A DNA stretch of 64,000 nucleotides from Frigoribacterium sp. Leaf8. Lineage in GTDB: Bacteria; Actinomycetota; Actinomycetes; Actinomycetales; Microbacteriaceae. A model generated the notes under the pieces. It ran no database searches, was not told where the DNA came from, and worked only from the letters and a program-made list of their open reading frames with translations. This document shows positions 1-64,000 of this stretch, in pieces. The translations under genes and the position numbers were made by a program. The stretch lies in NCBI RefSeq assembly GCF_001421165.1, contig NZ_LMKB01000006.1, positions 154,419 to 218,418 of the forward strand. The letters run 5' to 3'. Positions within the stretch are counted from its first letter, which is position 1, and each line of letters begins with the position of its first letter.

Positions 1-15
1 TTCTCAGCCCCTGGT

Positions 16-324
16 TCAGTTGATCGAGGTGATCTTGACGCGGGTCAGGTCGGCACGGAAGCCCATGCGACGCTTGTAGCCGGTCTTGTTCTTGTAGTTC
101 TGGATGACGATCTTCGGGCCGCGCAGGTCGTTCAGCACCTCGGCGGTCACGGTGATCCCTGCCAGGGCGTCGGCGGCGGAGGTGACGGTGTCACCGTCGA
201 CGTGCAGCACGGCGGGGAGGGTGATGGAGTCGCCTTCGGCGGCCTTGAGGCGGTCGAGGGTGACGATCGTGCCGACCTCGACCTTCTCTTGCCGACCACC
301 GGCGCGCACGACTGCGTAGACCAT
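16..324 (-). CDS. rplU: 50S ribosomal protein L21
   Basis: Structural protein of the large ribosomal subunit that contacts 23S rRNA. The 102-residue product has the normal bacterial L21 length. It opens [12 protein letters not shown] and carries the conserved basic C-terminal stretch around [14 protein letters not shown] (about residues 77-90). The ATG is preceded by an AAGGA ribosome-binding site. A good promoter lies about 70 bp upstream (391-419). In actinobacteria rpmA (L27) normally follows directly; it would lie just beyond the left edge, since transcription runs off the window. Identification is secure. Confidence 0.97.
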
Positions 325-390
325 GTCTGTTCCTTAAGAGTTGGGGTGTCCGGCACGACGCGGCCTCGAGCCAGCGCGCACCAACCGCCC

Positions 391-419
391 ATCGTACAGG
401 GGGCCGCTGGGGCCGTCAA
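391..419 (-). promoter_or_regulatory. rplU promoter (-35 TTGACG, 17 bp, -10 TACGAT)
   Basis: Read on the minus strand, TTGACG (414-419) and TACGAT (391-396) are separated by exactly 17 bp. The expected start is near 384, giving a leader of about 60 nt before rplU. This is the best sigma-70-like promoter noticed in the window. Confidence 0.6.
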
Positions 420-486
420 CGCGTCCTCCGACGGGCGCCGCGCCTCCTCCGTCCACGACCCCCGCACCGGCAGGCGGACCGACGAC

Positions 487-492
487 TAGCAT
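487..492 (+). promoter_or_regulatory. -10 element for a leaderless DUF4031 gene
   Basis: TAGCAT ends 7 nt before the GTG at 500, the spacing expected when transcription starts at or next to the start codon. It supports the GTG start over upstream in-frame ATGs that would add a low-complexity Pro-rich tail. Confidence 0.45.
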
Positions 493-499
493 CCAGGGC

Positions 500-775
500 G
501 TGATCCTGATCGACGAGGCCGTGTGGCCGGCCCACGACACGTTGTGGGCACACCTGGTGAGCGACGACTCGTACGACGAGTTGCACGCCTTCGCCGCCCG
601 TCACGGCATCCCCCGCCGCGGGTTCGACCACGACCACTACGACGTGCCCGAGTCCCGACGGGCGGAGTTGATCGCCGGTGGGGCCGTCGCCGTGACCGGC
701 CTCGACCTCGCCCGCCGTCTCGAACGCAGCGGGCTGCGGGTGTCCCAGCGGGTGAAACGCGGCCTCACGGCCTGA
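500..775 (+). CDS. DUF4031 domain-containing protein
   Basis: Small soluble protein of 91 residues matching, from memory, the actinobacterial DUF4031 family: start VILIDEAVWPAHDTLWAHL, a central FDHDHYDVPESRR and a basic tail. No biochemical function is known to me. I chose the GTG at 500 because the conserved sequence begins there and a TAGCAT -10 sits 7 nt upstream. An in-frame ATG at 341 would add 53 Pro/Arg-rich residues unlike the family. It is transcribed divergently from rplU, with no evident operon partner; the next gene converges from the right. Confidence 0.75.
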   Translation: MILIDEAVWPAHDTLWAHLVSDDSYDELHAFAARHGIPRRGFDHDHYDVPESRRAELIAGGAVAVTGLDLARRLERSGLRVSQRVKRGLTA

Positions 776-806
776 CCGGTTCCGTCCGCCCCGGCCGCAG
801 GCGCGG

Positions 807-2270
807 TCACCAACTCGTGTCGAAGCCCTCGTAACTGGCCACGACCGCGCCCGAGGCGATCTCGACGATGGTGGTCGTGACCCCGTCGGCCACGGGGTCG
901 ATCGTGTACGAGTAGTCGGTCGGCGTCGTCGCGTCCCCGACCGACTGGACCGCCAGGTACTGCCCGTTCGGGGAGACGTCGAAGCCCTCGATCACACCGG
1001 ACGCGCTCGGGGGTTGCCAGAGCGTCCGTGACGTGGCACCGTCGTCGGCGACGACGAGCGTCCGGTACGTGAGCCCGTCGTCGGACGGGACCGACACCTG
1101 CTGCACGACGTGGCCTGGGTCGAGGGCCACCAGCGGTCCGGCGAACGGGAGGACGCCGTCGACCGGGGCGGGGGCACGGGGGCGCTCGTCCCCCGTGGCG
1201 AGGTCGACGACCATGGAGGCGATCGCCGACGCGGCGATCAGCGTGGTGCCGTCGAGCGACACCCCCTGCAACAGCGAGTACGTCCCCACGGGCCGCACGG
1301 GGTCCACTCCCGAGAGGTCGATGACGCTCACCGAGTCGTCGACGGCCTGGACGACGACGTCGTCCTCACCCGGCACGAAGGCCCAGTCGGTGGGTTCGAC
1401 GGGCTGCCCGGACAGGCCGAGGACCGGGGCCACCGCCCGCTCCCCCTGCAGCGGCAGCGTGTACAACGTCTCGACGTCCGAACCGGTCGGACGGAACGAG
1501 AACGCCAGCGTGGTCGTGGCACGGTCGGCCGCGAAGCGGGTGATCAGGCCGGGGGCCTCGGGCACGGGCAGGGTCTCGACGGCGGCCCCGTCGAGCGACA
1601 CGAGGCTGAGGCTGCTCTGCGTCCCGTCGTCCGTCACGACCGCGACGGCCGAGTCGAACACCTCGTAGGCCTGGATGCGCGGCGCGGACCAGACGGTCGT
1701 CCTGTCCGAGCCCCGGAGCCCGGCCCGTTCGATGCGGTCGTCGGCCCCGGACGTGCCGCGCACGAGCCGGTACGCCGTCGCCGGGGGCGTGCTGAACCGC
1801 GCCTCCAGGGTCGAGGTCTGTCGCTGGTAGACGCTCGAGACCCCGTCGACGCGGACGTGGTAGTCGGTGTCGTACGCGAGCCGGCCGGTGAAGGTCACGG
1901 CGACCACGTCACCCGACGTCTGCACCGTGAAGGCGGCCGCGGGCGTCACGACCACCTGCGAGGCGTCGACGTGCGCGAGCGCCTGGTTGGCGAACACCCG
2001 CAGCTGCTGACCGGGACGCTCGACCACGGCCGTCGTGTCGACCTGCGTCTCGCCCGCCTTGGGGCCCTGGAAGTAGGTCAGGCCCACGAAGGCGGCACAG
2101 ACCACCGCGAGGACGGTGACGACGGCGACCCATCGCGTGCGCCAGCGGGCACCGGCCTCACGGGCGTCCTGCTCGGTGAGGAACACGGGGTCGGACGCGA
2201 ACGGATCGGGCGTGGCAGCCCCTCCCGTCGCGCCCCGGCCCCGTCCGCCCTCAGTAGAGGTACGGGTCAC
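807..2270 (-). CDS. Membrane-anchored protein with Ig-like and beta-propeller-like repeats
   Basis: 487 residues, unrecognised by name. A short cytoplasmic N-terminus is followed by one transmembrane helix (about 48-68, VAVVTVLAVVCAAFVGLTYF), so the bulk should lie outside the membrane. Residues about 95-170 resemble a bacterial Ig-like (Big_5/SbsA) domain. The rest is a succession of short strand repeats with DG, SP and NG turns, as in TolB/WD40-type propellers, including a terminal VSPNGQYLAV. It is the last gene of the 4986-807 operon and overlaps its upstream neighbour by 20 nt, so translational coupling is likely. A scaffold or sensor role with the permease pair is inference only. Confidence 0.6.
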   Translation of the reverse strand: MTRTSTEGGRGRGATGGAATPDPFASDPVFLTEQDAREAGARWRTRWVAVVTVLAVVCAAFVGLTYFQGPKAGETQVDTTAVVERPGQQLRVFANQALAHVDASQVVVTPAAAFTVQTSGDVVAVTFTGRLAYDTDYHVRVDGVSSVYQRQTSTLEARFSTPPATAYRLVRGTSGADDRIERAGLRGSDRTTVWSAPRIQAYEVFDSAVAVVTDDGTQSSLSLVSLDGAAVETLPVPEAPGLITRFAADRATTTLAFSFRPTGSDVETLYTLPLQGERAVAPVLGLSGQPVEPTDWAFVPGEDDVVVQAVDDSVSVIDLSGVDPVRPVGTYSLLQGVSLDGTTLIAASAIASMVVDLATGDERPRAPAPVDGVLPFAGPLVALDPGHVVQQVSVPSDDGLTYRTLVVADDGATSRTLWQPPSASGVIEGFDVSPNGQYLAVQSVGDATTPTDYSYTIDPVADGVTTTIVEIASGAVVASYEGFDTSW

Positions 2271-3141
2271 TGGGCTGTCCCACGGTGGTGACGTCGTCGG
2301 GCACGAGGGCGACGGGGTCCTGGCTCGAGCTGCTGCGGTTGGTGTCGAAGCCGCCCGTGACCTCGACCCAGTCGTCGGCGGCTACCTGGTCCTGCCACCC
2401 CGGCAGGTAGACGGGCACGCCGACGGGCTGGGCGTCGACCGCGCAGCACGTGATCACGAAGCGCGACACGTAGAACACGTCGTCGGGGTCGGTGTCGGAC
2501 GGCGTGACGAACCCGACGACGTCGGCGGTCTTGCCCTCGTAGAAGGCGAGGTCGGTCGTCTGCCTCAGCAGGCCGGCCCAGTCGAGGACGCTGAACGACC
2601 GGTAGGCGTCCGAGGAGGCGCTGGTCGCGTCGACCACGGTCGTACGGTCGAGCGCCGCGGTCGACGAGTTCACGTCGCGCTGGCCGGCCGTGGCGCTGGT
2701 GAGGGTGGCCGGGGGCAGGGCGACGACGGCGATCGCGATGGCGGCGGTGACGGCGACGCCCACCGAGAAGGCGAGACGTCGGGCGCCGGTGGCGACCGGC
2801 CGACGCCGGCGCGGCCGGAGGCCGTCCTCGACCGCGGGCACCTCGGCCGCGTCGAGGCGGCCGTCGTGGTCGTGGTCGTGGTCGTGCCCGGGATCGTGGT
2901 CGTGGCCGTCGTGCGCGTCGTCGCCCCGGACGGGTGAGAACGCCAGCGTGGCCAACGACAGCGTCATGCCGATCAGGATCATCACGACCGTGAAGACGTC
3001 GTACCGGGGGTGGATGTACAGCACGAGCTGCCCGGTCGCGGCGAGCCAGAGGGTGGCGACGCCGACGACGAGCGTCAGCAGCACCCCTTGCCACCGGTCG
3101 AGCAGTCGGCGCCAGGGGCGAGGAGCAGGGCTAGGCGACAT
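2251..3141 (-). CDS. TIGR03943 (YcgQ-like) membrane protein with His-rich loop
   Basis: 296 residues. Two N-terminal membrane helices, then a cytosolic or periplasmic loop extremely rich in His and Asp (HDGHDHD...HDHDHD, about 78-100), a third helix, and a C-terminal domain with the conserved FVITCCAVDAQPVGVPVY segment. This layout fits the TIGR03943/YcgQ family, usually encoded beside a DUF318/YraQ permease as here. The His run and Cys pair suggest metal binding, but the transported species is unknown. I chose the ATG at 3141, which overlaps the permease stop by 11 nt; the upstream in-frame ATG (3168) lies inside the permease. Confidence 0.75.
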   Translation of the reverse strand: MSPSPAPRPWRRLLDRWQGVLLTLVVGVATLWLAATGQLVLYIHPRYDVFTVVMILIGMTLSLATLAFSPVRGDDAHDGHDHDPGHDHDHDHDGRLDAAEVPAVEDGLRPRRRRPVATGARRLAFSVGVAVTAAIAIAVVALPPATLTSATAGQRDVNSSTAALDRTTVVDATSASSDAYRSFSVLDWAGLLRQTTDLAFYEGKTADVVGFVTPSDTDPDDVFYVSRFVITCCAVDAQPVGVPVYLPGWQDQVAADDWVEVTGGFDTNRSSSSQDPVALVPDDVTTVGQPSDPYLY

Positions 3142-4183
3142 AGTTGACCACCAGTCCGATCGCGGCACTGGTCAGGGCCACCACGAGGGTGACCTGCCCG
3201 AGCACCTTGGGTGTGTAGGTCGTCCGCAGCAGGGCCAGCATCTTGACGTCGATGATGGGGCCGAAGACGAGGAAGGCGGCGATGCCGCCGGGCATGAACG
3301 TCGAGGCGAACGGCAGCACGAAGAACGCGTCGACGTTCGAGCAGATCGAGATGACGAAGGCCAGCACCATCATCGCCAGCACCGACCAGACCGGGTTGCT
3401 GCCGAGCGCGACGAGCACCGACCGCGGAACGATCGTCTGGATCGCGCCCGCGATGGCCGCGCCGATGAACAGCGCGGGCATCATGGTCGACATCTCGCGG
3501 CGGAACAGGTCGACGCTCTTCGCCGTGCGACCCCGGCCGTGCGCATGGCCGTCGTCGACCCGGCACTCGGCCGCGAACGAGGAGGTCAGCAGGCTCTGCT
3601 GGTTCGGGTGCTTGCTGAACAGCCAGCCGATCAGGTTCGCGATGACGAACCCGCCGATCAACCGGGCCACGAGGATGCCGTCGTCCCACCCGAACGCCTG
3701 GTGCGTGGTGATGATGGTGATCGGGTTGAGGATCGGCGCCGCGAGCAGGAAGGTCATCGACTCGGACACCGTGAAGCCCTTGAGCACGAGCCCCCGCGCC
3801 AAGGGCACGTTGCCGCACTCGCAGACGGGCAGGAACATGCCGAGGAACGAGATGACCGCGCGACGGGGCAGCCCCCGCTTCGGCAGCCACGACGAGAAGA
3901 ACGCCTGCGGCAGCCACTCCTGCACGATGATCGACAGGACGATGCCGAGCAGGACGAACGGCATCGACTCGACGATGACGCTGATGGTCAGCGTGACGAA
4001 GTCCTGCAGCGCGTTCGGCAGCAGGCCCGGGCCGAGGAGGGGCGAGGCGAGGCGGACCGCCACGAGCACGGCGAGCACGAGCCCACCGGCCACGAGCAGC
4101 GGGACGCGCGACGGTGCCCGACGCGCACGCCGTCCCGCGCCGTGCCCGGCGTGGTCGGTGCGCTCCCGGACGGGAGCGCTCAC
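3131..4183 (-). CDS. YraQ/DUF318-family permease
   Basis: 350-residue integral membrane protein with about eight helices in two blocks separated by a hydrophilic loop (about 200-225, containing GHAHG). Each block holds a characteristic motif: PVCECGNVPLARGL (about 118-131) and the related SICSNVDAFFVLPF. This is the DUF318/YraQ permease family, to which organoarsenical exporter ArsP belongs. Substrate cannot be deduced; no ars genes are nearby. The start overlaps the previous gene by four bases (ATGA) and its own stop overlaps the TIGR03943 gene, so the four genes form one tightly coupled operon. Confidence 0.8.
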   Translation of the reverse strand: MSAPVRERTDHAGHGAGRRARRAPSRVPLLVAGGLVLAVLVAVRLASPLLGPGLLPNALQDFVTLTISVIVESMPFVLLGIVLSIIVQEWLPQAFFSSWLPKRGLPRRAVISFLGMFLPVCECGNVPLARGLVLKGFTVSESMTFLLAAPILNPITIITTHQAFGWDDGILVARLIGGFVIANLIGWLFSKHPNQQSLLTSSFAAECRVDDGHAHGRGRTAKSVDLFRREMSTMMPALFIGAAIAGAIQTIVPRSVLVALGSNPVWSVLAMMVLAFVISICSNVDAFFVLPFASTFMPGGIAAFLVFGPIIDVKMLALLRTTYTPKVLGQVTLVVALTSAAIGLVVNYVA

Positions 4184-4986
4184 CGGTCGTCCTCGTTCGG
4201 ACCGGCCGGGGGCGCGAAGCGCGACCAGTCGTCCGGTGCGGGGGCCGGGTGCGACGGCACGACGGGGCGCTCGGGCGGGACGACGGGGGCCGACGGCGCC
4301 GCGGCGACGGTCGTCGGGAGGCGGGTGGAGCGATCGCCCCGGACGGCAGGAGGCGCGACGTCGTCCTCGACGTCGCCCGCGTCGTCACCCTCCCCGGCCT
4401 CGGCGACCCGGGGCGTGGGCTCGACCGCCCAGACCTCGTCGCCGTGGCCGCCGCCCAGCCACAGCCGGGCGAGGACGGCCCCGGCCACGAGCAGGGCGGT
4501 GTCGACGATGCCCGCCGACAGCGGGATGGTCGTCAGGTAGAGCGCGAGGTTCACCCACGTGCCGCCGTCGATCGAGAGCACGATGCCCGGCACGATCCCG
4601 ACCACGGCCAGCGCGAGGGTGCCCGCGCCGCCCGCGACCACGGCGTGGCGGACGACCGTCCGGAGGTCGGACCGCGGCGTCAGCGGCCTGATCGTGGCGA
4701 GCACGACGAACGAGGCGACGTAGAACGGGAACGGGTAGAGCACGAAGCTGCCGAGGAACTGCCCGACCGGCGTCGCGACGAACCCGCTGGGGAACGCCGT
4801 CACCGAGAAGCCGACCGCCGAACCGACGAGCGCGACGAGGCCGAGGGCGAAACGCGCCACCAGCACGACGACCAGGGCCGTGGCCGCCACGAGCAGGCGC
4901 TCGCGTCCCTCCGGCCCGGAGGCCGAGACGGACGCAGCCCGGAGCCTCGACCTGACGGTCGGGGGTCCGGGCTGGGTCAGAGGCAC
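4180..4986 (-). CDS. Unrecognised membrane protein, first gene of permease operon
   Basis: 268 residues, not recognised. Four or five hydrophobic helices occupy about residues 30-180, followed by a Pro/Asp-rich soluble tail of about 85 residues. The GTG start at 4986 is preceded 6 nt upstream by TAGGGT, so the operon probably has its own leaderless promoter in the 18-bp gap after rne. Read-through from rne is also possible. Overlaps the permease gene by 4 nt. Co-occurrence with the permease/TIGR03943 pair suggests an accessory membrane subunit, but that is inference. Confidence 0.6.
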   Translation of the reverse strand: MPLTQPGPPTVRSRLRAASVSASGPEGRERLLVAATALVVVLVARFALGLVALVGSAVGFSVTAFPSGFVATPVGQFLGSFVLYPFPFYVASFVVLATIRPLTPRSDLRTVVRHAVVAGGAGTLALAVVGIVPGIVLSIDGGTWVNLALYLTTIPLSAGIVDTALLVAGAVLARLWLGGGHGDEVWAVEPTPRVAEAGEGDDAGDVEDDVAPPAVRGDRSTRLPTTVAAAPSAPVVPPERPVVPSHPAPAPDDWSRFAPPAGPNEDDR

Positions 4987-4992
4987 GCAGTC

Positions 4993-4998
4993 ACCCTA
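4993..4998 (-). promoter_or_regulatory. -10 element for leaderless start at 4986
   Basis: TAGGGT on the minus strand ends 6 nt before the GTG at 4986. No convincing -35 was seen. It lies between the rne stop and the operon start. Confidence 0.4.
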
Positions 4999-5004
4999 GA
5001 CGAC

Positions 5005-7917
5005 CTACAGATCGTCGGAGCTGACCCCCACGCCGAGGATGAACGGACCGGACTCGCCGGTCGTCGTCGGCTCGGCCGGAGCCGCTGCGGTCGTGCCCTG
5101 GCTGGAGGCGCGGCGCGAACGCGAACGCCCCTGCCCGGGCTGCTTCGGCTCGGGCAGCGCACCCAGCACCGAGTCGAGCAGCTGCTCGGCGTCCTGGCTG
5201 CTGATGCGACGCGGCTCGCGACGCGTGGTCGCGACGGGGATGTCGAGGATCGCGACCGTGGCGTCCGGGGTCGAGACCGTGGCCGACGACCGGCGACGCT
5301 CCGTGGCCTTGGCGACCGGCGCCTCCGTGGGCTCGTCGACGGGTGCGGCCACGGCGGCGGCCGGAGCCGACCGCTCGGCCGGGGCGGCCGCGGGGACCTC
5401 GATCACACCGGCGCTCGAGTCGGCGGGAGCGGACTCGGCGGGCGACGACTCGGCAGGAGCCGACTCGGCGGCGTCCTCGCCGGTCTCGCGCGCGGCACGT
5501 GACGATCCACGGCGGCCCTTGCGGCCCGAACGCCCGCGACGGCCTTCGTCCGCCTGGTCACCGGCTGCCTCGGCGGCCGGCTCGGCCTTCGTGGCACTCG
5601 CGGCGGCGGCGTCGATGGCGGCCTCGACCGCCGCGGCGGCCTGGCTGGCCGCGTCGCCGTCCTTGGTGCCGCCTTCTTCGGCATGGGCGATGGTGCTCGC
5701 CGCGATGCGCGAGAGGGCGTTCTTCACGTCGTCGGTGATGGCGTGCGTACCCGTCGTGGGGTGAGCCCCACCGGTCGGCGCCGAGGGGCCGCCGCGACCG
5801 GACTGCGGCGCGGTGCCGGCACCGGCGCCCGTGTTGTGGCCGTTGCCGCCCGACTTGCCGGACCCGCCGGCCTGGCCGCCACGTCGGCGGTCGCCCTGCT
5901 GGCCGCCCTTGCGGGGCTGCTGTTCTTGGACGCGCGCAGCGCTGCCGGCCTCGGAGAACGACTCGGCCAGGCCGAGGCCCAACTTCTTGCGCGTCATCTG
6001 GACGAGCCCGAGCGACGTGACCTCGGCCACCTGGTGCTTGGTGCGGTCGCGGCTGAGGCACTCGACCAGACGACGCAGCACGAGGTCACGGTTGGACTCG
6101 AGCACCATGTCGATGAAGTCGACGACGATGATGCCGCCGATGTCGCGGAGGCGCAGCTGACGGACGATCTCCTCGGCGGCCTCGAGGTTGTTCTTCGTGA
6201 CCGTCTCTTCGAGGTTTCCGCCGGAACCGACGAACTTGCCGGTGTTGACGTCGACGACGGTCATCGCCTCGGTGCGGTCGATGACGAGGGAACCGCCCGA
6301 GGGCAGCCAGACCTTGCGGTCGAGCGCCTTCTCGATCTGCTCGTTGAGGCGGTACTCGTCGAACGCGTCCTTGTCACCCTCATAGCGCTTGACGCGGTCC
6401 ATGAGGTCGGGCGCCACCGCCGAGAGGTACGACTGCAGCGTCTCGAACGCCTCGTCGCCGTCGATGACCATCTCGTGGAAGTCCTCGTTGAAGACGTCGC
6501 GCACGATCTTGATCAGCAGGTCGGGCTCGGAGTGCAGCTGGTTCGGGGCGTTGCCCGCCGCGACCTTCTTCTCGATGTCGGCCCACTGGTTGGTGAGGCG
6601 CTTGACGTCGAGGGTCAGCTGCTCTTCGGTCGCGCCCTCGGCCGCCGTGCGCACGATGACGCCGGTGTTCTCCGGCAGGGCCTCTTTGAGGATCTTCTTC
6701 AGACGCGCGCGCTCGGTGTCGGGCAGCTTGCGGCTGATGCCGTTCATCGAGCCGTTGGGCACGTAGACGAGGTAGCGGCCCGGCAGCGAGATCTGGCTCG
6801 TGAGACGAGCGCCCTTGTGGCCGACGGGGTCCTTGGTGACCTGGACGAGCACGCGGTCGCCGGGCTTGAGGGCCAGCTCGATGCGACGGGGCTGGTTGCC
6901 CGTCGACAGGGAGTCCCAGTCGACCTCGCCCGAGTAGAGCACGGCGTTGCGACCGCGTCCGATGTCGACGAAGGCGGCCTCCATGCTGGGCAGCACGTTC
7001 TGGACGCGGCCGAGGTAGACGTTGCCGATCAACGAGACGTTCTGCGCCTTGGCGACGTAGTGCTCGGCCAGGGTGCCGTCCTCCATGACGCCGATCTCGA
7101 TGCGGTCGCCCGACGAGCGGACGATCATCTTGCGGTCGACGCTCTCGCGACGGGCGAGGAACTCGGCCTCGGTGATGACGGTGCGACGGCGTCCGGCGTC
7201 CCGGCCGTCGCGACGACGCTGCTTCTTCGCCTCGAGACGCGTGGAGCCCTTGATGCGCTGCGGCTCGGTGATGAGCTCGGCCTGACGCGGGGCACGGTCG
7301 CGGTCGCGACCACGGGGCTCGGAGTCGCGCTCCTCGCGGTCCTGCGAGCGGCCGCGCTGGCGGCGACGCGAGGCGGGCTGCTGCTCGCGGTCGTCGCGCT
7401 CGTCACGGTCGTCGCGGTCGTCGTCGTCGCCCTCGCGGTCGTCGTCCCACGAGTCGTCGCGGTCGTACCGGTCGTCACGGTCGTCGCGCTGTCGTCGACC
7501 GGGGCGGGCCGGCAGGACGGTGATCTCGGGTGCGTGGAAGATCAACGACGTCGTCGTGAGGTTCGCCGGGATCGGCGACGCCCCGTCGGTCGTCGCGTCG
7601 TCGGCCGTCGCGGCCCCGGTCGGTGACGGCTGGGTCGCCGCAGCGACGAACGCCTCGGCGACGGCGTCGGTCTCGCTCTGCTGGGAGGTCGGGGCCTGGG
7701 CCGCGACCTGCTCGTCGGTGGTCTCGGTCTCGTGGGTCACGGGTGATGCCTCCTGGGCGTCGTCTGTCGTCCGGACGGGTGAAGGGAGTGCTGCCTGCTG
7801 CCTGGCGGGGGCCGTCGCCGGGGCGGCGTCGACCGCCGCCTGGCGAGCCCTGAGGCCTGCGAACAATCCCCTTCTCTTCTTCGGACGTCCGTCGTTGTCT
7901 GTGTTGTCGTTCACCAC
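5005..7917 (-). CDS. rne: Ribonuclease E/G
   Basis: Endoribonuclease for mRNA turnover and rRNA/tRNA processing. About 970 residues. A disordered N-terminal arm of about 250 residues contains a dense Asp/Arg stretch (DDRDDRYDRDD and similar). The S1 RNA-binding domain follows (IEIGVMEDGTLAEHYV..., about 270-360), then the catalytic core with both metal-site segments TVVDVNTGKF and IVVDFIDM, and a long Ala/Gly/Glu-rich tail. Odd: after MTRKKLG the usual Zn-link (CPxC-type) is absent and the chain passes straight into SEAGSAARVQEQQ. I chose the GTG at 7917, with GAGGAG 11 nt upstream; longer in-frame starts add Arg-rich non-family sequence. Confidence 0.93.
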   Translation of the reverse strand: MVNDNTDNDGRPKKRRGLFAGLRARQAAVDAAPATAPARQQAALPSPVRTTDDAQEASPVTHETETTDEQVAAQAPTSQQSETDAVAEAFVAAATQPSPTGAATADDATTDGASPIPANLTTTSLIFHAPEITVLPARPGRRQRDDRDDRYDRDDSWDDDREGDDDDRDDRDERDDREQQPASRRRQRGRSQDREERDSEPRGRDRDRAPRQAELITEPQRIKGSTRLEAKKQRRRDGRDAGRRRTVITEAEFLARRESVDRKMIVRSSGDRIEIGVMEDGTLAEHYVAKAQNVSLIGNVYLGRVQNVLPSMEAAFVDIGRGRNAVLYSGEVDWDSLSTGNQPRRIELALKPGDRVLVQVTKDPVGHKGARLTSQISLPGRYLVYVPNGSMNGISRKLPDTERARLKKILKEALPENTGVIVRTAAEGATEEQLTLDVKRLTNQWADIEKKVAAGNAPNQLHSEPDLLIKIVRDVFNEDFHEMVIDGDEAFETLQSYLSAVAPDLMDRVKRYEGDKDAFDEYRLNEQIEKALDRKVWLPSGGSLVIDRTEAMTVVDVNTGKFVGSGGNLEETVTKNNLEAAEEIVRQLRLRDIGGIIVVDFIDMVLESNRDLVLRRLVECLSRDRTKHQVAEVTSLGLVQMTRKKLGLGLAESFSEAGSAARVQEQQPRKGGQQGDRRRGGQAGGSGKSGGNGHNTGAGAGTAPQSGRGGPSAPTGGAHPTTGTHAITDDVKNALSRIAASTIAHAEEGGTKDGDAASQAAAAVEAAIDAAAASATKAEPAAEAAGDQADEGRRGRSGRKGRRGSSRAARETGEDAAESAPAESSPAESAPADSSAGVIEVPAAAPAERSAPAAAVAAPVDEPTEAPVAKATERRRSSATVSTPDATVAILDIPVATTRREPRRISSQDAEQLLDSVLGALPEPKQPGQGRSRSRRASSQGTTAAAPAEPTTTGESGPFILGVGVSSDDL

Positions 7918-8282
7918 TTGCGGTGCGCTCCTCGCCCCGCCGAGGCCATGCCGTCGGCAGGAATTCTCGTGTCGTGGCCGGGCGGTGACGTGGCACCTGC
8001 CCCTGACCACCGCGCCCTCTCACGGCGCGCCTTGTCGGACACGCCACGTTCGGTCACCCGGGGTGTCGACCGACCTGCGGTCGTCGCCCTCGATGTCGTT
8101 CGTCGACGTGCTGTTCTTCGTGTCGCCTTGCTGGTTCGGAACTGGCCATCCGACGATGAGCGCCTGCGCTCTGGCCCGGATTCCGCTCGACCTGGTCGAC
8201 CACGCGATCTCTCGCGTGACGACGACGGCCGGCACTGCCCGGTAAGCCTGGATCTCGGGGCCTGGGCCCCACGACTGGCTCG

Positions 8283-8291
8283 ATTATCGCA
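8283..8291 (-). promoter_or_regulatory. Candidate extended -10 promoter for rne
   Basis: On the minus strand the sequence TGCGATAAT is an extended -10 (TGn plus GATAAT). A TTGACC lies upstream but with about 20 bp spacing, so the -35 contribution is doubtful. It is the only AT-rich hexamer of this quality in the rne upstream region. Confidence 0.45.
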
Positions 8292-8338
8292 CGCCCACGC
8301 CGGTCCGGGGTCAAAGCGGACGCCCCGACGGCCCGTGC

Positions 8339-8344
8339 GATACT
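8339..8344 (+). promoter_or_regulatory. -10 element for leaderless VKOR gene
   Basis: GATACT lies 7 nt before the GTG at 8352, which has no ribosome-binding site of its own. Confidence 0.4.
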
Positions 8345-8351
8345 GCTGGAC

Positions 8352-8981
8352 GTGACCGTCGAGACGCCTCGGGCCGTGACCCTGCCCACCGGCCGCACCC
8401 CGTTCGTCGCGGCCGTGCTGCTCGTCGTCGCCGGTCTCGGCGGACTCGTGGGGGCCTTCGCCCTGACCCTCGACAAGTTCCGACTGCTCGAGAACCCGGG
8501 CGCGGCGCTCGGCTGCGACGTCAACCCGTTCGTGGGCTGCTCACCCGTCATCAACAGCTGGCAGGCCTCGCTCTTCGGCTTCCCCAACCCGATCCTCGGC
8601 CTGATCGGCTTCGCGGCCCCCGTGGCGGTGGGCCTGGGCCTGCTCGCCGGTGCGCGCTTCGCCCGGTGGTTCTGGCTGGCCTTCAACCTCGGGCTGCTGC
8701 TCGCCTGGATCTTCATCACCTGGCTCTTCACCCAGACCGTGTTCGTCATCGGCGCGCTCTGCCCGTGGTGCATGCTCGTCTGGCTCTTCACCATCCCGCT
8801 GTTCTGGGTCTTCACGGTGTGGGGCGCGGCTCGCGGCGTCACCGTCCCGGACGGGCCGCTCCGACGTGCGGCGGCACGCTTCCTCCCCTACTCGTGGGTG
8901 CTGCCGGTGCTCAACTACATCGTCGTCGCCACGACCATCGTCGTCGTGTTCCCGTTGCTGCTGCCGACGCTGTTCGGGTGA
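8352..8981 (+). CDS. Vitamin K epoxide reductase family protein (VKOR)
   Basis: Integral membrane quinone-dependent oxidase that re-oxidises a DsbA-like partner, doing the job of DsbB in actinobacteria. 209 residues with about five helices. Both cysteine pairs are present: the loop pair in GCDVNPFVGCS (about residues 55-65) and the CPWC redox motif (about 137-140). The next gene encodes a membrane-anchored DsbA-like thioredoxin with CPFC, so the two form a complete disulfide-forming module. The GTG start lacks a Shine-Dalgarno and follows GATACT, suggesting a leaderless mRNA. Confidence 0.9.
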   Translation: MTVETPRAVTLPTGRTPFVAAVLLVVAGLGGLVGAFALTLDKFRLLENPGAALGCDVNPFVGCSPVINSWQASLFGFPNPILGLIGFAAPVAVGLGLLAGARFARWFWLAFNLGLLLAWIFITWLFTQTVFVIGALCPWCMLVWLFTIPLFWVFTVWGAARGVTVPDGPLRRAAARFLPYSWVLPVLNYIVVATTIVVVFPLLLPTLFG

Positions 8982-9108
8982 GCCGCGCCTCCTCGCGTCC
9001 CCGGCTCGGGCCCACCCGCCCCGTCAGTCGCACTCAGGTCGCTCCCAGCCGAATCAGGGTCGGCCTCGCCAGTCTTGACCGACGACCCCCGAGCCACGAC
9101 GAGGACTG

Positions 9109-10032
9109 ATGACGCCACCCACCGACTCCCCCGCCAGCAAGAAGGAACGCCGAGAAGCAGCCCGCGAGAAGGCCCGCGTCACGCGCGAGGCCGAGGCCCG
9201 ACGTCGACGACGCAACAAGTGGCTCCTGCAGGGCGGCCTGGTCGTGGGCATCGTGGCGGTGCTCGCGATCGTCGCGCTCGTCATCACGCAGTCGATCAAG
9301 CCGGCCGGTCCCGGCCCTGCGAACATGGCGAGCGACGGCCTGGTGCTCGAGGGCTCGAACGGGGCGGTGACCGCCGTGCCGAGTGGCGCCCTCGCCGCCG
9401 ACGCGACCCCGACCCCGGCCCCGAGCGCCTCGGGCGACGTGCCGTCGATCGTGGTCTACCTCGACTACATGTGCCCGTTCTGCGGCCAGTTCGACACGAC
9501 GAACGCCCAGCAGCTCGAGGAAGCCGTCTCGAGCGGTGCCGCCACCTTGGCGATCCACCCCATCGGGTTCCTCGACAACGCCTCGCAGGGCAGCCGGTAC
9601 TCGACGCGGGCCGCCAACGCCTTCGCCTGCGTCGCGAACCACGAGCCCGACAAGGCGCTCGACGTCAACACCGCCCTGTTCGCGCAGCAACCCGAGGAGA
9701 ACACCCGGGGCCTGACGAACGACGAGCTCGTCACCCTGGTGCAGGGTGCCGGGGCGACCGACGACCAGATCCCGTCGTGCATCAAGGCGGGCGACTTCGA
9801 GGACTGGGTCGCCTCGGCCACCCAGCGGGCGTTGAACGACCCGATCCCGAACTCGTCGCTCGACAAGCTCGCGAGCACCCCGCTCGTCCTGGTGAACGGC
9901 CAGCAGTACCAGGGCTCGTTGACCGACGCGAGCACCTTCGCGCAGTTCGTCGCCGAGGTGCAGAACGGCGCCCCGACCGGTGACACGAGCACGGGCGACA
10001 CCGAGGGCTCGACGGCGACGCCGGCCCCCTGA
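9109..10032 (+). CDS. DsbA-family thioredoxin-like protein
   Basis: 307 residues. A charged cytoplasmic N-terminus (Lys/Arg/Glu-rich, about 1-40), one membrane anchor (about 42-63, LLQGGLVVGIVAVLAIVALVI), a linker, then a thioredoxin-fold domain with the active site YMCPFCGQF (about 122-130) and a cis-Pro segment STPLVLVNG near the C-terminus. It should catalyse disulfide formation or isomerisation in exported proteins and be recharged by the VKOR encoded 127 bp upstream. A GAGGA-like ribosome-binding site precedes the ATG. Transcription ends at the perfect hairpin 10053-10097. Confidence 0.9.
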   Translation: MTPPTDSPASKKERREAAREKARVTREAEARRRRRNKWLLQGGLVVGIVAVLAIVALVITQSIKPAGPGPANMASDGLVLEGSNGAVTAVPSGALAADATPTPAPSASGDVPSIVVYLDYMCPFCGQFDTTNAQQLEEAVSSGAATLAIHPIGFLDNASQGSRYSTRAANAFACVANHEPDKALDVNTALFAQQPEENTRGLTNDELVTLVQGAGATDDQIPSCIKAGDFEDWVASATQRALNDPIPNSSLDKLASTPLVLVNGQQYQGSLTDASTFAQFVAEVQNGAPTGDTSTGDTEGSTATPAP

Positions 10033-10052
10033 CGACGCGACCCGTCGACACG

Positions 10053-10097
10053 ACCGAGCCCGCGCCTCCTGATGGACTCAGGAGGCGCGGGCTCGGT
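10053..10097. terminator. Bidirectional terminator built from an inverted GGAGGCGCGG pair
   Basis: A perfect 18-bp stem (10053-10070 with 10080-10097) closes a 9-nt loop between the converging DsbA-like gene and ndk. Each arm contains one copy of the dispersed 10-mer (10060-10069 and 10081-10090). There is no T-run, as usual in high-GC actinobacteria. Confidence 0.8.
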
Positions 10098-10125
10098 GGT
10101 CTCCGGCGTCACGCCGGTCGGCGGC

Positions 10126-10542
10126 TCAGAACCAGAGGGCCAGCTCGCGCGTGGCGCTCTCGGGGCTGTCGCTGCCGTGCACCAGGTTCTGCTGGACCTT
10201 CAGGCCCCAGTCGCGGCCGAGGTCGCCACGGATCGTTCCGGGGGCCGCGGTCGTCGGGTCGGTCGTGCCGGCGAGCGAGCGGAAGCCCGCGATGACGGCG
10301 TCGCCCGCGATGCGCAGCGCGACGGTCGGGCCGCTCTGCATGAACTCGACGAGGGGCTCGTAGAACGGCTTGCCCACGTGCTCCTCGTAGTGCTTCGCGA
10401 GCAGGTCGCGGTCGGCCTGCACGAGGCGGACGTCGACGAGCGAGTACCCCTTGGCCTCGATGCGGCGCAGGATCTCGCCGGTCAGGCCGCGGGCGACGCC
10501 GTCGGGCTTGACGAGGACGAGGGTTTCTTCGAGATCGGACAT
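10126..10542 (-). CDS. ndk: Nucleoside diphosphate kinase
   Basis: Transfers the gamma-phosphate of ATP to NDPs through a phospho-histidine. 138 residues, the usual length. It opens with ETLVLVKPDGVARG and contains the catalytic His motif NLVHGSDS (about residues 114-121). It is the last gene of the ileS-folC-DUF4233-ndk block, an arrangement widespread in actinobacteria. The 89-bp gap before it contains a 19-bp tandem repeat and an AGGAG ribosome-binding site. Transcription converges on the 10053-10097 hairpin. Confidence 0.97.
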   Translation of the reverse strand: MSDLEETLVLVKPDGVARGLTGEILRRIEAKGYSLVDVRLVQADRDLLAKHYEEHVGKPFYEPLVEFMQSGPTVALRIAGDAVIAGFRSLAGTTDPTTAAPGTIRGDLGRDWGLKVQQNLVHGSDSPESATRELALWF

Positions 10543-10553
10543 TGCTCCTCTTT

Positions 10554-10593
10554 CGGTGGGTGGCGGATGGCTCGGTGGGTGGCGGATGGCTCG
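10554..10593. repeat. 19-bp tandem repeat upstream of ndk
   Basis: Two adjacent copies of a unit beginning CGGTGGGTGGCGGATGG, period 19, with a third decayed copy near 10618-10635. It lies in the untranslated gap between DUF4233 and ndk and has no evident function. Confidence 0.7.
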
Positions 10594-10631
10594 CGGGCGG
10601 GCGCCCGGAGGACGGGTCGGTGGGTGTCGGC

Positions 10632-11060
10632 TCAGGCCACGTCACCGGGCGCGTCGCGCAGCCGGGCGGCGTTCATGCGGTCGAGCTGTGTGCCCTTGAC
10701 GAGGCAGTAGGTCCAGATGGCCACGAACAGGGCGGCCACGACGAACATGACCGGATCGAGGAACCCACAGGCCACGAGACCCAGCTGGACGAGCCAGCCG
10801 AGGGCGACGCCCCACCGCCAGCGCAGGGTCTGCGAGATCAGCAGCGTCAGGACGATCGCGGCGAGGCCTCCGCCCCAGGCGACGCCGGCCGGCAGCAACT
10901 GCCGCCCGAAGACGACGAGGGTGACGAAGAACAGCGTCATGGCCTCGAGCACGAGGACGATCGAGAGCAGGCTCTCGGCCGCCCCGCGACGTCGACGGGG
11001 GCGCGGCGCGCGCCCGCCGGCTCCGGCTCCGGCTCCGGCGGGAGGCGGTGGCGTCGTCAC
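10632..11060 (-). CDS. DUF4233 membrane protein
   Basis: 142-residue integral membrane protein. A Pro/Gly/Arg-rich N-terminus of about 27 residues is followed by four hydrophobic helices (roughly 30-50, 55-75, 80-98, 102-120). It matches the DUF4233 family, whose members sit between folC and ndk in many actinobacteria, as here. The molecular role is unknown. It overlaps folC by 4 nt, so the two are translationally coupled. Confidence 0.85.
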   Translation of the reverse strand: MTTPPPPAGAGAGAGGRAPRPRRRRGAAESLLSIVLVLEAMTLFFVTLVVFGRQLLPAGVAWGGGLAAIVLTLLISQTLRWRWGVALGWLVQLGLVACGFLDPVMFVVAALFVAIWTYCLVKGTQLDRMNAARLRDAPGDVA

Positions 11061-12463
11061 GAGAGCCCCTCGGGCTGCTGAGAGAGGGCGATGACGTCGC
11101 CGACCAGCGTGATCGACCCCGTCACGACGACGCCGCCGGGCTCGTCGCCCTCGACCTCGTCGGCCAGGTCGCGCGCCGTGCGCAGGGCCGCCACGAGGTC
11201 GGTCTCGACGACGACGCGATCGGCACCCACGACGCCCACCGCGATGGCGGCGAGCTCGTCGGCGTCGATCGCCCGGTCGGACTTCGAGCTCGTCACGACG
11301 AACTGGGTGATCGTGGGCGCCAGGGCGCGGACGATGCCCGCGGCGTCCTTGTCGGCCAACACGCTGAGCACCGCGACGACGCCGCCGAACTGGAAGTAGT
11401 CGTCGAGGGCCTTGGCCAGGGCGCGGGCGCCGTGCGGGTTGTGCGCCGCGTCGACCAGGATCGTCGGCTCGTTGGCGACGATCTGCAGGCGGCCGGGCGA
11501 CGTCGCACTCGCGAGTCCCTCGGCGAGCACCTCGTGGTCGAGCGGCTGCGACCCGCCGCCGAGGAAGGACTCGACGGCCGCGACCGCGACGGCGGCGTTC
11601 TGGGCCTGGTGGTCACCGAACTGCGGCAGGAGCAGGTCGTCGTACCGGCCCGCGAGCCCGCGGATCGTGACGACCTGGCCGCCGACGGCGACGGTGGTGG
11701 ACTCGACGCCGAAGGCGGTGCCCTCGACCGCGAGCGACCCCTCGCTCAACTCGACGGCGCGTTCGAGTTCGACCAGGGCCTCGGGGGTCTGCGACGCCGA
11801 GACCACGGCGGCCGTGGGCTTGACGATCCCGGCCTTCGTGCGGGCGATCTCGGCCACGGTCGAGCCGAGACGGTTCTGGTGGTCGAGGGCGATGGGGGTG
11901 AAGACGGCGACCTGGCCGTCGGCCACGTTCGTGCTGTCCCATTCGCCCCCCATGCCGACCTCCAGCACGACCACGTCGGCGGGAGCGTCGGCGAAGCAGG
12001 CGAAGGCGAGCACCGTCAGGGCCTCGAAGAAGGTCAGGGTGGGCTCCCCCGACGCTTCGAGATCGGTGTCGACCATGGTCAGGTAGGGCTGGATGTCGTC
12101 CCAGTTGGCGACCAGGCGCTCGTCGCTGATCGGCTCGCCGTCGACCACGATGCGCTCGTTGAGGTGCACGAGGTGCGGGCTCGTCATGAGCCCGGTGCGC
12201 AGGCCGTGCGCCCGCAGGATGCTCTCGATCATCCGGCTGGTCGACGTCTTGCCGTTCGTGCCGGTGAGGTGGATCACCGGGTAGGCCCGCTGCGGGTCGC
12301 CCAGCAGCTCGACGGCTCGCCGGGTCGGCTCGAGCCGCGGCTGCGGGGCCTGCTCGCCGATGCGTGCCAGCAGCTCGTCGTGGACGCGCTGCGCGCCGGC
12401 CGCGAACTCGCCTCCCTGCTCGTCGGCGGGATCGCCCTGACGGTCGTTCTTCTTCGGGGTCAT
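11057..12463 (-). CDS. folC: Bifunctional folylpolyglutamate / dihydrofolate synthase
   Basis: Mur-ligase-type enzyme adding glutamate to dihydropteroate and to tetrahydrofolates. 468 residues. The ATP-binding P-loop [11 protein letters not shown] (about residues 68-78) and the SPHL segment (about 98-101) are intact. Downstream, HNPHGARAL carries the conserved His of the second domain. The family lacks signal or membrane segments, as here. It overlaps ileS upstream and DUF4233 downstream by 4 nt each, so expression should follow the ileS T-box. Confidence 0.95.
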
Positions 12464-15400
12464 GCGCGTCGTACCTCCACGACGACGGCCGAGCCGGAGC
12501 CCGATCCGACGACGGTCTTCTCGGGCCGCTCGCCGACGCCCTCCTGGACGTCGACGATCAGCTCGGTGGTCAGGGTCTCGCGGGAGATCAGCTCACGGTG
12601 GGCCTCGACGGCGGCCGCCGCGACGGCGTCGGTCGTGAGCGTCGTCACGATGCGGTCGGACACGTCGAGGTCGGCGGTCTTCCGGGCCTGCTGCACGGCA
12701 CGCACGACGTCGCGGGCCAGGCCCTCGGCCTCGAGCTCGGGCGTGGTCGCGGTGTCGAGCAGCACGAAGCCGCCGTCGCCGACGAAGGCGAGAGCGCTCG
12801 ACGCGTCGGCGACGGCCAGCTCGAGCGTGAACTCGCCGGGCAGCAACTCGACGCCGCCGACGACGACGTTCTCGCCCGCGGGCTGCCAGTCGCCCCTCTT
12901 CGCCGCCGGGATGACCTGTTGCACCTGCTTGCCGATGCGCGGACCGGCCGCCCGGGCGTTGACGGTGAGCTTGCGGGTGACGCCGTATTCTCCGAGGCTC
13001 TCCTCGGTCAGGCGGGTCACGACGACCTGCTTGACGTTGAGCTCGTCGCGCACGATGTCGGCGAACGCCTCGAGGCCCGCGGGGTCGGGCGTGACGACGG
13101 TCAGACGGGCCAACGGCAGGCGGACGCGCAGCCCCTGGGCCTTGCGCAGCGCCAGGCCGCTCGATGCGACCGCGCGAACGGCGTCCATCGCGGCCACGAG
13201 GGCGTCGTCGGCCGGGAACGCCGAGGCGTCGGGCCAGTCGGTCAGGTGCACCGAGCGACCCCCGGTGAGTCCCTTGTAGATCTCGTCCGCGACGAGGGGC
13301 GCGAGCGGGGCCGCGACCCGGGTGAGGGTCTCGAGCACCGTGAAGAGGGTGTCGAAGGCGTCGACGTCGTCGCCCGACCAGAACCGGTCACGCGAGCGTC
13401 GGACGTACCAGTTGGTCAGGACGTCGGCGAAGTCGCGCAGCGTCGCGGTGGCCCGCGGCGTGTCGAGGGCGTCGAGGGCCGCCTCGACGTCCGTGACCAG
13501 GAGGCGCGTCTTCGCCAGCAGGTAGCGGTCGAGGACGTCGCTCGAGTCGGTTCGCCACTGCGCGTCGTGACCGGGGGCGGCGTGACGACCCGCGCCTCCG
13601 GACGCCGCGTTGGCGTAGAGCGAGAAGAAGTACCAGGTGCTCCAGAGCGGCAGCAGGAACTGCCGGACGCCCTCGCGGATGCCCTCTTCGGTGACGACGA
13701 GGTTGCCGCCGCGGATCACCGAACTCGACATGAGGAACCAGCGCATGGCGTCGGCCCCGTCGCGGTCGAAGACCTCGCTGACGTCGGGGTAGTTGCGCAG
13801 GCTCTTCGACATCTTCTGACCGTCGGAGCCGAGCACGATGCCGTGGCTGACCACGTTCGAGAAGGCCGGGCGGTCGAACAACGCGGTGGAGAGCGTGTGC
13901 AGCGTGTAGAACCAGCCACGGGTCTGGCCGATGTACTCGACGATGAAGTCGGCAGGGCTGTGCTCGTCGAACCACTGCTGGTTCTCGAACGGGTAGTGCA
14001 CCTGTGCGAACGGCATCGAGCCGCTGTCGAACCAGACGTCGAGGACGTCCTCGATGCGGCGCATCGTGCTCTGCCCGGTCGGATCGTCGGGGTTCGGTCG
14101 GGTGAGCTCGTCGATGTAGGGGCGGTGCAGGTCGGGCTCGCCGTCGGCATTGAGCGGCAGGCGGCCGAAGTCGGCCTCCATCTCGGCCAGCGAGCCGTAG
14201 ACGTCGACGCGCGGGTAGGCGGGGTCGTCGCTCTTCCACACCGGGATCGGTGAACCCCAGTAGCGGTTGCGCGAGATCGACCAGTCGCGGGCGTTGCCGA
14301 CCCACTTGCCGAACTGGCCGTCCTTGACGTTGTCGGGCACCCAGGTGATCTGCTGGTTCAGCTCGCCCATGCGGTCGCGGAACTCGGTGACGCGCACGAA
14401 CCAGCTCGACACCGCCTTGTAGATCAGGGGGTTGCGGCAGCGCCAGCAGTGCGGGTAGCTGTGCTCGTAGCTGGCGAGGCGCACCAGGCGACCGTCGGCG
14501 CGGAGGCGCTGCACCAACGGCTTGTTGGCCTCGAAGACCTGGAGGCCGGCGACGCCCAGCTCGTCGAACATCGGCAGGAAGCGCCCACCGTCGTCGACCG
14601 AGACGATCACGGGGATGCCCGCGGCGGCGCAGACCAGCTGGTCGTCCTCGCCGTAGGCCGGGGCCTGGTGCACGATGCCGGTGCCCTCGCCGGTGGCGAC
14701 GTAGTCGGCGACCAGCACGCGCCAGGCGTTCTCGGTGCCCCAGGCCTCGGTGTCGGCGTAGACGTCCCAGATGCGGTCGTACTCGACGCCCTCGAGCTCG
14801 GCACCGGCGAAGGTCGCGGTGACGGCGGCCTGGGCGGACTCGGCGGACTCGTAGCCCAGGTCACGCGCGTAGGCGCCGAGCGTGTCGGCCGCGAGCAGGA
14901 ACACGCTGCCGGTCAACAGCTCTTGGTCGCCGGTGCGCTCGCCCGGCAGGAGGGCGTGGGGCACGGTGACGTAGTCGATGGCCGGTCCCACGGCCAGCGC
15001 CATGTTGGTCGGGAGGGTCCACGGGGTGGTCGTCCAGGCCAGCGCCTCGACGCCGGTCAGGCCGAGCGCCTCGGCCTTGGCGCCGACGAGGGGGAAGGCG
15101 ACGGTGACCGTCTGGTCCTGACGGTTCTTGTAGACGTCGTCGTCCATGCGCAGTTCGTGGTTGGACAAGGGGGTCTGGTCGTGCCAGCAGTAGGGCAGCA
15201 CACGGAAGCCCTCGTAGGCGAGTCCCTTGTCGTGCAGCTGCTTGAAGGCCCAGACGACGCTCTCCATGTAGTCGACGTCGAGGGTCTTGTAGTCGTGGTC
15301 GAAGTCGACCCAGCGCGCCTGGCGGGTGACGTACCGCTGCCATTCGTCGGTGTACTGCAGCACCGATCGGCGGGCGGCGGCGTTGAACACGTCGATGCCC

Positions 15401-15753
15401 ATGTCGTCGATCTCGTGCTTCTCGGTCAGCCCGAGCTGACGCATCGCCTCGAGCTCGGCGGGCAGGCCGTGGGTGTCCCAGCCGAAGCGGCGGTGCACCT
15501 GCTTGCCGCGCATGGTCTGGTACCGCGGGAAGACGTCCTTGGCGTAACCCGTCAGGAGGTGTCCGTAGTGCGGCAGGCCGTTGGCGAACGGCGGGCCGTC
15601 GTAGAAGACCCACTCGTCGCAACCCTCGCGTGCACGGATCGACTCGGCGAAGGTGTCGTCGCGCTTCCAGAAGGCGAGGACGCCGGTCTCGATCTCGGGG
15701 AATCGCGGGGAGGCGGGGACGCCGGTGGCGTCGGAACCCTTGGGGTAGGTCAT
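12460..15753 (-). CDS. ileS: Isoleucyl-tRNA synthetase
   Basis: Charges tRNA-Ile. 1,097 residues. The class-I signature appears as HYGH (in [14 protein letters not shown], about residues 53-66) and the second as KMSKS. HYGH, the length and the C-terminal extension fit the eukaryote-like IleRS type 2 seen in many actinobacteria, a type associated with natural mupirocin tolerance. An editing (CP1) domain with WTTTPWTLP is present. I chose the ATG at 15753: GGAG lies 9 nt upstream and the conserved N-terminus begins there. Longer in-frame starts run into the T-box leader. Confidence 0.96.
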
Positions 15754-15774
15754 CGGTTCTCCAGGTCGTGCGGT

Positions 15775-16015
15775 GGGTCGCCCCCGCTGCGCTGGCCGAG
15801 GGACCTTCTGACCACGAGGACGCCGTCCGGGTGCCTGACCCGGGTGGCGCGGTACCACCCCGCTTGCCGCCGTCGTCGTCCTCTCGGACGGCGACCGCGA
15901 CCGCTCTGCTGCGGCTGTGACGGGCCTGCCCCGCCCGGTTCTACCGACGACCACCGGGCCTGGGCCCGCCGCTCGCTTTCTTCCGGGTGCTCCCCGGTGA
16001 TGGCCGGATCGATGC
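15775..16015 (-). promoter_or_regulatory. ileS T-box riboswitch (ultrashort stem I, Ile specifier ATC)
   Basis: On the minus strand the leader has the T-box core TGGTACCGCG (15848-15857). About 140 nt upstream is a short stem-loop CCGGCCATCACCGGGGAGC (15992-16006 and flanks) with an ATC triplet at 15999-16001 in specifier position. These are hallmarks of the translational ultrashort-stem-I T-boxes of actinobacterial ileS genes. Uncharged tRNA-Ile should pair with ATC and with the T-box and expose the ileS ribosome-binding site. Boundaries are approximate. Confidence 0.85.
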
Positions 16016-16079
16016 GTGCTCGATCCTACCGTCAGAGCCGAGGAGGCGCGAGGCCGTCCCGAGGAGCAGGATCGAGGCC

Positions 16080-17060
16080 ATGTCCTCCACCCCGTCCGAC
16101 CCCCCGGTCAAGCCCGAGAGCACGGTCACCGTGATCGTGGCGTTCGTCGCCAACCTGCTGATCGCCGTCGCCAAGACGGTCGCCGCCTTCCTCACCGGTT
16201 CCGCGTCGATGGTGGCGGAGTCCGCGCACTCGTGGGCGGACACGGGCAACGAGATCTTCCTCTTCGTCGCCGACAAACGGGGCGTCAAGCGACGGGACGA
16301 CGCGCACCCCCTCGGCTACGGGAAGGAGACCTACGTCTGGTCGATGTTCGCCGCGTTCGGCCTGTTCACCGTCGGGGCCGTCGTGTCCATCCAGCACGGC
16401 ATCTCCCAGCTGACCGCCGACGAGGAGGCCGAGAACTACCTGATCAACTACGTCGTGCTGGCCATCGCCTTCGTGCTCGAGGGCACGTCCTTCCTGCAGG
16501 CGTTCCGTCAGGCCCGCGGATCGGCGGCCGAACGGCAGGTGCCGACGCTGCGGCACGTGCTGCGCAGTTCGAACTCGACCCTGCGGGCGGTGTTCGCCGA
16601 GGACGCGGCGGCCCTGATCGGCCTGCTGATCGCCTTCCTCGGGATCTTCCTGCACCAGGTCACCGGCTCGGCGGTGTTCGACGCGATCGGGTCCATCGCC
16701 GTCGGCGTGCTCCTGGGGGTGGTCGCGTTGGTGCTGATCGACCGCAACCGGCGGTTCCTCGTCGGCGAGAGCCCCTCGGACGAGCTCGAGTCGACCGTGC
16801 TCGAACGTCTGCTCGCGCGCCCCGAGATCGCTCGCGTGACGTATCTGCACACCGAGTTCGTGGGCCCCGGCCGGCTCTACCTGGTCGCAGCGGTCGACAT
16901 GACGGGCGACGACCGCGAAGAGCACGTCGCCGCCGCCCTGCGCCGCGTCGAGCGGCAGCTCGAGGACCACGACGCCGTCGAGGAGGCCGTGCTCACCCTC
17001 TCGACGCCGGACGAGCCGAGCCTGACGCCACGGAGGGCGTCCGACCCGGCTCGTCGCTGA
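16080..17060 (+). CDS. Cation diffusion facilitator family exporter
   Basis: 326-residue membrane antiporter of the CDF family (Zn/Fe/Mn/Co out, protons in). Six helices; helix II carries [11 protein letters not shown] with the metal-site His and Asp, and helix V region EDAAALIG carries the second pair. The C-terminal cytoplasmic domain (about 215-315) is the usual ferredoxin-like dimerisation fold. The ATG at 16080 has GAGG 5 nt upstream and starts just before the family sequence. Metal specificity is not readable; the sequence looks ZnT9-like. It converges on the LAxTG gene with only 15 bp between stops. Confidence 0.88.
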
Positions 17061-17075
17061 CGGCCGCGCTGCGGT

Positions 17076-18326
17076 TCAGCCCCGGGAGGCGCGGCGCCGC
17101 GTGACGAGGACGGTCGCCGCCCCGAGCCCCACGAGGACCATGCCGGCGAGACCCGCCCACGGAGTCGTCTCGGAGGAGCCCGTGTAGGCGAGGTCGGAGC
17201 GGTGCGCCACGGGGACGACCCGTGCGGGCATCGGCACGGACGGTCGAGCCGCGGGGGGCACGGCGACGGACACCACGGCCGGCTCGGACGGAGCGGCGAC
17301 GACGACCGGTGCGGCCAACGTGAAGTCGACGGTCACCGGTGCCGACAGCCGACTCCGCGAGGGCTGCTGGACTCCCCCCAGGCTCGGGTCGCCCGCGCCC
17401 GCGTACTGCTGGACCGTGGCACGCCACGAGCCGTACGGCAGGCCGTCGCCGATGGCCCACGTGCCGTCGGCACGCACGATCGGTGAGTCGTAGTCGCTGC
17501 CCCACCCGGTCTGCTCCGAGAGCGCCTCGTACGAGTAGTGCAGCCACGAGCCCGCTTGGCCGGTGCCCTCGAGCACGAACGAGCCGCCCCCCGGCCACGT
17601 GGTCGCGGGGGTTCGCAGCGTCTCCCCCTGCCGCGGCGACCCGATGGTGACGGCAGGAGAGGTCGGGACCTCCACCCGGAAGGACCGCGTCTCGGAACCG
17701 AGGACGAAACCGTCCGCGTTCGACACGACGACGGTCATCGACTGTTCGGGCGCTGCGTCCTGGGGCAGGTGCACGTACCGGACGGCCCGCGGACCGGCCA
17801 CGTCCGCTTCGCCCCGGACCGACTGTCCCGCGGAGTCGAACACCTCGTACGAGAACCGGGCATCGGGTGCCTCGATCACGAGCTCGTAGCCCAGGGTCGC
17901 GTAGACCGCACCGTCCAGGGGGCTCGCGACCGTGAACCGTGCCGCCGGTGCAGCAGCACCCTCGGCCGCACTGGGGGCCGCCGCGGACGGCTGCGCCGAC
18001 GGGGCCGTCGCGCCGTCGTCGGTCACCCCGGAGCCGTCCCCCGACTCGTCCGACGGGCCGGTCGTGGCGTCGGCCCCGGGCCCGACGGCGGGCGCGGCCG
18101 GCCCCGCCTCGTCGTCGATCTCGGGCGTCGGCGTCACCGCCGGCGCGTCCTCGACGTCCTCGAGCACGGCCGGGCCCCCGACCTCGGGCTCGACCTCGGA
18201 CGCCGTCGCCGTCCGATCCAGCGGCGCAGGCTCGGCAGAAGCCGCCTGTCCGTTCAGCGCGATGCCCCCCAGGGCGATGACGATGGCCGTCGACAGCACG
18301 GTGGCGGTCGACACGGTCTTCTTCAT
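17076..18326 (-). CDS. Secreted LAxTG cell-wall-anchored protein
   Basis: 416 residues. An N-terminal signal peptide (MKKTVSTATV..., cleaved near AASA-EP) is followed by an acidic Pro/Ala/Asp-rich low-complexity region (about 35-125), two or three Ig-like beta domains (about 130-330), a Pro/Val linker, and a sorting signal: LAYTG, a hydrophobic helix, then RRRASRG. LAxTG is the recognition motif of class E sortases in high-GC actinobacteria. No sortase gene is in the window. The ATG at 18326 is chosen because the signal peptide begins there and GAGGA precedes it. Function on the surface is unknown. Confidence 0.8.
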   Translation of the reverse strand: MKKTVSTATVLSTAIVIALGGIALNGQAASAEPAPLDRTATASEVEPEVGGPAVLEDVEDAPAVTPTPEIDDEAGPAAPAVGPGADATTGPSDESGDGSGVTDDGATAPSAQPSAAAPSAAEGAAAPAARFTVASPLDGAVYATLGYELVIEAPDARFSYEVFDSAGQSVRGEADVAGPRAVRYVHLPQDAAPEQSMTVVVSNADGFVLGSETRSFRVEVPTSPAVTIGSPRQGETLRTPATTWPGGGSFVLEGTGQAGSWLHYSYEALSEQTGWGSDYDSPIVRADGTWAIGDGLPYGSWRATVQQYAGAGDPSLGGVQQPSRSRLSAPVTVDFTLAAPVVVAAPSEPAVVSVAVPPAARPSVPMPARVVPVAHRSDLAYTGSSETTPWAGLAGMVLVGLGAATVLVTRRRASRG

Positions 18327-18356
18327 GAGTGGTGTCCTCTTCAGTGAGTCAGGGTG

Positions 18357-18392
18357 GACCGGTCGCCCTGACCCACCCCGGGGCGACCGGTC
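18357..18392. promoter_or_regulatory. Inverted repeat in the LAxTG-gene leader
   Basis: Perfect 12-bp arms (18357-18368 and 18381-18392) around a 12-nt spacer lie 31-66 bp before the LAxTG start. It could be an operator or a leader hairpin; no regulator family was matched. Confidence 0.45.
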
Positions 18393-18599
18393 GCCGTCCC
18401 GGTGATCCGGTCCGACGAGCACGACGTTAGCCACCGGGGGCGACGGATCCTCACGCCGTGACCAGGCCGTGACGAGAAGTCATCCGCAAGGTTGAGCCGT
18501 CCTCAATCCTCCGGCGCCGAGCGGGCTCACCCTCTCGTTCGGGGGGTGATTTGTGACGCATCCCGTGGTCGCTTTCAGCCGATTCCGCGCGCCCTCGGC

Positions 18600-18605
18600 T
18601 ACCGT
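18600..18605 (+). promoter_or_regulatory. -10 element for leaderless gtrA-like gene
   Basis: TACCGT lies 6 nt before the GTG at 18612, which has no ribosome-binding site. Confidence 0.4.
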
Positions 18606-18611
18606 GATGCA

Positions 18612-19121
18612 GTGCAAGCAGTCATCAAGCTCATCAGAGAGCACCCTTCCGCGGCGAGGTTCCTCGTCGTCGGGGGCATCGGCTTCGTGATCACCATGGT
18701 GATCAACTACGGGCTCAAGCTGTTCGTCATCCCTCAGCACCCCGTCACCGCCCTCGCGTTGGGCATCATCGTCGCGACGGTCTTCTCGTACTGGATGAAC
18801 AAGAAGTGGTCGTTCGACGACCGGGGCGAGCGTCACACCGCCCACGAGATGTTGCTCTTCGTCATCGTCAGCGTCATCGGGGTCGGCCTCAACTCCGCGC
18901 CGCTCTACCTCTCGCGCTACGGATTCGGCCTCGAGGTGCCGAACGTCTCGCGCACCACGCAAGAGATCGCCGACTTCGTCAGCGGGCCGATCATCGGCAC
19001 CATGCTCGCCATGGTGTTCCGGTACTGGGCGATGAACAAGTGGGTCTTCCCGAAGCGCGCCGAGCTCGTGGACGTCCTCTCGCCGACGTCCCCGTCGACG
19101 TCACCGACGCCGACGGTCTAG
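18612..19121 (+). CDS. GtrA family membrane protein
   Basis: 169 residues, four helices in the GtrA arrangement: a first helix RFLVVGGIGFVITMVINYGL, then the conserved FSYWMNKKWSF after helix two and its echo FRYWAMNKWVFPKR after helix four. GtrA-like proteins are thought to move polyprenyl-linked sugars across the membrane for cell-envelope glycosylation. It stands alone, and a second GtrA domain is fused to the GT2 at 61112. The GTG at 18612 is preferred: TACCGT lies 6 nt upstream and conserved sequence begins soon after. Its stop shares the bases CTAG with the stop of the converging TetR gene. Confidence 0.85.
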   Translation: MQAVIKLIREHPSAARFLVVGGIGFVITMVINYGLKLFVIPQHPVTALALGIIVATVFSYWMNKKWSFDDRGERHTAHEMLLFVIVSVIGVGLNSAPLYLSRYGFGLEVPNVSRTTQEIADFVSGPIIGTMLAMVFRYWAMNKWVFPKRAELVDVLSPTSPSTSPTPTV

Positions 19122-19750
19122 GCCGAGCGCGCCTCCCGGGCGTCGAGTCCGTCCGCGACGGGGCCCACGGCTGCCGCGACCACCGGCCCGAGGGGGCCGC
19201 GCGACACCCCGGCACGCGCCCAGTTCGCGATGGCGGCCGCCGCCGCCGCGATCAACGTCGACCCGATCACCTGCGCCGCGAGATCAGACCGATCCCGCCC
19301 CGACCGCTCGGCCACGTACGATGCGACCGCCCCCTGCTGACGCACGAACCGGACCGCGGCCGAGGCGACGAGGTCGTCGCCGAGGGCCATCGCCTCGGAC
19401 TGGGTCAGGGCCCAGGGCACGCGTTCGGGGTCGTGGGCCTCGGCGAGCGCGACGAGTGCGGCCTCGACCGCACGGACCGGCGACAAGTCGGAGGAGGCGC
19501 GCAGGAGGTCGCCGAGATCGGCGAGGCTCCGGTCGAGGTCGAGCCAGAAGAGGTCGGACTTGGCCTCGAAGTAGTTGAAGAACGTGCCACGGCTGACGCC
19601 GGCCCGACGGGCGATGTCGTCGACGGTCGTCCCGGCGTAGCCGTTCTCGAGGAACAACTCGGCCGCGGCGTCCGCCAGCATCTCGGCGGACGAGCGGCGA
19701 GGTCGGCCGACCGGCCGCCGAGGGCGGGTGGCGTCTGGTCCATCTGACAT
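19118..19750 (-). CDS. TetR family transcriptional regulator
   Basis: 210 residues. The N-terminal helix-turn-helix is clear: AAELFLENGYAGTTVDDIARR then AGVSRGTFFNYFEAKSDL (about residues 25-65). The C-terminal ligand domain is Ala-rich. Divergently transcribed from the oligopeptide ABC importer 116 bp away, so it probably represses that operon, itself, or both; the ligand is unknown. Start uncertain: an ATG-ATG pair 4-5 codons upstream (19762/19759) is an alternative, and neither has a strong ribosome-binding site. The stop overlaps the gtrA-like stop. Confidence 0.88.
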   Translation of the reverse strand: MSDGPDATRPRRPVGRPRRSSAEMLADAAAELFLENGYAGTTVDDIARRAGVSRGTFFNYFEAKSDLFWLDLDRSLADLGDLLRASSDLSPVRAVEAALVALAEAHDPERVPWALTQSEAMALGDDLVASAAVRFVRQQGAVASYVAERSGRDRSDLAAQVIGSTLIAAAAAAIANWARAGVSRGPLGPVVAAAVGPVADGLDAREARSA

Positions 19751-19866
19751 GGCCACCATCATGCCGCTAGACTCGACGGCGCACTTGTTGCACCCGGTCC
19801 ACGAATGCCGCCTCGTCTCGGCGTCGTCGGATCCCACCCGACGTCCCGTCACTCCCCCGGAGCCCC

Positions 19867-21504
19867 ATGCGCAGCCGCCTGCCCGTCCTGATCGCCGCCA
19901 CCGCCGTCGCGAGCCTCGTGCTCGCCGGCTGCACGAGCGGGGGCGACCCCGACACCTCGTCCACCCCGGTCGCCGGGGGGACGCTGACCTACGCCTCGGG
20001 CGACGCCGAGCCGACCTGCCTCGACCCCCACGTCGGCGGCAACTACCCGCAGGCACTCGTGTCGACGCAGTACCTCGAGTCGCTCGTCTCGAAGGACGCC
20101 AACGGCGACATCGTCCCGTGGCTGGCCGACTCGTGGCAGGAGGGCTCCGACGGCCTCAGCTGGACCTTCACGCTCAAGGACGGCGTCTCGTTCACCGACG
20201 GCACCCCCTTCGACGCCACCGCCGTGGCGGCCAACGTCGCCCATCTCCAGGACCCCGCGACGCTGTCGTCGACCGGGTACCTCGCCCTCGGGAAGGTCAC
20301 CGGCGTCGAGGCGGTCGACGCGCGCACGGCACGCTTCGACCTGAGCGAGCCCGACAGCGCCCTGCTCGAGTCCCTCTCACAGCCCTGGCTCGCGATGGAG
20401 TCACCCGAGGCCCTGACCCGGAGCCAGGAGGTCAACTGCGAATCACCGGTCGGCACCGGTCCGTTCGCGGTCGAGTCGTGGACCAAGCAGCAACAGGTCG
20501 TGCTCACCCGCAACGACGACTACAGCTCGCCGCCGGCCGATGCCGGGCACCAGGGGCCCGCCCACCTCGACGAGATCGTCTGGCGCTTCATCCCCGACTC
20601 GGCGTCCCGCTACGCCGCGCTGCAGGCCGGCCAGGTCGACGTGATCGACAACGCCCAGCCCGACACCCTCGTCGCCGCGGCGAAGGACGACTCGCTCGAC
20701 GAGATCGACGCCCCGCGCCCCGGCGCCTCCAACCGCATCGAGCTCAACGCCGGCAAGGCGCCCTTCGACGACGCGAGCGTCCGCGAGGCGTTCATCCGCG
20801 GTGTCGACGTCGACTCGGGCATCGACTCGCTGTTCTTCGGCACGGCGAAGCGGTCGTACAGTCCGCTGTCGAGCGTCGAGCCGCTGGCGTTCTCCGACGA
20901 GTCGCTCTTCGACGTCGACACCGACGCGGCGAACGACCTGCTCGACGAGGCCGGGTGGAGCACCCGCGACGCGGACGGGTACCGCACGAAGGACGGCGTG
21001 CGACTCGCCGCGACCTTCCCCGTGAGCACGAACCAGTCGATCCCCGCCGAGCAGTCGCTGTTCGAGCAGGTCCAGGCCGGCGCGAAAGACCTGGGCTTCG
21101 ACGTCACCCTCGAACCCCTCGACCTCTCGAGCTGGTACGGCGCCCTCGCGGCGAACGAGTACGACCTGGTGAGCGCGCCCTACACGAAGGTCGGCCCCGA
21201 CGTGCTGCGCATCCTCTACGACAGCGACGGCATCACCCCCGCCCCGAGCGGCTACTTCGCCAACCTCTCGCAGACGAGCGACCCGGCCCTCGACGACCTG
21301 TTGACCCGCGCCTCCCGGACGAGCGACGCCGACGAGCGCGCCGACCTCTACCAGCAGGCCCAGCAGACCATCCTCGAGGGATGGCATGTCCTGCCGCTGT
21401 ACGACCAGCAGAACCACTACCTGGTGCGCTCAGCCGTCCAGGGCGTCCGGGCCCTGCCGACGGTCCAGGCACCGACGATGTACGACGCCTACAAGACGAG
21501 CTGA
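19867..21504 (+). CDS. ABC importer substrate-binding lipoprotein (peptide/nickel, SBP family 5)
   Basis: 545 residues. Lipoprotein signal peptide with lipobox LAGC at Cys20, then a family-5 solute-binding fold: GGTLTYASGDAEPTCLDPH near the start, the SWQEGSDGLSWTFTLKDGVSFTDGTPFDA stretch (about 82-110) and NAGKAPFDDASVREAF. It should capture oligopeptides, nickel chelates or similar ligands outside the membrane and deliver them to the two permeases encoded next. First gene of a four-gene operon; a TAGACT -10 at 19768-19773 would give a leader of about 87 nt. Confidence 0.92.
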   Translation: MRSRLPVLIAATAVASLVLAGCTSGGDPDTSSTPVAGGTLTYASGDAEPTCLDPHVGGNYPQALVSTQYLESLVSKDANGDIVPWLADSWQEGSDGLSWTFTLKDGVSFTDGTPFDATAVAANVAHLQDPATLSSTGYLALGKVTGVEAVDARTARFDLSEPDSALLESLSQPWLAMESPEALTRSQEVNCESPVGTGPFAVESWTKQQQVVLTRNDDYSSPPADAGHQGPAHLDEIVWRFIPDSASRYAALQAGQVDVIDNAQPDTLVAAAKDDSLDEIDAPRPGASNRIELNAGKAPFDDASVREAFIRGVDVDSGIDSLFFGTAKRSYSPLSSVEPLAFSDESLFDVDTDAANDLLDEAGWSTRDADGYRTKDGVRLAATFPVSTNQSIPAEQSLFEQVQAGAKDLGFDVTLEPLDLSSWYGALAANEYDLVSAPYTKVGPDVLRILYDSDGITPAPSGYFANLSQTSDPALDDLLTRASRTSDADERADLYQQAQQTILEGWHVLPLYDQQNHYLVRSAVQGVRALPTVQAPTMYDAYKTS

Positions 21505-21508
21505 TCGA

Positions 21509-22459
21509 GTGCTTCCGGGGCGGTGGCGACGGGCGGGTCGGTGGCTCGTCGGCCGCCTGCTCGGCGCGGTCTTCGTGCTCTGGGCCGTCGCGACGCTGAT
21601 CTTCTTCGCCATCCGGCTCGTCCCGGGCGACCCGGCCGAGGCGATCCTCGGCGGTCCGGGGTCGCAGGCCTCGGCCGAAGCCCTCGACTCCGTCCGTCGG
21701 CAGTACGGCCTGGACCAGCCGTTGTTCGTGCAGTACCTCGCGCAGCTCGGACGGCTCGCCACGGGCGACCTCGGGACGTCGTACTCGATGCGGACCGACG
21801 TCGGCCGGTTGCTGCTCGACCAGTTGCCGGGCACGATCGGTCTCGCGCTCCTCGCCCTGGTGGTGGCCTGGTCGATCGCGATCGCGACGGCCTGGTGGGC
21901 GACCCTCGGCGGCCGGATCGCCTCCGCGGTGTCGTCGGGTCTCGAGGTCGTCGCCTCGGCCGTGCCGCACTTCTGGCTGGCGAGTCTGCTCATCCTCGTC
22001 TTCAGCACCCGGCTCGGGCTGCTGCCCCCGGTGAGCACGGGAACCCCCGCGGGACTCGTCCTGCCGGTCGTCACCCTGGCGATCCCCGTCGCCGGGTTCC
22101 TCGGGCAGGTCACCCGCGACTCGCTGCTCGACGCGGCGGCCACCCCGTTCGCCCTCTCGGCACGTGCCCGGGGCGAGGGCCCGTCGGGACTCTTCGTCCG
22201 CCACCTGCTCCGACACGCGGCGCTGCCCGGGCTCGCCCTGTCGGGCTGGGCCTTCGGCTCGTTGCTCAGCGGCGCGGTCGTGGTCGAGTCGGTCTTCGCC
22301 CGCCCGGGTCTCGGTCGCACCCTGCTCGGCGCGGTCACGCTGCGCGACATCCCGCTCGTGACCGGCGTCGCCCTGGTCTCCGCGCTCGCCTACGTCGTCG
22401 TGGTCGCGCTCGGCGACCTGGCCGAACGCGCGGTCGACCCGAGAGGACGTGCGGCATGA
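21509..22459 (+). CDS. ABC importer permease (DppB-like)
   Basis: 316 residues, six helices. N-terminal helix (LLGAVFVLWAVATLIFFAIRLVPGDPAEAI) with the GDPA motif typical of DppB/OppB proteins, and the binding-protein-dependent transport loop near ARARGEGPSGLFVRHLLRHA. The GTG start lies 4 nt after the lipoprotein stop; its own stop overlaps the next permease by 4 nt (ATGA). Long in-frame extensions upstream would run inside the preceding gene and are rejected. Confidence 0.9.
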   Translation: MLPGRWRRAGRWLVGRLLGAVFVLWAVATLIFFAIRLVPGDPAEAILGGPGSQASAEALDSVRRQYGLDQPLFVQYLAQLGRLATGDLGTSYSMRTDVGRLLLDQLPGTIGLALLALVVAWSIAIATAWWATLGGRIASAVSSGLEVVASAVPHFWLASLLILVFSTRLGLLPPVSTGTPAGLVLPVVTLAIPVAGFLGQVTRDSLLDAAATPFALSARARGEGPSGLFVRHLLRHAALPGLALSGWAFGSLLSGAVVVESVFARPGLGRTLLGAVTLRDIPLVTGVALVSALAYVVVVALGDLAERAVDPRGRAA

Positions 22460-23352
22460 CGGCGCTGCCCGACCTGCCCCGGGGTGCCGACCCGGCCCGC
22501 GCCTCCTCGTCCCGCACGGCCCGGCGGCGCCTGCCGCTCGGCCCGACCGAACTCGTGGCGGCCGCACTGCTCTCGCTGCTGGTCGTGATGGCGGTCGCAC
22601 CGGGCCTGTTGGCCCCCGCCGACCCGCTCGCCGTGTCGCCGACCGACGCGTTCGCCGGTCCGTCGCTCGCGCACCCGTTCGGCACCGACGAGTCGGGGCG
22701 AGGCGTGTGGACCCGCGTCGTCCACGGAGCCGGTGCCTCGCTGACGATCGGCCTCGTCGCCACGATGATCGGGACGGGACTCGGCGTGGTCCTCGGCGTC
22801 CTGGCGGGCCTCGGCGGTCGCGGCCTCGTCGGCCGCGCGACCGACGCCGGCGTGAGCCGCGTCCTCGAGGTGCTCTTCGCCCTGCCCGGCCTCTTGCTGG
22901 CGCTCGTCGTCATCGCCTTCACCGGGCCGGGGGCCGTGCCGGCGACGATCGCCGTCGGCCTCGCGACCGCGCCGGGGTACGCGCGGATCGTCCGCAGCCA
23001 GGTGGCGGCCGTCCGCCGGTCGCCGATGGTCGAGGCCGCGACGGTGCTCGGCCGTCGCCCCGGGCTCGTCCTCGTGCGTCACGTGCTGCCGAACGCCCTC
23101 GCCCCCGTGGTCGTGCTCGCCACGCTGGGCCTCGGTCAGGCCGTGGTCTGGGCCTCGTCGCTGAGCTACCTCGGGCTGGGGTCGCCGCCCCCGGCACCCG
23201 AGTGGGGCGCGATGCTCTCGGCCGGGCGCACGTACCTCGCGGTCGCCTGGTGGATGACCGTCTTCCCGGGGCTCGCCGTCGTGGTGACGGCCGCGTCGGC
23301 CACGGTGCTGGGGCGAGGTCTCGCACGACGCGGACGAGGAGGACGACGATGA
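22456..23352 (+). CDS. ABC importer permease (DppC-like)
   Basis: 298 residues. A hydrophilic N-terminus, one helix, then HPFGTDESGRGVWTRVVHGA (the OppC/DppC N-terminal signature, about 75-94), further helices and the coupling loop MVEAATVLGRRPGLVLVRHVLPN. It pairs with the DppB-like permease to form the channel. Coupled to its neighbours by ATGA overlaps at both ends. Confidence 0.9.
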   Translation: MTALPDLPRGADPARASSSRTARRRLPLGPTELVAAALLSLLVVMAVAPGLLAPADPLAVSPTDAFAGPSLAHPFGTDESGRGVWTRVVHGAGASLTIGLVATMIGTGLGVVLGVLAGLGGRGLVGRATDAGVSRVLEVLFALPGLLLALVVIAFTGPGAVPATIAVGLATAPGYARIVRSQVAAVRRSPMVEAATVLGRRPGLVLVRHVLPNALAPVVVLATLGLGQAVVWASSLSYLGLGSPPPAPEWGAMLSAGRTYLAVAWWMTVFPGLAVVVTAASATVLGRGLARRGRGGRR

Positions 23353-25079
23353 CCACGGACCCGCTGGCGACCGGCGCCGCTCCCCGCGACCGGCACCGCG
23401 CCTCCTCGGACGACCTCGTCGTCGACCGCCTGCACGTCACCTTCGGCGGGGTGACGGCCGTCGACGACGTGTCGTTCTCGATGGGTCGCGGCGAATGCGT
23501 GGCCCTGGTCGGCGAGTCCGGCTCGGGCAAGAGCGTGACCGCGCGGGCCCTGCTCGGGCTGACCGGTGGCACCGTGACGGCCGACGCCCTGCGGCTCGGT
23601 GACGACGACCTGCTCACCCTGTCCGAACGGGGCTGGCGTCGGCTGCGGGGACCGCGCATCGGACTCGTGCTGCAGGACGCCCTGGTCTCGCTCGACCCCC
23701 TGCGCCCGGTCGGCCGCGAGATCGACGATGCCCTGCGACTGCACACGCGACTCTCGCCGGCCGCCCGCCGAGCCCGCGTGCGGGAGGCCCTCACCGAGGT
23801 CGGCATGCCCGACCCCGAGGTGCGCCGGGGGCTGCGGTCGGGCGAGCTGTCGGGTGGACTGCGGCAGCGGGCGCTCATCGCCGCGGCCCTCGCCCTGCGA
23901 CCCGGCGTGATCGTCGCCGACGAGCCCACCACCGCCCTCGACGCCGAGGTGCAGCGTCTCGTCGTCGACCGACTCGCCGCCCTGCGCGACGCGGGCACGG
24001 CCGTCCTCGCGATCAGTCACGACCTCGGGGTCGTCCGGCGCCTGGCCGACCGCGTGGTCGTGATGCGCGACGGGCACGTCGTCGAGCAGGGTGACACGGC
24101 GACCGTGCTCGACTCGCCGCAGGCCGACTACACGCGCATGCTCATCGCCGCCCTGCCCGGCGGAGCCCCGCGGGGTCGCCGCCTCTCCGCCCCCGCGACC
24201 TCCGACGGCGCGGACGCAGGAGGCGCGCCCGCGTCGACGACGCCGGTCGCCTCCGACGCGCCCGGCCCAGGAGGCGCTCCCGGCCCGTCGACGCCGGTCG
24301 CGGCGACGACTCCCCCGTCCGGCCCCGTCCTCCTGGCGACGGGCCTGCGCCGGGTCTTCCCGGGGCGCCGGGGGCCCGACCGGGTCGCCGTGGACGACGT
24401 CTCGCTCTCGCTCGGGTCCGGCGAGACGCTCGGCCTCGTCGGTGCGTCGGGTTCGGGCAAGACGACGACGGCCCGCCTGCTGCTCGGCCTCGACGACCTC
24501 GACGCCGGGACGGTCGACCTACTCGGCACGTCCTGGGCCCCGGCCCGCGAGCGCGACCGTCGTCCCCGCCGTGGCGACCTCGGCGCCGTCTACCAGGACC
24601 CCTCGAGCTCGTTCGACCCCCGGTTCACGGTCGGCCGCCTGCTGGCCGACGCGCTGACGTCGGGCCGCAGCACGCGCCTCGGTCCCGTCGAACCCGAGGT
24701 CGTCGCCCTGCTGGCACGGGTCGGACTCGACGCCGACACGGTGACGCGGCGGCCCGACACCCTGTCGGGCGGGCAGCGGCAGCGGGTGGCGATCGCCCGC
24801 GCCCTGGCCCCGCGGCCCCGCGTGATCGTCTGCGACGAGCCGGTCTCGGCCCTCGACGTCTCGGTCCAGGCCCAGGTGCTCGACCTCCTCGACGAGTTGC
24901 AGCGACAGGACGGGCTCGCCTACGTCTTCATCTCGCACGACCTGGACGTCGTCGAGCACATGTCCGATCGCGTGGCCGTGATGCACGAGGGCCGGATCGT
25001 CGAGCAGGGCCGCACGGCCGACGTGTTCTCCGCCCCGCAGCACGCCCACACCCGCGCCCTGCTCGCCGCCCGCCCCTAG
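23349..25079 (+). CDS. Fused dual ATP-binding protein of peptide/nickel ABC importer
   Basis: 576 residues: a DppD-like and a DppF-like ATPase in one chain. Domain 1 (about 20-265) has Walker A GESGSGKS, signature LSGGLRQR (usually LSGGMRQR) and VIVADEPTTALD. Domain 2 (about 325-570) has GASGSGKT, LSGGQRQR and VIVCDEPVSALD. The linker (about 270-325) is Ala/Pro/Thr-rich with near-repeats of GGAP...STTPVA, including a copy of the dispersed motif. It energises the permease pair upstream (ATGA overlap). Followed by a 17-bp tandem repeat that begins inside its stop region. Confidence 0.92.
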   Translation: MTTDPLATGAAPRDRHRASSDDLVVDRLHVTFGGVTAVDDVSFSMGRGECVALVGESGSGKSVTARALLGLTGGTVTADALRLGDDDLLTLSERGWRRLRGPRIGLVLQDALVSLDPLRPVGREIDDALRLHTRLSPAARRARVREALTEVGMPDPEVRRGLRSGELSGGLRQRALIAAALALRPGVIVADEPTTALDAEVQRLVVDRLAALRDAGTAVLAISHDLGVVRRLADRVVVMRDGHVVEQGDTATVLDSPQADYTRMLIAALPGGAPRGRRLSAPATSDGADAGGAPASTTPVASDAPGPGGAPGPSTPVAATTPPSGPVLLATGLRRVFPGRRGPDRVAVDDVSLSLGSGETLGLVGASGSGKTTTARLLLGLDDLDAGTVDLLGTSWAPARERDRRPRRGDLGAVYQDPSSSFDPRFTVGRLLADALTSGRSTRLGPVEPEVVALLARVGLDADTVTRRPDTLSGGQRQRVAIARALAPRPRVIVCDEPVSALDVSVQAQVLDLLDELQRQDGLAYVFISHDLDVVEHMSDRVAVMHEGRIVEQGRTADVFSAPQHAHTRALLAARP

Positions 25080-25105
25080 CCGGGCCCTGCCCCTAGCCGG
25101 GCCCT
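25072..25105. repeat. 17-bp tandem duplication at the end of the ABC operon
   Basis: Two exact adjacent copies of GCCCCTAGCCGGGCCCT (25072-25088, 25089-25105). The first contains the TAG stop of the ATPase gene. It lies in the 71-bp gap between convergent genes, which is otherwise extremely GC-rich and could fold as a terminator. Confidence 0.75.
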
Positions 25106-25150
25106 GCCCCGGGGCGGACCCGGCCCCGCCCGCCGGGGCCCGCGGCCGCC

Positions 25151-26686
25151 TCAGCCGCGGCGGGCGGCGTCGGCCTCGGCGGCCTTCGGGTCGACCACGT
25201 CGATGAGGCCGGACTGCGCCCACTCGAGCGCCCAGTCCGACTTCGCGACCTCGCTCGACTCGTCGGCGTAGGCCTCGACCAGCTCGCGCGCCTCGTCGTC
25301 GGTCGCGACCGAGGGGCCCGAGCCGAGCAGCGGCTCGTTGGCGGTCTCCTTCGTGAACCACACGGCGACGAGGCCGATGACGGCCGCGGCCATGAGGTAG
25401 AAGGCGGGGATGTCGTGGGCCCAGGAGAAGCCCTCGCCCTCGGCCCAGACGACCAGCGCCTCGGTGGCCAGGGGCGTGGTGCCGCCGAAGAGCGAGACGG
25501 ACACGTTGAACGCGATGGCCAGTGCGCCGTAGCGGATGATCGTCGGGAACAGCGCGGGCAGCGTCGACGGCATGGTCGACGTGAACGTGACGAGCACCAG
25601 GCCGAGCACCAGCAGGCCGACGAAGACGAGCGGCGTGCTCTCGGACTGCACGAGCTTGAGCGCCGGCCACGACAGCACCAAGAATCCGACGCAGCCGGCG
25701 AACAGCACCGGTCGACGGCCGAACCGGTCGCTCAGGCGTCCGCTGAACGTGATGACGATCATCATCAGCACCATCACGACGATGACGAGCAACAGCCCCG
25801 AGGTCGCACTGCGGCCCAGCGTGTTGGTGAGGTAGGTCGGCATGTACGACAGCAGCATGTAGTCGGTCACGTTGAAGACGAGCACCAGGCCGATGCAGAC
25901 GATCAACGCCCGCCAGTTCTCGGCGAAGAGCTTCACGAGGGGCACCTTGACGTGCTCGCGACCGGCGGCTTCTTCTTGCTGCTTCTGGAAGGCCGGCGTC
26001 TCTTCGAGCTTGAGGCGCAGGTAGAGCCCGATCAGGCCGAGCGGTCCGGCGATCAGGAACGGGATGCGCCAGCCCCAGGCGAGCAGCGCCTCCTCGCTCA
26101 TGCCGAGCTGGAGGCCGGTGACCAGCGAGGCGCCGAGCACGTAGCCGGCGAGCGTGCCGAACTCGAGCCACGAGCCCATGAAGCCGCGGCGCTTGTCGGG
26201 CGAGTACTCGGCGATGAACGTGGCCGCGCCTCCGTACTCACCGCCGGTCGAGAAGCCCTGCAGGAGGCGCGCCAGCAGCAGCAGGACGGGCGCCCAGAGG
26301 CCGATGGTCGCGTACGACGGGATCAGGCCGATGGCGAGCGTCCCCGCGGCCATCAGGATCATCGTGAGGGCGAGCACTTTCTGGCGTCCGATGCGGTCGC
26401 CGAGCGGGCCGAAGAACGCGCCGCCGATCGGCCGCACGATGAACGCGGCGGTGAACGTGCCGAAGGTGAACAGGATGTTGAGCGCGTCGTTGCCCGGCGG
26501 GAAGAACACCTGGGCGATGGTCGTCGTGATGTAGGCGTAGACGCCGAAGTCGAACCACTCCATGGCGTTTCCGAGGGCTGCGGCGCTGACCGCGCGCTTG
26601 AGCAGACCCTCTTCGACGACGGTGACGTCGTCGGTGGTCAGGCTGCGGCGGGCGGGCTTCTTGCTGTCGTTCTTCTTGGCTGACAT
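25151..26686 (-). CDS. MHS-family MFS transporter (ProP-like)
   Basis: 511 residues, 12 predicted helices. It matches the metabolite:H+ symporter branch of the MFS (ProP, ShiA, KgtP): GNAMEWFDFGVYAYITTTIAQVFFP at the first helix (about 39-63), GDRIGRQKVL in loop 2-3 (about 96-105), and QGFSTGGEYGGAATFIAEYSP in helix 4-5. ProP-type compatible-solute (proline/betaine) uptake is the nearest match, but substrate is inferred by family only. Ribosome-binding site CTGGAGG precedes the ATG; a TAGGCT -10 sits about 65 bp upstream. Divergent from valS. Confidence 0.88.
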   Translation of the reverse strand: MSAKKNDSKKPARRSLTTDDVTVVEEGLLKRAVSAAALGNAMEWFDFGVYAYITTTIAQVFFPPGNDALNILFTFGTFTAAFIVRPIGGAFFGPLGDRIGRQKVLALTMILMAAGTLAIGLIPSYATIGLWAPVLLLLARLLQGFSTGGEYGGAATFIAEYSPDKRRGFMGSWLEFGTLAGYVLGASLVTGLQLGMSEEALLAWGWRIPFLIAGPLGLIGLYLRLKLEETPAFQKQQEEAAGREHVKVPLVKLFAENWRALIVCIGLVLVFNVTDYMLLSYMPTYLTNTLGRSATSGLLLVIVVMVLMMIVITFSGRLSDRFGRRPVLFAGCVGFLVLSWPALKLVQSESTPLVFVGLLVLGLVLVTFTSTMPSTLPALFPTIIRYGALAIAFNVSVSLFGGTTPLATEALVVWAEGEGFSWAHDIPAFYLMAAAVIGLVAVWFTKETANEPLLGSGPSVATDDEARELVEAYADESSEVAKSDWALEWAQSGLIDVVDPKAAEADAARRG

Positions 26687-26860
26687 CGGGTGAGGCCTCC
26701 AGGTCGTCGGGCGGTGGCAGTCGACCCCAGCGTCGGCAAAAAACCCGTCGAGCCTAACAGAACCGCCATGTCAGTACCAGTGCAGGGCGTGCAGGCGTGC
26801 AGCCACCGCAGCGCGCAGGAGGCGCGGTGGCGGTCCACGAGGAGCCCTCGCGGGGGTGCG

Positions 26861-26866
26861 TACACT
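26861..26866 (+). promoter_or_regulatory. Candidate valS -10 element
   Basis: TACACT lies about 67 bp before the valS start. No clear -35 was seen. The short leader (about 60 nt) shows no T-box, unlike ileS. Confidence 0.35.
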
Positions 26867-26932
26867 GGTCGGAGTCCCACAACCAGGCACCTCCCCACCG
26901 ACACGGTGCCGTCCACAGAACCGGAGAAGACC

Positions 26933-29584
26933 ATGCCGTCAGCGATGCCCGAGAAGCCCGCCCTCGAAGGACTCGAGGCCCGTTGGGGTCAGGTCTGGGA
27001 GGCCGGCGGCACCTACCGCTTCGACCGCACCGACGCGACCCGCGCCTCCGTGTTCTCGGTCGACACCCCGCCGCCGACCGCGTCGGGCAGCCTGCACATC
27101 GGTCACGTGTTCAGCTACACGCACACCGACGTCAAGGCCCGGTTCGAGCGCATGCGCGGCAAGCGCGTGTTCTACCCGATGGGATGGGACGACAACGGAC
27201 TGCCCACCGAGCGTCGCGTGCAGAACTTCTACGGTGTGCGCTGCGACCCGTCGCTGCCCTACGACGCCGACTTCACCCCGCCCTTCGAGGGGGGTGACAA
27301 CAAGTCGTCGAAGGCCGCCGACCAGGTGCCGATCTCGCGCCGCAACTTCATCGAGCTGTGCGAGCGGCTCACCGTCGAGGACGAGAAGCAGTTCGAGGAC
27401 GTCTGGCGGAAGCTCGGCCTCTCGGTCGACTGGACCCAGAGCTACCGCACCATCGACGACGACTCGCAGGCCATCGCCCAGAAGGCGTTCCTCCGCAACC
27501 TGGCCCGCGGCGAGGCCTACCAGGCCGACGCCCCCACGCTCTGGGACGTCACGTTCCGCACGGCCGTGGCGCAGGCCGAGCTCGAGGACAAAGAGATGCC
27601 CGGGGCCTACCACAAGCTCGCGTTCCACCGCACCGACGGTCAGGGCGACGTGCTGATCGACACCACGCGGCCCGAGCTGCTGCCGGCCTGCGTGGCCCTC
27701 GTCGCGCACCCCGACGACGAGCGCTACCAGGCGCTGTTCGGCACGACCGTCCGGTCGCCGTTGTTCGACGTCGAGGTGCCGGTGGTGGCCCACCACCTCG
27801 CACAGCCCGACAAGGGCTCGGGCATCGCCATGGTCTGCACCTTCGGCGACACCAACGACGTGGTCTGGTGGCGCGAGCTGCAGCTGCCGAACCGTGCCGT
27901 GATCGGCTTCGACGGCCGCTTCGTCAGCGAGGCCCCCGAGGCGATCACGTCCGAGGCGGGGCGCGCCTCCTATGCGCAGCTGGCCGGCAAGACGGTCTTC
28001 AGCGCCAAGCAGTCCGTGGTCGAGCAGTTGACCGCGTCGGGTGAGCTCGTGGGCGAGATCCGCAAGATCTCGCACCCGGTCAAGTTCTTCGAGAAGGGCG
28101 ACAAGCCGCTCGAGATCGTGTCGACGCGTCAGTGGTACATCGTCAACGGCGCCCGGGACGAGCAGCTCAAGGGTTCGCTCCTCGAGCGCGGCGGTGAGGT
28201 GGCCTTCCACCCCGACTTCATGCGCGTCCGCTACGACAACTGGGTCAACGGCCTCAACGGCGATTGGCTGATCTCGCGCCAGCGCTTCTTCGGCGTGCCC
28301 ATCCCGGTCTGGTACCCGCTCGACGGCGACGGCAACCCCGTCTTCGACCAGGTGATCGTTCCCACCGAGGCGCAGCTCCCCATCGACCCGGCGTCCCAGG
28401 CTGCCCCCGGATACGACGAGTCGCAGCGGGGCGTGCCCGGTGGATTCGTCGGCGAGGTCGACGTCATGGACACCTGGGCGACCTCGTCGCTCACCCCGCA
28501 GCTGGCCGGCGGGTGGGAGCGCGACCCCGAGCTGTTCGACCTCGTGTTCCCGTACGACGTGCGCCCCCAGGGGCAGGACATCATCCGCACCTGGCTCTTC
28601 TCGACGATGCTGCGGTCGCAGCTCGAGTCGGGCACCGTGCCGTGGAAGAACGCGTCGATCTCGGGCTTCATCGTCGACCCCGACCGCAAGAAGATGTCGA
28701 AGTCGAAGGGCAACGTGGTGACCCCGGCCGCCATGCTCGACGACCACGGCTCGGACTCGGTGCGCTACTGGGCGGCGTCGAGCCGCCTGGGCACCGACGC
28801 GGCGTTCGACCCCCAGAACCCCAAGCAGATCAAGATCGGTCGCCGTCTGGCGATCAAGGTGCTCAACGCCGCCAAGTTCGTGTACTCGTTCGAGCTGCCG
28901 TCGGGTGAGTTCGAGATCACCCAGCCGCTCGACCGCGACCTCCTCGCGTCCTTCGCCGCCGTGATCGAGACCGCGACCGAGGCGCTCGAGGGCTACGACC
29001 ACGCCCGGGCGCTCGAGACGACCGAGAAGTTCTTCTGGACGTTCTGCGACGACTACCTCGAACTCGTGAAGGAGCGCGCCTACGGCGCCACCACGCCGGC
29101 CGAGCAGGCCTCGGCCGTGCTCGCGCTGCGCACGGTGCTCGAGGGCCTGCTGCGTCTGCTCGCGCCCTACCTGCCGTTCGCGACCGAAGAGGTCTGGTCC
29201 TGGACGCACGACGACTCGGTGCACCGGGCCGCGTGGCCGACGGTCGACGAGCTCGGACTCTCCGAGGGCGAGACCTCGTCCGGCCTCGTCGGGCTCGTCG
29301 GCCAGGCACTGATCTTCGTCCGGCGGGCGAAGTCGGACGCCAAGGCCTCGCAGAAGACCCCGGTGGCCTCGGCCGTCATCACGGGCCCCTCGGCCCAGCT
29401 CGACCTCGTGAAGCTCGCGGCGGGCGACCTCGCCGCGGTCGGCAAGATCGCCGAGCTGTCCTTCGCCGAGGGTGACGAGTTGGCGGTCGGCGACATCGTG
29501 TTCGCCGAGGTGCCGGCCGACGCCGGCGCGTCCGCCTCCGGTGCCGGCGCTACGGCCGCTCCGGCCCCGACGGCGGGTGGCTGA
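26933..29584 (+). CDS. valS: Valyl-tRNA synthetase
   Basis: Charges tRNA-Val. 883 residues. Class-I signatures HIGH (in SGSLHIGHVF, about 50-59) and KMSKSKGN are intact. The editing region and anticodon-binding domain follow. The C-terminal coiled-coil arm usual in ValRS appears shortened, ending in an Ala/Gly/Pro tail. The ATG at 26933 has CGGAGA 5 nt upstream and begins just before the conserved core; longer starts cross the promoter. In other actinobacteria folC often follows valS; here it follows ileS instead. Its stop overlaps the next start (TGATG). Confidence 0.95.
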   Translation: MPSAMPEKPALEGLEARWGQVWEAGGTYRFDRTDATRASVFSVDTPPPTASGSLHIGHVFSYTHTDVKARFERMRGKRVFYPMGWDDNGLPTERRVQNFYGVRCDPSLPYDADFTPPFEGGDNKSSKAADQVPISRRNFIELCERLTVEDEKQFEDVWRKLGLSVDWTQSYRTIDDDSQAIAQKAFLRNLARGEAYQADAPTLWDVTFRTAVAQAELEDKEMPGAYHKLAFHRTDGQGDVLIDTTRPELLPACVALVAHPDDERYQALFGTTVRSPLFDVEVPVVAHHLAQPDKGSGIAMVCTFGDTNDVVWWRELQLPNRAVIGFDGRFVSEAPEAITSEAGRASYAQLAGKTVFSAKQSVVEQLTASGELVGEIRKISHPVKFFEKGDKPLEIVSTRQWYIVNGARDEQLKGSLLERGGEVAFHPDFMRVRYDNWVNGLNGDWLISRQRFFGVPIPVWYPLDGDGNPVFDQVIVPTEAQLPIDPASQAAPGYDESQRGVPGGFVGEVDVMDTWATSSLTPQLAGGWERDPELFDLVFPYDVRPQGQDIIRTWLFSTMLRSQLESGTVPWKNASISGFIVDPDRKKMSKSKGNVVTPAAMLDDHGSDSVRYWAASSRLGTDAAFDPQNPKQIKIGRRLAIKVLNAAKFVYSFELPSGEFEITQPLDRDLLASFAAVIETATEALEGYDHARALETTEKFFWTFCDDYLELVKERAYGATTPAEQASAVLALRTVLEGLLRLLAPYLPFATEEVWSWTHDDSVHRAAWPTVDELGLSEGETSSGLVGLVGQALIFVRRAKSDAKASQKTPVASAVITGPSAQLDLVKLAAGDLAAVGKIAELSFAEGDELAVGDIVFAEVPADAGASASGAGATAAPAPTAGG

Positions 29585-29841
29585 TGCAGCTCGGTACGCG
29601 GTGGAGCGTCGGAGGCGCGGCTCCGGCCGAGCTGCCCGCCGCGGTCCTCGGGGCGGTCGCCCAGGTCGAGCGTGAACTCTCCGACCAGGGCGTCGACGCC
29701 ACGTCGTGGCGCTGGACGCTGACCTGGCTCGAGCGTCGCCCCGTCGTCGAACTCGACGACGGCACGATCATCCGGGTCGACGCCGTCACCGGCGAGGCCC
29801 GCATCCACGAGCCGGTCGACGCCGAGGGCGACGACGACTGA
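29584..29841 (+). CDS. Small conserved-looking protein downstream of valS
   Basis: 85 residues, not recognised. Soluble, acidic at the C-terminus (EGDDD), with a compact predicted alpha/beta core: WRWTLTWLERRPVVELDDGTIIRV. Its start overlaps the valS stop by one base (TGATG), implying translational coupling. A strong hairpin (29863-29900) follows, so valS and this gene form a closed two-gene unit. Confidence 0.6.
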   Translation: MQLGTRWSVGGAAPAELPAAVLGAVAQVERELSDQGVDATSWRWTLTWLERRPVVELDDGTIIRVDAVTGEARIHEPVDAEGDDD

Positions 29842-29862
29842 ACCGGCCCGTCCTCGGAGCCA

Positions 29863-29900
29863 CGACGTGCCGCTCACCTCTCGAGGTGAGCGGCACGTCG
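29863..29900. terminator. Bidirectional terminator after valS unit
   Basis: Perfect 18-bp stem (29863-29880 with 29883-29900) with a 2-nt apparent loop, between the valS unit and the converging methyltransferase gene. Confidence 0.8.
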
Positions 29901-29925
29901 CGTCCACCGGGGAGGTCGTGAGCCG

Positions 29926-30744
29926 TCAGGCGCGGGCGAGCAGCTCGCCGTGCGGCATGATCAACCAGCCGTCGGGGGCGTCACGCCACGAGCGCCAGGC
30001 GTCGGCGATCGCGTGCAGTTCGTCGTGCGTGGCGGCGTCCTTCTCGATCGCGTCGGCGTAGAACGCCGACTCCGTCGCGCGGGCCGCCCAGCTGTCGCCC
30101 CACCACGTGCGGTCCTCGTCGGACGCGAAGCACCAGACGGAGGCGCTGCTCGCCACGTCGACGAAGCCCGCCTCGAGCGCCCACCCCTTGAGGCGCCTCC
30201 CGGCGTCGGGTTCACCGCCGTTGCCCCGGTGCACGGTCTGGTAGACGTCCATCCACCGGTCGAGACCCGGGTTCTCGGGTGCCCAGACGCAGCCGTGGTA
30301 ATCGACGTCGCGGACGGCGACGACTCCCCCGGGCCGCGCCACCCGGCGCATCTCGCGCAGGGCGGCGACCGGGTCGCCGACGTGCTGCAGGACCTGGTGC
30401 GCGTGCACCACGTCGAAGGCGTCGTCCTCGAACGGCAGGGCGAACAGGTCGGCGGTCTCGAAGTGGACGTTGTGGAGCCCCGCCCCGACCGCGAGCGACG
30501 TCGCCTGCTCGACGATGCCGGCGGCGGCGTCGATGCCGATCACGCGACCGGGCGCGACGCGGCCGGCGATGTCGACGGTGATGGTCCCCGGCCCCGACCC
30601 GACGTCGAGGACGCTGACCCCGGGCACGAGGTGCGGCTCGAGGTACGCGGCCGAGTTCTCGACCGTCCGCCACGCGTGGCTGCGCAGCACGCTCTCGTGG
30701 TGGCCATGGGTGTACCGGGCGGGCGTCTCGGGGCGTTCGCTCAT
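29926..30744 (-). CDS. Class I SAM-dependent methyltransferase
   Basis: 272 residues. Motif I VLDVGSGPGTITVDIA (about 45-60) binds S-adenosylmethionine; VIGIDAAAGIVEQA and FEVVHAHQVLQH-like segments give motifs II-IV in the UbiE/MenG-type order. The substrate is unknown and the flanking genes give no hint. A TAGGGT hexamer ends 6 nt before the ATG, so the mRNA is probably leaderless. Divergent from the M3 peptidase with only 34 bp between start codons. Confidence 0.88.
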   Translation of the reverse strand: MSERPETPARYTHGHHESVLRSHAWRTVENSAAYLEPHLVPGVSVLDVGSGPGTITVDIAGRVAPGRVIGIDAAAGIVEQATSLAVGAGLHNVHFETADLFALPFEDDAFDVVHAHQVLQHVGDPVAALREMRRVARPGGVVAVRDVDYHGCVWAPENPGLDRWMDVYQTVHRGNGGEPDAGRRLKGWALEAGFVDVASSASVWCFASDEDRTWWGDSWAARATESAFYADAIEKDAATHDELHAIADAWRSWRDAPDGWLIMPHGELLARA

Positions 30745-30750
30745 GCGGCG

Positions 30751-30772
30751 ACCCTAGCGCGCCTCCTAGTGT
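30751..30772. promoter_or_regulatory. Divergent back-to-back -10 elements flanking the dispersed motif
   Basis: On the minus strand TAGGGT (30751-30756) serves the methyltransferase; on the plus strand TAGTGT (30767-30772) serves the M3 peptidase. Each is 6 nt from its start codon. A CGCGCCTCC copy of the dispersed motif (30758-30766) sits between them. Confidence 0.5.
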
Positions 30773-30778
30773 GGGCTG

Positions 30779-32806
30779 ATGACGAACCCGTTCCTCTCCC
30801 CCAGCACGCTGCCGTACTCGCTGCCGCCGTTCGCGAGCATCACCGACGACGACTACGGCCCCGCGTTCGACGCCGGGTTCGCCGAACAGCTGGCCGAGGT
30901 CGAGGCGATCGCGACCGACCCGGACGAGCCGACCTTCGAGAACACGGTCGCCGCCCTCGAACGCAGCGGTGCCATCCTCACCCGTGTCCAGCACGTCTTC
31001 TTCAACAAGACCTCGTCGGACTCGACCGAGGCCACCGACGCCCTCGAACTCGAACTCGCCCCGCGGCTCGCGGCGCACGCCGACGCGATCCGACTCGACC
31101 CGCGGCTCTTCGCCCGTCTCCGCAGCGTGCACGAGCGCCGCGACGCCCTCGACCTGACCGCCGAGCAGCGCTACCTCGTCGAGCGGCTCGTCGCCGAGGC
31201 CACCCGCTCGGGAGCCGCCCTCGCCGACGACGACAAGGTCCGCCTCCGCGACCTCAACGGCCGGCTCTCCACCCTGTCCACGAGGTTCGAGAAGAACCTG
31301 CTGGCCGACACGAACGACCTCGCCGTCGTGGTCGACGACGTCGCCGAACTCGACGGACTCGACGCCGGGGCGATCGCGGCCGTCGCCGAGGCGGCCCGAG
31401 AGCGAGGGCTCGAGGGCCGCTACGTCATCACGCTCGTCCTCTTCAGCGGGCACCCCTACCTGGCGAGCCTGACCGACGAGGGACTCCGCGATCGGATCAT
31501 GCAGGCGTCGCTCTCGCGTGGACGGCGCGGAGGCGACCACGACAACCGCGAACTCGTCCTCGAGATCGCCCGGCTGCGCGCCGAGCGGGCCGAACTGCTC
31601 GGCTTCGCGTCGCACGCCGCCTACGTCACGGCGGGCGAGACCGCGGGCACCCCCGGGGCGGTGGCCGACCTGCTCGGGCGACTGGCGCCTCCTGCCGCCC
31701 GGAACGCCCGCGCCGAGCAGGCCGAACTCGAGCGCGTCGCCGGCCGGACGATCCGGGCCTCGGACTGGGCCTTCTACACCGAACGGGTGCGCGCCGAGGA
31801 GCACGACGTCGACACGGCCGCGATGCGCCCGTACTTCGAGGCCGAGCGCGTGCTGCAGGACGGCGTCTTCTTCGCCGCGGGGCTGCTCTACGGCCTGCGG
31901 TTCGCCGAACGCGCCGACCTCATGGGCTACCACCCCGACGCGCGGGTCTTCGAGGTGACCGACGCCGACGGCGGCGACGTCGGCCTCTACGTCCTCGACC
32001 TCTACACGCGCGACAGCAAGCGCGGCGGCGCCTGGATGAACCCGCTCGTCTCGCAGTCGTCGCTCACCGGGCTGCCCACCGTCGTGGTGAACAACCTCAA
32101 CGTCCCGAAGCCGCCGGCCGACCAGCCGACCCTCCTCACGCTCGACGAGGTGACCACGTTCTTCCACGAGTTCGGGCACGCCCTGCACGGTCTCGTCGCC
32201 CGGGTGACCTACCCGAGCTTCTCGGGCACCAACGTCTTCCGCGACTTCGTCGAGTTCCCCAGCCAGGTGAACGAGATGTGGATGCTCTGGCCGGAGGTGC
32301 TCGCGAACTACGCCGTTCACCACGAGACCGGCGACCGGCTGCCGCAACGACTGGTGGACGCCCTCCTCGCCTCCCAGGGCTTCAACCAGGGTTTCGAGAC
32401 GAGCGAGTACCTCGCGGCGGCCCTGCTCGACCAGGCCTGGCACGCCCTCTCGTCGGCCGAGGCCGCGGCGGTCACCGACGTCGAGGCGTTCGAGCAGGAG
32501 GCGCTGGCCGCGGTCGGCCTCGACCTCGCGTCGGTCCCCACCCGCTACTCGAGCACGTACTTCGCGCACACCTTCTCGGGGGGCTACGACGCCGGCTACT
32601 ACTCGTACATCTGGAGCGAGGTGCTCGACGCCGACACGGTCGAGTGGTTCGAGCAGAACGGCGGGCTGACCCGCGACAACGGCGACCGGTTCCGCGCACG
32701 CCTGCTGGGCGTCGGCGGCGCGAAGGACCCCCTCGAGGCCTACCGCGACTTCCGTGGGCGGGACGCCCGCGTCGAGCCGCTGCTCGCGCGGCGCGGCCTC
32801 GCCTGA
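30779..32806 (+). CDS. M3 family metallopeptidase (oligopeptidase / dipeptidyl carboxypeptidase)
   Basis: Cytosolic zinc peptidase that degrades short peptides. 675 residues, typical of Dcp/OpdA. Zinc site FFHEFGHALHG (about 461-471; HExxH) with the third ligand Glu in the downstream FPSQVNEMW segment. No signal peptide. The ATG at 30779 is 6 nt after TAGTGT, so leaderless. Ends at a strong terminator convergent with clpX. Assignment to the M3 family is firm; the exact subtype is not. Confidence 0.93.
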   Translation: MTNPFLSPSTLPYSLPPFASITDDDYGPAFDAGFAEQLAEVEAIATDPDEPTFENTVAALERSGAILTRVQHVFFNKTSSDSTEATDALELELAPRLAAHADAIRLDPRLFARLRSVHERRDALDLTAEQRYLVERLVAEATRSGAALADDDKVRLRDLNGRLSTLSTRFEKNLLADTNDLAVVVDDVAELDGLDAGAIAAVAEAARERGLEGRYVITLVLFSGHPYLASLTDEGLRDRIMQASLSRGRRGGDHDNRELVLEIARLRAERAELLGFASHAAYVTAGETAGTPGAVADLLGRLAPPAARNARAEQAELERVAGRTIRASDWAFYTERVRAEEHDVDTAAMRPYFEAERVLQDGVFFAAGLLYGLRFAERADLMGYHPDARVFEVTDADGGDVGLYVLDLYTRDSKRGGAWMNPLVSQSSLTGLPTVVVNNLNVPKPPADQPTLLTLDEVTTFFHEFGHALHGLVARVTYPSFSGTNVFRDFVEFPSQVNEMWMLWPEVLANYAVHHETGDRLPQRLVDALLASQGFNQGFETSEYLAAALLDQAWHALSSAEAAAVTDVEAFEQEALAAVGLDLASVPTRYSSTYFAHTFSGGYDAGYYSYIWSEVLDADTVEWFEQNGGLTRDNGDRFRARLLGVGGAKDPLEAYRDFRGRDARVEPLLARRGLA

Positions 32807-32810
32807 CACG

Positions 32811-32843
32811 AGAACGCCCCGGCCGAACCGGCCGGGGCGTTCT
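32811..32843. terminator. Terminator between M3 peptidase and clpX
   Basis: Perfect 15-bp stem (32811-32825 with 32829-32843), 3-nt loop, between convergent stops. Confidence 0.85.
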
Positions 32844-32853
32844 GACGTCGCTG

Positions 32854-34134
32854 CTAGGCGGACTTCTCGGTGCGCTGCTCGACGAGGCGCGGCACGATCG
32901 TGGGCGCGGCGTTCTCGAGCACCGACGCCCGCGTGATGACGACGCGCCCGACGGTGTCGTCGGACGGGACGTCGAACATGATCGGCCCGAGGACCTCTTC
33001 GAGGATGGCGCGGAGACCACGGGCACCGGTCTGGCGCAGGACGGCCAGGTCGGCGATCGCCTCGAGGGCGCCGCGATCGAACTCGAGCTCGACCCCGTCG
33101 ATCTCGAACATGCGCTGGTACTGCCGCACGAGGGCGTTCTTGGGCTCGGTGAGGATCTGCATCAAGGCCGGCTGGTCGAGCTGCGTCACCGTGGTCACCA
33201 CGGGCAGACGGCCGATGAACTCGGGGATCAGACCGAACTTGTGCAGGTCTTCGGGCAGGACCTCGCTGAAGAGGGCCGCCTCGTCTTCTTTGCTGTGCAG
33301 CGGGGCGCCGAAGCCGATGCCGCGCTTGCCGGCGCGGTTCGAGATGATGTCCTCGAGTCCGGCGAACGCCCCGGCGACGATGAACAGCACGTTGGTCGTG
33401 TCGACCTGGATGAATTCTTGGTGGGGGTGCTTGCGGCCACCCTGCGGCGGCACCGAGGCCACGGTGCCCTCGAGGATCTTGAGGAGTGCCTGTTGCACGC
33501 CCTCGCCCGAGACGTCTCGCGTGATGGACGGGTTCTCGGCCTTGCGGGCGATCTTGTCGATCTCGTCGATGTAGATGATGCCGGTCTCGGCCCGCTTGAC
33601 GTCGTAGTCCGCAGCCTGGATCAGCTTCAGCAGGATGTTCTCGACGTCTTCGCCGACGTAACCCGCCTCGGTCAGGGCCGTGGCGTCGGCGACGGCGAAC
33701 GGCACGTTGAGTCGCTTGGCGAGGGTCTGGGCCAGGTAGGTCTTGCCGCAGCCGGTCGGGCCGATCAAGAGGATGTTCGACTTCGAGATCTCGACCTCGT
33801 CGGCCAGCGACTCGGCGGCCGTGAGGGTGGAGGCGGCACGGATCCGTTTGTAGTGGTTGTAGACGGCCACGGACAGCGCACGCTTCGCCGCGTCCTGACC
33901 GATCACGTACTCTTCGAGGAACGAGTAGATCTCGCGGGGCTTGGGCAGGTCGAACTCGCTCGCGGGTTCGTCGCCGGCCTCGGCGAGGCGCTCTTCGATG
34001 ATCTCGTTGCAGAGCTCGACGCATTCGTCGCAGATGTAGACGCCGGGACCGGCGATCAGCTGCTGGACCTGCTTCTGGCTCTTGCCGCAGAACGAGCATT
34101 TGAGCAGATCGGCACTCTCACCTATGCGCGCCAT
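32854..34134 (-). CDS. clpX: ATP-dependent Clp protease ATP-binding subunit ClpX
   Basis: AAA+ unfoldase that feeds ssrA-tagged and other substrates to ClpP1P2. 426 residues, normal length. N-terminal zinc-binding domain with CSFCGK and CDECVELC (about 13-42), Walker A GPTGCGKT (about 123-130), Walker [11 protein letters not shown], and the IGF-type ClpP loop ([10 protein letters not shown]). It is separated from clpP2 by 208 bp containing a terminator, and an AGGGAGG ribosome-binding site and TAGGCT -10 (34192-34197) lie upstream, so it likely has its own promoter. Confidence 0.97.
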
Positions 34135-34292
34135 GCTCGGCCTCCCTGATTGGCTGAGGTCATCGACCGGGACCGGTCGTCGTGTGGGACGAGCCTAACC
34201 CGATCCGCCGACACTCACGGACCGACCCGGGTGGTTCGAGCACATCCGCGGTGGTGGCGGACGGACGCCGGGCCGTCCGTCCACCCGTCGAC

Positions 34293-34328
34293 GCGACGAC
34301 GGCCCCGGGCGGGTGCCCGGGGCCGTCG
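34293..34328 (-). terminator. Terminator downstream of clpP2
   Basis: Perfect 16-bp stem (34293-34308 with 34313-34328) and 4-nt loop just after clpP2, separating it from clpX. Confidence 0.8.
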
Positions 34329-34342
34329 TCGTCGTGCCGTGG

Positions 34343-35008
34343 TCAGCGCGTGAGCGCCGCCGGCTGGTTCTTGCGCGAACCCAGGACCTGGTCGACGAGA
34401 CCGTAGTCGAGGGCCTCCTGCGCTCCGAGGATGTTGTCGCGCTCGATGTCGCGGTTCACCTGCTCGGGCGTCTTGTTCGAGTGCTTCGACAGGGTCTCTT
34501 CGAGCCAGGTGCGCATGCGGAGCACCTCGGCGGCCTGGATCTCGATGTCCGAGGCCTGGCCGCCGCTGCTGCCACCGGTCGCGGGCTGGTGGATCAGCAC
34601 GCGGGCGTTGGGCAGGGCGAGACGCTTGCCGGGCTGACCCGCGGCGAGCAGGACGGCCGCGGCCGAGGCGGCCTGACCGAGGCACACCGTCTGGATCTCG
34701 GGACGGATGTACTGCATCGTGTCGTAGATCGCCGTCATGGCCGTGAACGAGCCACCGGGCGAGTTGATGTACAGCGTGATGTCGCGGTCGGGGTCCATGC
34801 TCTCGAGCACGAGCAGCTGGGCCATGATGTCGTCGGCCGAGGCGTCGTCGACCTGCACGCCGAGGAAGACGATGCGGTCTTCGAACAGCTTCGCGTACGG
34901 GTCCTGACGCTTGTAGCCGTAGGCCGTCCGCTCTTCGAAGCTGGGCAGGATGTACCGGGAGCTGGGGGTCTGCACTCGACCCGCGCCACCCATCATCGGG
35001 AGTTCCAT
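34343..35008 (-). CDS. clpP2: ATP-dependent Clp protease proteolytic subunit (ClpP2-type)
   Basis: 221 residues. Serine protease with nucleophile in [14 protein letters not shown] (Ser about residue 112), His in LIHQPATGG (about 137) and Asp further on. Actinobacteria make a mixed ClpP1P2 tetradecamer; the longer N-terminus ([19 protein letters not shown]) and position after clpP1 fit ClpP2. 40 bp after clpP1 and same strand, so one operon. An alternative ATG exists at codon 5 or 6. Confidence 0.95.
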
Positions 35009-35048
35009 GAGTTCTTCTCTTTCTCGTTCTGACGAAGGGGCGGAGGGC

Positions 35049-35636
35049 CTAGGCCTGGTCGGTGCCGGCGCCGCCGACGACGTCGGTGGCCGAGCCGCGG
35101 ATGTGGTCGACGAAGCCGTACTCGAGGGCCTCCTCGGCGGTGAACCAGCGGTCGCGGTCGCCGTCTTCGTTGATCTGCTCGACGGTCTTGCCCGTCTGTG
35201 CGGCCGTGATCTCGGCCAGTCGACGCTTCATCGAGAGGATGAGCTGCGCCTGCGTCTGGATGTCCGACGAGGTGCCGCCGAACCCGCCGTGCGGCTGGTG
35301 CAGCAGGACGCGCGCGTTCGGCGTGATGTAGCGCTTGCCCTTGGTGCCGGCCGTCAGGAGCAGCTGGCCCATCGAGGCGGCCATGCCGATGCCGACGGTG
35401 ACGATGTCGTTCGGAACGAACTCCATGGCGTCGTAGATCGCCATGCCCGCCGTGATCGACCCGCCGGGCGAGTTGATGTAGAGGTAGATGTCCTTCTCGC
35501 TGTCTTCCGCAGCGAGCAGCAGCAGTTTCGCGGCGATCTCGTTGGCGTTCTCGTCGCGGACCTCAGAGCCGAGCCAGATGATCCGGTCTTTGAGCAGTCG
35601 GTCAAAAACACTGTTGGGCAGTGTCACGTCGGCCAT
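35049..35636 (-). CDS. clpP1: ATP-dependent Clp protease proteolytic subunit (ClpP1-type)
   Basis: 195 residues, usual ClpP length. Catalytic Ser in [13 protein letters not shown] (about 94), His in LLHQPHGG (about 119). It combines with ClpP2 and works with ClpX/ClpC. The tig-clpP1-clpP2-clpX order is that of other actinobacteria. TAGATT at 35670-35675 (minus) is a plausible -10 about 34 bp upstream, with GGGAG as ribosome-binding site. Confidence 0.95.
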
Positions 35637-35719
35637 GGTGGAGCTCCCATTCGTTGTCGCTTGTCGTCGAATCTATCGGAGCCAACGCACGGGTTCCGGG
35701 CTGTTCGCCCACGGCAGAT

Positions 35720-35773
35720 ACCGCGCCTCCCCGGCCCCGTCGGGGGCCCGTCCACGAGCCCGGGAGGCGCGGT
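35720..35773. repeat. Inverted pair of the dispersed GGAGGCGCGG motif
   Basis: ACCGCGCCTCCC (35720-35731) and GGGAGGCGCGGT (35762-35773) form a perfect 12-bp stem around 30 nt, between tig and clpP1 and just downstream of the tig terminator. Confidence 0.75.
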
Positions 35774-35786
35774 GCCGGGAACGACG

Positions 35787-35818
35787 GAGGGCCGGGTGCG
35801 CACTCGCACCCGGCCCTC
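35787..35818 (-). terminator. tig terminator
   Basis: Perfect 14-bp stem (35787-35800 with 35805-35818), 4-nt loop CACT, 37 nt after the tig stop. Confidence 0.85.
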
Positions 35819-35854
35819 TCGGACGTGACGGGTCAGCCGACCCGCCGCTCTCGC

Positions 35855-37180
35855 TTACGCGTGGTCGTGACCCGCGTGGTCGTCGTCGTCGCCGCCGACG
35901 CCGGCGGTCGCCGTGAAGGCGGACAGGTCGACCGAGTCGCCCTTGCCGTCGACGACCTTGGCCTTGCTGAGCACGACCGCGAGGGCCTTGCTGCGGGCGA
36001 CCTCGCCGACCATGGCGGGGATCTGGCCGTTCTGGTCGAGGACCTTGATGAACTCGCCGGGCTCCATGCCGTACTGCGCCGCACCCTGGATGAGGTACTG
36101 CGTCAGTTCGTCCTGCTCGACCTTGACGGCCTCTTTCTCGGCGATGGCGTCGAGGAGGATCTGGTTGCGGAAGGCCTTCTCGCTGCTCTCCTTCACCTCG
36201 GCGCGGTGCTCGTCGTCCTCGAGGCGGTTCTCCTGCTCGAGGTGACGGTGCACCTCGTCCTCGACGAGCTTCTCGGGGACGGGGATCTCGACGGCCTCGA
36301 GCAGCTTCTCGACGACCTGGTCGCGTGCCTGGGCACCCTGACCGAAGGTCTTCGACTTGGCGAGCTGCTCTTTCAGGTCGCCCTTGAGCTCGTCGATCGT
36401 GTCGAACTGGCTGGCGATCTGGGCGAAGTCGTCGTCGGCCTCGGGCAGCTCGCGCTCCTTGACGGCCGTGACGTCGACGGCGATGAGGGCGGTCTCGCCC
36501 TCGCGGTCCCCGCCGAGCAGCTTCGACTCGAAGGTGGTGCTCTCACCGGCGGTGAGGGACTCGAGGGCCTCGTCGATGCCCTCGATCAGCTCGCCCGAGC
36601 CGAGCTCGTACGAGATGCCCTTGGCGGTGTCGACGACGTCGTCGCCGATGGTGGCCGTCAGGTCGATCTGCGCGAAGTCACCCGTGGTGGCGGGGCGGTC
36701 GACGGTGACCAGCGTGCCGAAACGGGTACGCAGGTTCGTCAGCTCTTCGGCGATCTCGTCGTCGGTGATGTCGACCGTGTCGACCGTCAGCTCGAGGCCG
36801 TCGTACTCGGGCAGGTCGAAGTCGGGACGCACGTCGACCTCGACGGCGATCTTCAGGTCGCCGGAGAAGTCCTTGACGTTCGGCCACTCGACCACGTCGG
36901 CCTCGGGACGGCCGAGGACGCGGATCTCGGTCTCGGTCACGGCCTCGCGGTAGAACTTGTCGAGGCTCTCGCTGACGGCGTGGTTCAACACCTCTTCACG
37001 ACCGACGCGCTGGTCGATGATGGGCGGCGGCACCTTGCCCTTGCGGAACCCGGGGATGTTGACCGACTCGGCGATGTGACCGTAGGCGTGCGTGACGCTG
37101 GGCTTGAGCTCGTCGGGGGTGACGACGATGTTGAGCTTGACGCGCGTGGGGCTGAGCTTCTCAACCGTGGTCTGGACCAA
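35855..37180 (-). CDS. tig: Trigger factor chaperone
   Basis: Ribosome-bound peptidyl-prolyl isomerase and chaperone. 441 residues. The ribosome-binding signature [17 protein letters not shown] (about 44-60) is intact. The PPIase domain (about 155-245) and C-terminal helical arms follow. The tail is Asp/His-rich ([11 protein letters not shown]), as in several actinobacterial trigger factors. The tRNA-Pro gene lies 63 bp upstream on the same strand. Confidence 0.96.
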
Positions 37181-37243
37181 TGTGGGGCTTCTCCTGTGTT
37201 GGTGGCGCTGAACTCACATCCGAGACAGCAGGTAGACGATCGT

Positions 37244-37315
37244 CGGGGCGACAGGACTCGAACCTGCGATCTTCCGCCCCCAAAACGGACGCGCTAGCCA
37301 CTACGCTACGCCCCG
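37244..37315 (-). tRNA. tRNA-Pro (TGG)
   Basis: Folds as a cloverleaf: acceptor CGGGGCG/CGCCCCG, anticodon stem TCCGT/GCGGA around loop TTTGGGG with anticodon TGG, T-arm GCAGG-TTCGAGT-CCTGT. CCA is not encoded. Confidence 0.93.
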
Positions 37316-37466
37316 TGTATCAGCCTGGAACCGGCCTGCACGCGTGAGCCCCGTTGAGGTCGGGTACGTGAAGGCCGCGTCGAGTCTAGCCGACACCGGG
37401 GGCCGTGACTGAGCGACCTCGTCGGATGCCTTATGCTGGTCTCACCCGTGCGGCCCGGCCGCTCAC

Positions 37467-37537
37467 GGGGATGTAGCTCAATGGTAGAGCCTCAGTCTTC
37501 CAAACTGATCACGCGGGTTCGATTCCCGTCATCCCCT
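37467..37537 (+). tRNA. tRNA-Gly (TCC)
   Basis: Cloverleaf with acceptor GGGGATG/CATCCCC, anticodon stem TCAGT/ACTGA around loop CTTCCAA (anticodon TCC), T-arm GCGGG-TTCGATT-CCCGT. CCA is not encoded. Diverges from tRNA-Pro. Confidence 0.94.
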
Positions 37538-37575
37538 CTGTGTTTGTTCGACGCCTCCGGCGTCCGGCGCCGGGG

Positions 37576-37679
37576 GCGCCTCGAATGAAACCTTCTCCGC
37601 GCCTTGCACGCAGGCGTCGACGCCGGCAGGCGCCCTCGATGAAATGTTCTCCGGGCCTTGCACGCAGGCGTCGGCGGCC
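37576..37679. repeat. Two-unit imperfect 54-bp tandem repeat next to tRNA-Gly
   Basis: Two units, each with a CTCGA-ATGAAA/ATGAAAT start, TTCTCCG, and the identical 19-mer GCCTTGCACGCAGGCGTCG (37601-37619 and 37655-37673, offset 54). Each unit contains a small hairpin around GCGTGCA. No protein family match; function unknown. Confidence 0.75.
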
Positions 37680-37761
37680 TTCAGGGGTCTCTCGGCCAGC
37701 TCGGGGGGAAGTCGTGCTGGCGGATGATTTTTCCCGGCGCGACGTGACCCAAGATGGCCAC

Positions 37762-38544
37762 ATGAGACGCGCGACGTTCGCACGGGTCGCGCTGGTCGGT
37801 GCGGTCGTGGCCACCCTGGCGGCCGGGTGCGCCGCCCCACCGACCGAGGCGACCAGCGGGTCCGGGTCCGGGTCCGGGTCCGGCGCGATCGCGCAGGCCG
37901 CGGCCGGGCCCGGCGTGGCCGTGGCACCGACCTCGGGCGGGGTGCGGGTCGCGATCGTCGGCGACTCGCTCACGGCCGGCGGAGGTCGCCTGCTGAGCGA
38001 GGGGCTCACCGCCGACACCTGGATGACCTACGCCCAGGGCGACGGCGTCGACTACGTCGGCGGCTACGCGAAGGGCGGCTCGACCGTGCAGGAGCAGGCC
38101 GCCGCGGTGCGCCCCGTCGCCGACGTCGACGTCCTGGTCCTGATGTCGGGCACGAACGACGTGCGCCTGGGCACGAGCTTCGCCGAGTCCGCCTCGTCGT
38201 ACGACGCCATCGTCGACACGATCCGGCCGGAGCACGTCGTCGTGGCCGCGATCCCGCCCTACGACCGTGCACCCCGGGCCGCGGCCCGGTACGAGGCACA
38301 GCTCGAACGCTACGTCGCCGACAAGGGCTGGACCTTCACCGACCCCTGGGGGTTCGCGCGGGCGGGCGACGTCTTCGCCGCCGGCACGACCGTCGACGGC
38401 ATCCACCCCACGACGGCCGGGTACGAAGCCGTCGGCCACGCCTTGCGCGACGTCGTCCTCGACGTCGCCGGCGCCCGGGTCGTCGCCCCCCAGGCGGACT
38501 CCCCCGCCGACCCGGCCGACACCCCTCCGGGCACGACCAGCTGA
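37762..38544 (+). CDS. SGNH/GDSL hydrolase lipoprotein
   Basis: 260 residues. Signal peptide with lipobox LAAGC (Cys near residue 22), a Ser-Gly linker encoded by a TCCGGG hexamer run, then an SGNH esterase/lipase fold: block I IVGDSLTAGG (nucleophile Ser), block III SGTNDVR, block V DGIHPT with the catalytic Asp-His pair. It should hydrolyse esters outside the membrane; substrate unknown. The ATG at 37762 is chosen as the first that yields a signal peptide; an upstream frame crosses the 54-bp repeats. Confidence 0.87.
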   Translation: MRRATFARVALVGAVVATLAAGCAAPPTEATSGSGSGSGSGAIAQAAAGPGVAVAPTSGGVRVAIVGDSLTAGGGRLLSEGLTADTWMTYAQGDGVDYVGGYAKGGSTVQEQAAAVRPVADVDVLVLMSGTNDVRLGTSFAESASSYDAIVDTIRPEHVVVAAIPPYDRAPRAAARYEAQLERYVADKGWTFTDPWGFARAGDVFAAGTTVDGIHPTTAGYEAVGHALRDVVLDVAGARVVAPQADSPADPADTPPGTTS

Positions 38545-38610
38545 CGACGCCCGTCCTCGACCTCGGCCGCCCGGTCAGGGGCGCGATGCCGACGCGGGGG
38601 ACGCGTCGAC

Positions 38611-39279
38611 TCAGTGCTGCAGGAAGGCCAGCACGGCGAGCACCCGGCGGTGGTCGGTGCCGCTGTCTTCCAGCAGGAGCTTCTGGAAGATCGAGGTGAC
38701 GTTCTTCTCCACCGCACCCGTTCCGATGACCAGTTCGGCCGCGATGGCGGCGTTCGTGCGACCCTCGGCCATCAGCGTCAGGACCTCCCGCTCCCGCGGC
38801 GTGAGCGCGGCGAGCGGATCGCTGCGACGGCCCAGCAACTGCGAGACGACCTGCGGGTCGAGGACCGTGCCGCCGTCGGACACCCGCCCGAGCGCGTCAC
38901 GGAACTCGTCGAACGAGGCGATGCGGTCCTTGAGCAGGTAGCCGACCCCGCCCGAGCCCGCTTCGAGCAGGTCGCGGGCGTAGGCCACCTCGACGTACTG
39001 CGACAGCAGCAGGATGCCGAGGTCGGGCCGACGGCGTCGCGCCTCGATCGCGGCCCGGACGCCCTCGTCGGTGTGCGTCGGCGGCATGCGGACGTCGAGG
39101 ACGGCGATGTCGGGACGGACCTCGTCGAGGTCGGCCAGCAAGGCGTCGGCGTCGCCGTACGCCCCCACGACGTCGACCCCGATCTCGTCGAGCAGTCGGA
39201 CGAGCCCCTCCCGCAGCAGCACCGAGTCGTCGGCGACGACGACACGGAGGGGCTGACGGGAGGGGCTCTCGAGACTCAC
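38611..39279 (-). CDS. LuxR-family response regulator
   Basis: 222 residues. Receiver domain (about 12-130) with acidic pair DD (19-20), phospho-acceptor Asp in VLDVRMPP (about 61) and Lys in LLKDR. C-terminal LuxR helix-turn-helix LTPREREVLTLMAEGRTNAAIAAEL (about 158-182). It is encoded 29 bp after the histidine kinase and on the same strand, so the two are a cognate NarL/DesR-type pair. No obvious target operon is adjacent; SGNH lipoprotein or a distant regulon are possibilities. Confidence 0.93.
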   Translation of the reverse strand: MSLESPSRQPLRVVVADDSVLLREGLVRLLDEIGVDVVGAYGDADALLADLDEVRPDIAVLDVRMPPTHTDEGVRAAIEARRRRPDLGILLLSQYVEVAYARDLLEAGSGGVGYLLKDRIASFDEFRDALGRVSDGGTVLDPQVVSQLLGRRSDPLAALTPREREVLTLMAEGRTNAAIAAELVIGTGAVEKNVTSIFQKLLLEDSGTDHRRVLAVLAFLQH

Positions 39280-39308
39280 GCGTCCAGACTACGGGCGCGG
39301 CCCACGGA

Positions 39309-40817
39309 CTACGGTCGCGCGGGCGGCCCGGCCGGCGGGTCGAGCGGCCCGTCGGGCAGCGCGGCGTCGGACAGCGGCTCGGTCACGGCCGTCGACGAGA
39401 ACGGCGGCAGCGGCTCGGTCGGCAGCGGCAGCGTCGGGTTGCTCGGCACCTCGATCGTCATCGGGATGCTCACCGTGACGATGGTCGGCCCGCCCTGCGG
39501 GCTGCTGATGTCGAGGAAGCCGCCGAGGCCCACCAGGCGCTCCTGCACCCCGGCGAGACCGTGGCCGTCGCGCAGGCCGGCGCCGCCGCGCCCGTCGTCG
39601 GTCACGACGAGTTCGAGCAGGGTGCCGATGCCGTCGGGAGCCTGCCTCGTGCGCAGCACGAGGTCGGCGCTGGCCGCCCCGGCGTGCTTGCCCGTGTTCG
39701 TCACCAGTTCGGACGCGATGAAGTACGCGTTGCGCTCGATGTCGCTCGGGATCACGACGTGCGCGGGCACCCGGTCGAGCATCGTGGTGGGCACCACCGA
39801 GCGGTCGACGAGCGACTCGAGCGCCGCCACGAGGCCCCGGTCCATCAACAACGGAGGCGCGAAACCGCGGGACAGGGCACGCAGCTCCTCGAGGGCCTCG
39901 CGGGACTGGACCCGCGCCTCCTCGATGAGGGTCTTGCTCTTCTCGGGGTCGGTGTCGACGGCGCGGGACGCCGCGGCGAGGTCCATCTGCAGACGCACCA
40001 GACGCTGTTGCGGTCCGTCGTGGATGTCGCGCTCGAGCCGGCGGAGGGCCGTGCCCTCGGCCGACAGGGCGGCCGTGCGCGAGATCTCACGGTCGGCGAG
40101 CTCGACCTCGAGCTGCTCGCTGCGGAACCCCCCGAGCATGACGGCGGCGATCGCCTGGTGCATGACGACGAACCCGTGCACGACGTAGGGATAGACGAGC
40201 ACGACGCCCGCGAAGAGCGCGAGGGCGAGGACGACGAGCACCGCGCCTCCGCCGTTGCCGATCGCGGACGCCCAGTTGAAGGTGTCGAACGGCGGCAACG
40301 CCTGGAAGACGAGCACGACCCCCAGGACGGCGAGCACCGGGCCGGCCAGGAGACCCACGAGGACGAAGGACGTGAAGCCCGCCACGATCGGGAACACCAC
40401 GACGCCGTAGAGCAGGTACAGCCAGTAGTGCGGGTTGGCGAAGACCGAGACGGCCCGCGCGAAGCGGTTCGTCGACCGGCCCCACTCGGTGTTCGGCGTC
40501 CAGTCGACGGGGCGGATGGGTCGGTCGCTGGCCCACCGCAGGCGGAGCACCTCGAAGGTGCCGAACCACCGGGCGATCCAGAGCGCGCCGAAGACGACGA
40601 TCGCGAGGAAGACGAGGGTGAACAGCGAGTCGCTCGACCCGCTGACCGTGTGCAGGAACAACGAGGCGGCCACCGTCACGATGACGACGAGGACGGCCGA
40701 CAGGGCGACGTAGCCGAGTTCACGGGGCAGTTCGCGCCAACGGCGTCGGTAGCCACCGGGTGGGGGCGAGGGCGAGAGGTAGGGGTTGGCGGCGGTGATG
40801 GTGGTCTCCTGGATCAT
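39309..40817 (-). CDS. Sensor histidine kinase (HisKA_3 type)
   Basis: 502 residues. N-terminal half has about five membrane helices (roughly 30-245) resembling the actinobacterial sensor domain found with NarL-family kinases. Dimerisation and phospho-acceptor His in LERDIHDGPQQRLV (about 270), then HATPase_c with NTGKHA (N-box), DDGRGG (G1) and GHGLAGVQERL (G2). Signal is unknown. Co-transcribed with the response regulator downstream. The N-terminal helices suggest it senses a membrane or extracytoplasmic stimulus. Confidence 0.92.
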   Translation of the reverse strand: MIQETTITAANPYLSPSPPPGGYRRRWRELPRELGYVALSAVLVVIVTVAASLFLHTVSGSSDSLFTLVFLAIVVFGALWIARWFGTFEVLRLRWASDRPIRPVDWTPNTEWGRSTNRFARAVSVFANPHYWLYLLYGVVVFPIVAGFTSFVLVGLLAGPVLAVLGVVLVFQALPPFDTFNWASAIGNGGGAVLVVLALALFAGVVLVYPYVVHGFVVMHQAIAAVMLGGFRSEQLEVELADREISRTAALSAEGTALRRLERDIHDGPQQRLVRLQMDLAAASRAVDTDPEKSKTLIEEARVQSREALEELRALSRGFAPPLLMDRGLVAALESLVDRSVVPTTMLDRVPAHVVIPSDIERNAYFIASELVTNTGKHAGAASADLVLRTRQAPDGIGTLLELVVTDDGRGGAGLRDGHGLAGVQERLVGLGGFLDISSPQGGPTIVTVSIPMTIEVPSNPTLPLPTEPLPPFSSTAVTEPLSDAALPDGPLDPPAGPPARP

Positions 40818-40905
40818 GCCTTCGAGCCTGGTCCGGACGGGGCGTCCACCCCATGGTGCCAGCGCCCGGACCGCCGGTGGGGTTATCCCCCCTCACGACC
40901 CGTGG

Positions 40906-40939
40906 TGAGGTGAGGCTGGCCTAGGTGAGCCGAGCCTCA
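40906..40939 (+). promoter_or_regulatory. Two overlapping DtxR/IdeR-type iron boxes before dps
   Basis: TGAGGTGAGGCTGGCCTAG (40906-40924) matches the DtxR/IdeR consensus TTAGGTTAGGCTAACCTAA at 14 of 19 positions; CTAGGTGAGCCGAGCCTCA (40921-40939) matches at about 12. Both lie just upstream of the candidate -35, a position suited to activation. Confidence 0.55.
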
Positions 40940-40945
40940 GCTTGC

Positions 40946-40973
40946 TTGCGGAATTCTCCCAGACGTCTAGCGT
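40946..40973 (+). promoter_or_regulatory. Candidate dps promoter
   Basis: TTGCGG (40946-40951), 16 bp, TAGCGT (40968-40973). Start expected near 40980, giving a leader of about 24 nt with AGGAAAGGA as ribosome-binding site. Confidence 0.5.
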
Positions 40974-41003
40974 TGCCTCCATCGTCTAGGAAAGGACCAC
41001 GTC

Positions 41004-41492
41004 ATGACCGACATCACCCGCACCGTCCCCCAGGGTTCCGTCGACCCCGACGTCGCCGCCGGCGTCGCCCAGTTCCTCAGCCAGATCGTCACCGACATGA
41101 CGGCCCTGTCGGTCAACGGCAAGCAGGCCCACTGGCACGTGCGCGGCATCGCGTTCGTCGCCGTCCACGAACTCATCGACGTGGTCGTCGACCACGCCCG
41201 CGAGTGGGCCGACCTCGCCGCCGAGCGCGTCGTCGCCCTCGGCCTGCCGGTCGACGGACGCATCGAGACCGTCGCCGCCAAGACGGTCATCCCCCCCACC
41301 TCCCCCGGCTTCAACCAGATCGACGTCACGATCGCCGAGCTGGTCGCCCAGATCGACGCCTCGCTCGTCGCCGTCCGCGAGGCCATCGACGAGCTCGGCG
41401 AGCTCGACGCCTCGAGCCAGGACGTCGCCATCGAGATCTCGCGGGGCCTCGAGAAGGACCGCTGGTTCCTCGCCGCGCACGTCGCCGGCTGA
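41004..41492 (+). CDS. dps: Dps-family ferritin-like DNA-binding protein
   Basis: Stores iron as ferric mineral while consuming H2O2 and binds DNA in starvation. 162 residues, four-helix bundle. Ferroxidase ligands appear in KQAHWHVRG (about 40-48) and HELIDVVVDHAREWADLAAE (about 54-73), the HxxxD...D..E pattern of Dps. The N-terminus is short with few Lys/Arg, so DNA binding may be weak. Two iron boxes precede the promoter. Ends at a 15-bp terminator shared with the converging amidohydrolase. Confidence 0.93.
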   Translation: MTDITRTVPQGSVDPDVAAGVAQFLSQIVTDMTALSVNGKQAHWHVRGIAFVAVHELIDVVVDHAREWADLAAERVVALGLPVDGRIETVAAKTVIPPTSPGFNQIDVTIAELVAQIDASLVAVREAIDELGELDASSQDVAIEISRGLEKDRWFLAAHVAG

Positions 41493-41511
41493 CCCGTCCC
41501 GCCGGACGGAC

Positions 41512-41545
41512 GAAGGCCGCCACCCCGCACGGGGTGGCGGCCTTC
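41512..41545. terminator. Bidirectional terminator after dps
   Basis: Perfect 15-bp stem (41512-41526 with 41531-41545) and GCAC loop between convergent stops. Confidence 0.87.
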
Positions 41546-41570
41546 GCCGTGTCGGGTCGACGCCGCCTCG

Positions 41571-43079
41571 TCAGAGCGTGCGGTGCGTCCACCGACCCGC
41601 CAGGACCGTGCCGACGACGGGCATCCGGCGCAGCTGGTCGTCCGACGCGGCGAGCGGATCGACCTCGGTGACCACGAGATCGGCGACGGAGCCGACCTCG
41701 ACCGTGGCTCGACCGCCCGTCGAGGCGGCGAGCGCCGCCGAGGCGACCAGTCGCTGTTCGGGGTGCCACGCCTCGCGTCCGTCGCGCGAGCGCGAGATCG
41801 CCGCGGCCATCGCCACCCAGGGATCGAGCGGGGCGACCGGCGCATCCGAACCGAGCTGCAGGCGGACGCCGGCGGCGACGAGGCTCTCGAAGACGTAGGC
41901 ACGCTCGGAGCGGCCCACCCAGAGCCGGTCGACGACGTCGCGGTCGTCCATGGCGTGTTCGGGCTGCACGCTGGCCACGATGCCGAGGCGCGCGAACCGG
42001 TCGACGTCGTGCAGGTCGAGCAGTTGGGCGTGCTCGATGCTGCCCCCGCAGCCGACCAGCTCGAGGGCGTCCAGCGCCTGGGCGTTCGCGGCGTCGCCGA
42101 TCGCGTGCACGGCCGGGACGAGTCCCGCCGAGGAGGCGCGGCGCAGCCACCCGACGAGTTCGTCGGTCTCGTAGATGCGCACCCCCCGAGCAGCCGGGTC
42201 GCCCTCGAGCCCGGGGTACGGGTCGTGGCACCACGCGGTGCGGGTGCCGAGGGAGCCGTCGGTGATGATCTTGAACGGCCCCATGGTGACGAGGCCCTCG
42301 GTGCCCGGGACCACGTCGCCGGTGCGCAGCCCGCGGGCGACGACGGCGTCGAGGTCGCGGGGGTAGACCCCGGGACGGATGCGGAGGCCCCGCGTGCCTC
42401 CGGCCACCCGACGTGTCCAGCGGTCGAGCGACAGCGTCATCTCGAGGTCGACGACGCCGACGACCCCCCGTGCGGCGGCCGCGTCGACGGCCTCGGCGAC
42501 CCACCCGTCGAGCTGTTCGTCCGGTACGACGCTCACCGCGGCGCTGACGTCGAAGGCCGGCTGCTCGCGCAGCAGGCCGGTCGGGTGGTCGGCGTGACCG
42601 TGACGGGCCAGGGCGGACGAGTCGAGCCAGACGGAGTGCAGGTCGTTGCTCACGAGGACGACCGGCACGTCACCGGCCACCGAGTCGAGGAGCGCGCGGC
42701 TCGGAGCATCGGGCCAGAGGGCGTCCTGGAAGCCGTAGCCGACGAGGGTCCCGCCCGCCTCGACCGGCTCGACGCGGAGGCGCTCCCCCACGATCGAGGC
42801 CGCCTCGGCGGCGGACCGTGCCCGCGACAGGTCGAGTCGTCGGCGCACCAACGCCCACTGGTCCATGTGGACGTGGGAGTCCCAGAGGCCCGGGGCGAGC
42901 CAGCGGCCGTCGAGGTCGACCACCTCGGCACCGACGGGGGCGGGGCCGGACGCGAGCGCGACGACCCGGCCACCCTCGAGCAGGACGTCCACGGGAGCGG
43001 GTCCGCCGCCGACCAGGCGGGCGCCCGTCAGGAGCGTGCGCCGCGCCTCCTCGGCCCGGGTTCCTGCGCCGACCGTCAT
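41571..43079 (-). CDS. Amidohydrolase family protein (YtcJ-like)
   Basis: 502 residues. Metal-dependent hydrolase of the amidohydrolase-3 group: metal-site DSHVHMDQW (about 72-80) after LAPGLW, a central GPFKIITDGSLGTRT, the AIGDAAN and EHAQ segments with further His ligands, and LGSDAPVAPLDPW. Substrate is not deducible. The ATG at 43079 overlaps the PaiB-like stop by 4 nt, so the two are translationally coupled; longer in-frame sequence upstream lies inside that gene. Confidence 0.85.
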   Translation of the reverse strand: MTVGAGTRAEEARRTLLTGARLVGGGPAPVDVLLEGGRVVALASGPAPVGAEVVDLDGRWLAPGLWDSHVHMDQWALVRRRLDLSRARSAAEAASIVGERLRVEPVEAGGTLVGYGFQDALWPDAPSRALLDSVAGDVPVVLVSNDLHSVWLDSSALARHGHADHPTGLLREQPAFDVSAAVSVVPDEQLDGWVAEAVDAAAARGVVGVVDLEMTLSLDRWTRRVAGGTRGLRIRPGVYPRDLDAVVARGLRTGDVVPGTEGLVTMGPFKIITDGSLGTRTAWCHDPYPGLEGDPAARGVRIYETDELVGWLRRASSAGLVPAVHAIGDAANAQALDALELVGCGGSIEHAQLLDLHDVDRFARLGIVASVQPEHAMDDRDVVDRLWVGRSERAYVFESLVAAGVRLQLGSDAPVAPLDPWVAMAAAISRSRDGREAWHPEQRLVASAALAASTGGRATVEVGSVADLVVTEVDPLAASDDQLRRMPVVGTVLAGRWTHRTL

Positions 43080-43699
43080 CGGTCGCGCACCCGGCGCATC
43101 TCGGCGGCGAGCGCCGGCTGCGCGTAGTGCTCGCCGTGCTCGAGCTCGTCCACGATGCGGTCGACGACCTCGGGTGCCTTGTTCTGGCTCAGCTTGGCGC
43201 GGGCGTCGAACCGGGTCACGCGCAGCCGGATGCCGACGGTGCCCTTCGCGACCCGGCGAGAGCCCTCGTCGTCGAGGGTGAGGGTCGAGGGCTCGGGCAT
43301 GACGCGCTCGAAGTGGTCGACGAGCTCGCCCAGCACGCGGAAGTTCTCGTCGTCCGAGAGGATCTCGGGGGTGCCCCAGAGGTGCGCCGTGACGTGGTTC
43401 CAGGTGGGGATGATCTGCTCGGCCGGGTACCAGCCGGGTGAGACGTAGCCGTGCGGGCCCTGGACGATCACCATGACCTCGTGCTCGCCCAGTTCGTGCG
43501 AGCGCTCGTCCGGACGACCGACGTGGCTGACGAGCACGATGGCCCCCGGGTCGGCGTCGTCCTGCTCGAGCACGACGGGGTAGTGCGACGCGACGAGACC
43601 GGCCGCCGTGTGCGACACGATCGTCGCCCACGGGTTCTCGTGGATCAGCCTCTTGACCTCGTCGACGTCGGACAGGACGAACGTGGGGCTGTGCCGCAT
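43076..43699 (-). CDS. PaiB-like FMN-binding negative regulator family protein
   Basis: 207 residues with a split-barrel FMN-binding fold. Family signatures include ENPWATIVSHT near the N-terminus, a SHYPVVL strand, HVGRPDERSHEL and the HGYVSPGWYP...VPTWNHVTAHLWG-type core (here IIPTWNHVTAHLWG). In Bacillus PaiB was described as a sporulation/protease regulator, but homologues may simply be flavin-dependent enzymes. Lies 4 nt after nei and overlaps the amidohydrolase. Confidence 0.87.
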   Translation of the reverse strand: MRHSPTFVLSDVDEVKRLIHENPWATIVSHTAAGLVASHYPVVLEQDDADPGAIVLVSHVGRPDERSHELGEHEVMVIVQGPHGYVSPGWYPAEQIIPTWNHVTAHLWGTPEILSDDENFRVLGELVDHFERVMPEPSTLTLDDEGSRRVAKGTVGIRLRVTRFDARAKLSQNKAPEVVDRIVDELEHGEHYAQPALAAEMRRVRDR

Positions 43700-43703
43700 G
43701 CGG

Positions 43704-44678
43704 TCAAGTCTGGTCGGTCGGGCACCAGTACAGCTTGCGACCCGCGGCCATCTCCATCACGACGTTCGTCCCGCAGACCCGGCAGGGCAGACCCTCGCGG
43801 TGGTAGACCCAGTGCCGGTCGGCCCGGCTGCGCAGGGCCTTGGCGTGCTGGGACTTGGTGAGACCGTCCATGGTCATCATCTGGCCGAGCTCCACGCCGC
43901 TCTTGAGCAGCTTCGTCCAGTCTTTGTAGAGGGCGCGCAGCACCTCTTCGGGGACCTGGTTGCCGGGAGTGTGCGGGTCGAGCCGGGCCCGGAACAGCAG
44001 CTCGGCCCGGTAGATGTTGCCGATGCCGCTGACCACGCTCTGGTCCATCAGCAACAGGCCGATCGGGGTGCGCTTCCCGCCCGCGATCGACACGAAGCGG
44101 TCGGCGCCCTTCTTCGGCGAGTCGACGAGGGGGTCGGGACCGAGCTTGGAGATCGCCAGGTCGACCCCGGCCGCGTCGAGCACCTCGCACTTCGTCGGGC
44201 CACGGAGGTCGCCGACCGCGGTGTCGGTCAACAGCCGCACGCGCACCTGCCCGACGGGCTCGGGCGGGAACGAGTCGATGTCGTCCTCGGTCTTCTCCTG
44301 CTCGGCCATGCGCACGCGAGACCGGCGTGGCGCCCCGATGCTGGCCATCGAGTCCTCTCCGTCGTCGTCGGGGGCGTTCTCGGCCTTGCGGGTGGCCGCC
44401 CGGCGAGTCCGGGACTCGGCCATCGAATGGCCCGTGGCGATGGCGCCCGCGAAGTCCCACGCACCGTAGAGCCCGAGGTGCACGTGCAGCCACAGGCCGT
44501 TGTCGAACTCGAGGAACATCTGCTTGCCGACGGCCTTGGAGTCGACCATCGTGGCGCCGTCGAGCCTGGTCGCCCCGTCGGCGAACCGACCCTGGGGCGA
44601 ACTCACCCGGACTCGGTGGCCGACGAAGCTCTGCTCGAACTGGTTGGCGATGCGGTGGACGGAATGGCCCTCGGGCAC
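43704..44678 (-). CDS. nei: Fpg/Nei family DNA glycosylase
   Basis: Removes oxidised bases and cuts the abasic site. 324 residues. N-terminal PEGHSVHR gives catalytic Pro and Glu after Met removal; VHLGLYG and LLMDQSVVSGIGNIYRAELLF (H2TH) follow. Closest in order to M. tuberculosis Nei1. Two oddities: a charged insert of about 50 residues (about 90-140) after the LYGAWDF strand, and a C-terminal zinc finger CRVCG...YWCPTDQT in which the fourth Cys is Asp. GTG start at 44678 is preferred because the catalytic Pro must follow it. Confidence 0.9.
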   Translation of the reverse strand: MPEGHSVHRIANQFEQSFVGHRVRVSSPQGRFADGATRLDGATMVDSKAVGKQMFLEFDNGLWLHVHLGLYGAWDFAGAIATGHSMAESRTRRAATRKAENAPDDDGEDSMASIGAPRRSRVRMAEQEKTEDDIDSFPPEPVGQVRVRLLTDTAVGDLRGPTKCEVLDAAGVDLAISKLGPDPLVDSPKKGADRFVSIAGGKRTPIGLLLMDQSVVSGIGNIYRAELLFRARLDPHTPGNQVPEEVLRALYKDWTKLLKSGVELGQMMTMDGLTKSQHAKALRSRADRHWVYHREGLPCRVCGTNVVMEMAAGRKLYWCPTDQT

Positions 44679-44736
44679 GGCGACACCTCTCTCGGTGGTC
44701 GATGGAACGGTCTCGGGCGTGACGCCGGAGACGACG

Positions 44737-44770
44737 GAGCGGCGAGGCCCCGGTCGGGGTCCCGCCGCTC
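44737..44770 (-). terminator. Candidate terminator between rpiB and nei
   Basis: An imperfect hairpin of about 14 bp (GAGCGGCG... with ...CGCCGCTC) lies 15 nt after the rpiB stop. Confidence 0.5.
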
Positions 44771-44784
44771 TCGACGTTACGTCG

Positions 44785-45270
44785 TCAGTCGACCGGGTGA
44801 CCGGCGATGGCGCCCGTGGTCTCGTACTCGCCGACCTGCGCGATGCGGCGCACGTGGCGTTCGTCGTGGCTGAACGGCTCGGCGACGAAGGCGTCGATGA
44901 ACGCCAGGGCCTCGGCCTCGGTGTGCTGGCGCGCCCCGATCGCGATGACGTTCGCGTCGTTGTGCTGGCGGGCGAGCTTGGCCGTCGAGTCGTTCCAGAC
45001 CAGGGCGGCACGGACGCCCTCGACCTTGTTCGCGGCGATCTGCTCGCCGTTGCCCGAGCCGCCGAAGACGACGCCCAGCGCCTCGTGGCCGGCACGCTGG
45101 TCCCGCACGGTCGCCCGGGCCGCCGCGATGCAGAACGACGGGTAGTCGTCGAGGGGCTCGTAGCTCGTCGGACCGTGGTCGGTCACGTCGTGGCCCGCGT
45201 CGGTGAGGTGCTGGATGACGGTCGTGCTGAAGTCGAGGCCGGCGTGATCGGTCGCCACGTGGATGCGCAT
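44785..45270 (-). CDS. rpiB: Ribose-5-phosphate isomerase B
   Basis: Interconverts ribose-5-phosphate and ribulose-5-phosphate in the pentose phosphate pathway. 161 residues. HVATDHAGLDF at the N-terminus and FGGSGNGEQIAANKV (about 69-83) with a catalytic Glu, the actinobacterial form (E. coli RpiB uses Cys). A TAGGAT hexamer 7 nt upstream of the ATG suggests a leaderless internal promoter despite lying 21 bp after the Rv2466c-like gene. Confidence 0.95.
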   Translation of the reverse strand: MRIHVATDHAGLDFSTTVIQHLTDAGHDVTDHGPTSYEPLDDYPSFCIAAARATVRDQRAGHEALGVVFGGSGNGEQIAANKVEGVRAALVWNDSTAKLARQHNDANVIAIGARQHTEAEALAFIDAFVAEPFSHDERHVRRIAQVGEYETTGAIAGHPVD

Positions 45271-45277
45271 GGAGACG

Positions 45278-45283
45278 ATCCTA
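45278..45283 (-). promoter_or_regulatory. -10 element for leaderless rpiB
   Basis: TAGGAT on the minus strand ends 7 nt before the rpiB ATG. Confidence 0.4.
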
Positions 45284-45291
45284 CGACCGGC

Positions 45292-45918
45292 TCAGTCGAA
45301 GATCGGCCCGACCGTGCGCGTGCGCTTGATCTCGAAGAAGCCGGGGTACGAGGCCACGGCGACGACTCCGTCCCACAGCCGCAGCGCCTCCTCGCCCTTC
45401 GGCGCCGGAGAGATGACGGGGCCGAAGAAGGCGACGCCGTCGACCGAGATGACAGGCGTGCCGACGTCCTGGCCGACCCGGCCGATGCCGTCGAAGTGGC
45501 TGGCACGCATCTGCTCGTCGTACTCGTCGCCGTCCGCGTACCGCGCGAAGTCGGCGGGCAGTCCGACCTCGGCCACGGCACCGGCGATGACGACGTCGCC
45601 GTCCTTCTCGCCCTCGTGGTGTATGCGGGTGCCGAGGGCGTCGTAGAGCGGCTTGACGATCTGCTGACCGTGGAGTTCACCTGCGGCCGTGACGAGCCGC
45701 GTGTAGCGCAGCATGCGGGCGAAGTTGGCCTTGTACTCGTCGCTGACGTCGGCGTCCTCGTTGAGCACCGCGAGGCTCATCACGTGGAAGGTGACGTCGA
45801 GGTCACGGTGCTTCGCGACCTCGTCGACCCAGCGGCTGGTCATCCAGGCCCAGGGGCACGACGGGTCGAACCAGAAGTCGACGACGGTGTGGGACGCGGG
45901 AGCGGGGGTGTCGGTCAT
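45292..45918 (-). CDS. Rv2466c-like mycothiol-dependent oxidoreductase (DsbA fold)
   Basis: 208 residues, homologous from memory to M. tuberculosis Rv2466c, a mycothiol-dependent nitroreductase that activates some prodrugs. Thioredoxin fold with an all-helical insert; start VDFWFDPSCPWAWMTSRW (about 12-29), and VGTPVISVDGVAFFGPV with the cis-Pro. The active site here is CPWA, not the CPWC I recall for Rv2466c, so chemistry would be monothiol. The ATG at 45918 lacks a strong alternative. Immediately upstream of rpiB and divergent from pepN, as in mycobacteria. Confidence 0.87.
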   Translation of the reverse strand: MTDTPAPASHTVVDFWFDPSCPWAWMTSRWVDEVAKHRDLDVTFHVMSLAVLNEDADVSDEYKANFARMLRYTRLVTAAGELHGQQIVKPLYDALGTRIHHEGEKDGDVVIAGAVAEVGLPADFARYADGDEYDEQMRASHFDGIGRVGQDVGTPVISVDGVAFFGPVISPAPKGEEALRLWDGVVAVASYPGFFEIKRTRTVGPIFD

Positions 45919-45954
45919 GCCCTCAGTCAACACCCCGGCGTCGTACAGCCGGTC

Positions 45955-45960
45955 TAGGCT
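45955..45960 (+). promoter_or_regulatory. Candidate pepN -10 element
   Basis: TAGGCT about 50 bp before the pepN GTG, leaving a leader of about 43 nt that includes GGAG. Confidence 0.4.
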
Positions 45961-46009
45961 TTCAGCGGACCACGAGTCCCCCCTCACCCCCAAGACGGAT
46001 GGAGCCAGC

Positions 46010-48550
46010 GTGCCCGGAGAGAACCTCACCCGCGTCGAGGCGCAAGAGCGCAAGAACGTCGTCGACGTGCAGTCGTACGAGATCGCCCTCGACCTGACCC
46101 GCGGCGACGAGGTGTTCGGCAGCTCGACCACCGTGCGCTTCACCGCCACCCCCGGAGCGTCGACCTTCATCGACGCGCTCACCAGCACCGTGCACTCGGT
46201 GACCCTCAACGGCACCGCGCTCGACGTCGACGCGGTCTCCGACGGCGTGCGCATCCAGCTGGCCGAGCTGGCCGCCGAGAACGTGCTCGAGGTCGTCGCC
46301 GATGCCGAGTACACCAACACCGGCGAGGGCCTGCACCGGTTCGTCGACCCGGTCGACGGCGAGGTCTACCTCTACTCGCAGTTCGAGGTGCCCGACAGCC
46401 GCCGCGTCTTCGCGGTCTTCGAGCAGCCCGACCTCAAGGCGACGTTCCAGTTCACGGTCACCGCACCCACACGCTGGCAGGTCGTCAGCAACCAGCCCAC
46501 GCCCGAACCCGTCGTCGACGGTGAGACCGGCACCTGGACGTTCTCGCCCACGCCCGTGCTCTCGAGCTACGTCACGGCGATCATCGCCGGCCCGTACGAC
46601 GTGGTCCGCAGCGACCTCACCAGTTCCGACGGCCGCACGATCCCGCTCGGCATCTTCACGCGCCGATCCCTCACCGAGTACCTCGACGCCGACTACATCT
46701 TCGAGAAGACCCGTCAGGGCTTCGCCTACTACGAAGAGAAGTTCGACTACGCGTACCCCTTCGACAAGTACGACCAGCTCTTCGTGCCCGAGTTCAACGC
46801 CGGTGCCATGGAGAACGCGGGTGCCGTCACCTTCGTCGAGACCTACGTCTTCCGCAGCAAGGTGACCGACGCCATCAAGGAACGCCGCGTCGTCACGATC
46901 CTCCACGAGCTCGCGCACATGTGGTTCGGCGACCTCGTCACGATGAAGTGGTGGAACGACCTCTGGCTGAACGAGTCGTTCGCCGAGTGGGCCTCGACCA
47001 TCTCGACCGCCGAGGCGACCGAGTGGACCGAGGCCTGGACCACCTTCCAGGCGATGGAGAAGAGCTGGGCCTACCGCCAGGACCAGCTGCCGTCGACGCA
47101 CCCCGTCGTCGCCACGATCAACGACCTCGAGGACGTCCAGGTCAACTTCGACGGCATCACCTACGCCAAGGGCGGGTCGGTGCTCAAGCAGCTCGTCGCC
47201 TGGGTGGGCATCGACGCCTTCTACGCCGGCGTCGCGGCGTACTTCAAGAAGCACCACCACTCGAACACCGAGCTGAGCGACCTGCTCGTCGAACTCGAGG
47301 CCACCTCGGGCCGCGAGTTGACCAGCTGGTCGAAGCTCTGGCTCGAGACCGCGGGCGTCAACACGTTGCGTCCCGAGCTCGAGGTCGACGAGAACGGCGT
47401 GATCACCTCGTTCGCCGTGCTCCAGGAGGCGGCCGCCGACCACCCCACCATCCGCCCGCACCGCCTCGCCATCGGCCTCTACGCCCTGCAGGGCGACGCC
47501 CTGGTCCGCACCGACCGCGTCGAGATCGACGTGGACGGCACCCGTACCGAGGTCCCCGAGCTGGTCGGCCTGAACCGCGGCGACCTCGTGCTGATCAACG
47601 ACGACGACCTCGCCTACGCGAAGATCCGACTCGACGAGGTGTCGCTCGCCACGGCCATCGCCCACCTGTCGAAGATCTCGAACCCGCTGGCCCGCGCCCT
47701 CGTCTGGGGCTCGGTCTGGGACGCGACGCGCGACGCCGAGACCTCGGCCTCGGACTACGTGCGTCTCGTGCTCGACAACATCGCGACCGAGACCGAGTCG
47801 ACGACGATCCGCACCACGCTCTCACAGCTGCTGCAGACCGCCCGCAGCTACGTCGCCCCCGCGCGCCGCACCTCCACGATCACCGAGGTCGGCGACGGCC
47901 TCTGGGCCCTCGCCCAGGGTGCCGAGGCCGGGTCGGACGCCCAGTTCCAGTTCGTCACCTTCTTCGCCGCGATCGCGTCGACCGAGACCCACCGGGAGGC
48001 GCTGGCCGGCCTGCTCGACGGATCGCTCGCCCTCGAGGGCCTCACCGTCGACACCGACCTGCGCTGGCAGCTGCTCGAGGGCCTCGTGCTCGTCGGCGGT
48101 GCCGGTGAGGCCGAGATCGACGCCGCCCTCGCCGAGGACAACACGGCGAACGGCGCCCAGGCCGCCGCGCGGGCCCGCGCGACGATCGCGACCACCGAGG
48201 GCAAGCTCACCGCCTTCGCGTCGGTCGTCGACAGCGCCGAGCAGCCCAACGCCATCGTCCGGGCGACGACCCTCGGGTTCCAGCACACGAACGACCCGGC
48301 GATCCTGCAGCCGCTCGTCGAGCGCTACTTCTCGTCCCTCACCGGCATCTGGGAGTCGCGCAGCTACCACATCGCCGACACCCTCGTCTCGGGGCTGTAC
48401 CCGGCCGGCCTCGCCGACCAGGCCCTCGTCGACGCGTCGTACGCGTGGCTCGAGGCGAACCCCGAGACGCCGGCCCTGCGCCGCATCGTGAGCGAGAGCG
48501 TCGCGGGCGTCGAGCGGGCCCTGCGGGTGCAGGCGGTCGACCGGCAGTAG
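46010..48550 (+). CDS. pepN: Aminopeptidase N (M1 family)
   Basis: Cytosolic zinc exopeptidase removing N-terminal residues. 846 residues. Substrate-anchoring GAMEN motif (in EFNAGAMENAG, about 263-273), zinc site HELAHMWFGD (about 299-308) and downstream NESFAEW Glu ligand; C-terminal ERAP1-like helical domain. The GTG at 46010 has GGAG 7 nt upstream; in-frame sequence further up runs through the promoter. Divergent from the Rv2466c-like gene. A 12-bp terminator follows. Confidence 0.95.
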   Translation: MPGENLTRVEAQERKNVVDVQSYEIALDLTRGDEVFGSSTTVRFTATPGASTFIDALTSTVHSVTLNGTALDVDAVSDGVRIQLAELAAENVLEVVADAEYTNTGEGLHRFVDPVDGEVYLYSQFEVPDSRRVFAVFEQPDLKATFQFTVTAPTRWQVVSNQPTPEPVVDGETGTWTFSPTPVLSSYVTAIIAGPYDVVRSDLTSSDGRTIPLGIFTRRSLTEYLDADYIFEKTRQGFAYYEEKFDYAYPFDKYDQLFVPEFNAGAMENAGAVTFVETYVFRSKVTDAIKERRVVTILHELAHMWFGDLVTMKWWNDLWLNESFAEWASTISTAEATEWTEAWTTFQAMEKSWAYRQDQLPSTHPVVATINDLEDVQVNFDGITYAKGGSVLKQLVAWVGIDAFYAGVAAYFKKHHHSNTELSDLLVELEATSGRELTSWSKLWLETAGVNTLRPELEVDENGVITSFAVLQEAAADHPTIRPHRLAIGLYALQGDALVRTDRVEIDVDGTRTEVPELVGLNRGDLVLINDDDLAYAKIRLDEVSLATAIAHLSKISNPLARALVWGSVWDATRDAETSASDYVRLVLDNIATETESTTIRTTLSQLLQTARSYVAPARRTSTITEVGDGLWALAQGAEAGSDAQFQFVTFFAAIASTETHREALAGLLDGSLALEGLTVDTDLRWQLLEGLVLVGGAGEAEIDAALAEDNTANGAQAAARARATIATTEGKLTAFASVVDSAEQPNAIVRATTLGFQHTNDPAILQPLVERYFSSLTGIWESRSYHIADTLVSGLYPAGLADQALVDASYAWLEANPETPALRRIVSESVAGVERALRVQAVDRQ

Positions 48551-48590
48551 TCGTGCCCCGGGTCGCGCGACGACCCGACGACCGACCCGG

Positions 48591-48619
48591 ACGGCGGGCC
48601 CTCTCACAGGGCCCGCCGT
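48591..48619 (+). terminator. pepN terminator
   Basis: Perfect 12-bp stem (48591-48602 with 48608-48619), 5-nt loop, 41 nt after pepN. Confidence 0.8.
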
Positions 48620-48678
48620 TCCGGCGTCCAGGCACCTCCCGGGTGGGGTTGCGGTGGCGTGCTTGACTTGTCGCTCAT

Positions 48679-49680
48679 ATGGACCTCCTCCTCGCTGCCG
48701 CCACCGACCCCGCCGCCCCGATCGCCTTCGACTGGGACGCCTTCTGGACGATGTGGCGCGTTCCCATCCGCATCGTGGCGATCCTGCTCGTCGCGGTGCT
48801 GTTGCGCGTCGCCCTGCACTTCACCATCCGGCGGGTCGTCGACCAGGTCGTGAACGGAATCAAGCGGAAGCAGAACGTCGACGACACGCAGGCCCTCATG
48901 GCCTCGCCGCTGCAGGCCGTCCGGGTCGTCCAGCGCACCCGCACGCTCGGCAGCGTGCTGAACAACGTGGTGACGGTCGTCGTCGCGGGCATCGCGCTCG
49001 TGTTGATCCTCGGCGAACTGAACTTCAACGCCGTCGCGATCGTCAGCGCGGCGGGCGTGGTCGGTGCCGGACTCGCGTTCGGCGCCCAGAACATCGTCAA
49101 GGACATGCTCAACGGCATCTTCATGGTCGCCGAAGACCAGCTGGGGGTGGGCGACGTCGTCGACGTCGGGCCCGCGGCCGGCGTCGTCGAGGCCGTCGGC
49201 ATCCGCGTCACGCAGATCCGCGACGTGAACGGCGTGCTGTGGTTCGTCCGCAACGGCGAGATCCTGCGCGTGGGCAACATGTCGCAAGGCTGGACGCGCG
49301 TGGTCATCGACCTCGCCGTGCCGTACTCCGCCGACGTCGACCAGGTGCAGGACGCCATGTTGAACACCGCGAACGAGCTCGCCGCGATCCCGAAGTGGAG
49401 GCGCGCCATCATCGACCAGCCCGAGGTCTGGGGAATCCAGTCGATCGCCGAGGAGCACGTGGTCATCCGCATCGTCGCCAAGACACGGTCCGCCGACCGT
49501 GACAACGTCGACCGGGAGCTGCGGTCCCGTCTCAAGAAGACCCTGGATGCCATGGACATCGTGCTGCCCTCGCTGACGAGCGTCGTCCTCACCGGCTTCG
49601 ACAGCGCCTCCTCGGTCCAGGGCGCCCGGGCGCCCCGCACGGCGCCGACGCCCCACGTGCCGCGGAGCAAGCGCAAATGA
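48679..49680 (+). CDS. MscS-type mechanosensitive channel
   Basis: 333 residues. Two or three N-terminal helices, the pore-lining TM3 VSAAGVVGAGLAFGAQNIVKD (about 113-133) and the beta-domain DQLGVGDVVDVG, then a C-terminal alpha/beta cytoplasmic vestibule. It should release solutes on hypo-osmotic shock. A TTGACT 16 nt before the ATG and no convincing ribosome-binding site make the exact start somewhat uncertain. Overlaps the globin gene by 4 nt (ATGA). Confidence 0.9.
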   Translation: MDLLLAAATDPAAPIAFDWDAFWTMWRVPIRIVAILLVAVLLRVALHFTIRRVVDQVVNGIKRKQNVDDTQALMASPLQAVRVVQRTRTLGSVLNNVVTVVVAGIALVLILGELNFNAVAIVSAAGVVGAGLAFGAQNIVKDMLNGIFMVAEDQLGVGDVVDVGPAAGVVEAVGIRVTQIRDVNGVLWFVRNGEILRVGNMSQGWTRVVIDLAVPYSADVDQVQDAMLNTANELAAIPKWRRAIIDQPEVWGIQSIAEEHVVIRIVAKTRSADRDNVDRELRSRLKKTLDAMDIVLPSLTSVVLTGFDSASSVQGARAPRTAPTPHVPRSKRK

Positions 49681-50162
49681 CCGACCTGCCGCTGACGCCG
49701 CGCCCGTCCACCGCTCAGCCCGTGACTCCCCCGCCGTCGGCCGTGCCGGTCACCGTCCGGCTGGGCCTCGGTGACGACGCCGCCCAGGGCAACTTCTGGG
49801 AGCAGATCGGTGGGCGGCCGACCTTCGAGAAGTTGGTCCGCCGCTTCTACGAGGGCGTCCGGACCGACGAGGTGCTCTGGCCGATGTACCCGGAAGCGGA
49901 TCTCGAGGGCGCGATCCAACGCTTGACGGGGTTCCTCGAGCAGTACTGGGGCGGCCCCACCACCTACAGCCAGGAGCGCGGGCACCCCCGCCTGCGCATG
50001 CGGCACATGCCGTTCCGGGTGACGCCCGAGGCACGTGACCACTGGCTGCAGCACATGCGGGTGGCCGTCGACGAACTCGAACTCGCTCCGCTCGACGACG
50101 CGATGCTCTGGGGCTACCTGGATCGCGCCGCGCAGGCCATGGTCAACACGTTCGAGCGCTGA
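49677..50162 (+). CDS. glbO: Group II truncated haemoglobin (HbO-like)
   Basis: 161 residues. A disordered Pro/Thr-rich N-terminus of about 35 residues precedes a 2-over-2 globin fold: RRFYEGV with TyrB10, LEQYWGGP, proximal HisF8 in RMRHMPFRVT, and TrpG8 in DHWLQHM. TrpG8 is diagnostic of group II trHbs, which bind O2 tightly and may protect respiration or scavenge reactive species. Overlaps the MscS gene by 4 nt, so co-translated. Confidence 0.93.
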   Translation: MTDLPLTPRPSTAQPVTPPPSAVPVTVRLGLGDDAAQGNFWEQIGGRPTFEKLVRRFYEGVRTDEVLWPMYPEADLEGAIQRLTGFLEQYWGGPTTYSQERGHPRLRMRHMPFRVTPEARDHWLQHMRVAVDELELAPLDDAMLWGYLDRAAQAMVNTFER

Positions 50163-50207
50163 CCGCCCACCGCCGGGCTGCCCGCCTCGGACCGCCCACC
50201 GCCGGGC
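50161..50207. repeat. 18-bp direct repeat between convergent genes
   Basis: GACCGCCCACCGCCGGGC at 50161-50178 recurs exactly at 50190-50207. The first copy starts inside the globin stop codon. It sits in the 51-bp gap before the converging gene at 50214. Confidence 0.75.
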
Positions 50208-50213
50208 CGATCG

Positions 50214-50885
50214 TCAGAGCAGGGACGATCGCCGCTTGACGAGCACGTGGCCCTTGGGCGTCGTGAGGCGGGTCCAGGTGCCGGTCTCGAACACGGCGAC
50301 CTCGTCCTCGCCGTCGAGGAATCCCAGGCTGAGGGCACCGAAGCCGGCTCCGGCGGGAACCCCCTCGGCACCCTCGACGGGGGCCGACCACACGTCGGCT
50401 CGCACCCGGTGCACGATCTGCTCACCGGTGCCCGTGGGGATCGCCTCGGCGACGCGGGCGATTCCGGCCTCGGCGGTCGATCGGAGGCGGTCGGCCTCGA
50501 TCGGGCCGAGTCGCGTCCAGCCCCCGCGCGGCGGCGAGATCGCTGCCCAGGTCACGGTGTTGACCGTGGCGGGCACGGACACGGTGACCGCAGCGGTCGG
50601 GTCGACGACGTCGTTCTGCAGGCGTACGAGGCGCTCCTTCAGCGACCGGACCGGGACCACGGCGTCGAACTCGGGGCGGTCGTCGAGTTGAAAGGTGCGG
50701 AGCCCCAGCACGGTAGGGCTCGAGTCGAGCAGACCCATCGGGTAGAACACGGCGACGTAGACGGCCAGGACACCGGAGCCGGCGATGAGCCGGACCGAGC
50801 CGTCCTCCACCCGGCCCGCACGCCCGAGATAGGTCGCGAGATCGCTGAGGGACAGGGAGTCGGGGAGGGTGAATGCGTCGTTCAT
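50214..50885 (-). CDS. Unrecognised soluble protein
   Basis: 223 residues, not recognised. No signal peptide or membrane helix beyond a short hydrophobic stretch (LIAGSGVLAVYVAVFYP, about 34-50). Predicted mixed alpha/beta, with a conserved-looking VSVPATVNTVTWAAISPPRGGW segment and a basic C-terminus (KRRSSLL). Divergent from tesB with overlapping promoters: TAGTTT (50897-50902, minus) is 11 nt from its ATG. The gene position suggests an actinobacterial orphan family. Confidence 0.6.
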   Translation of the reverse strand: MNDAFTLPDSLSLSDLATYLGRAGRVEDGSVRLIAGSGVLAVYVAVFYPMGLLDSSPTVLGLRTFQLDDRPEFDAVVPVRSLKERLVRLQNDVVDPTAAVTVSVPATVNTVTWAAISPPRGGWTRLGPIEADRLRSTAEAGIARVAEAIPTGTGEQIVHRVRADVWSAPVEGAEGVPAGAGFGALSLGFLDGEDEVAVFETGTWTRLTTPKGHVLVKRRSSLL

Positions 50886-50893
50886 CGGCCCCC

Positions 50894-50899
50894 TAAACT
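50894..50899 (+). promoter_or_regulatory. -10 element for leaderless tesB
   Basis: TAAACT ends 7 nt before the GTG at 50907. Its complement strand overlaps TAGTTT of the divergent gene. Confidence 0.5.
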
Positions 50900-50906
50900 A
50901 CATCGC

Positions 50907-51776
50907 GTGACCGACGATCCGCTGCAGAGCCTGCTGTCCACCCTCGACCTCTCGCCGGCGGGCAACGTCGGTGGTCAGGACGTCTTCACGGGTGGGTCAC
51001 AGCCCGAGCCGCTCGGTCGCGTGTTCGGCGGCCAGGTCGCCGCGCAGGCCCTCGTCGCCGCCCAGCGCACCGTCGGCGGCGGACGCGACGTCCACTCGCT
51101 GCATTCGTACTTCCTGCGGCCCGGCGACCTCAACATCCCCATCACGTTCACGGTCGACCGCATCCACGACGGCCGGTCGTTCGCGACCCGTCGCACCCAG
51201 GCGTCGCAGGACGGCGTGCCGATCTTCTCGATGATCGCGTCCTTCCAGACCCCCGACGAGGGGCTCGACCACCAGGTCGACATGCCCTCCGGCCTGCCCG
51301 ATCCCGAGGACGTCCCGAGCGACGCCGAGTTGCTGTCCGCGGTCGACAACCCCGTCGCCCAGTCGTGGGCCCGGCGGCCGTTCGACATGCGCCACGTGCC
51401 GTCGCCGGTCTTCTTCAGCGTCGAGGGCGACCACGTCGCGCACCAGGCCGTCTGGCTCAAGGCCACCGGCCCTCTGCCCGACGACGCCGACCTGCACCGC
51501 GCCGCCCTGCTGTACGCGAGCGACTACACGCTCCTCGAACCGATCTACCGCCGTCACGGCGTCGCGTTCGTCACCCCCGGGCTCAAGGCCGCGAGCCTCG
51601 ACCACGCCATGTGGTGGCACCGTCCCGCCCGCGTCGACGAATGGCTTCTCTACGTGCAAGAGAGCCCCAATGCGGTGGGCGGACGTGGCCTCTCGCTCGG
51701 GCGCATCTACGACCGCGCGGGCACTCTCGTGGCGAGCGTCGCACAAGAGGGCATGGTGCGGGTGCCGCGAGGCTGA
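50907..51776 (+). CDS. tesB: Acyl-CoA thioesterase II
   Basis: Hydrolyses medium- and long-chain acyl-CoAs. 289 residues in the double hot-dog layout: VFGGQVAAQALVAAQRTV (about 38-55) with HSLHSYFLRPGD, and in the second half SLDHAMWWHRP with the catalytic Asp. Start is a GTG with TAAACT 7 nt upstream and no ribosome-binding site, so likely leaderless. An in-frame extension to the left is long and non-family. Converges on the 4HBT thioesterase gene. Confidence 0.93.
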   Translation: MTDDPLQSLLSTLDLSPAGNVGGQDVFTGGSQPEPLGRVFGGQVAAQALVAAQRTVGGGRDVHSLHSYFLRPGDLNIPITFTVDRIHDGRSFATRRTQASQDGVPIFSMIASFQTPDEGLDHQVDMPSGLPDPEDVPSDAELLSAVDNPVAQSWARRPFDMRHVPSPVFFSVEGDHVAHQAVWLKATGPLPDDADLHRAALLYASDYTLLEPIYRRHGVAFVTPGLKAASLDHAMWWHRPARVDEWLLYVQESPNAVGGRGLSLGRIYDRAGTLVASVAQEGMVRVPRG

Positions 51777-51792
51777 CCCGCCACGTTCCTGG

Positions 51793-52266
51793 TCAGCGCC
51801 GGCGGAAGGCCAGGGGTTCTTCGACGAACGGCGACCAGGCGTCGCGCTCGACGTCGGAGATGCGCCGGGGCTGATTCGTCGCCGAGTCGACCAGCACGAT
51901 GGTGGTGGCGGCCTTCGTGAACAGCGTCCGGGGCTCGACGCCCTCGGGCGACCAGACCTCGTAGCAGACCTCGAGGCTCGCCCCGCCGAGTCGCCCGACC
52001 CAGATCTGCACGTCGAGCGGGGCCCGCAGGTACGGGATGGGGACGAGGTACTCGAGCTCCTGCCGGGCGATGAGCGTCATCGTCGCGGCGTTGGGACTGC
52101 CGTCGAGGACGGCGGCCGAGGACCGTTCGTCGATCGCCCCGTCGGCAGACCAGAACGCGTCGATGCGCGCCTCCTCGAGGAGGCGCAGCATCGACGCGTT
52201 GTTCACGTGACGGTACCCGTCGAGATCGCTCCAGCGGACTCGGGTCGGCACGTGCAGGCGGGTCAT
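51793..52266 (-). CDS. 4HBT-type acyl-CoA thioesterase
   Basis: 157 residues, single hot-dog domain. RVRWSDLDGYRHVNNASML (about 9-27) holds the catalytic Asp and the family N-terminal signature; ELEYLVPIPYL follows. Encoded 16 bp after ettA on the same strand, so co-transcribed; a thioesterase beside the EttA-like gene is also seen in mycobacteria. A perfect 20-bp palindrome formed by two abutting partial copies of the dispersed motif lies inside it (52167-52186). Substrate unknown. Confidence 0.88.
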   Translation of the reverse strand: MTRLHVPTRVRWSDLDGYRHVNNASMLRLLEEARIDAFWSADGAIDERSSAAVLDGSPNAATMTLIARQELEYLVPIPYLRAPLDVQIWVGRLGGASLEVCYEVWSPEGVEPRTLFTKAATTIVLVDSATNQPRRISDVERDAWSPFVEEPLAFRRR

Positions 52267-52282
52267 GACGGTGCGGTGCCGG

Positions 52283-53968
<1,686 letters not shown>

Positions 53969-53975
53969 GACAGCG

Positions 53976-53981
53976 AGTCTA
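53976..53981 (-). promoter_or_regulatory. -10 element for leaderless ettA
   Basis: TAGACT on the minus strand ends 7 nt before the ettA ATG. Confidence 0.45.
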
Positions 53982-54005
53982 TCGGGCGGGGCCCCGCCCC
54001 CGACG

Positions 54006-54467
54006 TCACCAGTCGATGGCTCGGGTCGACCCGATGAGGCAGGCGCCCGTGCCGAGGACCGGCGCCGTCTGGCTGCTGTAGCCCGCGCCCGAGACCTGCC
54101 CGATCAGGCAGTCCTGACCCCAGAGCACCGAGAACTGCACGCTGTCGGCGTCGCGGCCGATCGAGGTCGTGTCGGCGGTGACCTGCATCGTCGACTTGTC
54201 GAAGCCGGCCGCCACCAGCGCGTCGACGACGGCGCGCCCACCCGGGCGGGCGTTCGCCGCGACGGTCGCGGCGTTCACCTCGTCGAAGTGGGCCAGCGCC
54301 TCGGCCGTCGTGGACGTGGACGAGAACGGCGGGGCGTCCGTCGACGGGGCGACGGACGACGGCGTCGGTGACGGCTCGGGCGACGAGGTGCACCCCACGA
54401 GGGGGATCGCCACGGCCAGCACGATCGCGGCGAGCGCCAGGCCGCGTGGAGGTCTCGAACCGGTCAC
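54006..54467 (-). CDS. Small secreted lipoprotein, possibly DUF6993
   Basis: 153 residues. Signal peptide with lipobox VGC (Cys about 26), a Ser/Thr/Pro linker, then a small domain of about 100 residues with two cysteines (QDCLIGQVSG and GACLIG) that could form a disulfide. This resembles an actinobacterial lipoprotein family (DUF6993), but I am unsure of the assignment. GTG start. A TAGACT at 54516-54521 (minus) could be its -10, with a leader of about 40 nt. It is followed by ettA on the same strand. Confidence 0.65.
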   Translation of the reverse strand: MTGSRPPRGLALAAIVLAVAIPLVGCTSSPEPSPTPSSVAPSTDAPPFSSTSTTAEALAHFDEVNAATVAANARPGGRAVVDALVAAGFDKSTMQVTADTTSIGRDADSVQFSVLWGQDCLIGQVSGAGYSSQTAPVLGTGACLIGSTRAIDW

Positions 54468-54567
54468 GGGGGCCCTTCGTCGCTGGCGGCGGCCGCGGGT
54501 CGGCGAGCCGTGAGGAGTCTACGGCGTGCCGACCCACGGGCCCGGGACACGGGCGTCACCGGGGTGG

Positions 54568-55170
54568 TCAGAACGGGGCCGCCACCTCGTCCGCGCCGAC
54601 GGCCGCGGGAGCACCCCAGTCCGCGCCGTCGTCGGGGATCGCCACCCGGTCGGGGTCCGACGACGCATCCGTCGCCGCACCGTCCGAGGGGCCTCCGTGA
54701 CCGGTTCCGTGGTCCGCCTCCGTCTCGGGTGCCGCGCCGCTCTCGTCGGAGGCGACGGTCGGATCGCCCCCGCCCGCGGCCGAGGAGGAGCCCGCCGTGG
54801 CGGACGAAGCGGACGCCACCCGCCGTTCGAAGGTCGACCTGCCCCAGACGAGGTCGTGACCGACCGCGTCCGCGTCCACCTCCACCGTCATGCCGCTGCG
54901 CTCGCCCGACTCCCACGCGCGGATGCGGACGCGCCCCGTGGCCACGACCCGCTGCCCCTTGCGGAGGCTGGCCAGCACGTTGTCGGCGAGCTGACGGAAG
55001 CACGTCACGGTGTACCAGTTGGTCTCGCCGTCGACCCACTCGCCCTTGACGCGGTCGTACCGTCGCTGCGTCGAGGCGAGTCGGAAGCTCGTGATGGAGA
55101 GGCCGGTCTGCGTGACGAGGGCCCGGGGGTCGGTCGCGATGATCCCTGTGAGGGTGATGGTGTCTGTCAT
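54568..55170 (-). CDS. ssb: Single-stranded DNA-binding protein paralogue
   Basis: 200 residues. OB-fold (about 1-110) with TLTGIIATDPRALVTQTGLSITSFRLA and the YDRVKGEWVDGETNWYTVTCFRQLA aromatic cluster that stacks on ssDNA, followed by an Ala/Ser/Gly/Asp-rich tail. The tip reads VAAPF rather than the canonical DDDIPF, so interactions with SSB-partner proteins may be altered. Position next to ettA matches a second SSB of mycobacteria (Rv2478c, from memory). The main ssb gene (with rpsF/rpsR) is expected elsewhere. Confidence 0.9.
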   Translation of the reverse strand: MTDTITLTGIIATDPRALVTQTGLSITSFRLASTQRRYDRVKGEWVDGETNWYTVTCFRQLADNVLASLRKGQRVVATGRVRIRAWESGERSGMTVEVDADAVGHDLVWGRSTFERRVASASSATAGSSSAAGGGDPTVASDESGAAPETEADHGTGHGGPSDGAATDASSDPDRVAIPDDGADWGAPAAVGADEVAAPF

Positions 55171-55210
55171 GACGGGAGTCTCGCGGGGGCGAGGGACCCC
55201 CGGGACGGCA

Positions 55211-55242
55211 CCCGCGCCTCCTTGTGGAGAAGGAGGCGCGGG
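55211..55242. repeat. Inverted pair of the dispersed motif forming a hairpin
   Basis: Perfect 13-bp stem (55211-55223 with 55230-55242) around a 6-nt loop; each arm contains one full 10-mer. It lies between the 71-residue gene and ssb and may terminate the former. Confidence 0.8.
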
Positions 55243-55292
55243 GGCCGCCCGGGGGACGACACGACGACAAGTCGTCCGGGGACGACCGGGCC

Positions 55293-55508
55293 TCAGTGTT
55301 CGTGGAACTCCGGGTAGTCGGCGCCGGGCCCCAACGCCGCGAACAGGGCGCTCTTGGCCACGGCCAGGCTCGGGTAGACGCCGCCGTCGGCTCCCTTCGC
55401 GGACAGGCGCACCGTGAAGCCGCCGTCGGTCCGCAGGATGGTCCCGACCGCGCCTGCCGGGCCCACGGCCACCCAGGTCTGTCGGTGCAAGGTGTTCTGG
55501 TCACTCAT
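55293..55508 (-). CDS. Small unrecognised protein
   Basis: 71 residues, not recognised. Opens MSDQNTLHRQTWVAVGPAGAVG, has a strand-rich middle and ends with acidic and His residues. GAAAGGGG precedes the ATG. An ORF extending upstream overlaps msrA in another frame and is not credible. It sits 55 bp after msrA on the same strand and before the motif hairpin. Confidence 0.6.
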   Translation of the reverse strand: MSDQNTLHRQTWVAVGPAGAVGTILRTDGGFTVRLSAKGADGGVYPSLAVAKSALFAALGPGADYPEFHEH

Positions 55509-55563
55509 CGTCGAGCGCCCCTTTCCTCTTTCTCGGTCGGTCACACCGGGCGGCGTGACCCGT

Positions 55564-56091
55564 CTACGAGGCGAGCACGTACTTCGCGTACGACTTGCGG
55601 ATCTTGGTGACCTTCGGCAGCGCGACGGCGGTGCAGTAGCCCTGGCCGGGGTTCTTGGCGAAGAAGTCCTGGTGGTGCTCCTCGGCGTCGTACCAGGTGG
55701 ACAGCGGCTCGATCGTCGTGACGACACCGCCGCCCCAGGCCTCGGAGGCGCGGTCACGGGCCGCCTGGAAGACCGCCTCCTGGTCGTGGTCGGCGGCGAA
55801 CATCGCCGAGCGGTACTGGGTGCCGACGTCGGCGCCCTGCCGGTTCAGCTGCCGCGGGTCGTGCAGGGTGAAGAAGACGTCGAGGACGACGTCGGCGGGG
55901 AGCTTCTCGGGGTCGAAGCCGACCGCGACGGCCTCGGCGTGACCCGTGCGGCCCGTGCACACGTCGTCGTAGCTCGGCCGCTCGGTGTCTCCGCCGGTGT
56001 AACCCGAGACCACCTCGGTGACGCCGTCGAGGGTGCGGTAGACCGCGTCGAGGCACCAGAAGCACCCACCGGCCAGAACGAACGTCGTCAT
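55564..56091 (-). CDS. msrA: Peptide methionine (S)-S-oxide reductase MsrA
   Basis: Repairs methionine-S-sulfoxide in proteins using thioredoxin. 175 residues. Catalytic GGCFWC (about 8-13) and the conserved GYTGG and HDPRQLNRQGADVGTQYRS segments. A C-terminal Cys in GYCTAVALPK is present. I chose the ATG at 56091: the family motif begins 7 residues later and TAGGTT lies 7 nt upstream. A longer in-frame start exists but is non-family. Divergent from the aldo-keto reductase with 47 bp between starts. Confidence 0.94.
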   Translation of the reverse strand: MTTFVLAGGCFWCLDAVYRTLDGVTEVVSGYTGGDTERPSYDDVCTGRTGHAEAVAVGFDPEKLPADVVLDVFFTLHDPRQLNRQGADVGTQYRSAMFAADHDQEAVFQAARDRASEAWGGGVVTTIEPLSTWYDAEEHHQDFFAKNPGQGYCTAVALPKVTKIRKSYAKYVLAS

Positions 56092-56098
56092 GCCCGTG

Positions 56099-56132
56099 AA
56101 CCTACTCCCGAGCCGAGGGCCCGCCCTAGGCT
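56099..56132. promoter_or_regulatory. Divergent leaderless -10 pair (msrA / aldo-keto reductase)
   Basis: Minus-strand TAGGTT (56099-56104), 7 nt from msrA; plus-strand TAGGCT (56127-56132), 6 nt from the reductase. Confidence 0.5.
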
Positions 56133-56138
56133 GACCGC

Positions 56139-57158
56139 ATGAGATCACCTTTCACGCCCTACGTCGCCGACGACGCACGGTACTCACGACTGGACTACGT
56201 CCGTACCGGCCGCAGCGGACTCCGGCTGCCCCGCATCTCCCTCGGCTTCTGGAACAACTTCGGCTCGGACCGGAGCCTCGAGACGCAGCGCGACATCGTG
56301 CTGCGCGCGTTCGACCGGGGGGTCACCCACTTCGACCTGGCGAACAACTACGGCCCGCCCTACGGCTCGGCCGAAGAGCAGTTCGGTCGCATCGCCGCGG
56401 CGAACCTGCGCCCCTACCGCGACGAGATCGTGGTCTCGTCGAAGGCGGGCTACGACATGACCCCCGGACCGTACGGCGACGGGGGGTCGCGCAAGTACCT
56501 GCTCAACTCGCTCGAGGCCAGCCTCGGGCGGCTCGGCATGGACCACGTCGACATCTTCTACTCGCACCGCCCCGACCCCGAGACCCCGATCGACGAGACG
56601 ATGGGGGCGCTCGCGACGGCCGTCCGGCAGGGCAAGGCGCTCTACGCCGGCATCTCCAACTACGACCCGGCGCAGACCGAGGCCGCGATCGACGCCCTGG
56701 CCGCCGAGGGCGTGCCCCTGCTGATCCACCAGCCGCGGTACAACATGTTCGACCGCCGGCCCGAGCGAGGGCTCTTCGACACCCTCCTGACCCGCGGCGT
56801 CGGTTCGATCGTGTTCTCGCCCCTGGCCGGGGGCCTCCTGACGAACCGCTACCTCTCGGGCAGTGCTCCCGCGGGTTCGCGCGCGGCCGAGGGCCGGTGG
56901 TTCTCCGAGGACGCCCTCGACGAGACCTACCTCTCCCGCGTCCGCGGCCTGAACGAGATCGCGGAGGCGCGGGGCCAGTCGCTCGCGCAGCTCTCGCTCA
57001 CCTGGGTGCTGCGCCAACCCGCCGTGACCAGCGCCCTCATCGGCGCCTCGTCGGTGGCCCAGCTTGACGACAGCCTCGACGCACTCGACGGTGCCGAGCT
57101 GACCGAGGACGAGCTCGCGGCGATCGAGCCGCTGGCGGTCGACGGCACCGGCCGCTGA
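56139..57158 (+). CDS. Aldo-keto reductase (YghZ/MgrA-like)
   Basis: 339 residues, TIM-barrel NADPH-dependent oxidoreductase. Catalytic Asp and Tyr in THFDLANNYGPPYGSAEEQFG (about 62-82), Lys in VVSSKAG, His in IFYSHRPD. The YRPY-like DEIVVSSKAGYDMTPGPYGDGGSRKYL region is typical of the L-glyceraldehyde-3-phosphate reductase (YghZ) branch, which also detoxifies methylglyoxal. Leaderless TAGGCT promoter. A hairpin terminator and 9-bp minisatellite follow. Confidence 0.9.
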   Translation: MRSPFTPYVADDARYSRLDYVRTGRSGLRLPRISLGFWNNFGSDRSLETQRDIVLRAFDRGVTHFDLANNYGPPYGSAEEQFGRIAAANLRPYRDEIVVSSKAGYDMTPGPYGDGGSRKYLLNSLEASLGRLGMDHVDIFYSHRPDPETPIDETMGALATAVRQGKALYAGISNYDPAQTEAAIDALAAEGVPLLIHQPRYNMFDRRPERGLFDTLLTRGVGSIVFSPLAGGLLTNRYLSGSAPAGSRAAEGRWFSEDALDETYLSRVRGLNEIAEARGQSLAQLSLTWVLRQPAVTSALIGASSVAQLDDSLDALDGAELTEDELAAIEPLAVDGTGR

Positions 57159-57164
57159 CCGGAC

Positions 57165-57191
57165 GGCGCGGTGCCGACGGGGCACCGCGCC
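57165..57191 (+). terminator. Terminator of the aldo-keto reductase gene
   Basis: Perfect 11-bp stem (57165-57175 with 57181-57191), 5-nt loop. Confidence 0.75.
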
Positions 57192-57197
57192 ATCCAG

Positions 57198-57242
57198 GCG
57201 TCCGACGCGTCCGACGTGTCCGAGGTGTCCCAGGTGTCCGAC
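57198..57242. repeat. Five-copy 9-bp minisatellite
   Basis: Five adjacent near-identical units of consensus GYGTCCSAS, running directly on from the terminator hairpin. Not within a gene. Confidence 0.85.
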
Positions 57243-57316
57243 GTCGATGTCGGTGGTCACCCCTAGCGTCAGGGGTGTTCTCGACAGCATCGGCCGGATG
57301 ACCTCAGGAGCACCTC

Positions 57317-57613
57317 ATGACCAGCAGCACCCTCGACCACGCGATCGTCCCGCCTGCGCCGCACGCTCACGCACGCGTTCCCCTTCCCTCCCTGCGCTCG
57401 ACCCGCGGCGGCCTGCAGCTCGTCCAGGTGCACGACGACCTCGCCCGGGTGACCCGTCCCGGTGGCGAGATCGTGGGCTACGTCGAGCGCTTCGACGACC
57501 CGCAGGGTGATCGCTACCGCGCCAAGCGGTTCCTGCCCCGTCAGCGTCGGTTCGTCGAGATCGGCGAGTTCTGGAGTCGCGACGACGCCACCGACTGCTT
57601 CCGGTTCGCCTGA
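57317..57613 (+). CDS. Small unrecognised protein
   Basis: 98 residues, not recognised. A flexible His/Pro/Ala N-terminus (about 1-28), then a compact basic domain: LQLVQVHDDLARVTRPGGEIVGYVERF and YRAKRFLPRQRRFVEIGEF. Ribosome-binding site AGGAG 6 nt before the ATG. No membrane segment. Single gene between the minisatellite and the next leaderless gene; a nucleic-acid-binding role is possible given its basic core but is only a guess. Confidence 0.6.
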   Translation: MTSSTLDHAIVPPAPHAHARVPLPSLRSTRGGLQLVQVHDDLARVTRPGGEIVGYVERFDDPQGDRYRAKRFLPRQRRFVEIGEFWSRDDATDCFRFA

Positions 57614-57702
57614 TCCCGACGCCTCCGCCGGAGCACCGTGACGGCGTCTCCGGCGGCGGGCTCGACAGCATGTCGCAGCGGTGCAACCTTCGACCTCGGC
57701 TG

Positions 57703-57708
57703 TAGTGT
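57703..57708 (+). promoter_or_regulatory. -10 element for leaderless gene at 57716
   Basis: TAGTGT ends 7 nt before the ATG. Confidence 0.5.
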
Positions 57709-57715
57709 TCGCCCC

Positions 57716-58582
57716 ATGCAGTGGTGGAACGATCTCGTCGAATGGCTCTCTTCGGACAACGGGTGGCGTGTCGTCACCGATGCGGTGATCCCCTTCGTCG
57801 CCATCGTCGTGGCCGGCATCGTCGCAGCCCTCATCGGCCGGGCGAGCACGCGGCGGGTCGTGTCGTTGCACGAGGACGAGGCGAAAGCGGCGGCGGTCGC
57901 GGCCCTCGTCTCGGCAGCCCGCAAGGGTGCCGTCTACAGCTCGCTCGGAGTCGAGGAGCGCGCCTACGCCGATCACCTAGGCCACGAAGCCGACGTCCGG
58001 CTGCGGCTGTCGCCCGCGACCGGCAGCACCCTCGCCGCCGACTGGGCGGCTCACGAACTGGCCGAGATCAAGCGCAACTCGGCGTCCTTCAGCTTCCAGT
58101 CCGAGCAGACGCTGGGCGAACTCCGCGACCGCCTCGTCGAGTGGCAGAACCGCCCCGGGCGGGCCAAGAAGCTGTTCCGCGACGATCTCGCCCGCTGGAA
58201 GTACGAAGAAGCCGACGTCGACCGAGACACGGCCGCGAAGCAGAAGGCCTGGGAAGCCGAGCATCGGGCTGCGGCGGCGACCGAGCAGCGACGTACCGAG
58301 ACCTCCGCGCCCTCGGGTGCCGCACCCTCGGCAGCGCTCCGCCCGGCGGCCCTCGACGATGCCCTGGTTCGCGGTGGCGACGAGGCCTACCGGGCACCGA
58401 CGGCTCACGCCCCGCTGGCCGGACCGTCGCCGGTGTCCGCGCCCGAGGCACCGGCGGTCACGCCGGCTGACGCGAGCCACGACGACACCCGCGACGACGC
58501 GATGGACGACGAGCGTTTCGAGCAGCCGGTCAGTGCGAGCCAGGTCCGACGCCGGACGACACCCGAACGCGCGGACGACTGA
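57716..58582 (+). CDS. Unrecognised protein with one membrane helix and charged C-terminus
   Basis: 288 residues, not recognised. Begins MQWWNDLVEWLSSDNGW; a single strong helix (about 24-45, AVIPFVAIVVAGIVAALIG) is followed by an Ala/Glu/Lys/Arg-rich helical segment with possible coiled coil (about 75-185) and a disordered Ala/Pro/Glu tail ending in acidic repeats. No family match. Leaderless start supported by TAGTGT. Transcription ends at a 19-bp hairpin; membrane-anchored scaffold is an inference. Confidence 0.6.
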   Translation: MQWWNDLVEWLSSDNGWRVVTDAVIPFVAIVVAGIVAALIGRASTRRVVSLHEDEAKAAAVAALVSAARKGAVYSSLGVEERAYADHLGHEADVRLRLSPATGSTLAADWAAHELAEIKRNSASFSFQSEQTLGELRDRLVEWQNRPGRAKKLFRDDLARWKYEEADVDRDTAAKQKAWEAEHRAAAATEQRRTETSAPSGAAPSAALRPAALDDALVRGGDEAYRAPTAHAPLAGPSPVSAPEAPAVTPADASHDDTRDDAMDDERFEQPVSASQVRRRTTPERADD

Positions 58583-58594
58583 CCAGGTGAAGGA

Positions 58595-58636
58595 ACGACG
58601 ACGCGCCCCCGACCTCGGTCGGGGGCGCGTCGTCGT
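58595..58636 (+). terminator. Strong terminator after the gene at 57716
   Basis: Perfect 19-bp stem (58595-58613 with 58618-58636) closed by a CTCG loop, followed at once by a nine-G run (58639-58647). Confidence 0.85.
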
Positions 58637-58654
58637 GTGGGGGGGGGTGGTGTC

Positions 58655-58716
58655 GCGTGGTGCCCCCGGCAGCCAGCGTCATCAGCACCGTGAACCTGCG
58701 AGCAAGAGATGAGAAG
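58655..58716 (-). pseudogene. Decayed partial copy of tRNA-Arg
   Basis: 58655-58672 repeats 18 bases over the acceptor end of the functional gene. After a 19-nt non-matching stretch (5 nt in the intact gene), 58692-58716 matches the T- and variable-arm region at 23 of 25 positions. The rest of the cloverleaf is missing. It looks like an old partial duplication or attachment-site remnant. Confidence 0.7.
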
Positions 58717-58742
58717 CACCGCGTAGATCATGGATGGCGTGG

Positions 58743-58815
58743 TGCCCCCGGCAGGAATCGAACCTGCGACCAAGAGATTAGAAGGCTCCTGCTCTATCCG
58801 CTGAGCTACGGGGGC
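58743..58815 (-). tRNA. tRNA-Arg (TCT)
   Basis: 73 nt. Acceptor GCCCCCG/CGGGGGC, anticodon loop CTTCTAA with anticodon TCT, T-arm GCAGG-TTCGATT-CCTGC, and discriminator A. The last base pair of the anticodon stem is a C-T mismatch. A degraded copy lies 27 bp away. Confidence 0.92.
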
Positions 58816-58881
58816 GAACCCGACCACGATACCGTGCCCGCTCCTCCGTCCCGGTAGCGGTCCGGCCACGCTCCGCACCGT

Positions 58882-58927
58882 GTTTCGTGCACCGCGCCCC
58901 GACTAGTCGCGGTGCGGTGCACGAAAC
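58882..58927 (-). terminator. Hairpin between glycosyltransferase gene and tRNA-Arg
   Basis: Perfect 14-bp arms (58882-58895 with 58914-58927) with further pairing possible inside. It follows the 58992-61115 gene by 65 nt and probably terminates it. Confidence 0.65.
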
Positions 58928-58991
58928 GCGGTGTCTCGCGCGCCCCGGAGGTGCGGGGCGGCCGGGCGGACCGGTGGCGACGTCCGGTCGG

Positions 58992-61115
58992 TCAGCTGGT
59001 CAGGTCGTACAGCGTGACCCCGTCGACCTCGGTCGAGGAGAAGTTCGCCTCGACCCAGGCCGCGATCTCGCTCGAGGAGGAGCTGCCGCCGTTCGACTGC
59101 CCGACGGTACCTCCGACGAACCAGTGGATCTGCCCGTCGGCGACGTACTGCTCGAACTGCGCGAGGGTCGGTGACGGGTCGCTGCCGTTGAACCCCCCGA
59201 CCGCCATGACCGGGTCGCCCGTCGCGAGCTGGTAGCCCGCCGCGCTGTTCGACCCGACGGCCGCGGCGACCCAGGTGTACCGGTCCGCGTCCGCGCCGAC
59301 CACGGCAGCGAGCTCGTCGCTGACCGAGCCCGAGCCGAGCAGCGAGCCGGCTCCGCCCCCGCCACCGGGGAGTCCGCGCGTGGCCGTACCCGCGCCTCCT
59401 GCGGTTCCGGCCCCGGTGCCGGTGCCGGTGCCGGTGCCCGCTCCCCCGCCGGTGCCGCCCGGCAGCTGCGGGGGCGTTCCGCCAGCCGCGCCACCGGGCC
59501 CGCCACCAACGGCCCCGCCGCGACCGCCGAAGCCGCCGGCGCCGGCGCCGCCCGCGCCACCACCGCCGAACCCGCCCGTGCCACCCGACACGGTCGGCCC
59601 GGCCGTGACGATCGAACCGGTGTGGGCCGTCGACACGGTCTCGACCGAGTAGGCCGCCGGAGCCAGCAGGCCGCCCGTGAGCAGCACGGCGAGGGTCGCC
59701 GCCGTGAGCGCCCGGCCCCGTCGCGGCAGCAGCACGAGCACGGCGCCCACGACGGCGAGCGCGACGACGACGTACCGGAGCCACGGCTGCCAGGACTCCG
59801 CCCGTCCGAGCAGCACCCAGGCCCAGACGCCCGTGAGCAGAGCCGACGCCGCCAGCACGATCCGCACCCACGACCGGGCCCGTCGTCGCCACAACACGTC
59901 GGCCGCAGCCCCGAGGGTGACCGCGATGGCCGGGGCGAGCGCCACCGTGTAGTACGCGTGGAAGATGCCCGACATGAAGCTGAAGACGAGGGCGGTCAGC
60001 ACCGTCCAGCCCCCGAACAGCAGCAGGGTCGCCCGACGGGCCGAGGTCCGGTGTCGCCAGCCGAGCAACACGAGTGCCGAGACGCCGATCACGAGGGCGG
60101 CGGGAAGCAACCAGGTGATCTGGCCCCCGAACTCGCCCGTGAAGAGCCGGGTGATGCCGGTCTCGCCCCACATGCCTGTCGTGGCGGCACCGGTGCCGCC
60201 GCCCCCGCCCGTCACGCTGCCGGTCTCGTCACCCGTGAGCCGTCCGAGGCCGTTGTAGCCGAAGGTCAACTCGAGGAACGAGTTGGTCTGCGAGCCGCCG
60301 ACGTACGGCCGCATGCCCGCGGGCACCAGCTCGACGAGGGCGACCCACCAGCCGGCCGACACCACGACCGCACCGAGCGCGGCCAGCAGGTGCAGCAGCC
60401 GCTTGCGCAGCAGGACGGGCGCCGCGACGAGGTACACCCCGGCCAGTACGGGCAGGATGACGAACGCCTGCAGTTGTTTGGTCAGGAAGCCGAAGCCGAT
60501 CGCCACGCCCGCCCAGACGACCCAACGGACGCGGCCCGTCTCGACGCCGCGCAGCGTCAGGTACGTGGCGAGGGTCAGCAGCAGCACGAGCAGCGCGTCG
60601 GGGTTGTTGAAGCGGAACATCAACGCGGCGACCGGGGTCAGCGCGAGGACTCCACCGGCGACGAACGCGGCGACGCCCGAGAAGTGCCGCCGCACCGTGG
60701 CCCAGACGAGTCCGACGGTCGCGACGCCCATCAGTGCCTCGGGCAGCAGGATGCTGAACGACGACAGTCCGAACACCCGGACCGACAACGCCATGACCCA
60801 CAGGCTCGCGGGCGGCTTGTCGACCGTGATCGAGTTCGCGGCGTCGGACGAGCCGTAGAGGAACGCCTCCCAGTTCTGCGAACCGGCCTGCACCGCGGCC
60901 GAGTAGAACGAGTTCGCCCAGCCGTTCGCCGACAGGTTCACCAGGTAGAGAGCCCCCGTGGCGACCAGCAGCGCGAGGAACGCCGGTCGCTCCCACCGTG
61001 CCGCGTCCTCACGCCCGCGCACCAGGCGACGAGCGAGCGGACGGAGGCGCGGGCCGGCCGACCCGGACGGCGAGCGTCGATCGGTCAGCGGCACCGGCGT
61101 CGTCCCGGCGCTCAT
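58992..61115 (-). CDS. YkcB-like membrane glycosyltransferase (ArnT/PMT family)
   Basis: 707 residues. About 11 membrane helices (about 45-500), with the extracytoplasmic KPPASLWVMAL motif after helix one and the catalytic Asp region expected of GT-C enzymes. C-terminal part: a Gly-rich stretch (about 510-580, GGFGGGG... and GTGTGTGTG), then a globular domain of about 130 residues ending in EVDGVTLYDLTS, as in YkcB. It likely transfers a sugar from a polyprenyl carrier to an envelope acceptor. Start overlaps the GT2-GtrA stop by 4 nt (ATGA). Confidence 0.85.
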   Translation of the reverse strand: MSAGTTPVPLTDRRSPSGSAGPRLRPLARRLVRGREDAARWERPAFLALLVATGALYLVNLSANGWANSFYSAAVQAGSQNWEAFLYGSSDAANSITVDKPPASLWVMALSVRVFGLSSFSILLPEALMGVATVGLVWATVRRHFSGVAAFVAGGVLALTPVAALMFRFNNPDALLVLLLTLATYLTLRGVETGRVRWVVWAGVAIGFGFLTKQLQAFVILPVLAGVYLVAAPVLLRKRLLHLLAALGAVVVSAGWWVALVELVPAGMRPYVGGSQTNSFLELTFGYNGLGRLTGDETGSVTGGGGGTGAATTGMWGETGITRLFTGEFGGQITWLLPAALVIGVSALVLLGWRHRTSARRATLLLFGGWTVLTALVFSFMSGIFHAYYTVALAPAIAVTLGAAADVLWRRRARSWVRIVLAASALLTGVWAWVLLGRAESWQPWLRYVVVALAVVGAVLVLLPRRGRALTAATLAVLLTGGLLAPAAYSVETVSTAHTGSIVTAGPTVSGGTGGFGGGGAGGAGAGGFGGRGGAVGGGPGGAAGGTPPQLPGGTGGGAGTGTGTGTGAGTAGGAGTATRGLPGGGGGAGSLLGSGSVSDELAAVVGADADRYTWVAAAVGSNSAAGYQLATGDPVMAVGGFNGSDPSPTLAQFEQYVADGQIHWFVGGTVGQSNGGSSSSSEIAAWVEANFSSTEVDGVTLYDLTS

Positions 61116-62410
61116 CGACCGACCACCGTGACGTCGTCGTCGCCGGCCACGGCGGCGACGCGGGTGGCGAGGTCGGACACGGGGTCGGCGACACCGACCC
61201 GCTCGTCGGCCGGTCCCGGCGTCACGTGCGTCGCCTCCGACCGGAACACCCAGGCGCGCAGGAGCACGAAGCGCAGGACGGTCGCGACGAGGTTCGCGGC
61301 CGTCAAGACCAGCAGCTCGGCCTGCGCGTCGGCCGCGGGAGCCGCGGCGTGCAGCACGACGAGCGACCCCGAGGTCAGCGCCCAGGCGAGGACGAAGACC
61401 ATCAGCCCTTGCAGTTGGTGTCGCGCCACGCCCGACGCCCCCCGCACCCCGAACGTGAACCGCCGGTTGGCGGCCGTGTTGACCACGGCCGTGACGAGCA
61501 ACGACACGGAATTCGCCGCCTGGGCCGGCATCACCTGCTGCGCGCCGAGGTAGAGCAGCGCGTACGCGGCGGTCGAGGCGACCCCGACGACGCCGAACCG
61601 CACGACCTGCGAGAAGAACGTCGGAGGCGCGGGCGGCTCGAACGGACGCCTCCCGATCGCGTCGTACACCGCCTGGACCGGGATCGCGCCCCGGGCGATG
61701 CCCGTGCCCACGCGCAGCATCCCCTTGAGGTCGGCGGCGGCCGTGGAGACGATGTCGACCGAGCTGTCGGGGTCGTCGACCCAGTCGACCGGCACCTCGT
61801 GGATGCGCAGGCCCGAGCGCTCGGCGAGGATCAGCAGTTCGGTGTCGAAGAACCACCCGGTGTCCTCGACGAGGGGCAGCAGTCGCTCGGCGGCCTCGCG
61901 CCGGATCGCCTTGAAGCCGCACTGGGCGTCGCTGAACCCGACCCCCATCGTGCGACGCAGCAGGAAGTTGTAGCTGCGCGAGACGAATTCCCGCGTGCCG
62001 CCGCGCACGACCCGCGACGACCGGCTCAGCCGGGTGCCGATCGCGAGGTCGGAGTGGCCGGAGAGCAACGGTGCGACGAGCGGGCCGAGCGCAGAGAGGT
62101 CGGTGGAGAGGTCTTCGTCGAGGTAGACCAGCACGTCGGCGGGCGAGGCCGCCCAGACCTGCTTGAGGGCACGGCCTCGGCCCTTCTCGGCGAGGTGGAC
62201 GGCGGTCACGCACCGCAGGCGTCGGGCGAGGTCGTCGGCGAGGGCCGGCGTGCCGTCGGTGCTGGCGTTGTCGGCCACGGTGATGCGCCAGGTCTCGGTG
62301 ACGTGGCGGGTCAGATGGTCATGGAGGCTCGTGATGCTGGCCTCGAGGGTGGCAGCCTCGTCGAAGACGGGCACCACGATGTCGAGACGCAGGATGTCGG
62401 TGTCAGGCAT
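61112..62410 (-). CDS. GT2 glycosyltransferase fused to GtrA domain (YkcC-like)
   Basis: 432 residues. N-terminal GT-A domain (about 1-235) with DIVVPVFDEAATL and the DLYLDEDLSTD-type DxD (here LVYLDEDLST) nucleotide-sugar site: a polyprenyl-phosphate glycosyltransferase of the DPM/YkcC kind. C-terminal four-helix GtrA domain (about 260-385), including NRRFTFG and VLLRAWVFR. It makes and perhaps flips the donor used by the YkcB-like partner encoded next (ATGA overlap). ATG at 62410 chosen; an in-frame GTG at 62431 would add 7 residues. Confidence 0.88.
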   Translation of the reverse strand: MPDTDILRLDIVVPVFDEAATLEASITSLHDHLTRHVTETWRITVADNASTDGTPALADDLARRLRCVTAVHLAEKGRGRALKQVWAASPADVLVYLDEDLSTDLSALGPLVAPLLSGHSDLAIGTRLSRSSRVVRGGTREFVSRSYNFLLRRTMGVGFSDAQCGFKAIRREAAERLLPLVEDTGWFFDTELLILAERSGLRIHEVPVDWVDDPDSSVDIVSTAAADLKGMLRVGTGIARGAIPVQAVYDAIGRRPFEPPAPPTFFSQVVRFGVVGVASTAAYALLYLGAQQVMPAQAANSVSLLVTAVVNTAANRRFTFGVRGASGVARHQLQGLMVFVLAWALTSGSLVVLHAAAPAADAQAELLVLTAANLVATVLRFVLLRAWVFRSEATHVTPGPADERVGVADPVSDLATRVAAVAGDDDVTVVGR

Positions 62411-62507
62411 GGGACCACGATCGGTCGCCACGCCATCAGCGGCCTCGCATCAGTCGATGGCGACGCCGCGGAGATCCTATGAGCCTCCCATGACGGGGGT
62501 CCCGCGA

Positions 62508-62768
62508 TCAGATCGCGAGGGACAGGGCCCCGAGCAGGCGGTCCAACGTCGGCACGCCCGGTGAGCGGAAGACCACCTCGCCGTCGTCCCGCGTGACCAC
62601 GATGGTGGGCGTGCTGCGGACGTCGCGCCGTTCGGCGTCGGCGGGCCGGGCGGCGACGTCGGCCTCGTCGACGACGAGCGAGGGCACGAGGCCTTTCGCC
62701 TCGGCGACGACCGCCCTGGCCGCGTGGCAGGGACCGCAGAAGGCCGACGTGTAGAGCTCGAGCATCAT
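62508..62768 (-). CDS. Thioredoxin/glutaredoxin-like protein
   Basis: 86 residues, single thioredoxin fold. Active site SAFCGPCHAAR (CGPC, about 9-15) right after the first strand, and STPTIVV with the cis-Pro (about 52-58). Small cytosolic thiol reductase, resembling actinobacterial glutaredoxin/NrdH-like proteins; redox partner unknown. Two adjacent ATGs at the start; either is possible. The motif hairpin 62782-62815 lies 14 nt upstream. Confidence 0.82.
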   Translation of the reverse strand: MMLELYTSAFCGPCHAARAVVAEAKGLVPSLVVDEADVAARPADAERRDVRSTPTIVVTRDDGEVVFRSPGVPTLDRLLGALSLAI

Positions 62769-62781
62769 GCCGGGGACAACG

Positions 62782-62815
62782 AGGAGGCGCGGGGGAATCT
62801 TCCCCCGCGCCTCCT
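62782..62815. terminator. Hairpin terminator built from an inverted GGAGGCGCGG pair
   Basis: Perfect 16-bp stem (62782-62797 with 62800-62815), each arm containing one 10-mer (62783-62792 and 62805-62814). It follows the 62853-63137 gene. Confidence 0.8.
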
Positions 62816-62852
62816 GCGGTCTGGTGAGTCGGTGCGGCCGAGGCCGCCGACG

Positions 62853-63137
62853 TCAGTTGTCGCGGTCGTCGTTTCGGTCTTCCGGGTCGACGACGGGGTC
62901 GCTGTCCTTCGCGTCGAGCGAGTAGTGGACCTGCAGTTGTTCGCCGACCATCTTGGCCTCGGTGGCGGTGTAGACGATGCCGGTCTCCATGCCGTCGACC
63001 AACACGAAATCGGTGATCTGCTCGTCGTACGAGCCGTCGGTGCTGATGCGGGTGTCGGTGGAGCCGTCGCTCGGACCGCCGTCGAAGAAGACGACGTACT
63101 CGGAACCCTCGGCCACGGTGGGCTTGCTGTCTGTCAT
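62853..63137 (-). CDS. Small unrecognised acidic protein
   Basis: 94 residues, not recognised. Soluble, strongly acidic, with strand-rich predicted core (SEYVVFFDGGPSDGST, FVLVDGMETGIVYTA) and a Asp-rich tail ending DRDN. ATG at 63137. No operon partner except the thioredoxin-like gene beyond the terminator hairpin. Divergent from marR. Confidence 0.6.
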   Translation of the reverse strand: MTDSKPTVAEGSEYVVFFDGGPSDGSTDTRISTDGSYDEQITDFVLVDGMETGIVYTATEAKMVGEQLQVHYSLDAKDSDPVVDPEDRNDDRDN

Positions 63138-63195
63138 GTCCACAGGTCTACCAGGAGGCACGGAGTCGGCGCCCAGCTTCGTTCGGCGAAACCGC

Positions 63196-63221
63196 ATAGC
63201 CAAGCTATATAGCTTGGCTAT
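63196..63221. promoter_or_regulatory. 26-bp perfect palindrome: MarR operator
   Basis: ATAGCCAAGCTAT and its exact complement abut at 63208/63209. Its right end shares the first base of the marR -10 TACACT (63221-63226), which lies 6 nt before the marR ATG. Size, symmetry and position fit autoregulation. Confidence 0.8.
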
Positions 63222-63232
63222 ACACTTGAGGG

Positions 63233-63706
63233 ATGACTCCCCAGCCGACAGACATCTTGGAGTCCCTCCTGACGTCGACCCATCGCCTGACGCGCATCGC
63301 CGCGCAGGAGACCGGCCGCACCACCTCACCCGCCGTGTGGCGCACGCTCTCGATCCTGACGACCGACGGCGAGCTCCGCGTCGGAGACCTCGCCCGGGCC
63401 AGCCGCGTGTCGCAGCCCACCATGACCAAGCTCCTCCGGGGCCTCGCCGAGGACGAGCTCGTCAAGCGCATCGCCGACACCGACGACTCCCGGGCGTGGC
63501 TCATCGCCATCACCGACAAGGGCACGGCGGCGCTCGTCGAGTGGCGGGGGCAACTCGCCGACTCGCTCGGCGGCCTCTTCGCCGACCTGGACGACGACGA
63601 GTGGGCCGTGCTCGAGCACGCCACCCGCCTCCTGGCGTCACGGGTCGGCCATCGCGCCGCCGGCCACGCCGACGTCCACTCCGACGCCGAGGCGGTGTTC
63701 GCGTGA
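63233..63706 (+). CDS. MarR family transcriptional regulator
   Basis: 157 residues, winged-helix DNA-binding protein. Recognition region LRVGDLARASRVSQPTMTKLLRGLAEDELVKRIADTDDSRAW (about 48-90) is typical, including the DDSRA wing. Overlaps the following MFS gene by 4 nt (GTGA), so it very likely controls that transporter together with itself through the perfect palindrome upstream. Ligand unknown. A leaderless TACACT promoter is likely. Confidence 0.9.
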   Translation: MTPQPTDILESLLTSTHRLTRIAAQETGRTTSPAVWRTLSILTTDGELRVGDLARASRVSQPTMTKLLRGLAEDELVKRIADTDDSRAWLIAITDKGTAALVEWRGQLADSLGGLFADLDDDEWAVLEHATRLLASRVGHRAAGHADVHSDAEAVFA

Positions 63707-64000
63707 GCGCCTCTGCCTCGAGCCCTTCTTCCTCGTCCGGCGCCGCGCACGGTGCCGGGCCGAGCATCCTGAAGCAGCCGACCGCCGTGTGGGCCATCGC
63801 CTTCGCCTGCGTCGTCGCCTTCATGGGCATCGGGCTCGTCGACCCGATCCTCCCCGCCATCGCCGAGTCGCTGAAGGCCAGCCCGACCCAGACCGAACTG
63901 CTCTTCACGAGCTACCTCGCCGTCACGGGCGTGGCGATGTTCTTCACCAGCTGGGTGTCGAGTCGACTCGGCGCCAAGCGCACCCTGCTGATCGGGCTCG
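63703..64000 (+). CDS. MFS efflux transporter (partial, cut by window end)
   Basis: The first 99 residues are visible before the window ends. A Ser/Ala-rich cytosolic N-terminus is followed by helix one (VWAIAFACVVAFMGIGLVDPILP, about 29-51), the second helix after TELLFTSYLAVTGVAMFF, and SSRLGAKRTLLIG in the 2-3 loop, matching drug:H+ MFS antiporters. GTG start overlaps the marR stop. Paired with MarR, drug or metabolite export is expected. Confidence 0.85.
   Translation, partial: MSASASSPSSSSGAAHGAGPSILKQPTAVWAIAFACVVAFMGIGLVDPILPAIAESLKASPTQTELLFTSYLAVTGVAMFFTSWVSSRLGAKRTLLIGL

What the first reader, a model, noticed from the sequence alone, without database searches (positions are those of the whole stretch)
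438..62814. Dispersed 10-mer GGAGGCGCGG looks like a DNA-uptake-sequence-type repeat in an actinobacterium
By hand count the exact 10-mer or its complement occurs about 30 times, at 438, 1797, 5104, 8983, 10060, 10081, 13590, 17085, 21306, 22497, 23396, 26224, 26818, 27040, 29611, 35721, 35763, 39912, 40241, 42132, 43041, 55212, 55232, 55744, 56963, 59390, 61043, 61623, 62783 and 62805. About 11 more 9-mer matches differ only at the last base. Base composition (about 70% GC) predicts fewer than 2. The two orientations are near balanced (13 and 17). Coding copies fall in several frames (RAS, EEAR, GGAG and others), so selection acts on DNA, not protein. Eleven of 30 lie between genes although genes fill most of the window. 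Neisseriaceae and Pasteurellaceae uptake sequences behave this way; I know of no such report for Actinobacteria. Alternatives: binding site for a nucleoid protein, a methylation or protection site, or a self-copying repeat.
Basis: partly seen in the sequence, partly recalled or inferred. Interest (0 to 1): 0.88.

Follow-up and report, generated by a model that had tools for sequence, protein, structure and literature searches.

The report
DNA-uptake-style tag in an actinobacterium
The chromosome of this bacterium (Frigoribacterium) carries one short DNA word about once every two kilobases, in the pattern that some naturally transformable Gram-negative bacteria use to tag their own DNA for uptake; if that is its job here, it would be a self-recognition tag in a Gram-positive lineage, for which our searches found no report.

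Summary
Genome-wide there are 1578 copies (787+/791-; reversed-word control 68). All 16 Frigoribacterium genomes carry 842-1725. Curtobacterium, its sister in a trigger-factor tree, has fewer copies, many in a dialect (CTGGAGGCGCGG). Most other sampled Microbacteriaceae are near control level. Coding copies, in all six frames, exceed a protein-preserving codon shuffle 9-fold. In one 20-kb region followed through 15 relatives their wobble bases are conserved (0.92 against 0.79). Copies are densest between genes, paired ones can fold into hairpins, and low-GC stretches and two Curtobacterium plasmid segments are poor in them. No REP transposase was found. These are signatures of a DNA uptake sequence. 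ComEC is in all 20 genomes searched; 13 of 16 Frigoribacterium have pilC. Against the simplest version: three related genomes without pilC keep 1415-1562 copies, with wobble conservation where compared, so a Neisseria-style pilus is probably not the only keeper; a Tad-like system with ComEA/ComEC is the next candidate. Uptake itself is untested. Chi-like or HIP1-like roles remain possible.

The parts
438..447 (-). motif copy, intergenic
1797..1806 (-). motif copy, coding (gene 807-2186 -)
5104..5113 (+). motif copy, coding antisense (Rne/Rng-family gene 5005-7740 -)
8983..8992 (-). motif copy, intergenic
10060..10090 (.). inverted pair of motif copies (10060 -, 10081 +) between convergent genes; predicted RNA hairpin -49.5 kcal/mol, z -10.25
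13590..13599 (-). motif copy, coding (class I tRNA synthetase gene 12460-15753 -)
17085..17094 (+). motif copy, coding antisense (gene 17076-18326 -)
21306..21315 (-). motif copy, coding antisense (gene 19867-21504 +)
22497..22506 (-). motif copy, coding antisense (gene 22456-23352 +)
23396..23405 (-). motif copy, coding antisense (gene 23349-25079 +)
26224..26233 (-). motif copy, coding (MFS/sugar transporter 25151-26686 -)
26818..26827 (+). motif copy, intergenic before the valS-type gene; identical in 4 of 7 aligned relatives
27040..27049 (-). motif copy in the valS-type gene (antisense); identical in 9 of 11 aligned relatives
29611..29620 (+). motif copy, coding (29584-29841 +); identical in 12 of 14 aligned relatives
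35721..35772 (.). inverted pair of motif copies (35721 -, 35763 +) downstream of tig; predicted hairpin -52.7 kcal/mol, z -2.35; identical in 4 and 6 of 15 relatives
39912..39921 (-). motif copy, coding (sensor-kinase-like gene 39309-40817 -); identical in 15 of 15 relatives
40241..40250 (-). motif copy, same gene; identical in only 4 of 15 relatives
42132..42141 (+). motif copy, coding antisense (amidohydrolase 41571-43079 -); identical in 7 of 12 aligned relatives
43041..43050 (-). motif copy, coding (41571-43079 -); identical in 7 of 12 aligned relatives
55212..55241 (.). inverted pair of motif copies (55212 -, 55232 +), intergenic; predicted hairpin -43.9 kcal/mol, z -7.04
55744..55753 (+). 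motif copy, coding antisense (55564-56091 -)
56963..56972 (+). motif copy, coding (aldo/keto-reductase-like gene 56139-57158 +)
59390..59399 (-). motif copy, coding (PMT-family gene 58992-61022 -)
61043..61052 (+). motif copy, intergenic
61623..61632 (+). motif copy, coding antisense (glycosyltransferase family 2, 61112-62410 -)
62783..62814 (.). inverted pair of motif copies (62783 +, 62805 -), intergenic; predicted hairpin -41.0 kcal/mol, z -6.71

Best explanation
The word is the core of a DNA-uptake-sequence-type self tag. Shown: AGGAGGCGCGG (nearly invariant core GGAGGCGC, graded flanks) is dispersed about once per 2.1 kb in the own genome and abundant in all 16 Frigoribacterium genomes; in the 20-kb region followed through relatives it stays at orthologous places with its synonymous bases conserved; Curtobacterium has a second dialect (CTGGAGGCGCGG); low-GC DNA and two plasmid segments are poor in it. 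Inferred: a surface DNA receptor on a type IV filament (the type IV pilus where present, or a Tad/Flp filament as in Micrococcus luteus) binds the tag; tagged DNA is handed to ComEA/ComEC, enters as a single strand and recombines with the chromosome. Preferential uptake of tagged alleles then spreads and repairs the tag wherever coding constraint allows, and the tag disfavours foreign DNA. Tags that lie in inverted pairs after genes may also act as terminator hairpins.
For: Density and strand balance; presence in 16 of 16 genomes of the genus; near control level in most other genera of the family, and at most 29 copies of the 11-mer in each of 247 other genomes of the order against 1106; dialect in Curtobacterium-type and named Curtobacterium DNA, sister in the trigger-factor tree at 99/95; coding copies in all six frames, 139 against 14.8; bias to gene ends, as reported for Pasteurellaceae uptake sequences (PMC2346458, abstract); wobble identity 0.919 in the motif against 0.792 elsewhere, and coding sites wholly identical in 54 of 79 comparisons against a mean of 0.424 for other coding 10-mers; intergenic density 5.6-fold higher than coding, highest between convergent genes, with inverted hairpin pairs, as in Neisseriaceae (PMC3630211, passages); O/E 4.4 in low-GC windows against 41-54 in typical DNA, and 1 copy in 100 kb of two Curtobacterium plasmids against 1.0 expected; ComEC in 20 of 20 genomes searched, ComEA-like genes beside it in the two Frigoribacterium loci looked at; a type IV pilus locus in the own genome.
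Against: No uptake or transformation data exist here, and no receptor was identified. The pilus is not specific to motif-bearing genera (PilC in 45 of 80 family genomes, 43 of 77 genera). Three related Frigoribacterium genomes gave no hit for PilC or N_methyl pilins, yet keep 1415-1562 copies, and G006/G014 conserve motif wobble bases (0.937 and 0.878 against 0.765). At 8 places where a relative has the word and the window aligns ungapped without it, the window differs by 2-4 bases, never by 1, and single-mismatch forms of the core are not in excess overall (transitions 42 against 29.3 expected, transversions 82 against 115.7); both need efficient restoration or another explanation. GC content and nativeness are partly confounded in the low-GC comparison. 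Inverted order is only moderately favoured among close neighbours (21 of 30).
Confidence: 0.6

Rival explanations
1. A HIP1-like highly iterated word: a chromosomal landmark bound or methylated by a lineage-specific protein (nucleoid organisation, repair or modification), with no role in uptake.
For: Lineage-specific, strand-balanced, spread over the genome, and kept in genomes without pilC. HIP1 of cyanobacteria is an abundant word linked to orphan methyltransferases (PMC4390886, start of abstract in the listings).
Against: The word is asymmetric, not palindromic like HIP1. It is scarce in low-GC DNA and plasmid segments, has a dialect in the sister genus and hairpin pairs after genes, which fit uptake sequences better. 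Methyltransferases and DNA-binding proteins were not searched for.
Confidence: 0.2
2. A Chi-like signal for the RecBCD/AddAB/AdnAB-type end-processing enzyme that promotes recombination.
For: The G-rich 8-base core is of Chi size (recalled); core-chromosome preference would be expected.
Against: No clear orientation bias with local GC skew: 90 copies in one sense, 74 in the other over 20 samples of G005, against the strong leading-strand bias recalled for E. coli Chi; an excess of 40- to 50-fold and inverted hairpin pairs are not Chi traits (recalled). The recombination enzyme of this genus was not examined.
Confidence: 0.1
3. A self-copying short repeat (REP/BIME-like) or a terminator family that spread by insertion.
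For: Intergenic palindromic pairs exist, and in the Curtobacterium-type genome G109 some are near-identical over about 45 bases. Of 112 copies in the relatives 16 are unaligned with the window and 5 have a gap inside, and in places where only the relative has the word the window differs by 2-4 bases.
Against: The REP-associated transposase family Y1_Tnp was found in 0 of 20 genomes searched, 13 of them Frigoribacterium. 139 of 238 copies are coding, in six frames. 91 of 112 copies in relatives align ungapped to the window, 68 of them to an identical copy.
Confidence: 0.05
4. A compositional or codon-usage artefact, or selection on Shine-Dalgarno-like AGGAGG.
For: AGGAGGCGCGG contains AGGAGG and the coding copies use common GC-rich codons.
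Against: 139 against 3.3 under codon-pair Markov and 14.8 under synonymous shuffle; antisense copies are as common as sense ones (77 and 62); most other genera of the family are near control level.
Confidence: 0.01

Closest known systems
DNA uptake sequences (DUS) of Neisseriaceae, bound by the minor pilin ComP
   Same: About 10-12 bases, hundreds to thousands of copies, dialects that share a core between related genera, inverted pairs at terminators, common intragenic copies in permissive parts of the core genome (PMC3630211 and PMC5031613, passages).
   Different: Unrelated sequence; a Gram-positive actinobacterium; no receptor identified (none was searched for beyond pilin domains); three related genomes without pilC keep the word. 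Uptake not shown.
Uptake signal sequences (USS) of Pasteurellaceae
   Same: Abundance, both strands, bias of both orientations to gene ends, one orientation more frequent in reading frames (PMC2346458, abstract; here 238 antisense and 191 sense).
   Different: Unrelated sequence and phylum; function not shown here.
HIP1 of cyanobacteria
   Same: Extreme over-representation of one short word in a lineage.
   Different: HIP1 is a palindrome linked to methyltransferases (PMC4390886, start of abstract); this word is asymmetric, has a dialect and forms hairpins in pairs.
Tad/Flp-dependent natural transformation of Micrococcus luteus
   Same: Actinobacterium with ComEA/ComEC and tad loci, a combination reported as frequent in actinobacteria (PMC4322843, passages). 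ComEC and a T2SSE-family ATPase apart from the pil locus occur in all 16 Frigoribacterium.
   Different: The term 'uptake sequence' does not occur in that paper. The Tad identity of the ATPase here is inferred by elimination, not tested with a Tad-specific model.

Membership tests
DNA uptake sequence (DUS/USS type) | Extreme over-representation of one short word across the chromosome | tested here: met
   1578 copies against 68 for the reversed word; 208 in 400 kb against 5.2 by Markov order 4
DNA uptake sequence (DUS/USS type) | Both orientations about equally common | tested here: met
   787 and 791; all 16 genomes of the genus near balance
DNA uptake sequence (DUS/USS type) | Copies within genes in several frames, enriched beyond protein and codon needs | tested here: met
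   139 coding copies in six frames (one frame with a single copy), synonymous shuffle 14.8
DNA uptake sequence (DUS/USS type) | Inverted pairs able to form terminator-like hairpins after genes | tested here: met
   21 of 30 neighbours closer than 60 bp are inverted, 9 direct; 4 of 4 window pairs fold, z -2.35 to -10.25. No U-tract: the terminator scan of 54-64 kb called neither of the two pairs there
DNA uptake sequence (DUS/USS type) | Related species share the word or a dialect of it | tested here: met
   16 of 16 Frigoribacterium; CTGGAGGCGCGG 37 times in 240 kb of G109, 20 times in 203 kb of 10 named Curtobacterium loci, 0 in 85 kb of 4 named Frigoribacterium loci and 0 in 1.31 Mb of 66 loci of other genera; sister genera in one gene tree
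DNA uptake sequence (DUS/USS type) | Scarce in recently acquired and extrachromosomal DNA | tested here: met
   O/E 4.4 in windows of GC < 0.67 against 41-54; 1 copy in 100 kb of two Curtobacterium plasmids against 1.0 expected. The chromosomes of those two strains were not counted; GC confounds in part; 'acquired' rests on composition
DNA uptake sequence (DUS/USS type) | Bearer has competence machinery | tested here: met
   ComEC 20 of 20, ComEA-like gene in the two Frigoribacterium loci looked at, filament ATPases 20 of 20; competence itself unknown
DNA uptake sequence (DUS/USS type) | Word-specific receptor on a type IV filament (ComP-like) | tested here: inconclusive
   Pilin genes in the own genome, but 3 of 16 genomes lack pilC and keep the word; no receptor identified
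DNA uptake sequence (DUS/USS type) | DNA with the word is taken up or transforms better | not testable with these tools
   Needs transformation assays
REP/RAYT repeats | REP-associated Y1 transposase in the genome | tested here: not met
   PF01797: 0 of 20 genomes
Chi site | Orientation bias to the leading strand | tested here: inconclusive
   90 against 74 in 20 samples of G005, judged by local GC skew, a weak proxy

The most novel reading that the evidence does not exclude
A third, independent origin of sequence-tagged DNA uptake, and the first in a Gram-positive lineage: Frigoribacterium and Curtobacterium recognise their own DNA by two dialects of one tag, through a filament other than, or in addition to, the type IV pilus (Tad/Flp with ComEA/ComEC), so that the pilus can be lost while the tag is kept.
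Probability: 0.45. Interest if true: 0.92.

Novelty: new variant of a known kind. Interest (0 to 1): 0.84.

Why it matters
A review read in passages (PMC5031613) names two families, Pasteurellaceae and Neisseriaceae, as having evolved sequence-specific uptake, by convergence. A third origin in an actinobacterium would show that self-tagging of DNA arises repeatedly, would offer a system with a different envelope in which to find the receptor and the reason for tags, and would predict frequent homologous recombination in these genera. The clade without pilC and the two dialects are natural experiments. If the word proves not to be an uptake tag, it is still an extreme, conserved, unexplained genome-wide word.

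Tried and rejected
A REP origin was tested by Y1_Tnp and disfavoured. A dialect in G065 (399 copies) was sought and none was clear. Pfam and PHROGs on 10 low-GC proteins each gave hits for 2 of 10 in each search, among them a ribonucleotide reductase, so not all low-GC DNA is foreign; 'acquired' rests on composition. A plasmid search with a motif-free 12-kb contig found only short IS30 matches in two Curtobacterium plasmids, which led to the plasmid counts (the first 50 kb of each of two plasmids of 148 and 143 kb). A trigger-factor search in plasmids gave nothing useful. Motif decay in pairs without and with pilC: wobble mismatches in the motif 4 of 63 and 9 of 74 (G006/G014, both directions) and 3 of 22 (G006 and G014 to G002), against 2 of 124 over seven pilC-bearing comparisons; this hints at relaxed upkeep without the pilus, but the comparisons are not independent, the pilC-bearing ones all come from the trigger-factor region, and intact sites do not differ clearly (35 of 53 against 33 of 46; 42 and 48 further sites were not covered by an alignment and were dropped), so I draw no conclusion. 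Paper search for the letters: 37 papers, 20 listed, none of those listed about such a repeat by title and start of abstract.

Full report
Observation. The window holds exactly 30 copies of GGAGGCGCGG at the places listed, 13 on + and 17 on -. Dinucleotide shuffles give 1.82 on average and at most 5 in 100 shuffles; Markov models of order 3, 4 and 5 give 0.70, 0.66 and 2.38. It is the most frequent 10-mer of the window. In the whole genome (12 contigs, 3.33 Mb) there are 787 forward and 791 reverse copies against 39 and 29 of the word read backwards, one per 2.1 kb.

The motif itself. In 464 kb of own sequence (400 kb of contig C1 plus the window) there are 238 exact 10-mers, 446 copies of GGAGGCGC and 172 of AGGAGGCGCGG. 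The eight bases GGAGGCGC vary little; A before them (0.72) and GG after them are preferred but replaceable, and weak preferences extend a few bases further. Single-mismatch forms of the core are not in excess overall: transitions 42 against 29.3 expected, transversions 82 against 115.7.

Where it lies. With a simple codon-usage gene finder of my own, 139 copies are coding, 98 intergenic and 1 at an edge: 0.337 per kb against 1.895 per kb. Intergenic density is highest between convergent genes (2.74 per kb), then tandem (2.01), then divergent (1.05); in tandem gaps the median distance after the upstream stop is 47 nt. Coding copies fall in antisense frames 51, 15 and 11 and sense frames 35, 26 and 1, so no one peptide explains them. 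Keeping every protein and every gene's codon usage, shuffles yield 14.8 +- 3.5; codon-pair Markov simulation yields 3.3. In a larger Frigoribacterium set, which includes orthologous regions and so is not independent, both orientations lean to the two ends of genes (quintiles 45-29-41-32-44 sense and 67-37-40-38-56 antisense), as reported for Pasteurellaceae uptake sequences (PMC2346458, abstract read). Thirty neighbouring copies are closer than 60 bp; 21 are inverted and 9 direct, and 8 of the 15 pairs of order +- have a step of exactly 27 bp. The four inverted pairs of the window fold into hairpins of -41 to -53 kcal/mol, one of them weakly against shuffles (z -2.35); the terminator scan of 54-64 kb called neither of the two pairs there, so terminator function is plausible but not shown.

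Taxonomic spread. All 16 genomes of the genus carry 842 to 1725 copies. Four named Frigoribacterium genomes have 842, 903, 1378 and 1421 copies, the very counts of four genomes of the own genus. Among 299 family genomes in 78 genera only the own genus (8 of them) is strongly enriched; genus g29 has 79 to 688 copies (7 genomes, reversed control 61 to 118); one genome of g51 (G065) has 399 (control 142); outside these the highest count is 217 with a control of 183. Six named Curtobacterium genomes have 128 to 716 copies with controls 25 to 92; a Clavibacter genome has 101 against 180 and a Rathayibacter genome 208 against 202. That g29 is Curtobacterium is an inference. In the order, the 11-mer AGGAGGCGCGG has 1106 copies in the own genome and at most 29 in each of 247 others drawn; that draw held no other genome of g1 and none of g29. 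In 240 kb of the g29 genome G109 the most over-represented 10-mers are TGGAGGCGCG and CTGGAGGCGC, and CTGGAGGCGCGG occurs 37 times against 0.4 expected; of its 50 10-mers 36 are intergenic and 14 coding, and 8 of the 14 coding ones follow GGCC (by eye). In 10 named Curtobacterium loci (203 kb) 20 of 44 copies of the 10-mer are CTGGAGGCGCGG and 9 are AGGAGGCGCGG; in 4 named Frigoribacterium loci (85 kb) 0 and 16 of 29; in 66 loci of other genera (1.31 Mb) 0 and 3 of 15. The dialects are therefore preferences, not absolutes. A trigger-factor tree of 31 rows (30 of the 80 loci plus the window) joins Frigoribacterium and Curtobacterium with 99/95 support.

Evolution of single sites. Fifteen Frigoribacterium orthologues of window 26.6-46.5 kb (one only 12 kb long; 82.7-99.4% identical to one another) were compared. 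The region holds 9 window copies, 6 of them coding. Coding copies are wholly identical in 54 of 79 comparisons against a mean of 0.424 for other coding 10-mers; third codon positions inside the motif are 0.919 identical to the window, against 0.792 in other coding DNA and 0.770 near the motif, while first and second positions near the motif are less conserved than elsewhere. One site (40241) is kept in only 4 of 15. So the word sits in tolerant parts of proteins and its synonymous bases are mostly held. Of 112 copies in the relatives 91 align ungapped with the window (68 with an identical copy, 23 at 8 places where the window differs by 2 to 4 bases), 5 have a gap inside and 16 are unaligned. 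Y1_Tnp is absent in 20 of 20 genomes searched, 13 of them Frigoribacterium. Together these argue against a self-copying repeat, without excluding that some intergenic pairs arose by insertion.

Low-GC and plasmid DNA. In 3-kb windows of own and same-species sequence, O/E is 4.4 below 0.67 GC (4 copies, 45 windows), 28.9 at 0.67-0.70 (49, 64 windows), 40.7 at 0.70-0.73 (173, 124 windows) and 53.6 above (195, 87 windows). The same-species genome G005 (3,712,462 bases) is 0.38 Mb larger than the own genome but has only 12 more copies. The first 50 kb of two Curtobacterium plasmids hold 0 and 1 copies against 0.55 and 0.45 expected; the chromosomes of those two strains were not counted. Low-GC proteins mostly match no Pfam or PHROGs family, but one is a ribonucleotide reductase, so these stretches are called atypical, not proven foreign.

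Machinery. The own genome has a type IV pilus locus on contig C1, about 314.6-327.8 kb: PilO and PilM domains, a prepilin peptidase, pilins with the N_methyl motif, PilC (T2SSF), a PilT-family ATPase and a PilB-like ATPase that scores below NCBIfam's PilB cut-off. PilC and both ATPases are found in 13 of 16 genomes of the genus. PilC is found in 45 of 80 family genomes, so the pilus does not by itself predict the word. ComEC is present in 20 of 20 genomes searched, including all 16 Frigoribacterium, with a ComEA-like gene (HHH and SLBB domains) beside it in the two Frigoribacterium loci that I looked at, one of them in G014. One more strong T2SSE-family ATPase, Tad-like by elimination, is present in all 16. 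In Micrococcus luteus, also an actinobacterium, transformation depends on Flp pili and two tad loci, and ComEA/ComEC with tad is said to be frequent in actinobacteria (PMC4322843, passages read).

The result against the simplest model. G002, G006 and G014 lack PilC and N_methyl pilins, are each other's nearest kin at 88-89% identity in the trigger-factor region, and still have 1415, 1421 and 1562 copies. Between G006 and G014 the motif wobble positions are 0.937 and 0.878 identical in the two directions against 0.765 in the background. If the pilus was lost once in their ancestor (parsimony, not shown), the word has been maintained without it. Upkeep may be weaker than in pilC-bearing pairs (see Tried and rejected), but the data are too few. 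I therefore prefer uptake through a Tad/Flp-like filament with ComEA/ComEC, or a replaceable role of the type IV pilus.

Judgement. Uptake tag: 0.6. A HIP1-like landmark of unknown function: 0.2. Chi-like: 0.1; orientation relative to local GC skew is nearly balanced (90 against 74). Searches of open-access papers gave no report of such a word in Frigoribacterium or Curtobacterium: 'Frigoribacterium' with 'DNA uptake' 0 papers, 'Curtobacterium' with 'uptake sequence' 0 papers; broader searches listed none about it among the rows shown. A review read in passages names Neisseriaceae and Pasteurellaceae as families with sequence-specific uptake (PMC5031613). Subscription papers and preprints were not searchable.

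Noticed in passing
G065 (genus g51), whole genome: 399 copies of the 10-mer against 108-161 in five other g51 genomes, without a clear dialect word; perhaps an older or decaying relative of the motif.
   Followed up: partly
L023, L039, L041, L042, L046, L048 (genome G109): Near-identical intergenic palindromes of about 45 bases built from two inverted motif copies, several around a TGCCAGCTGGCA centre; could be terminators or a spreading palindrome.
   Followed up: partly
G002, G006, G014: A Frigoribacterium clade without hits for pilC and N_methyl pilins, while 13 of 16 genomes of the genus have pilC.
   Followed up: partly
L017:4017-6053 (own C1:325460 and 325493): Two motif copies 33 bases apart lie inside the PilT-family ATPase gene itself.
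   Followed up: no
L161:5721-6602: A low-GC, motif-free stretch of the own genome encodes a protein with a CAP12/Pycsar-type TIR domain, a likely anti-phage effector.
   Followed up: no
G005:C1, 20 samples of 20 kb: Motif counts per 20 kb range from 0 to 18, lowest in the samples at 2.22 and 2.41 Mb; a regional pattern not explained.
   Followed up: no
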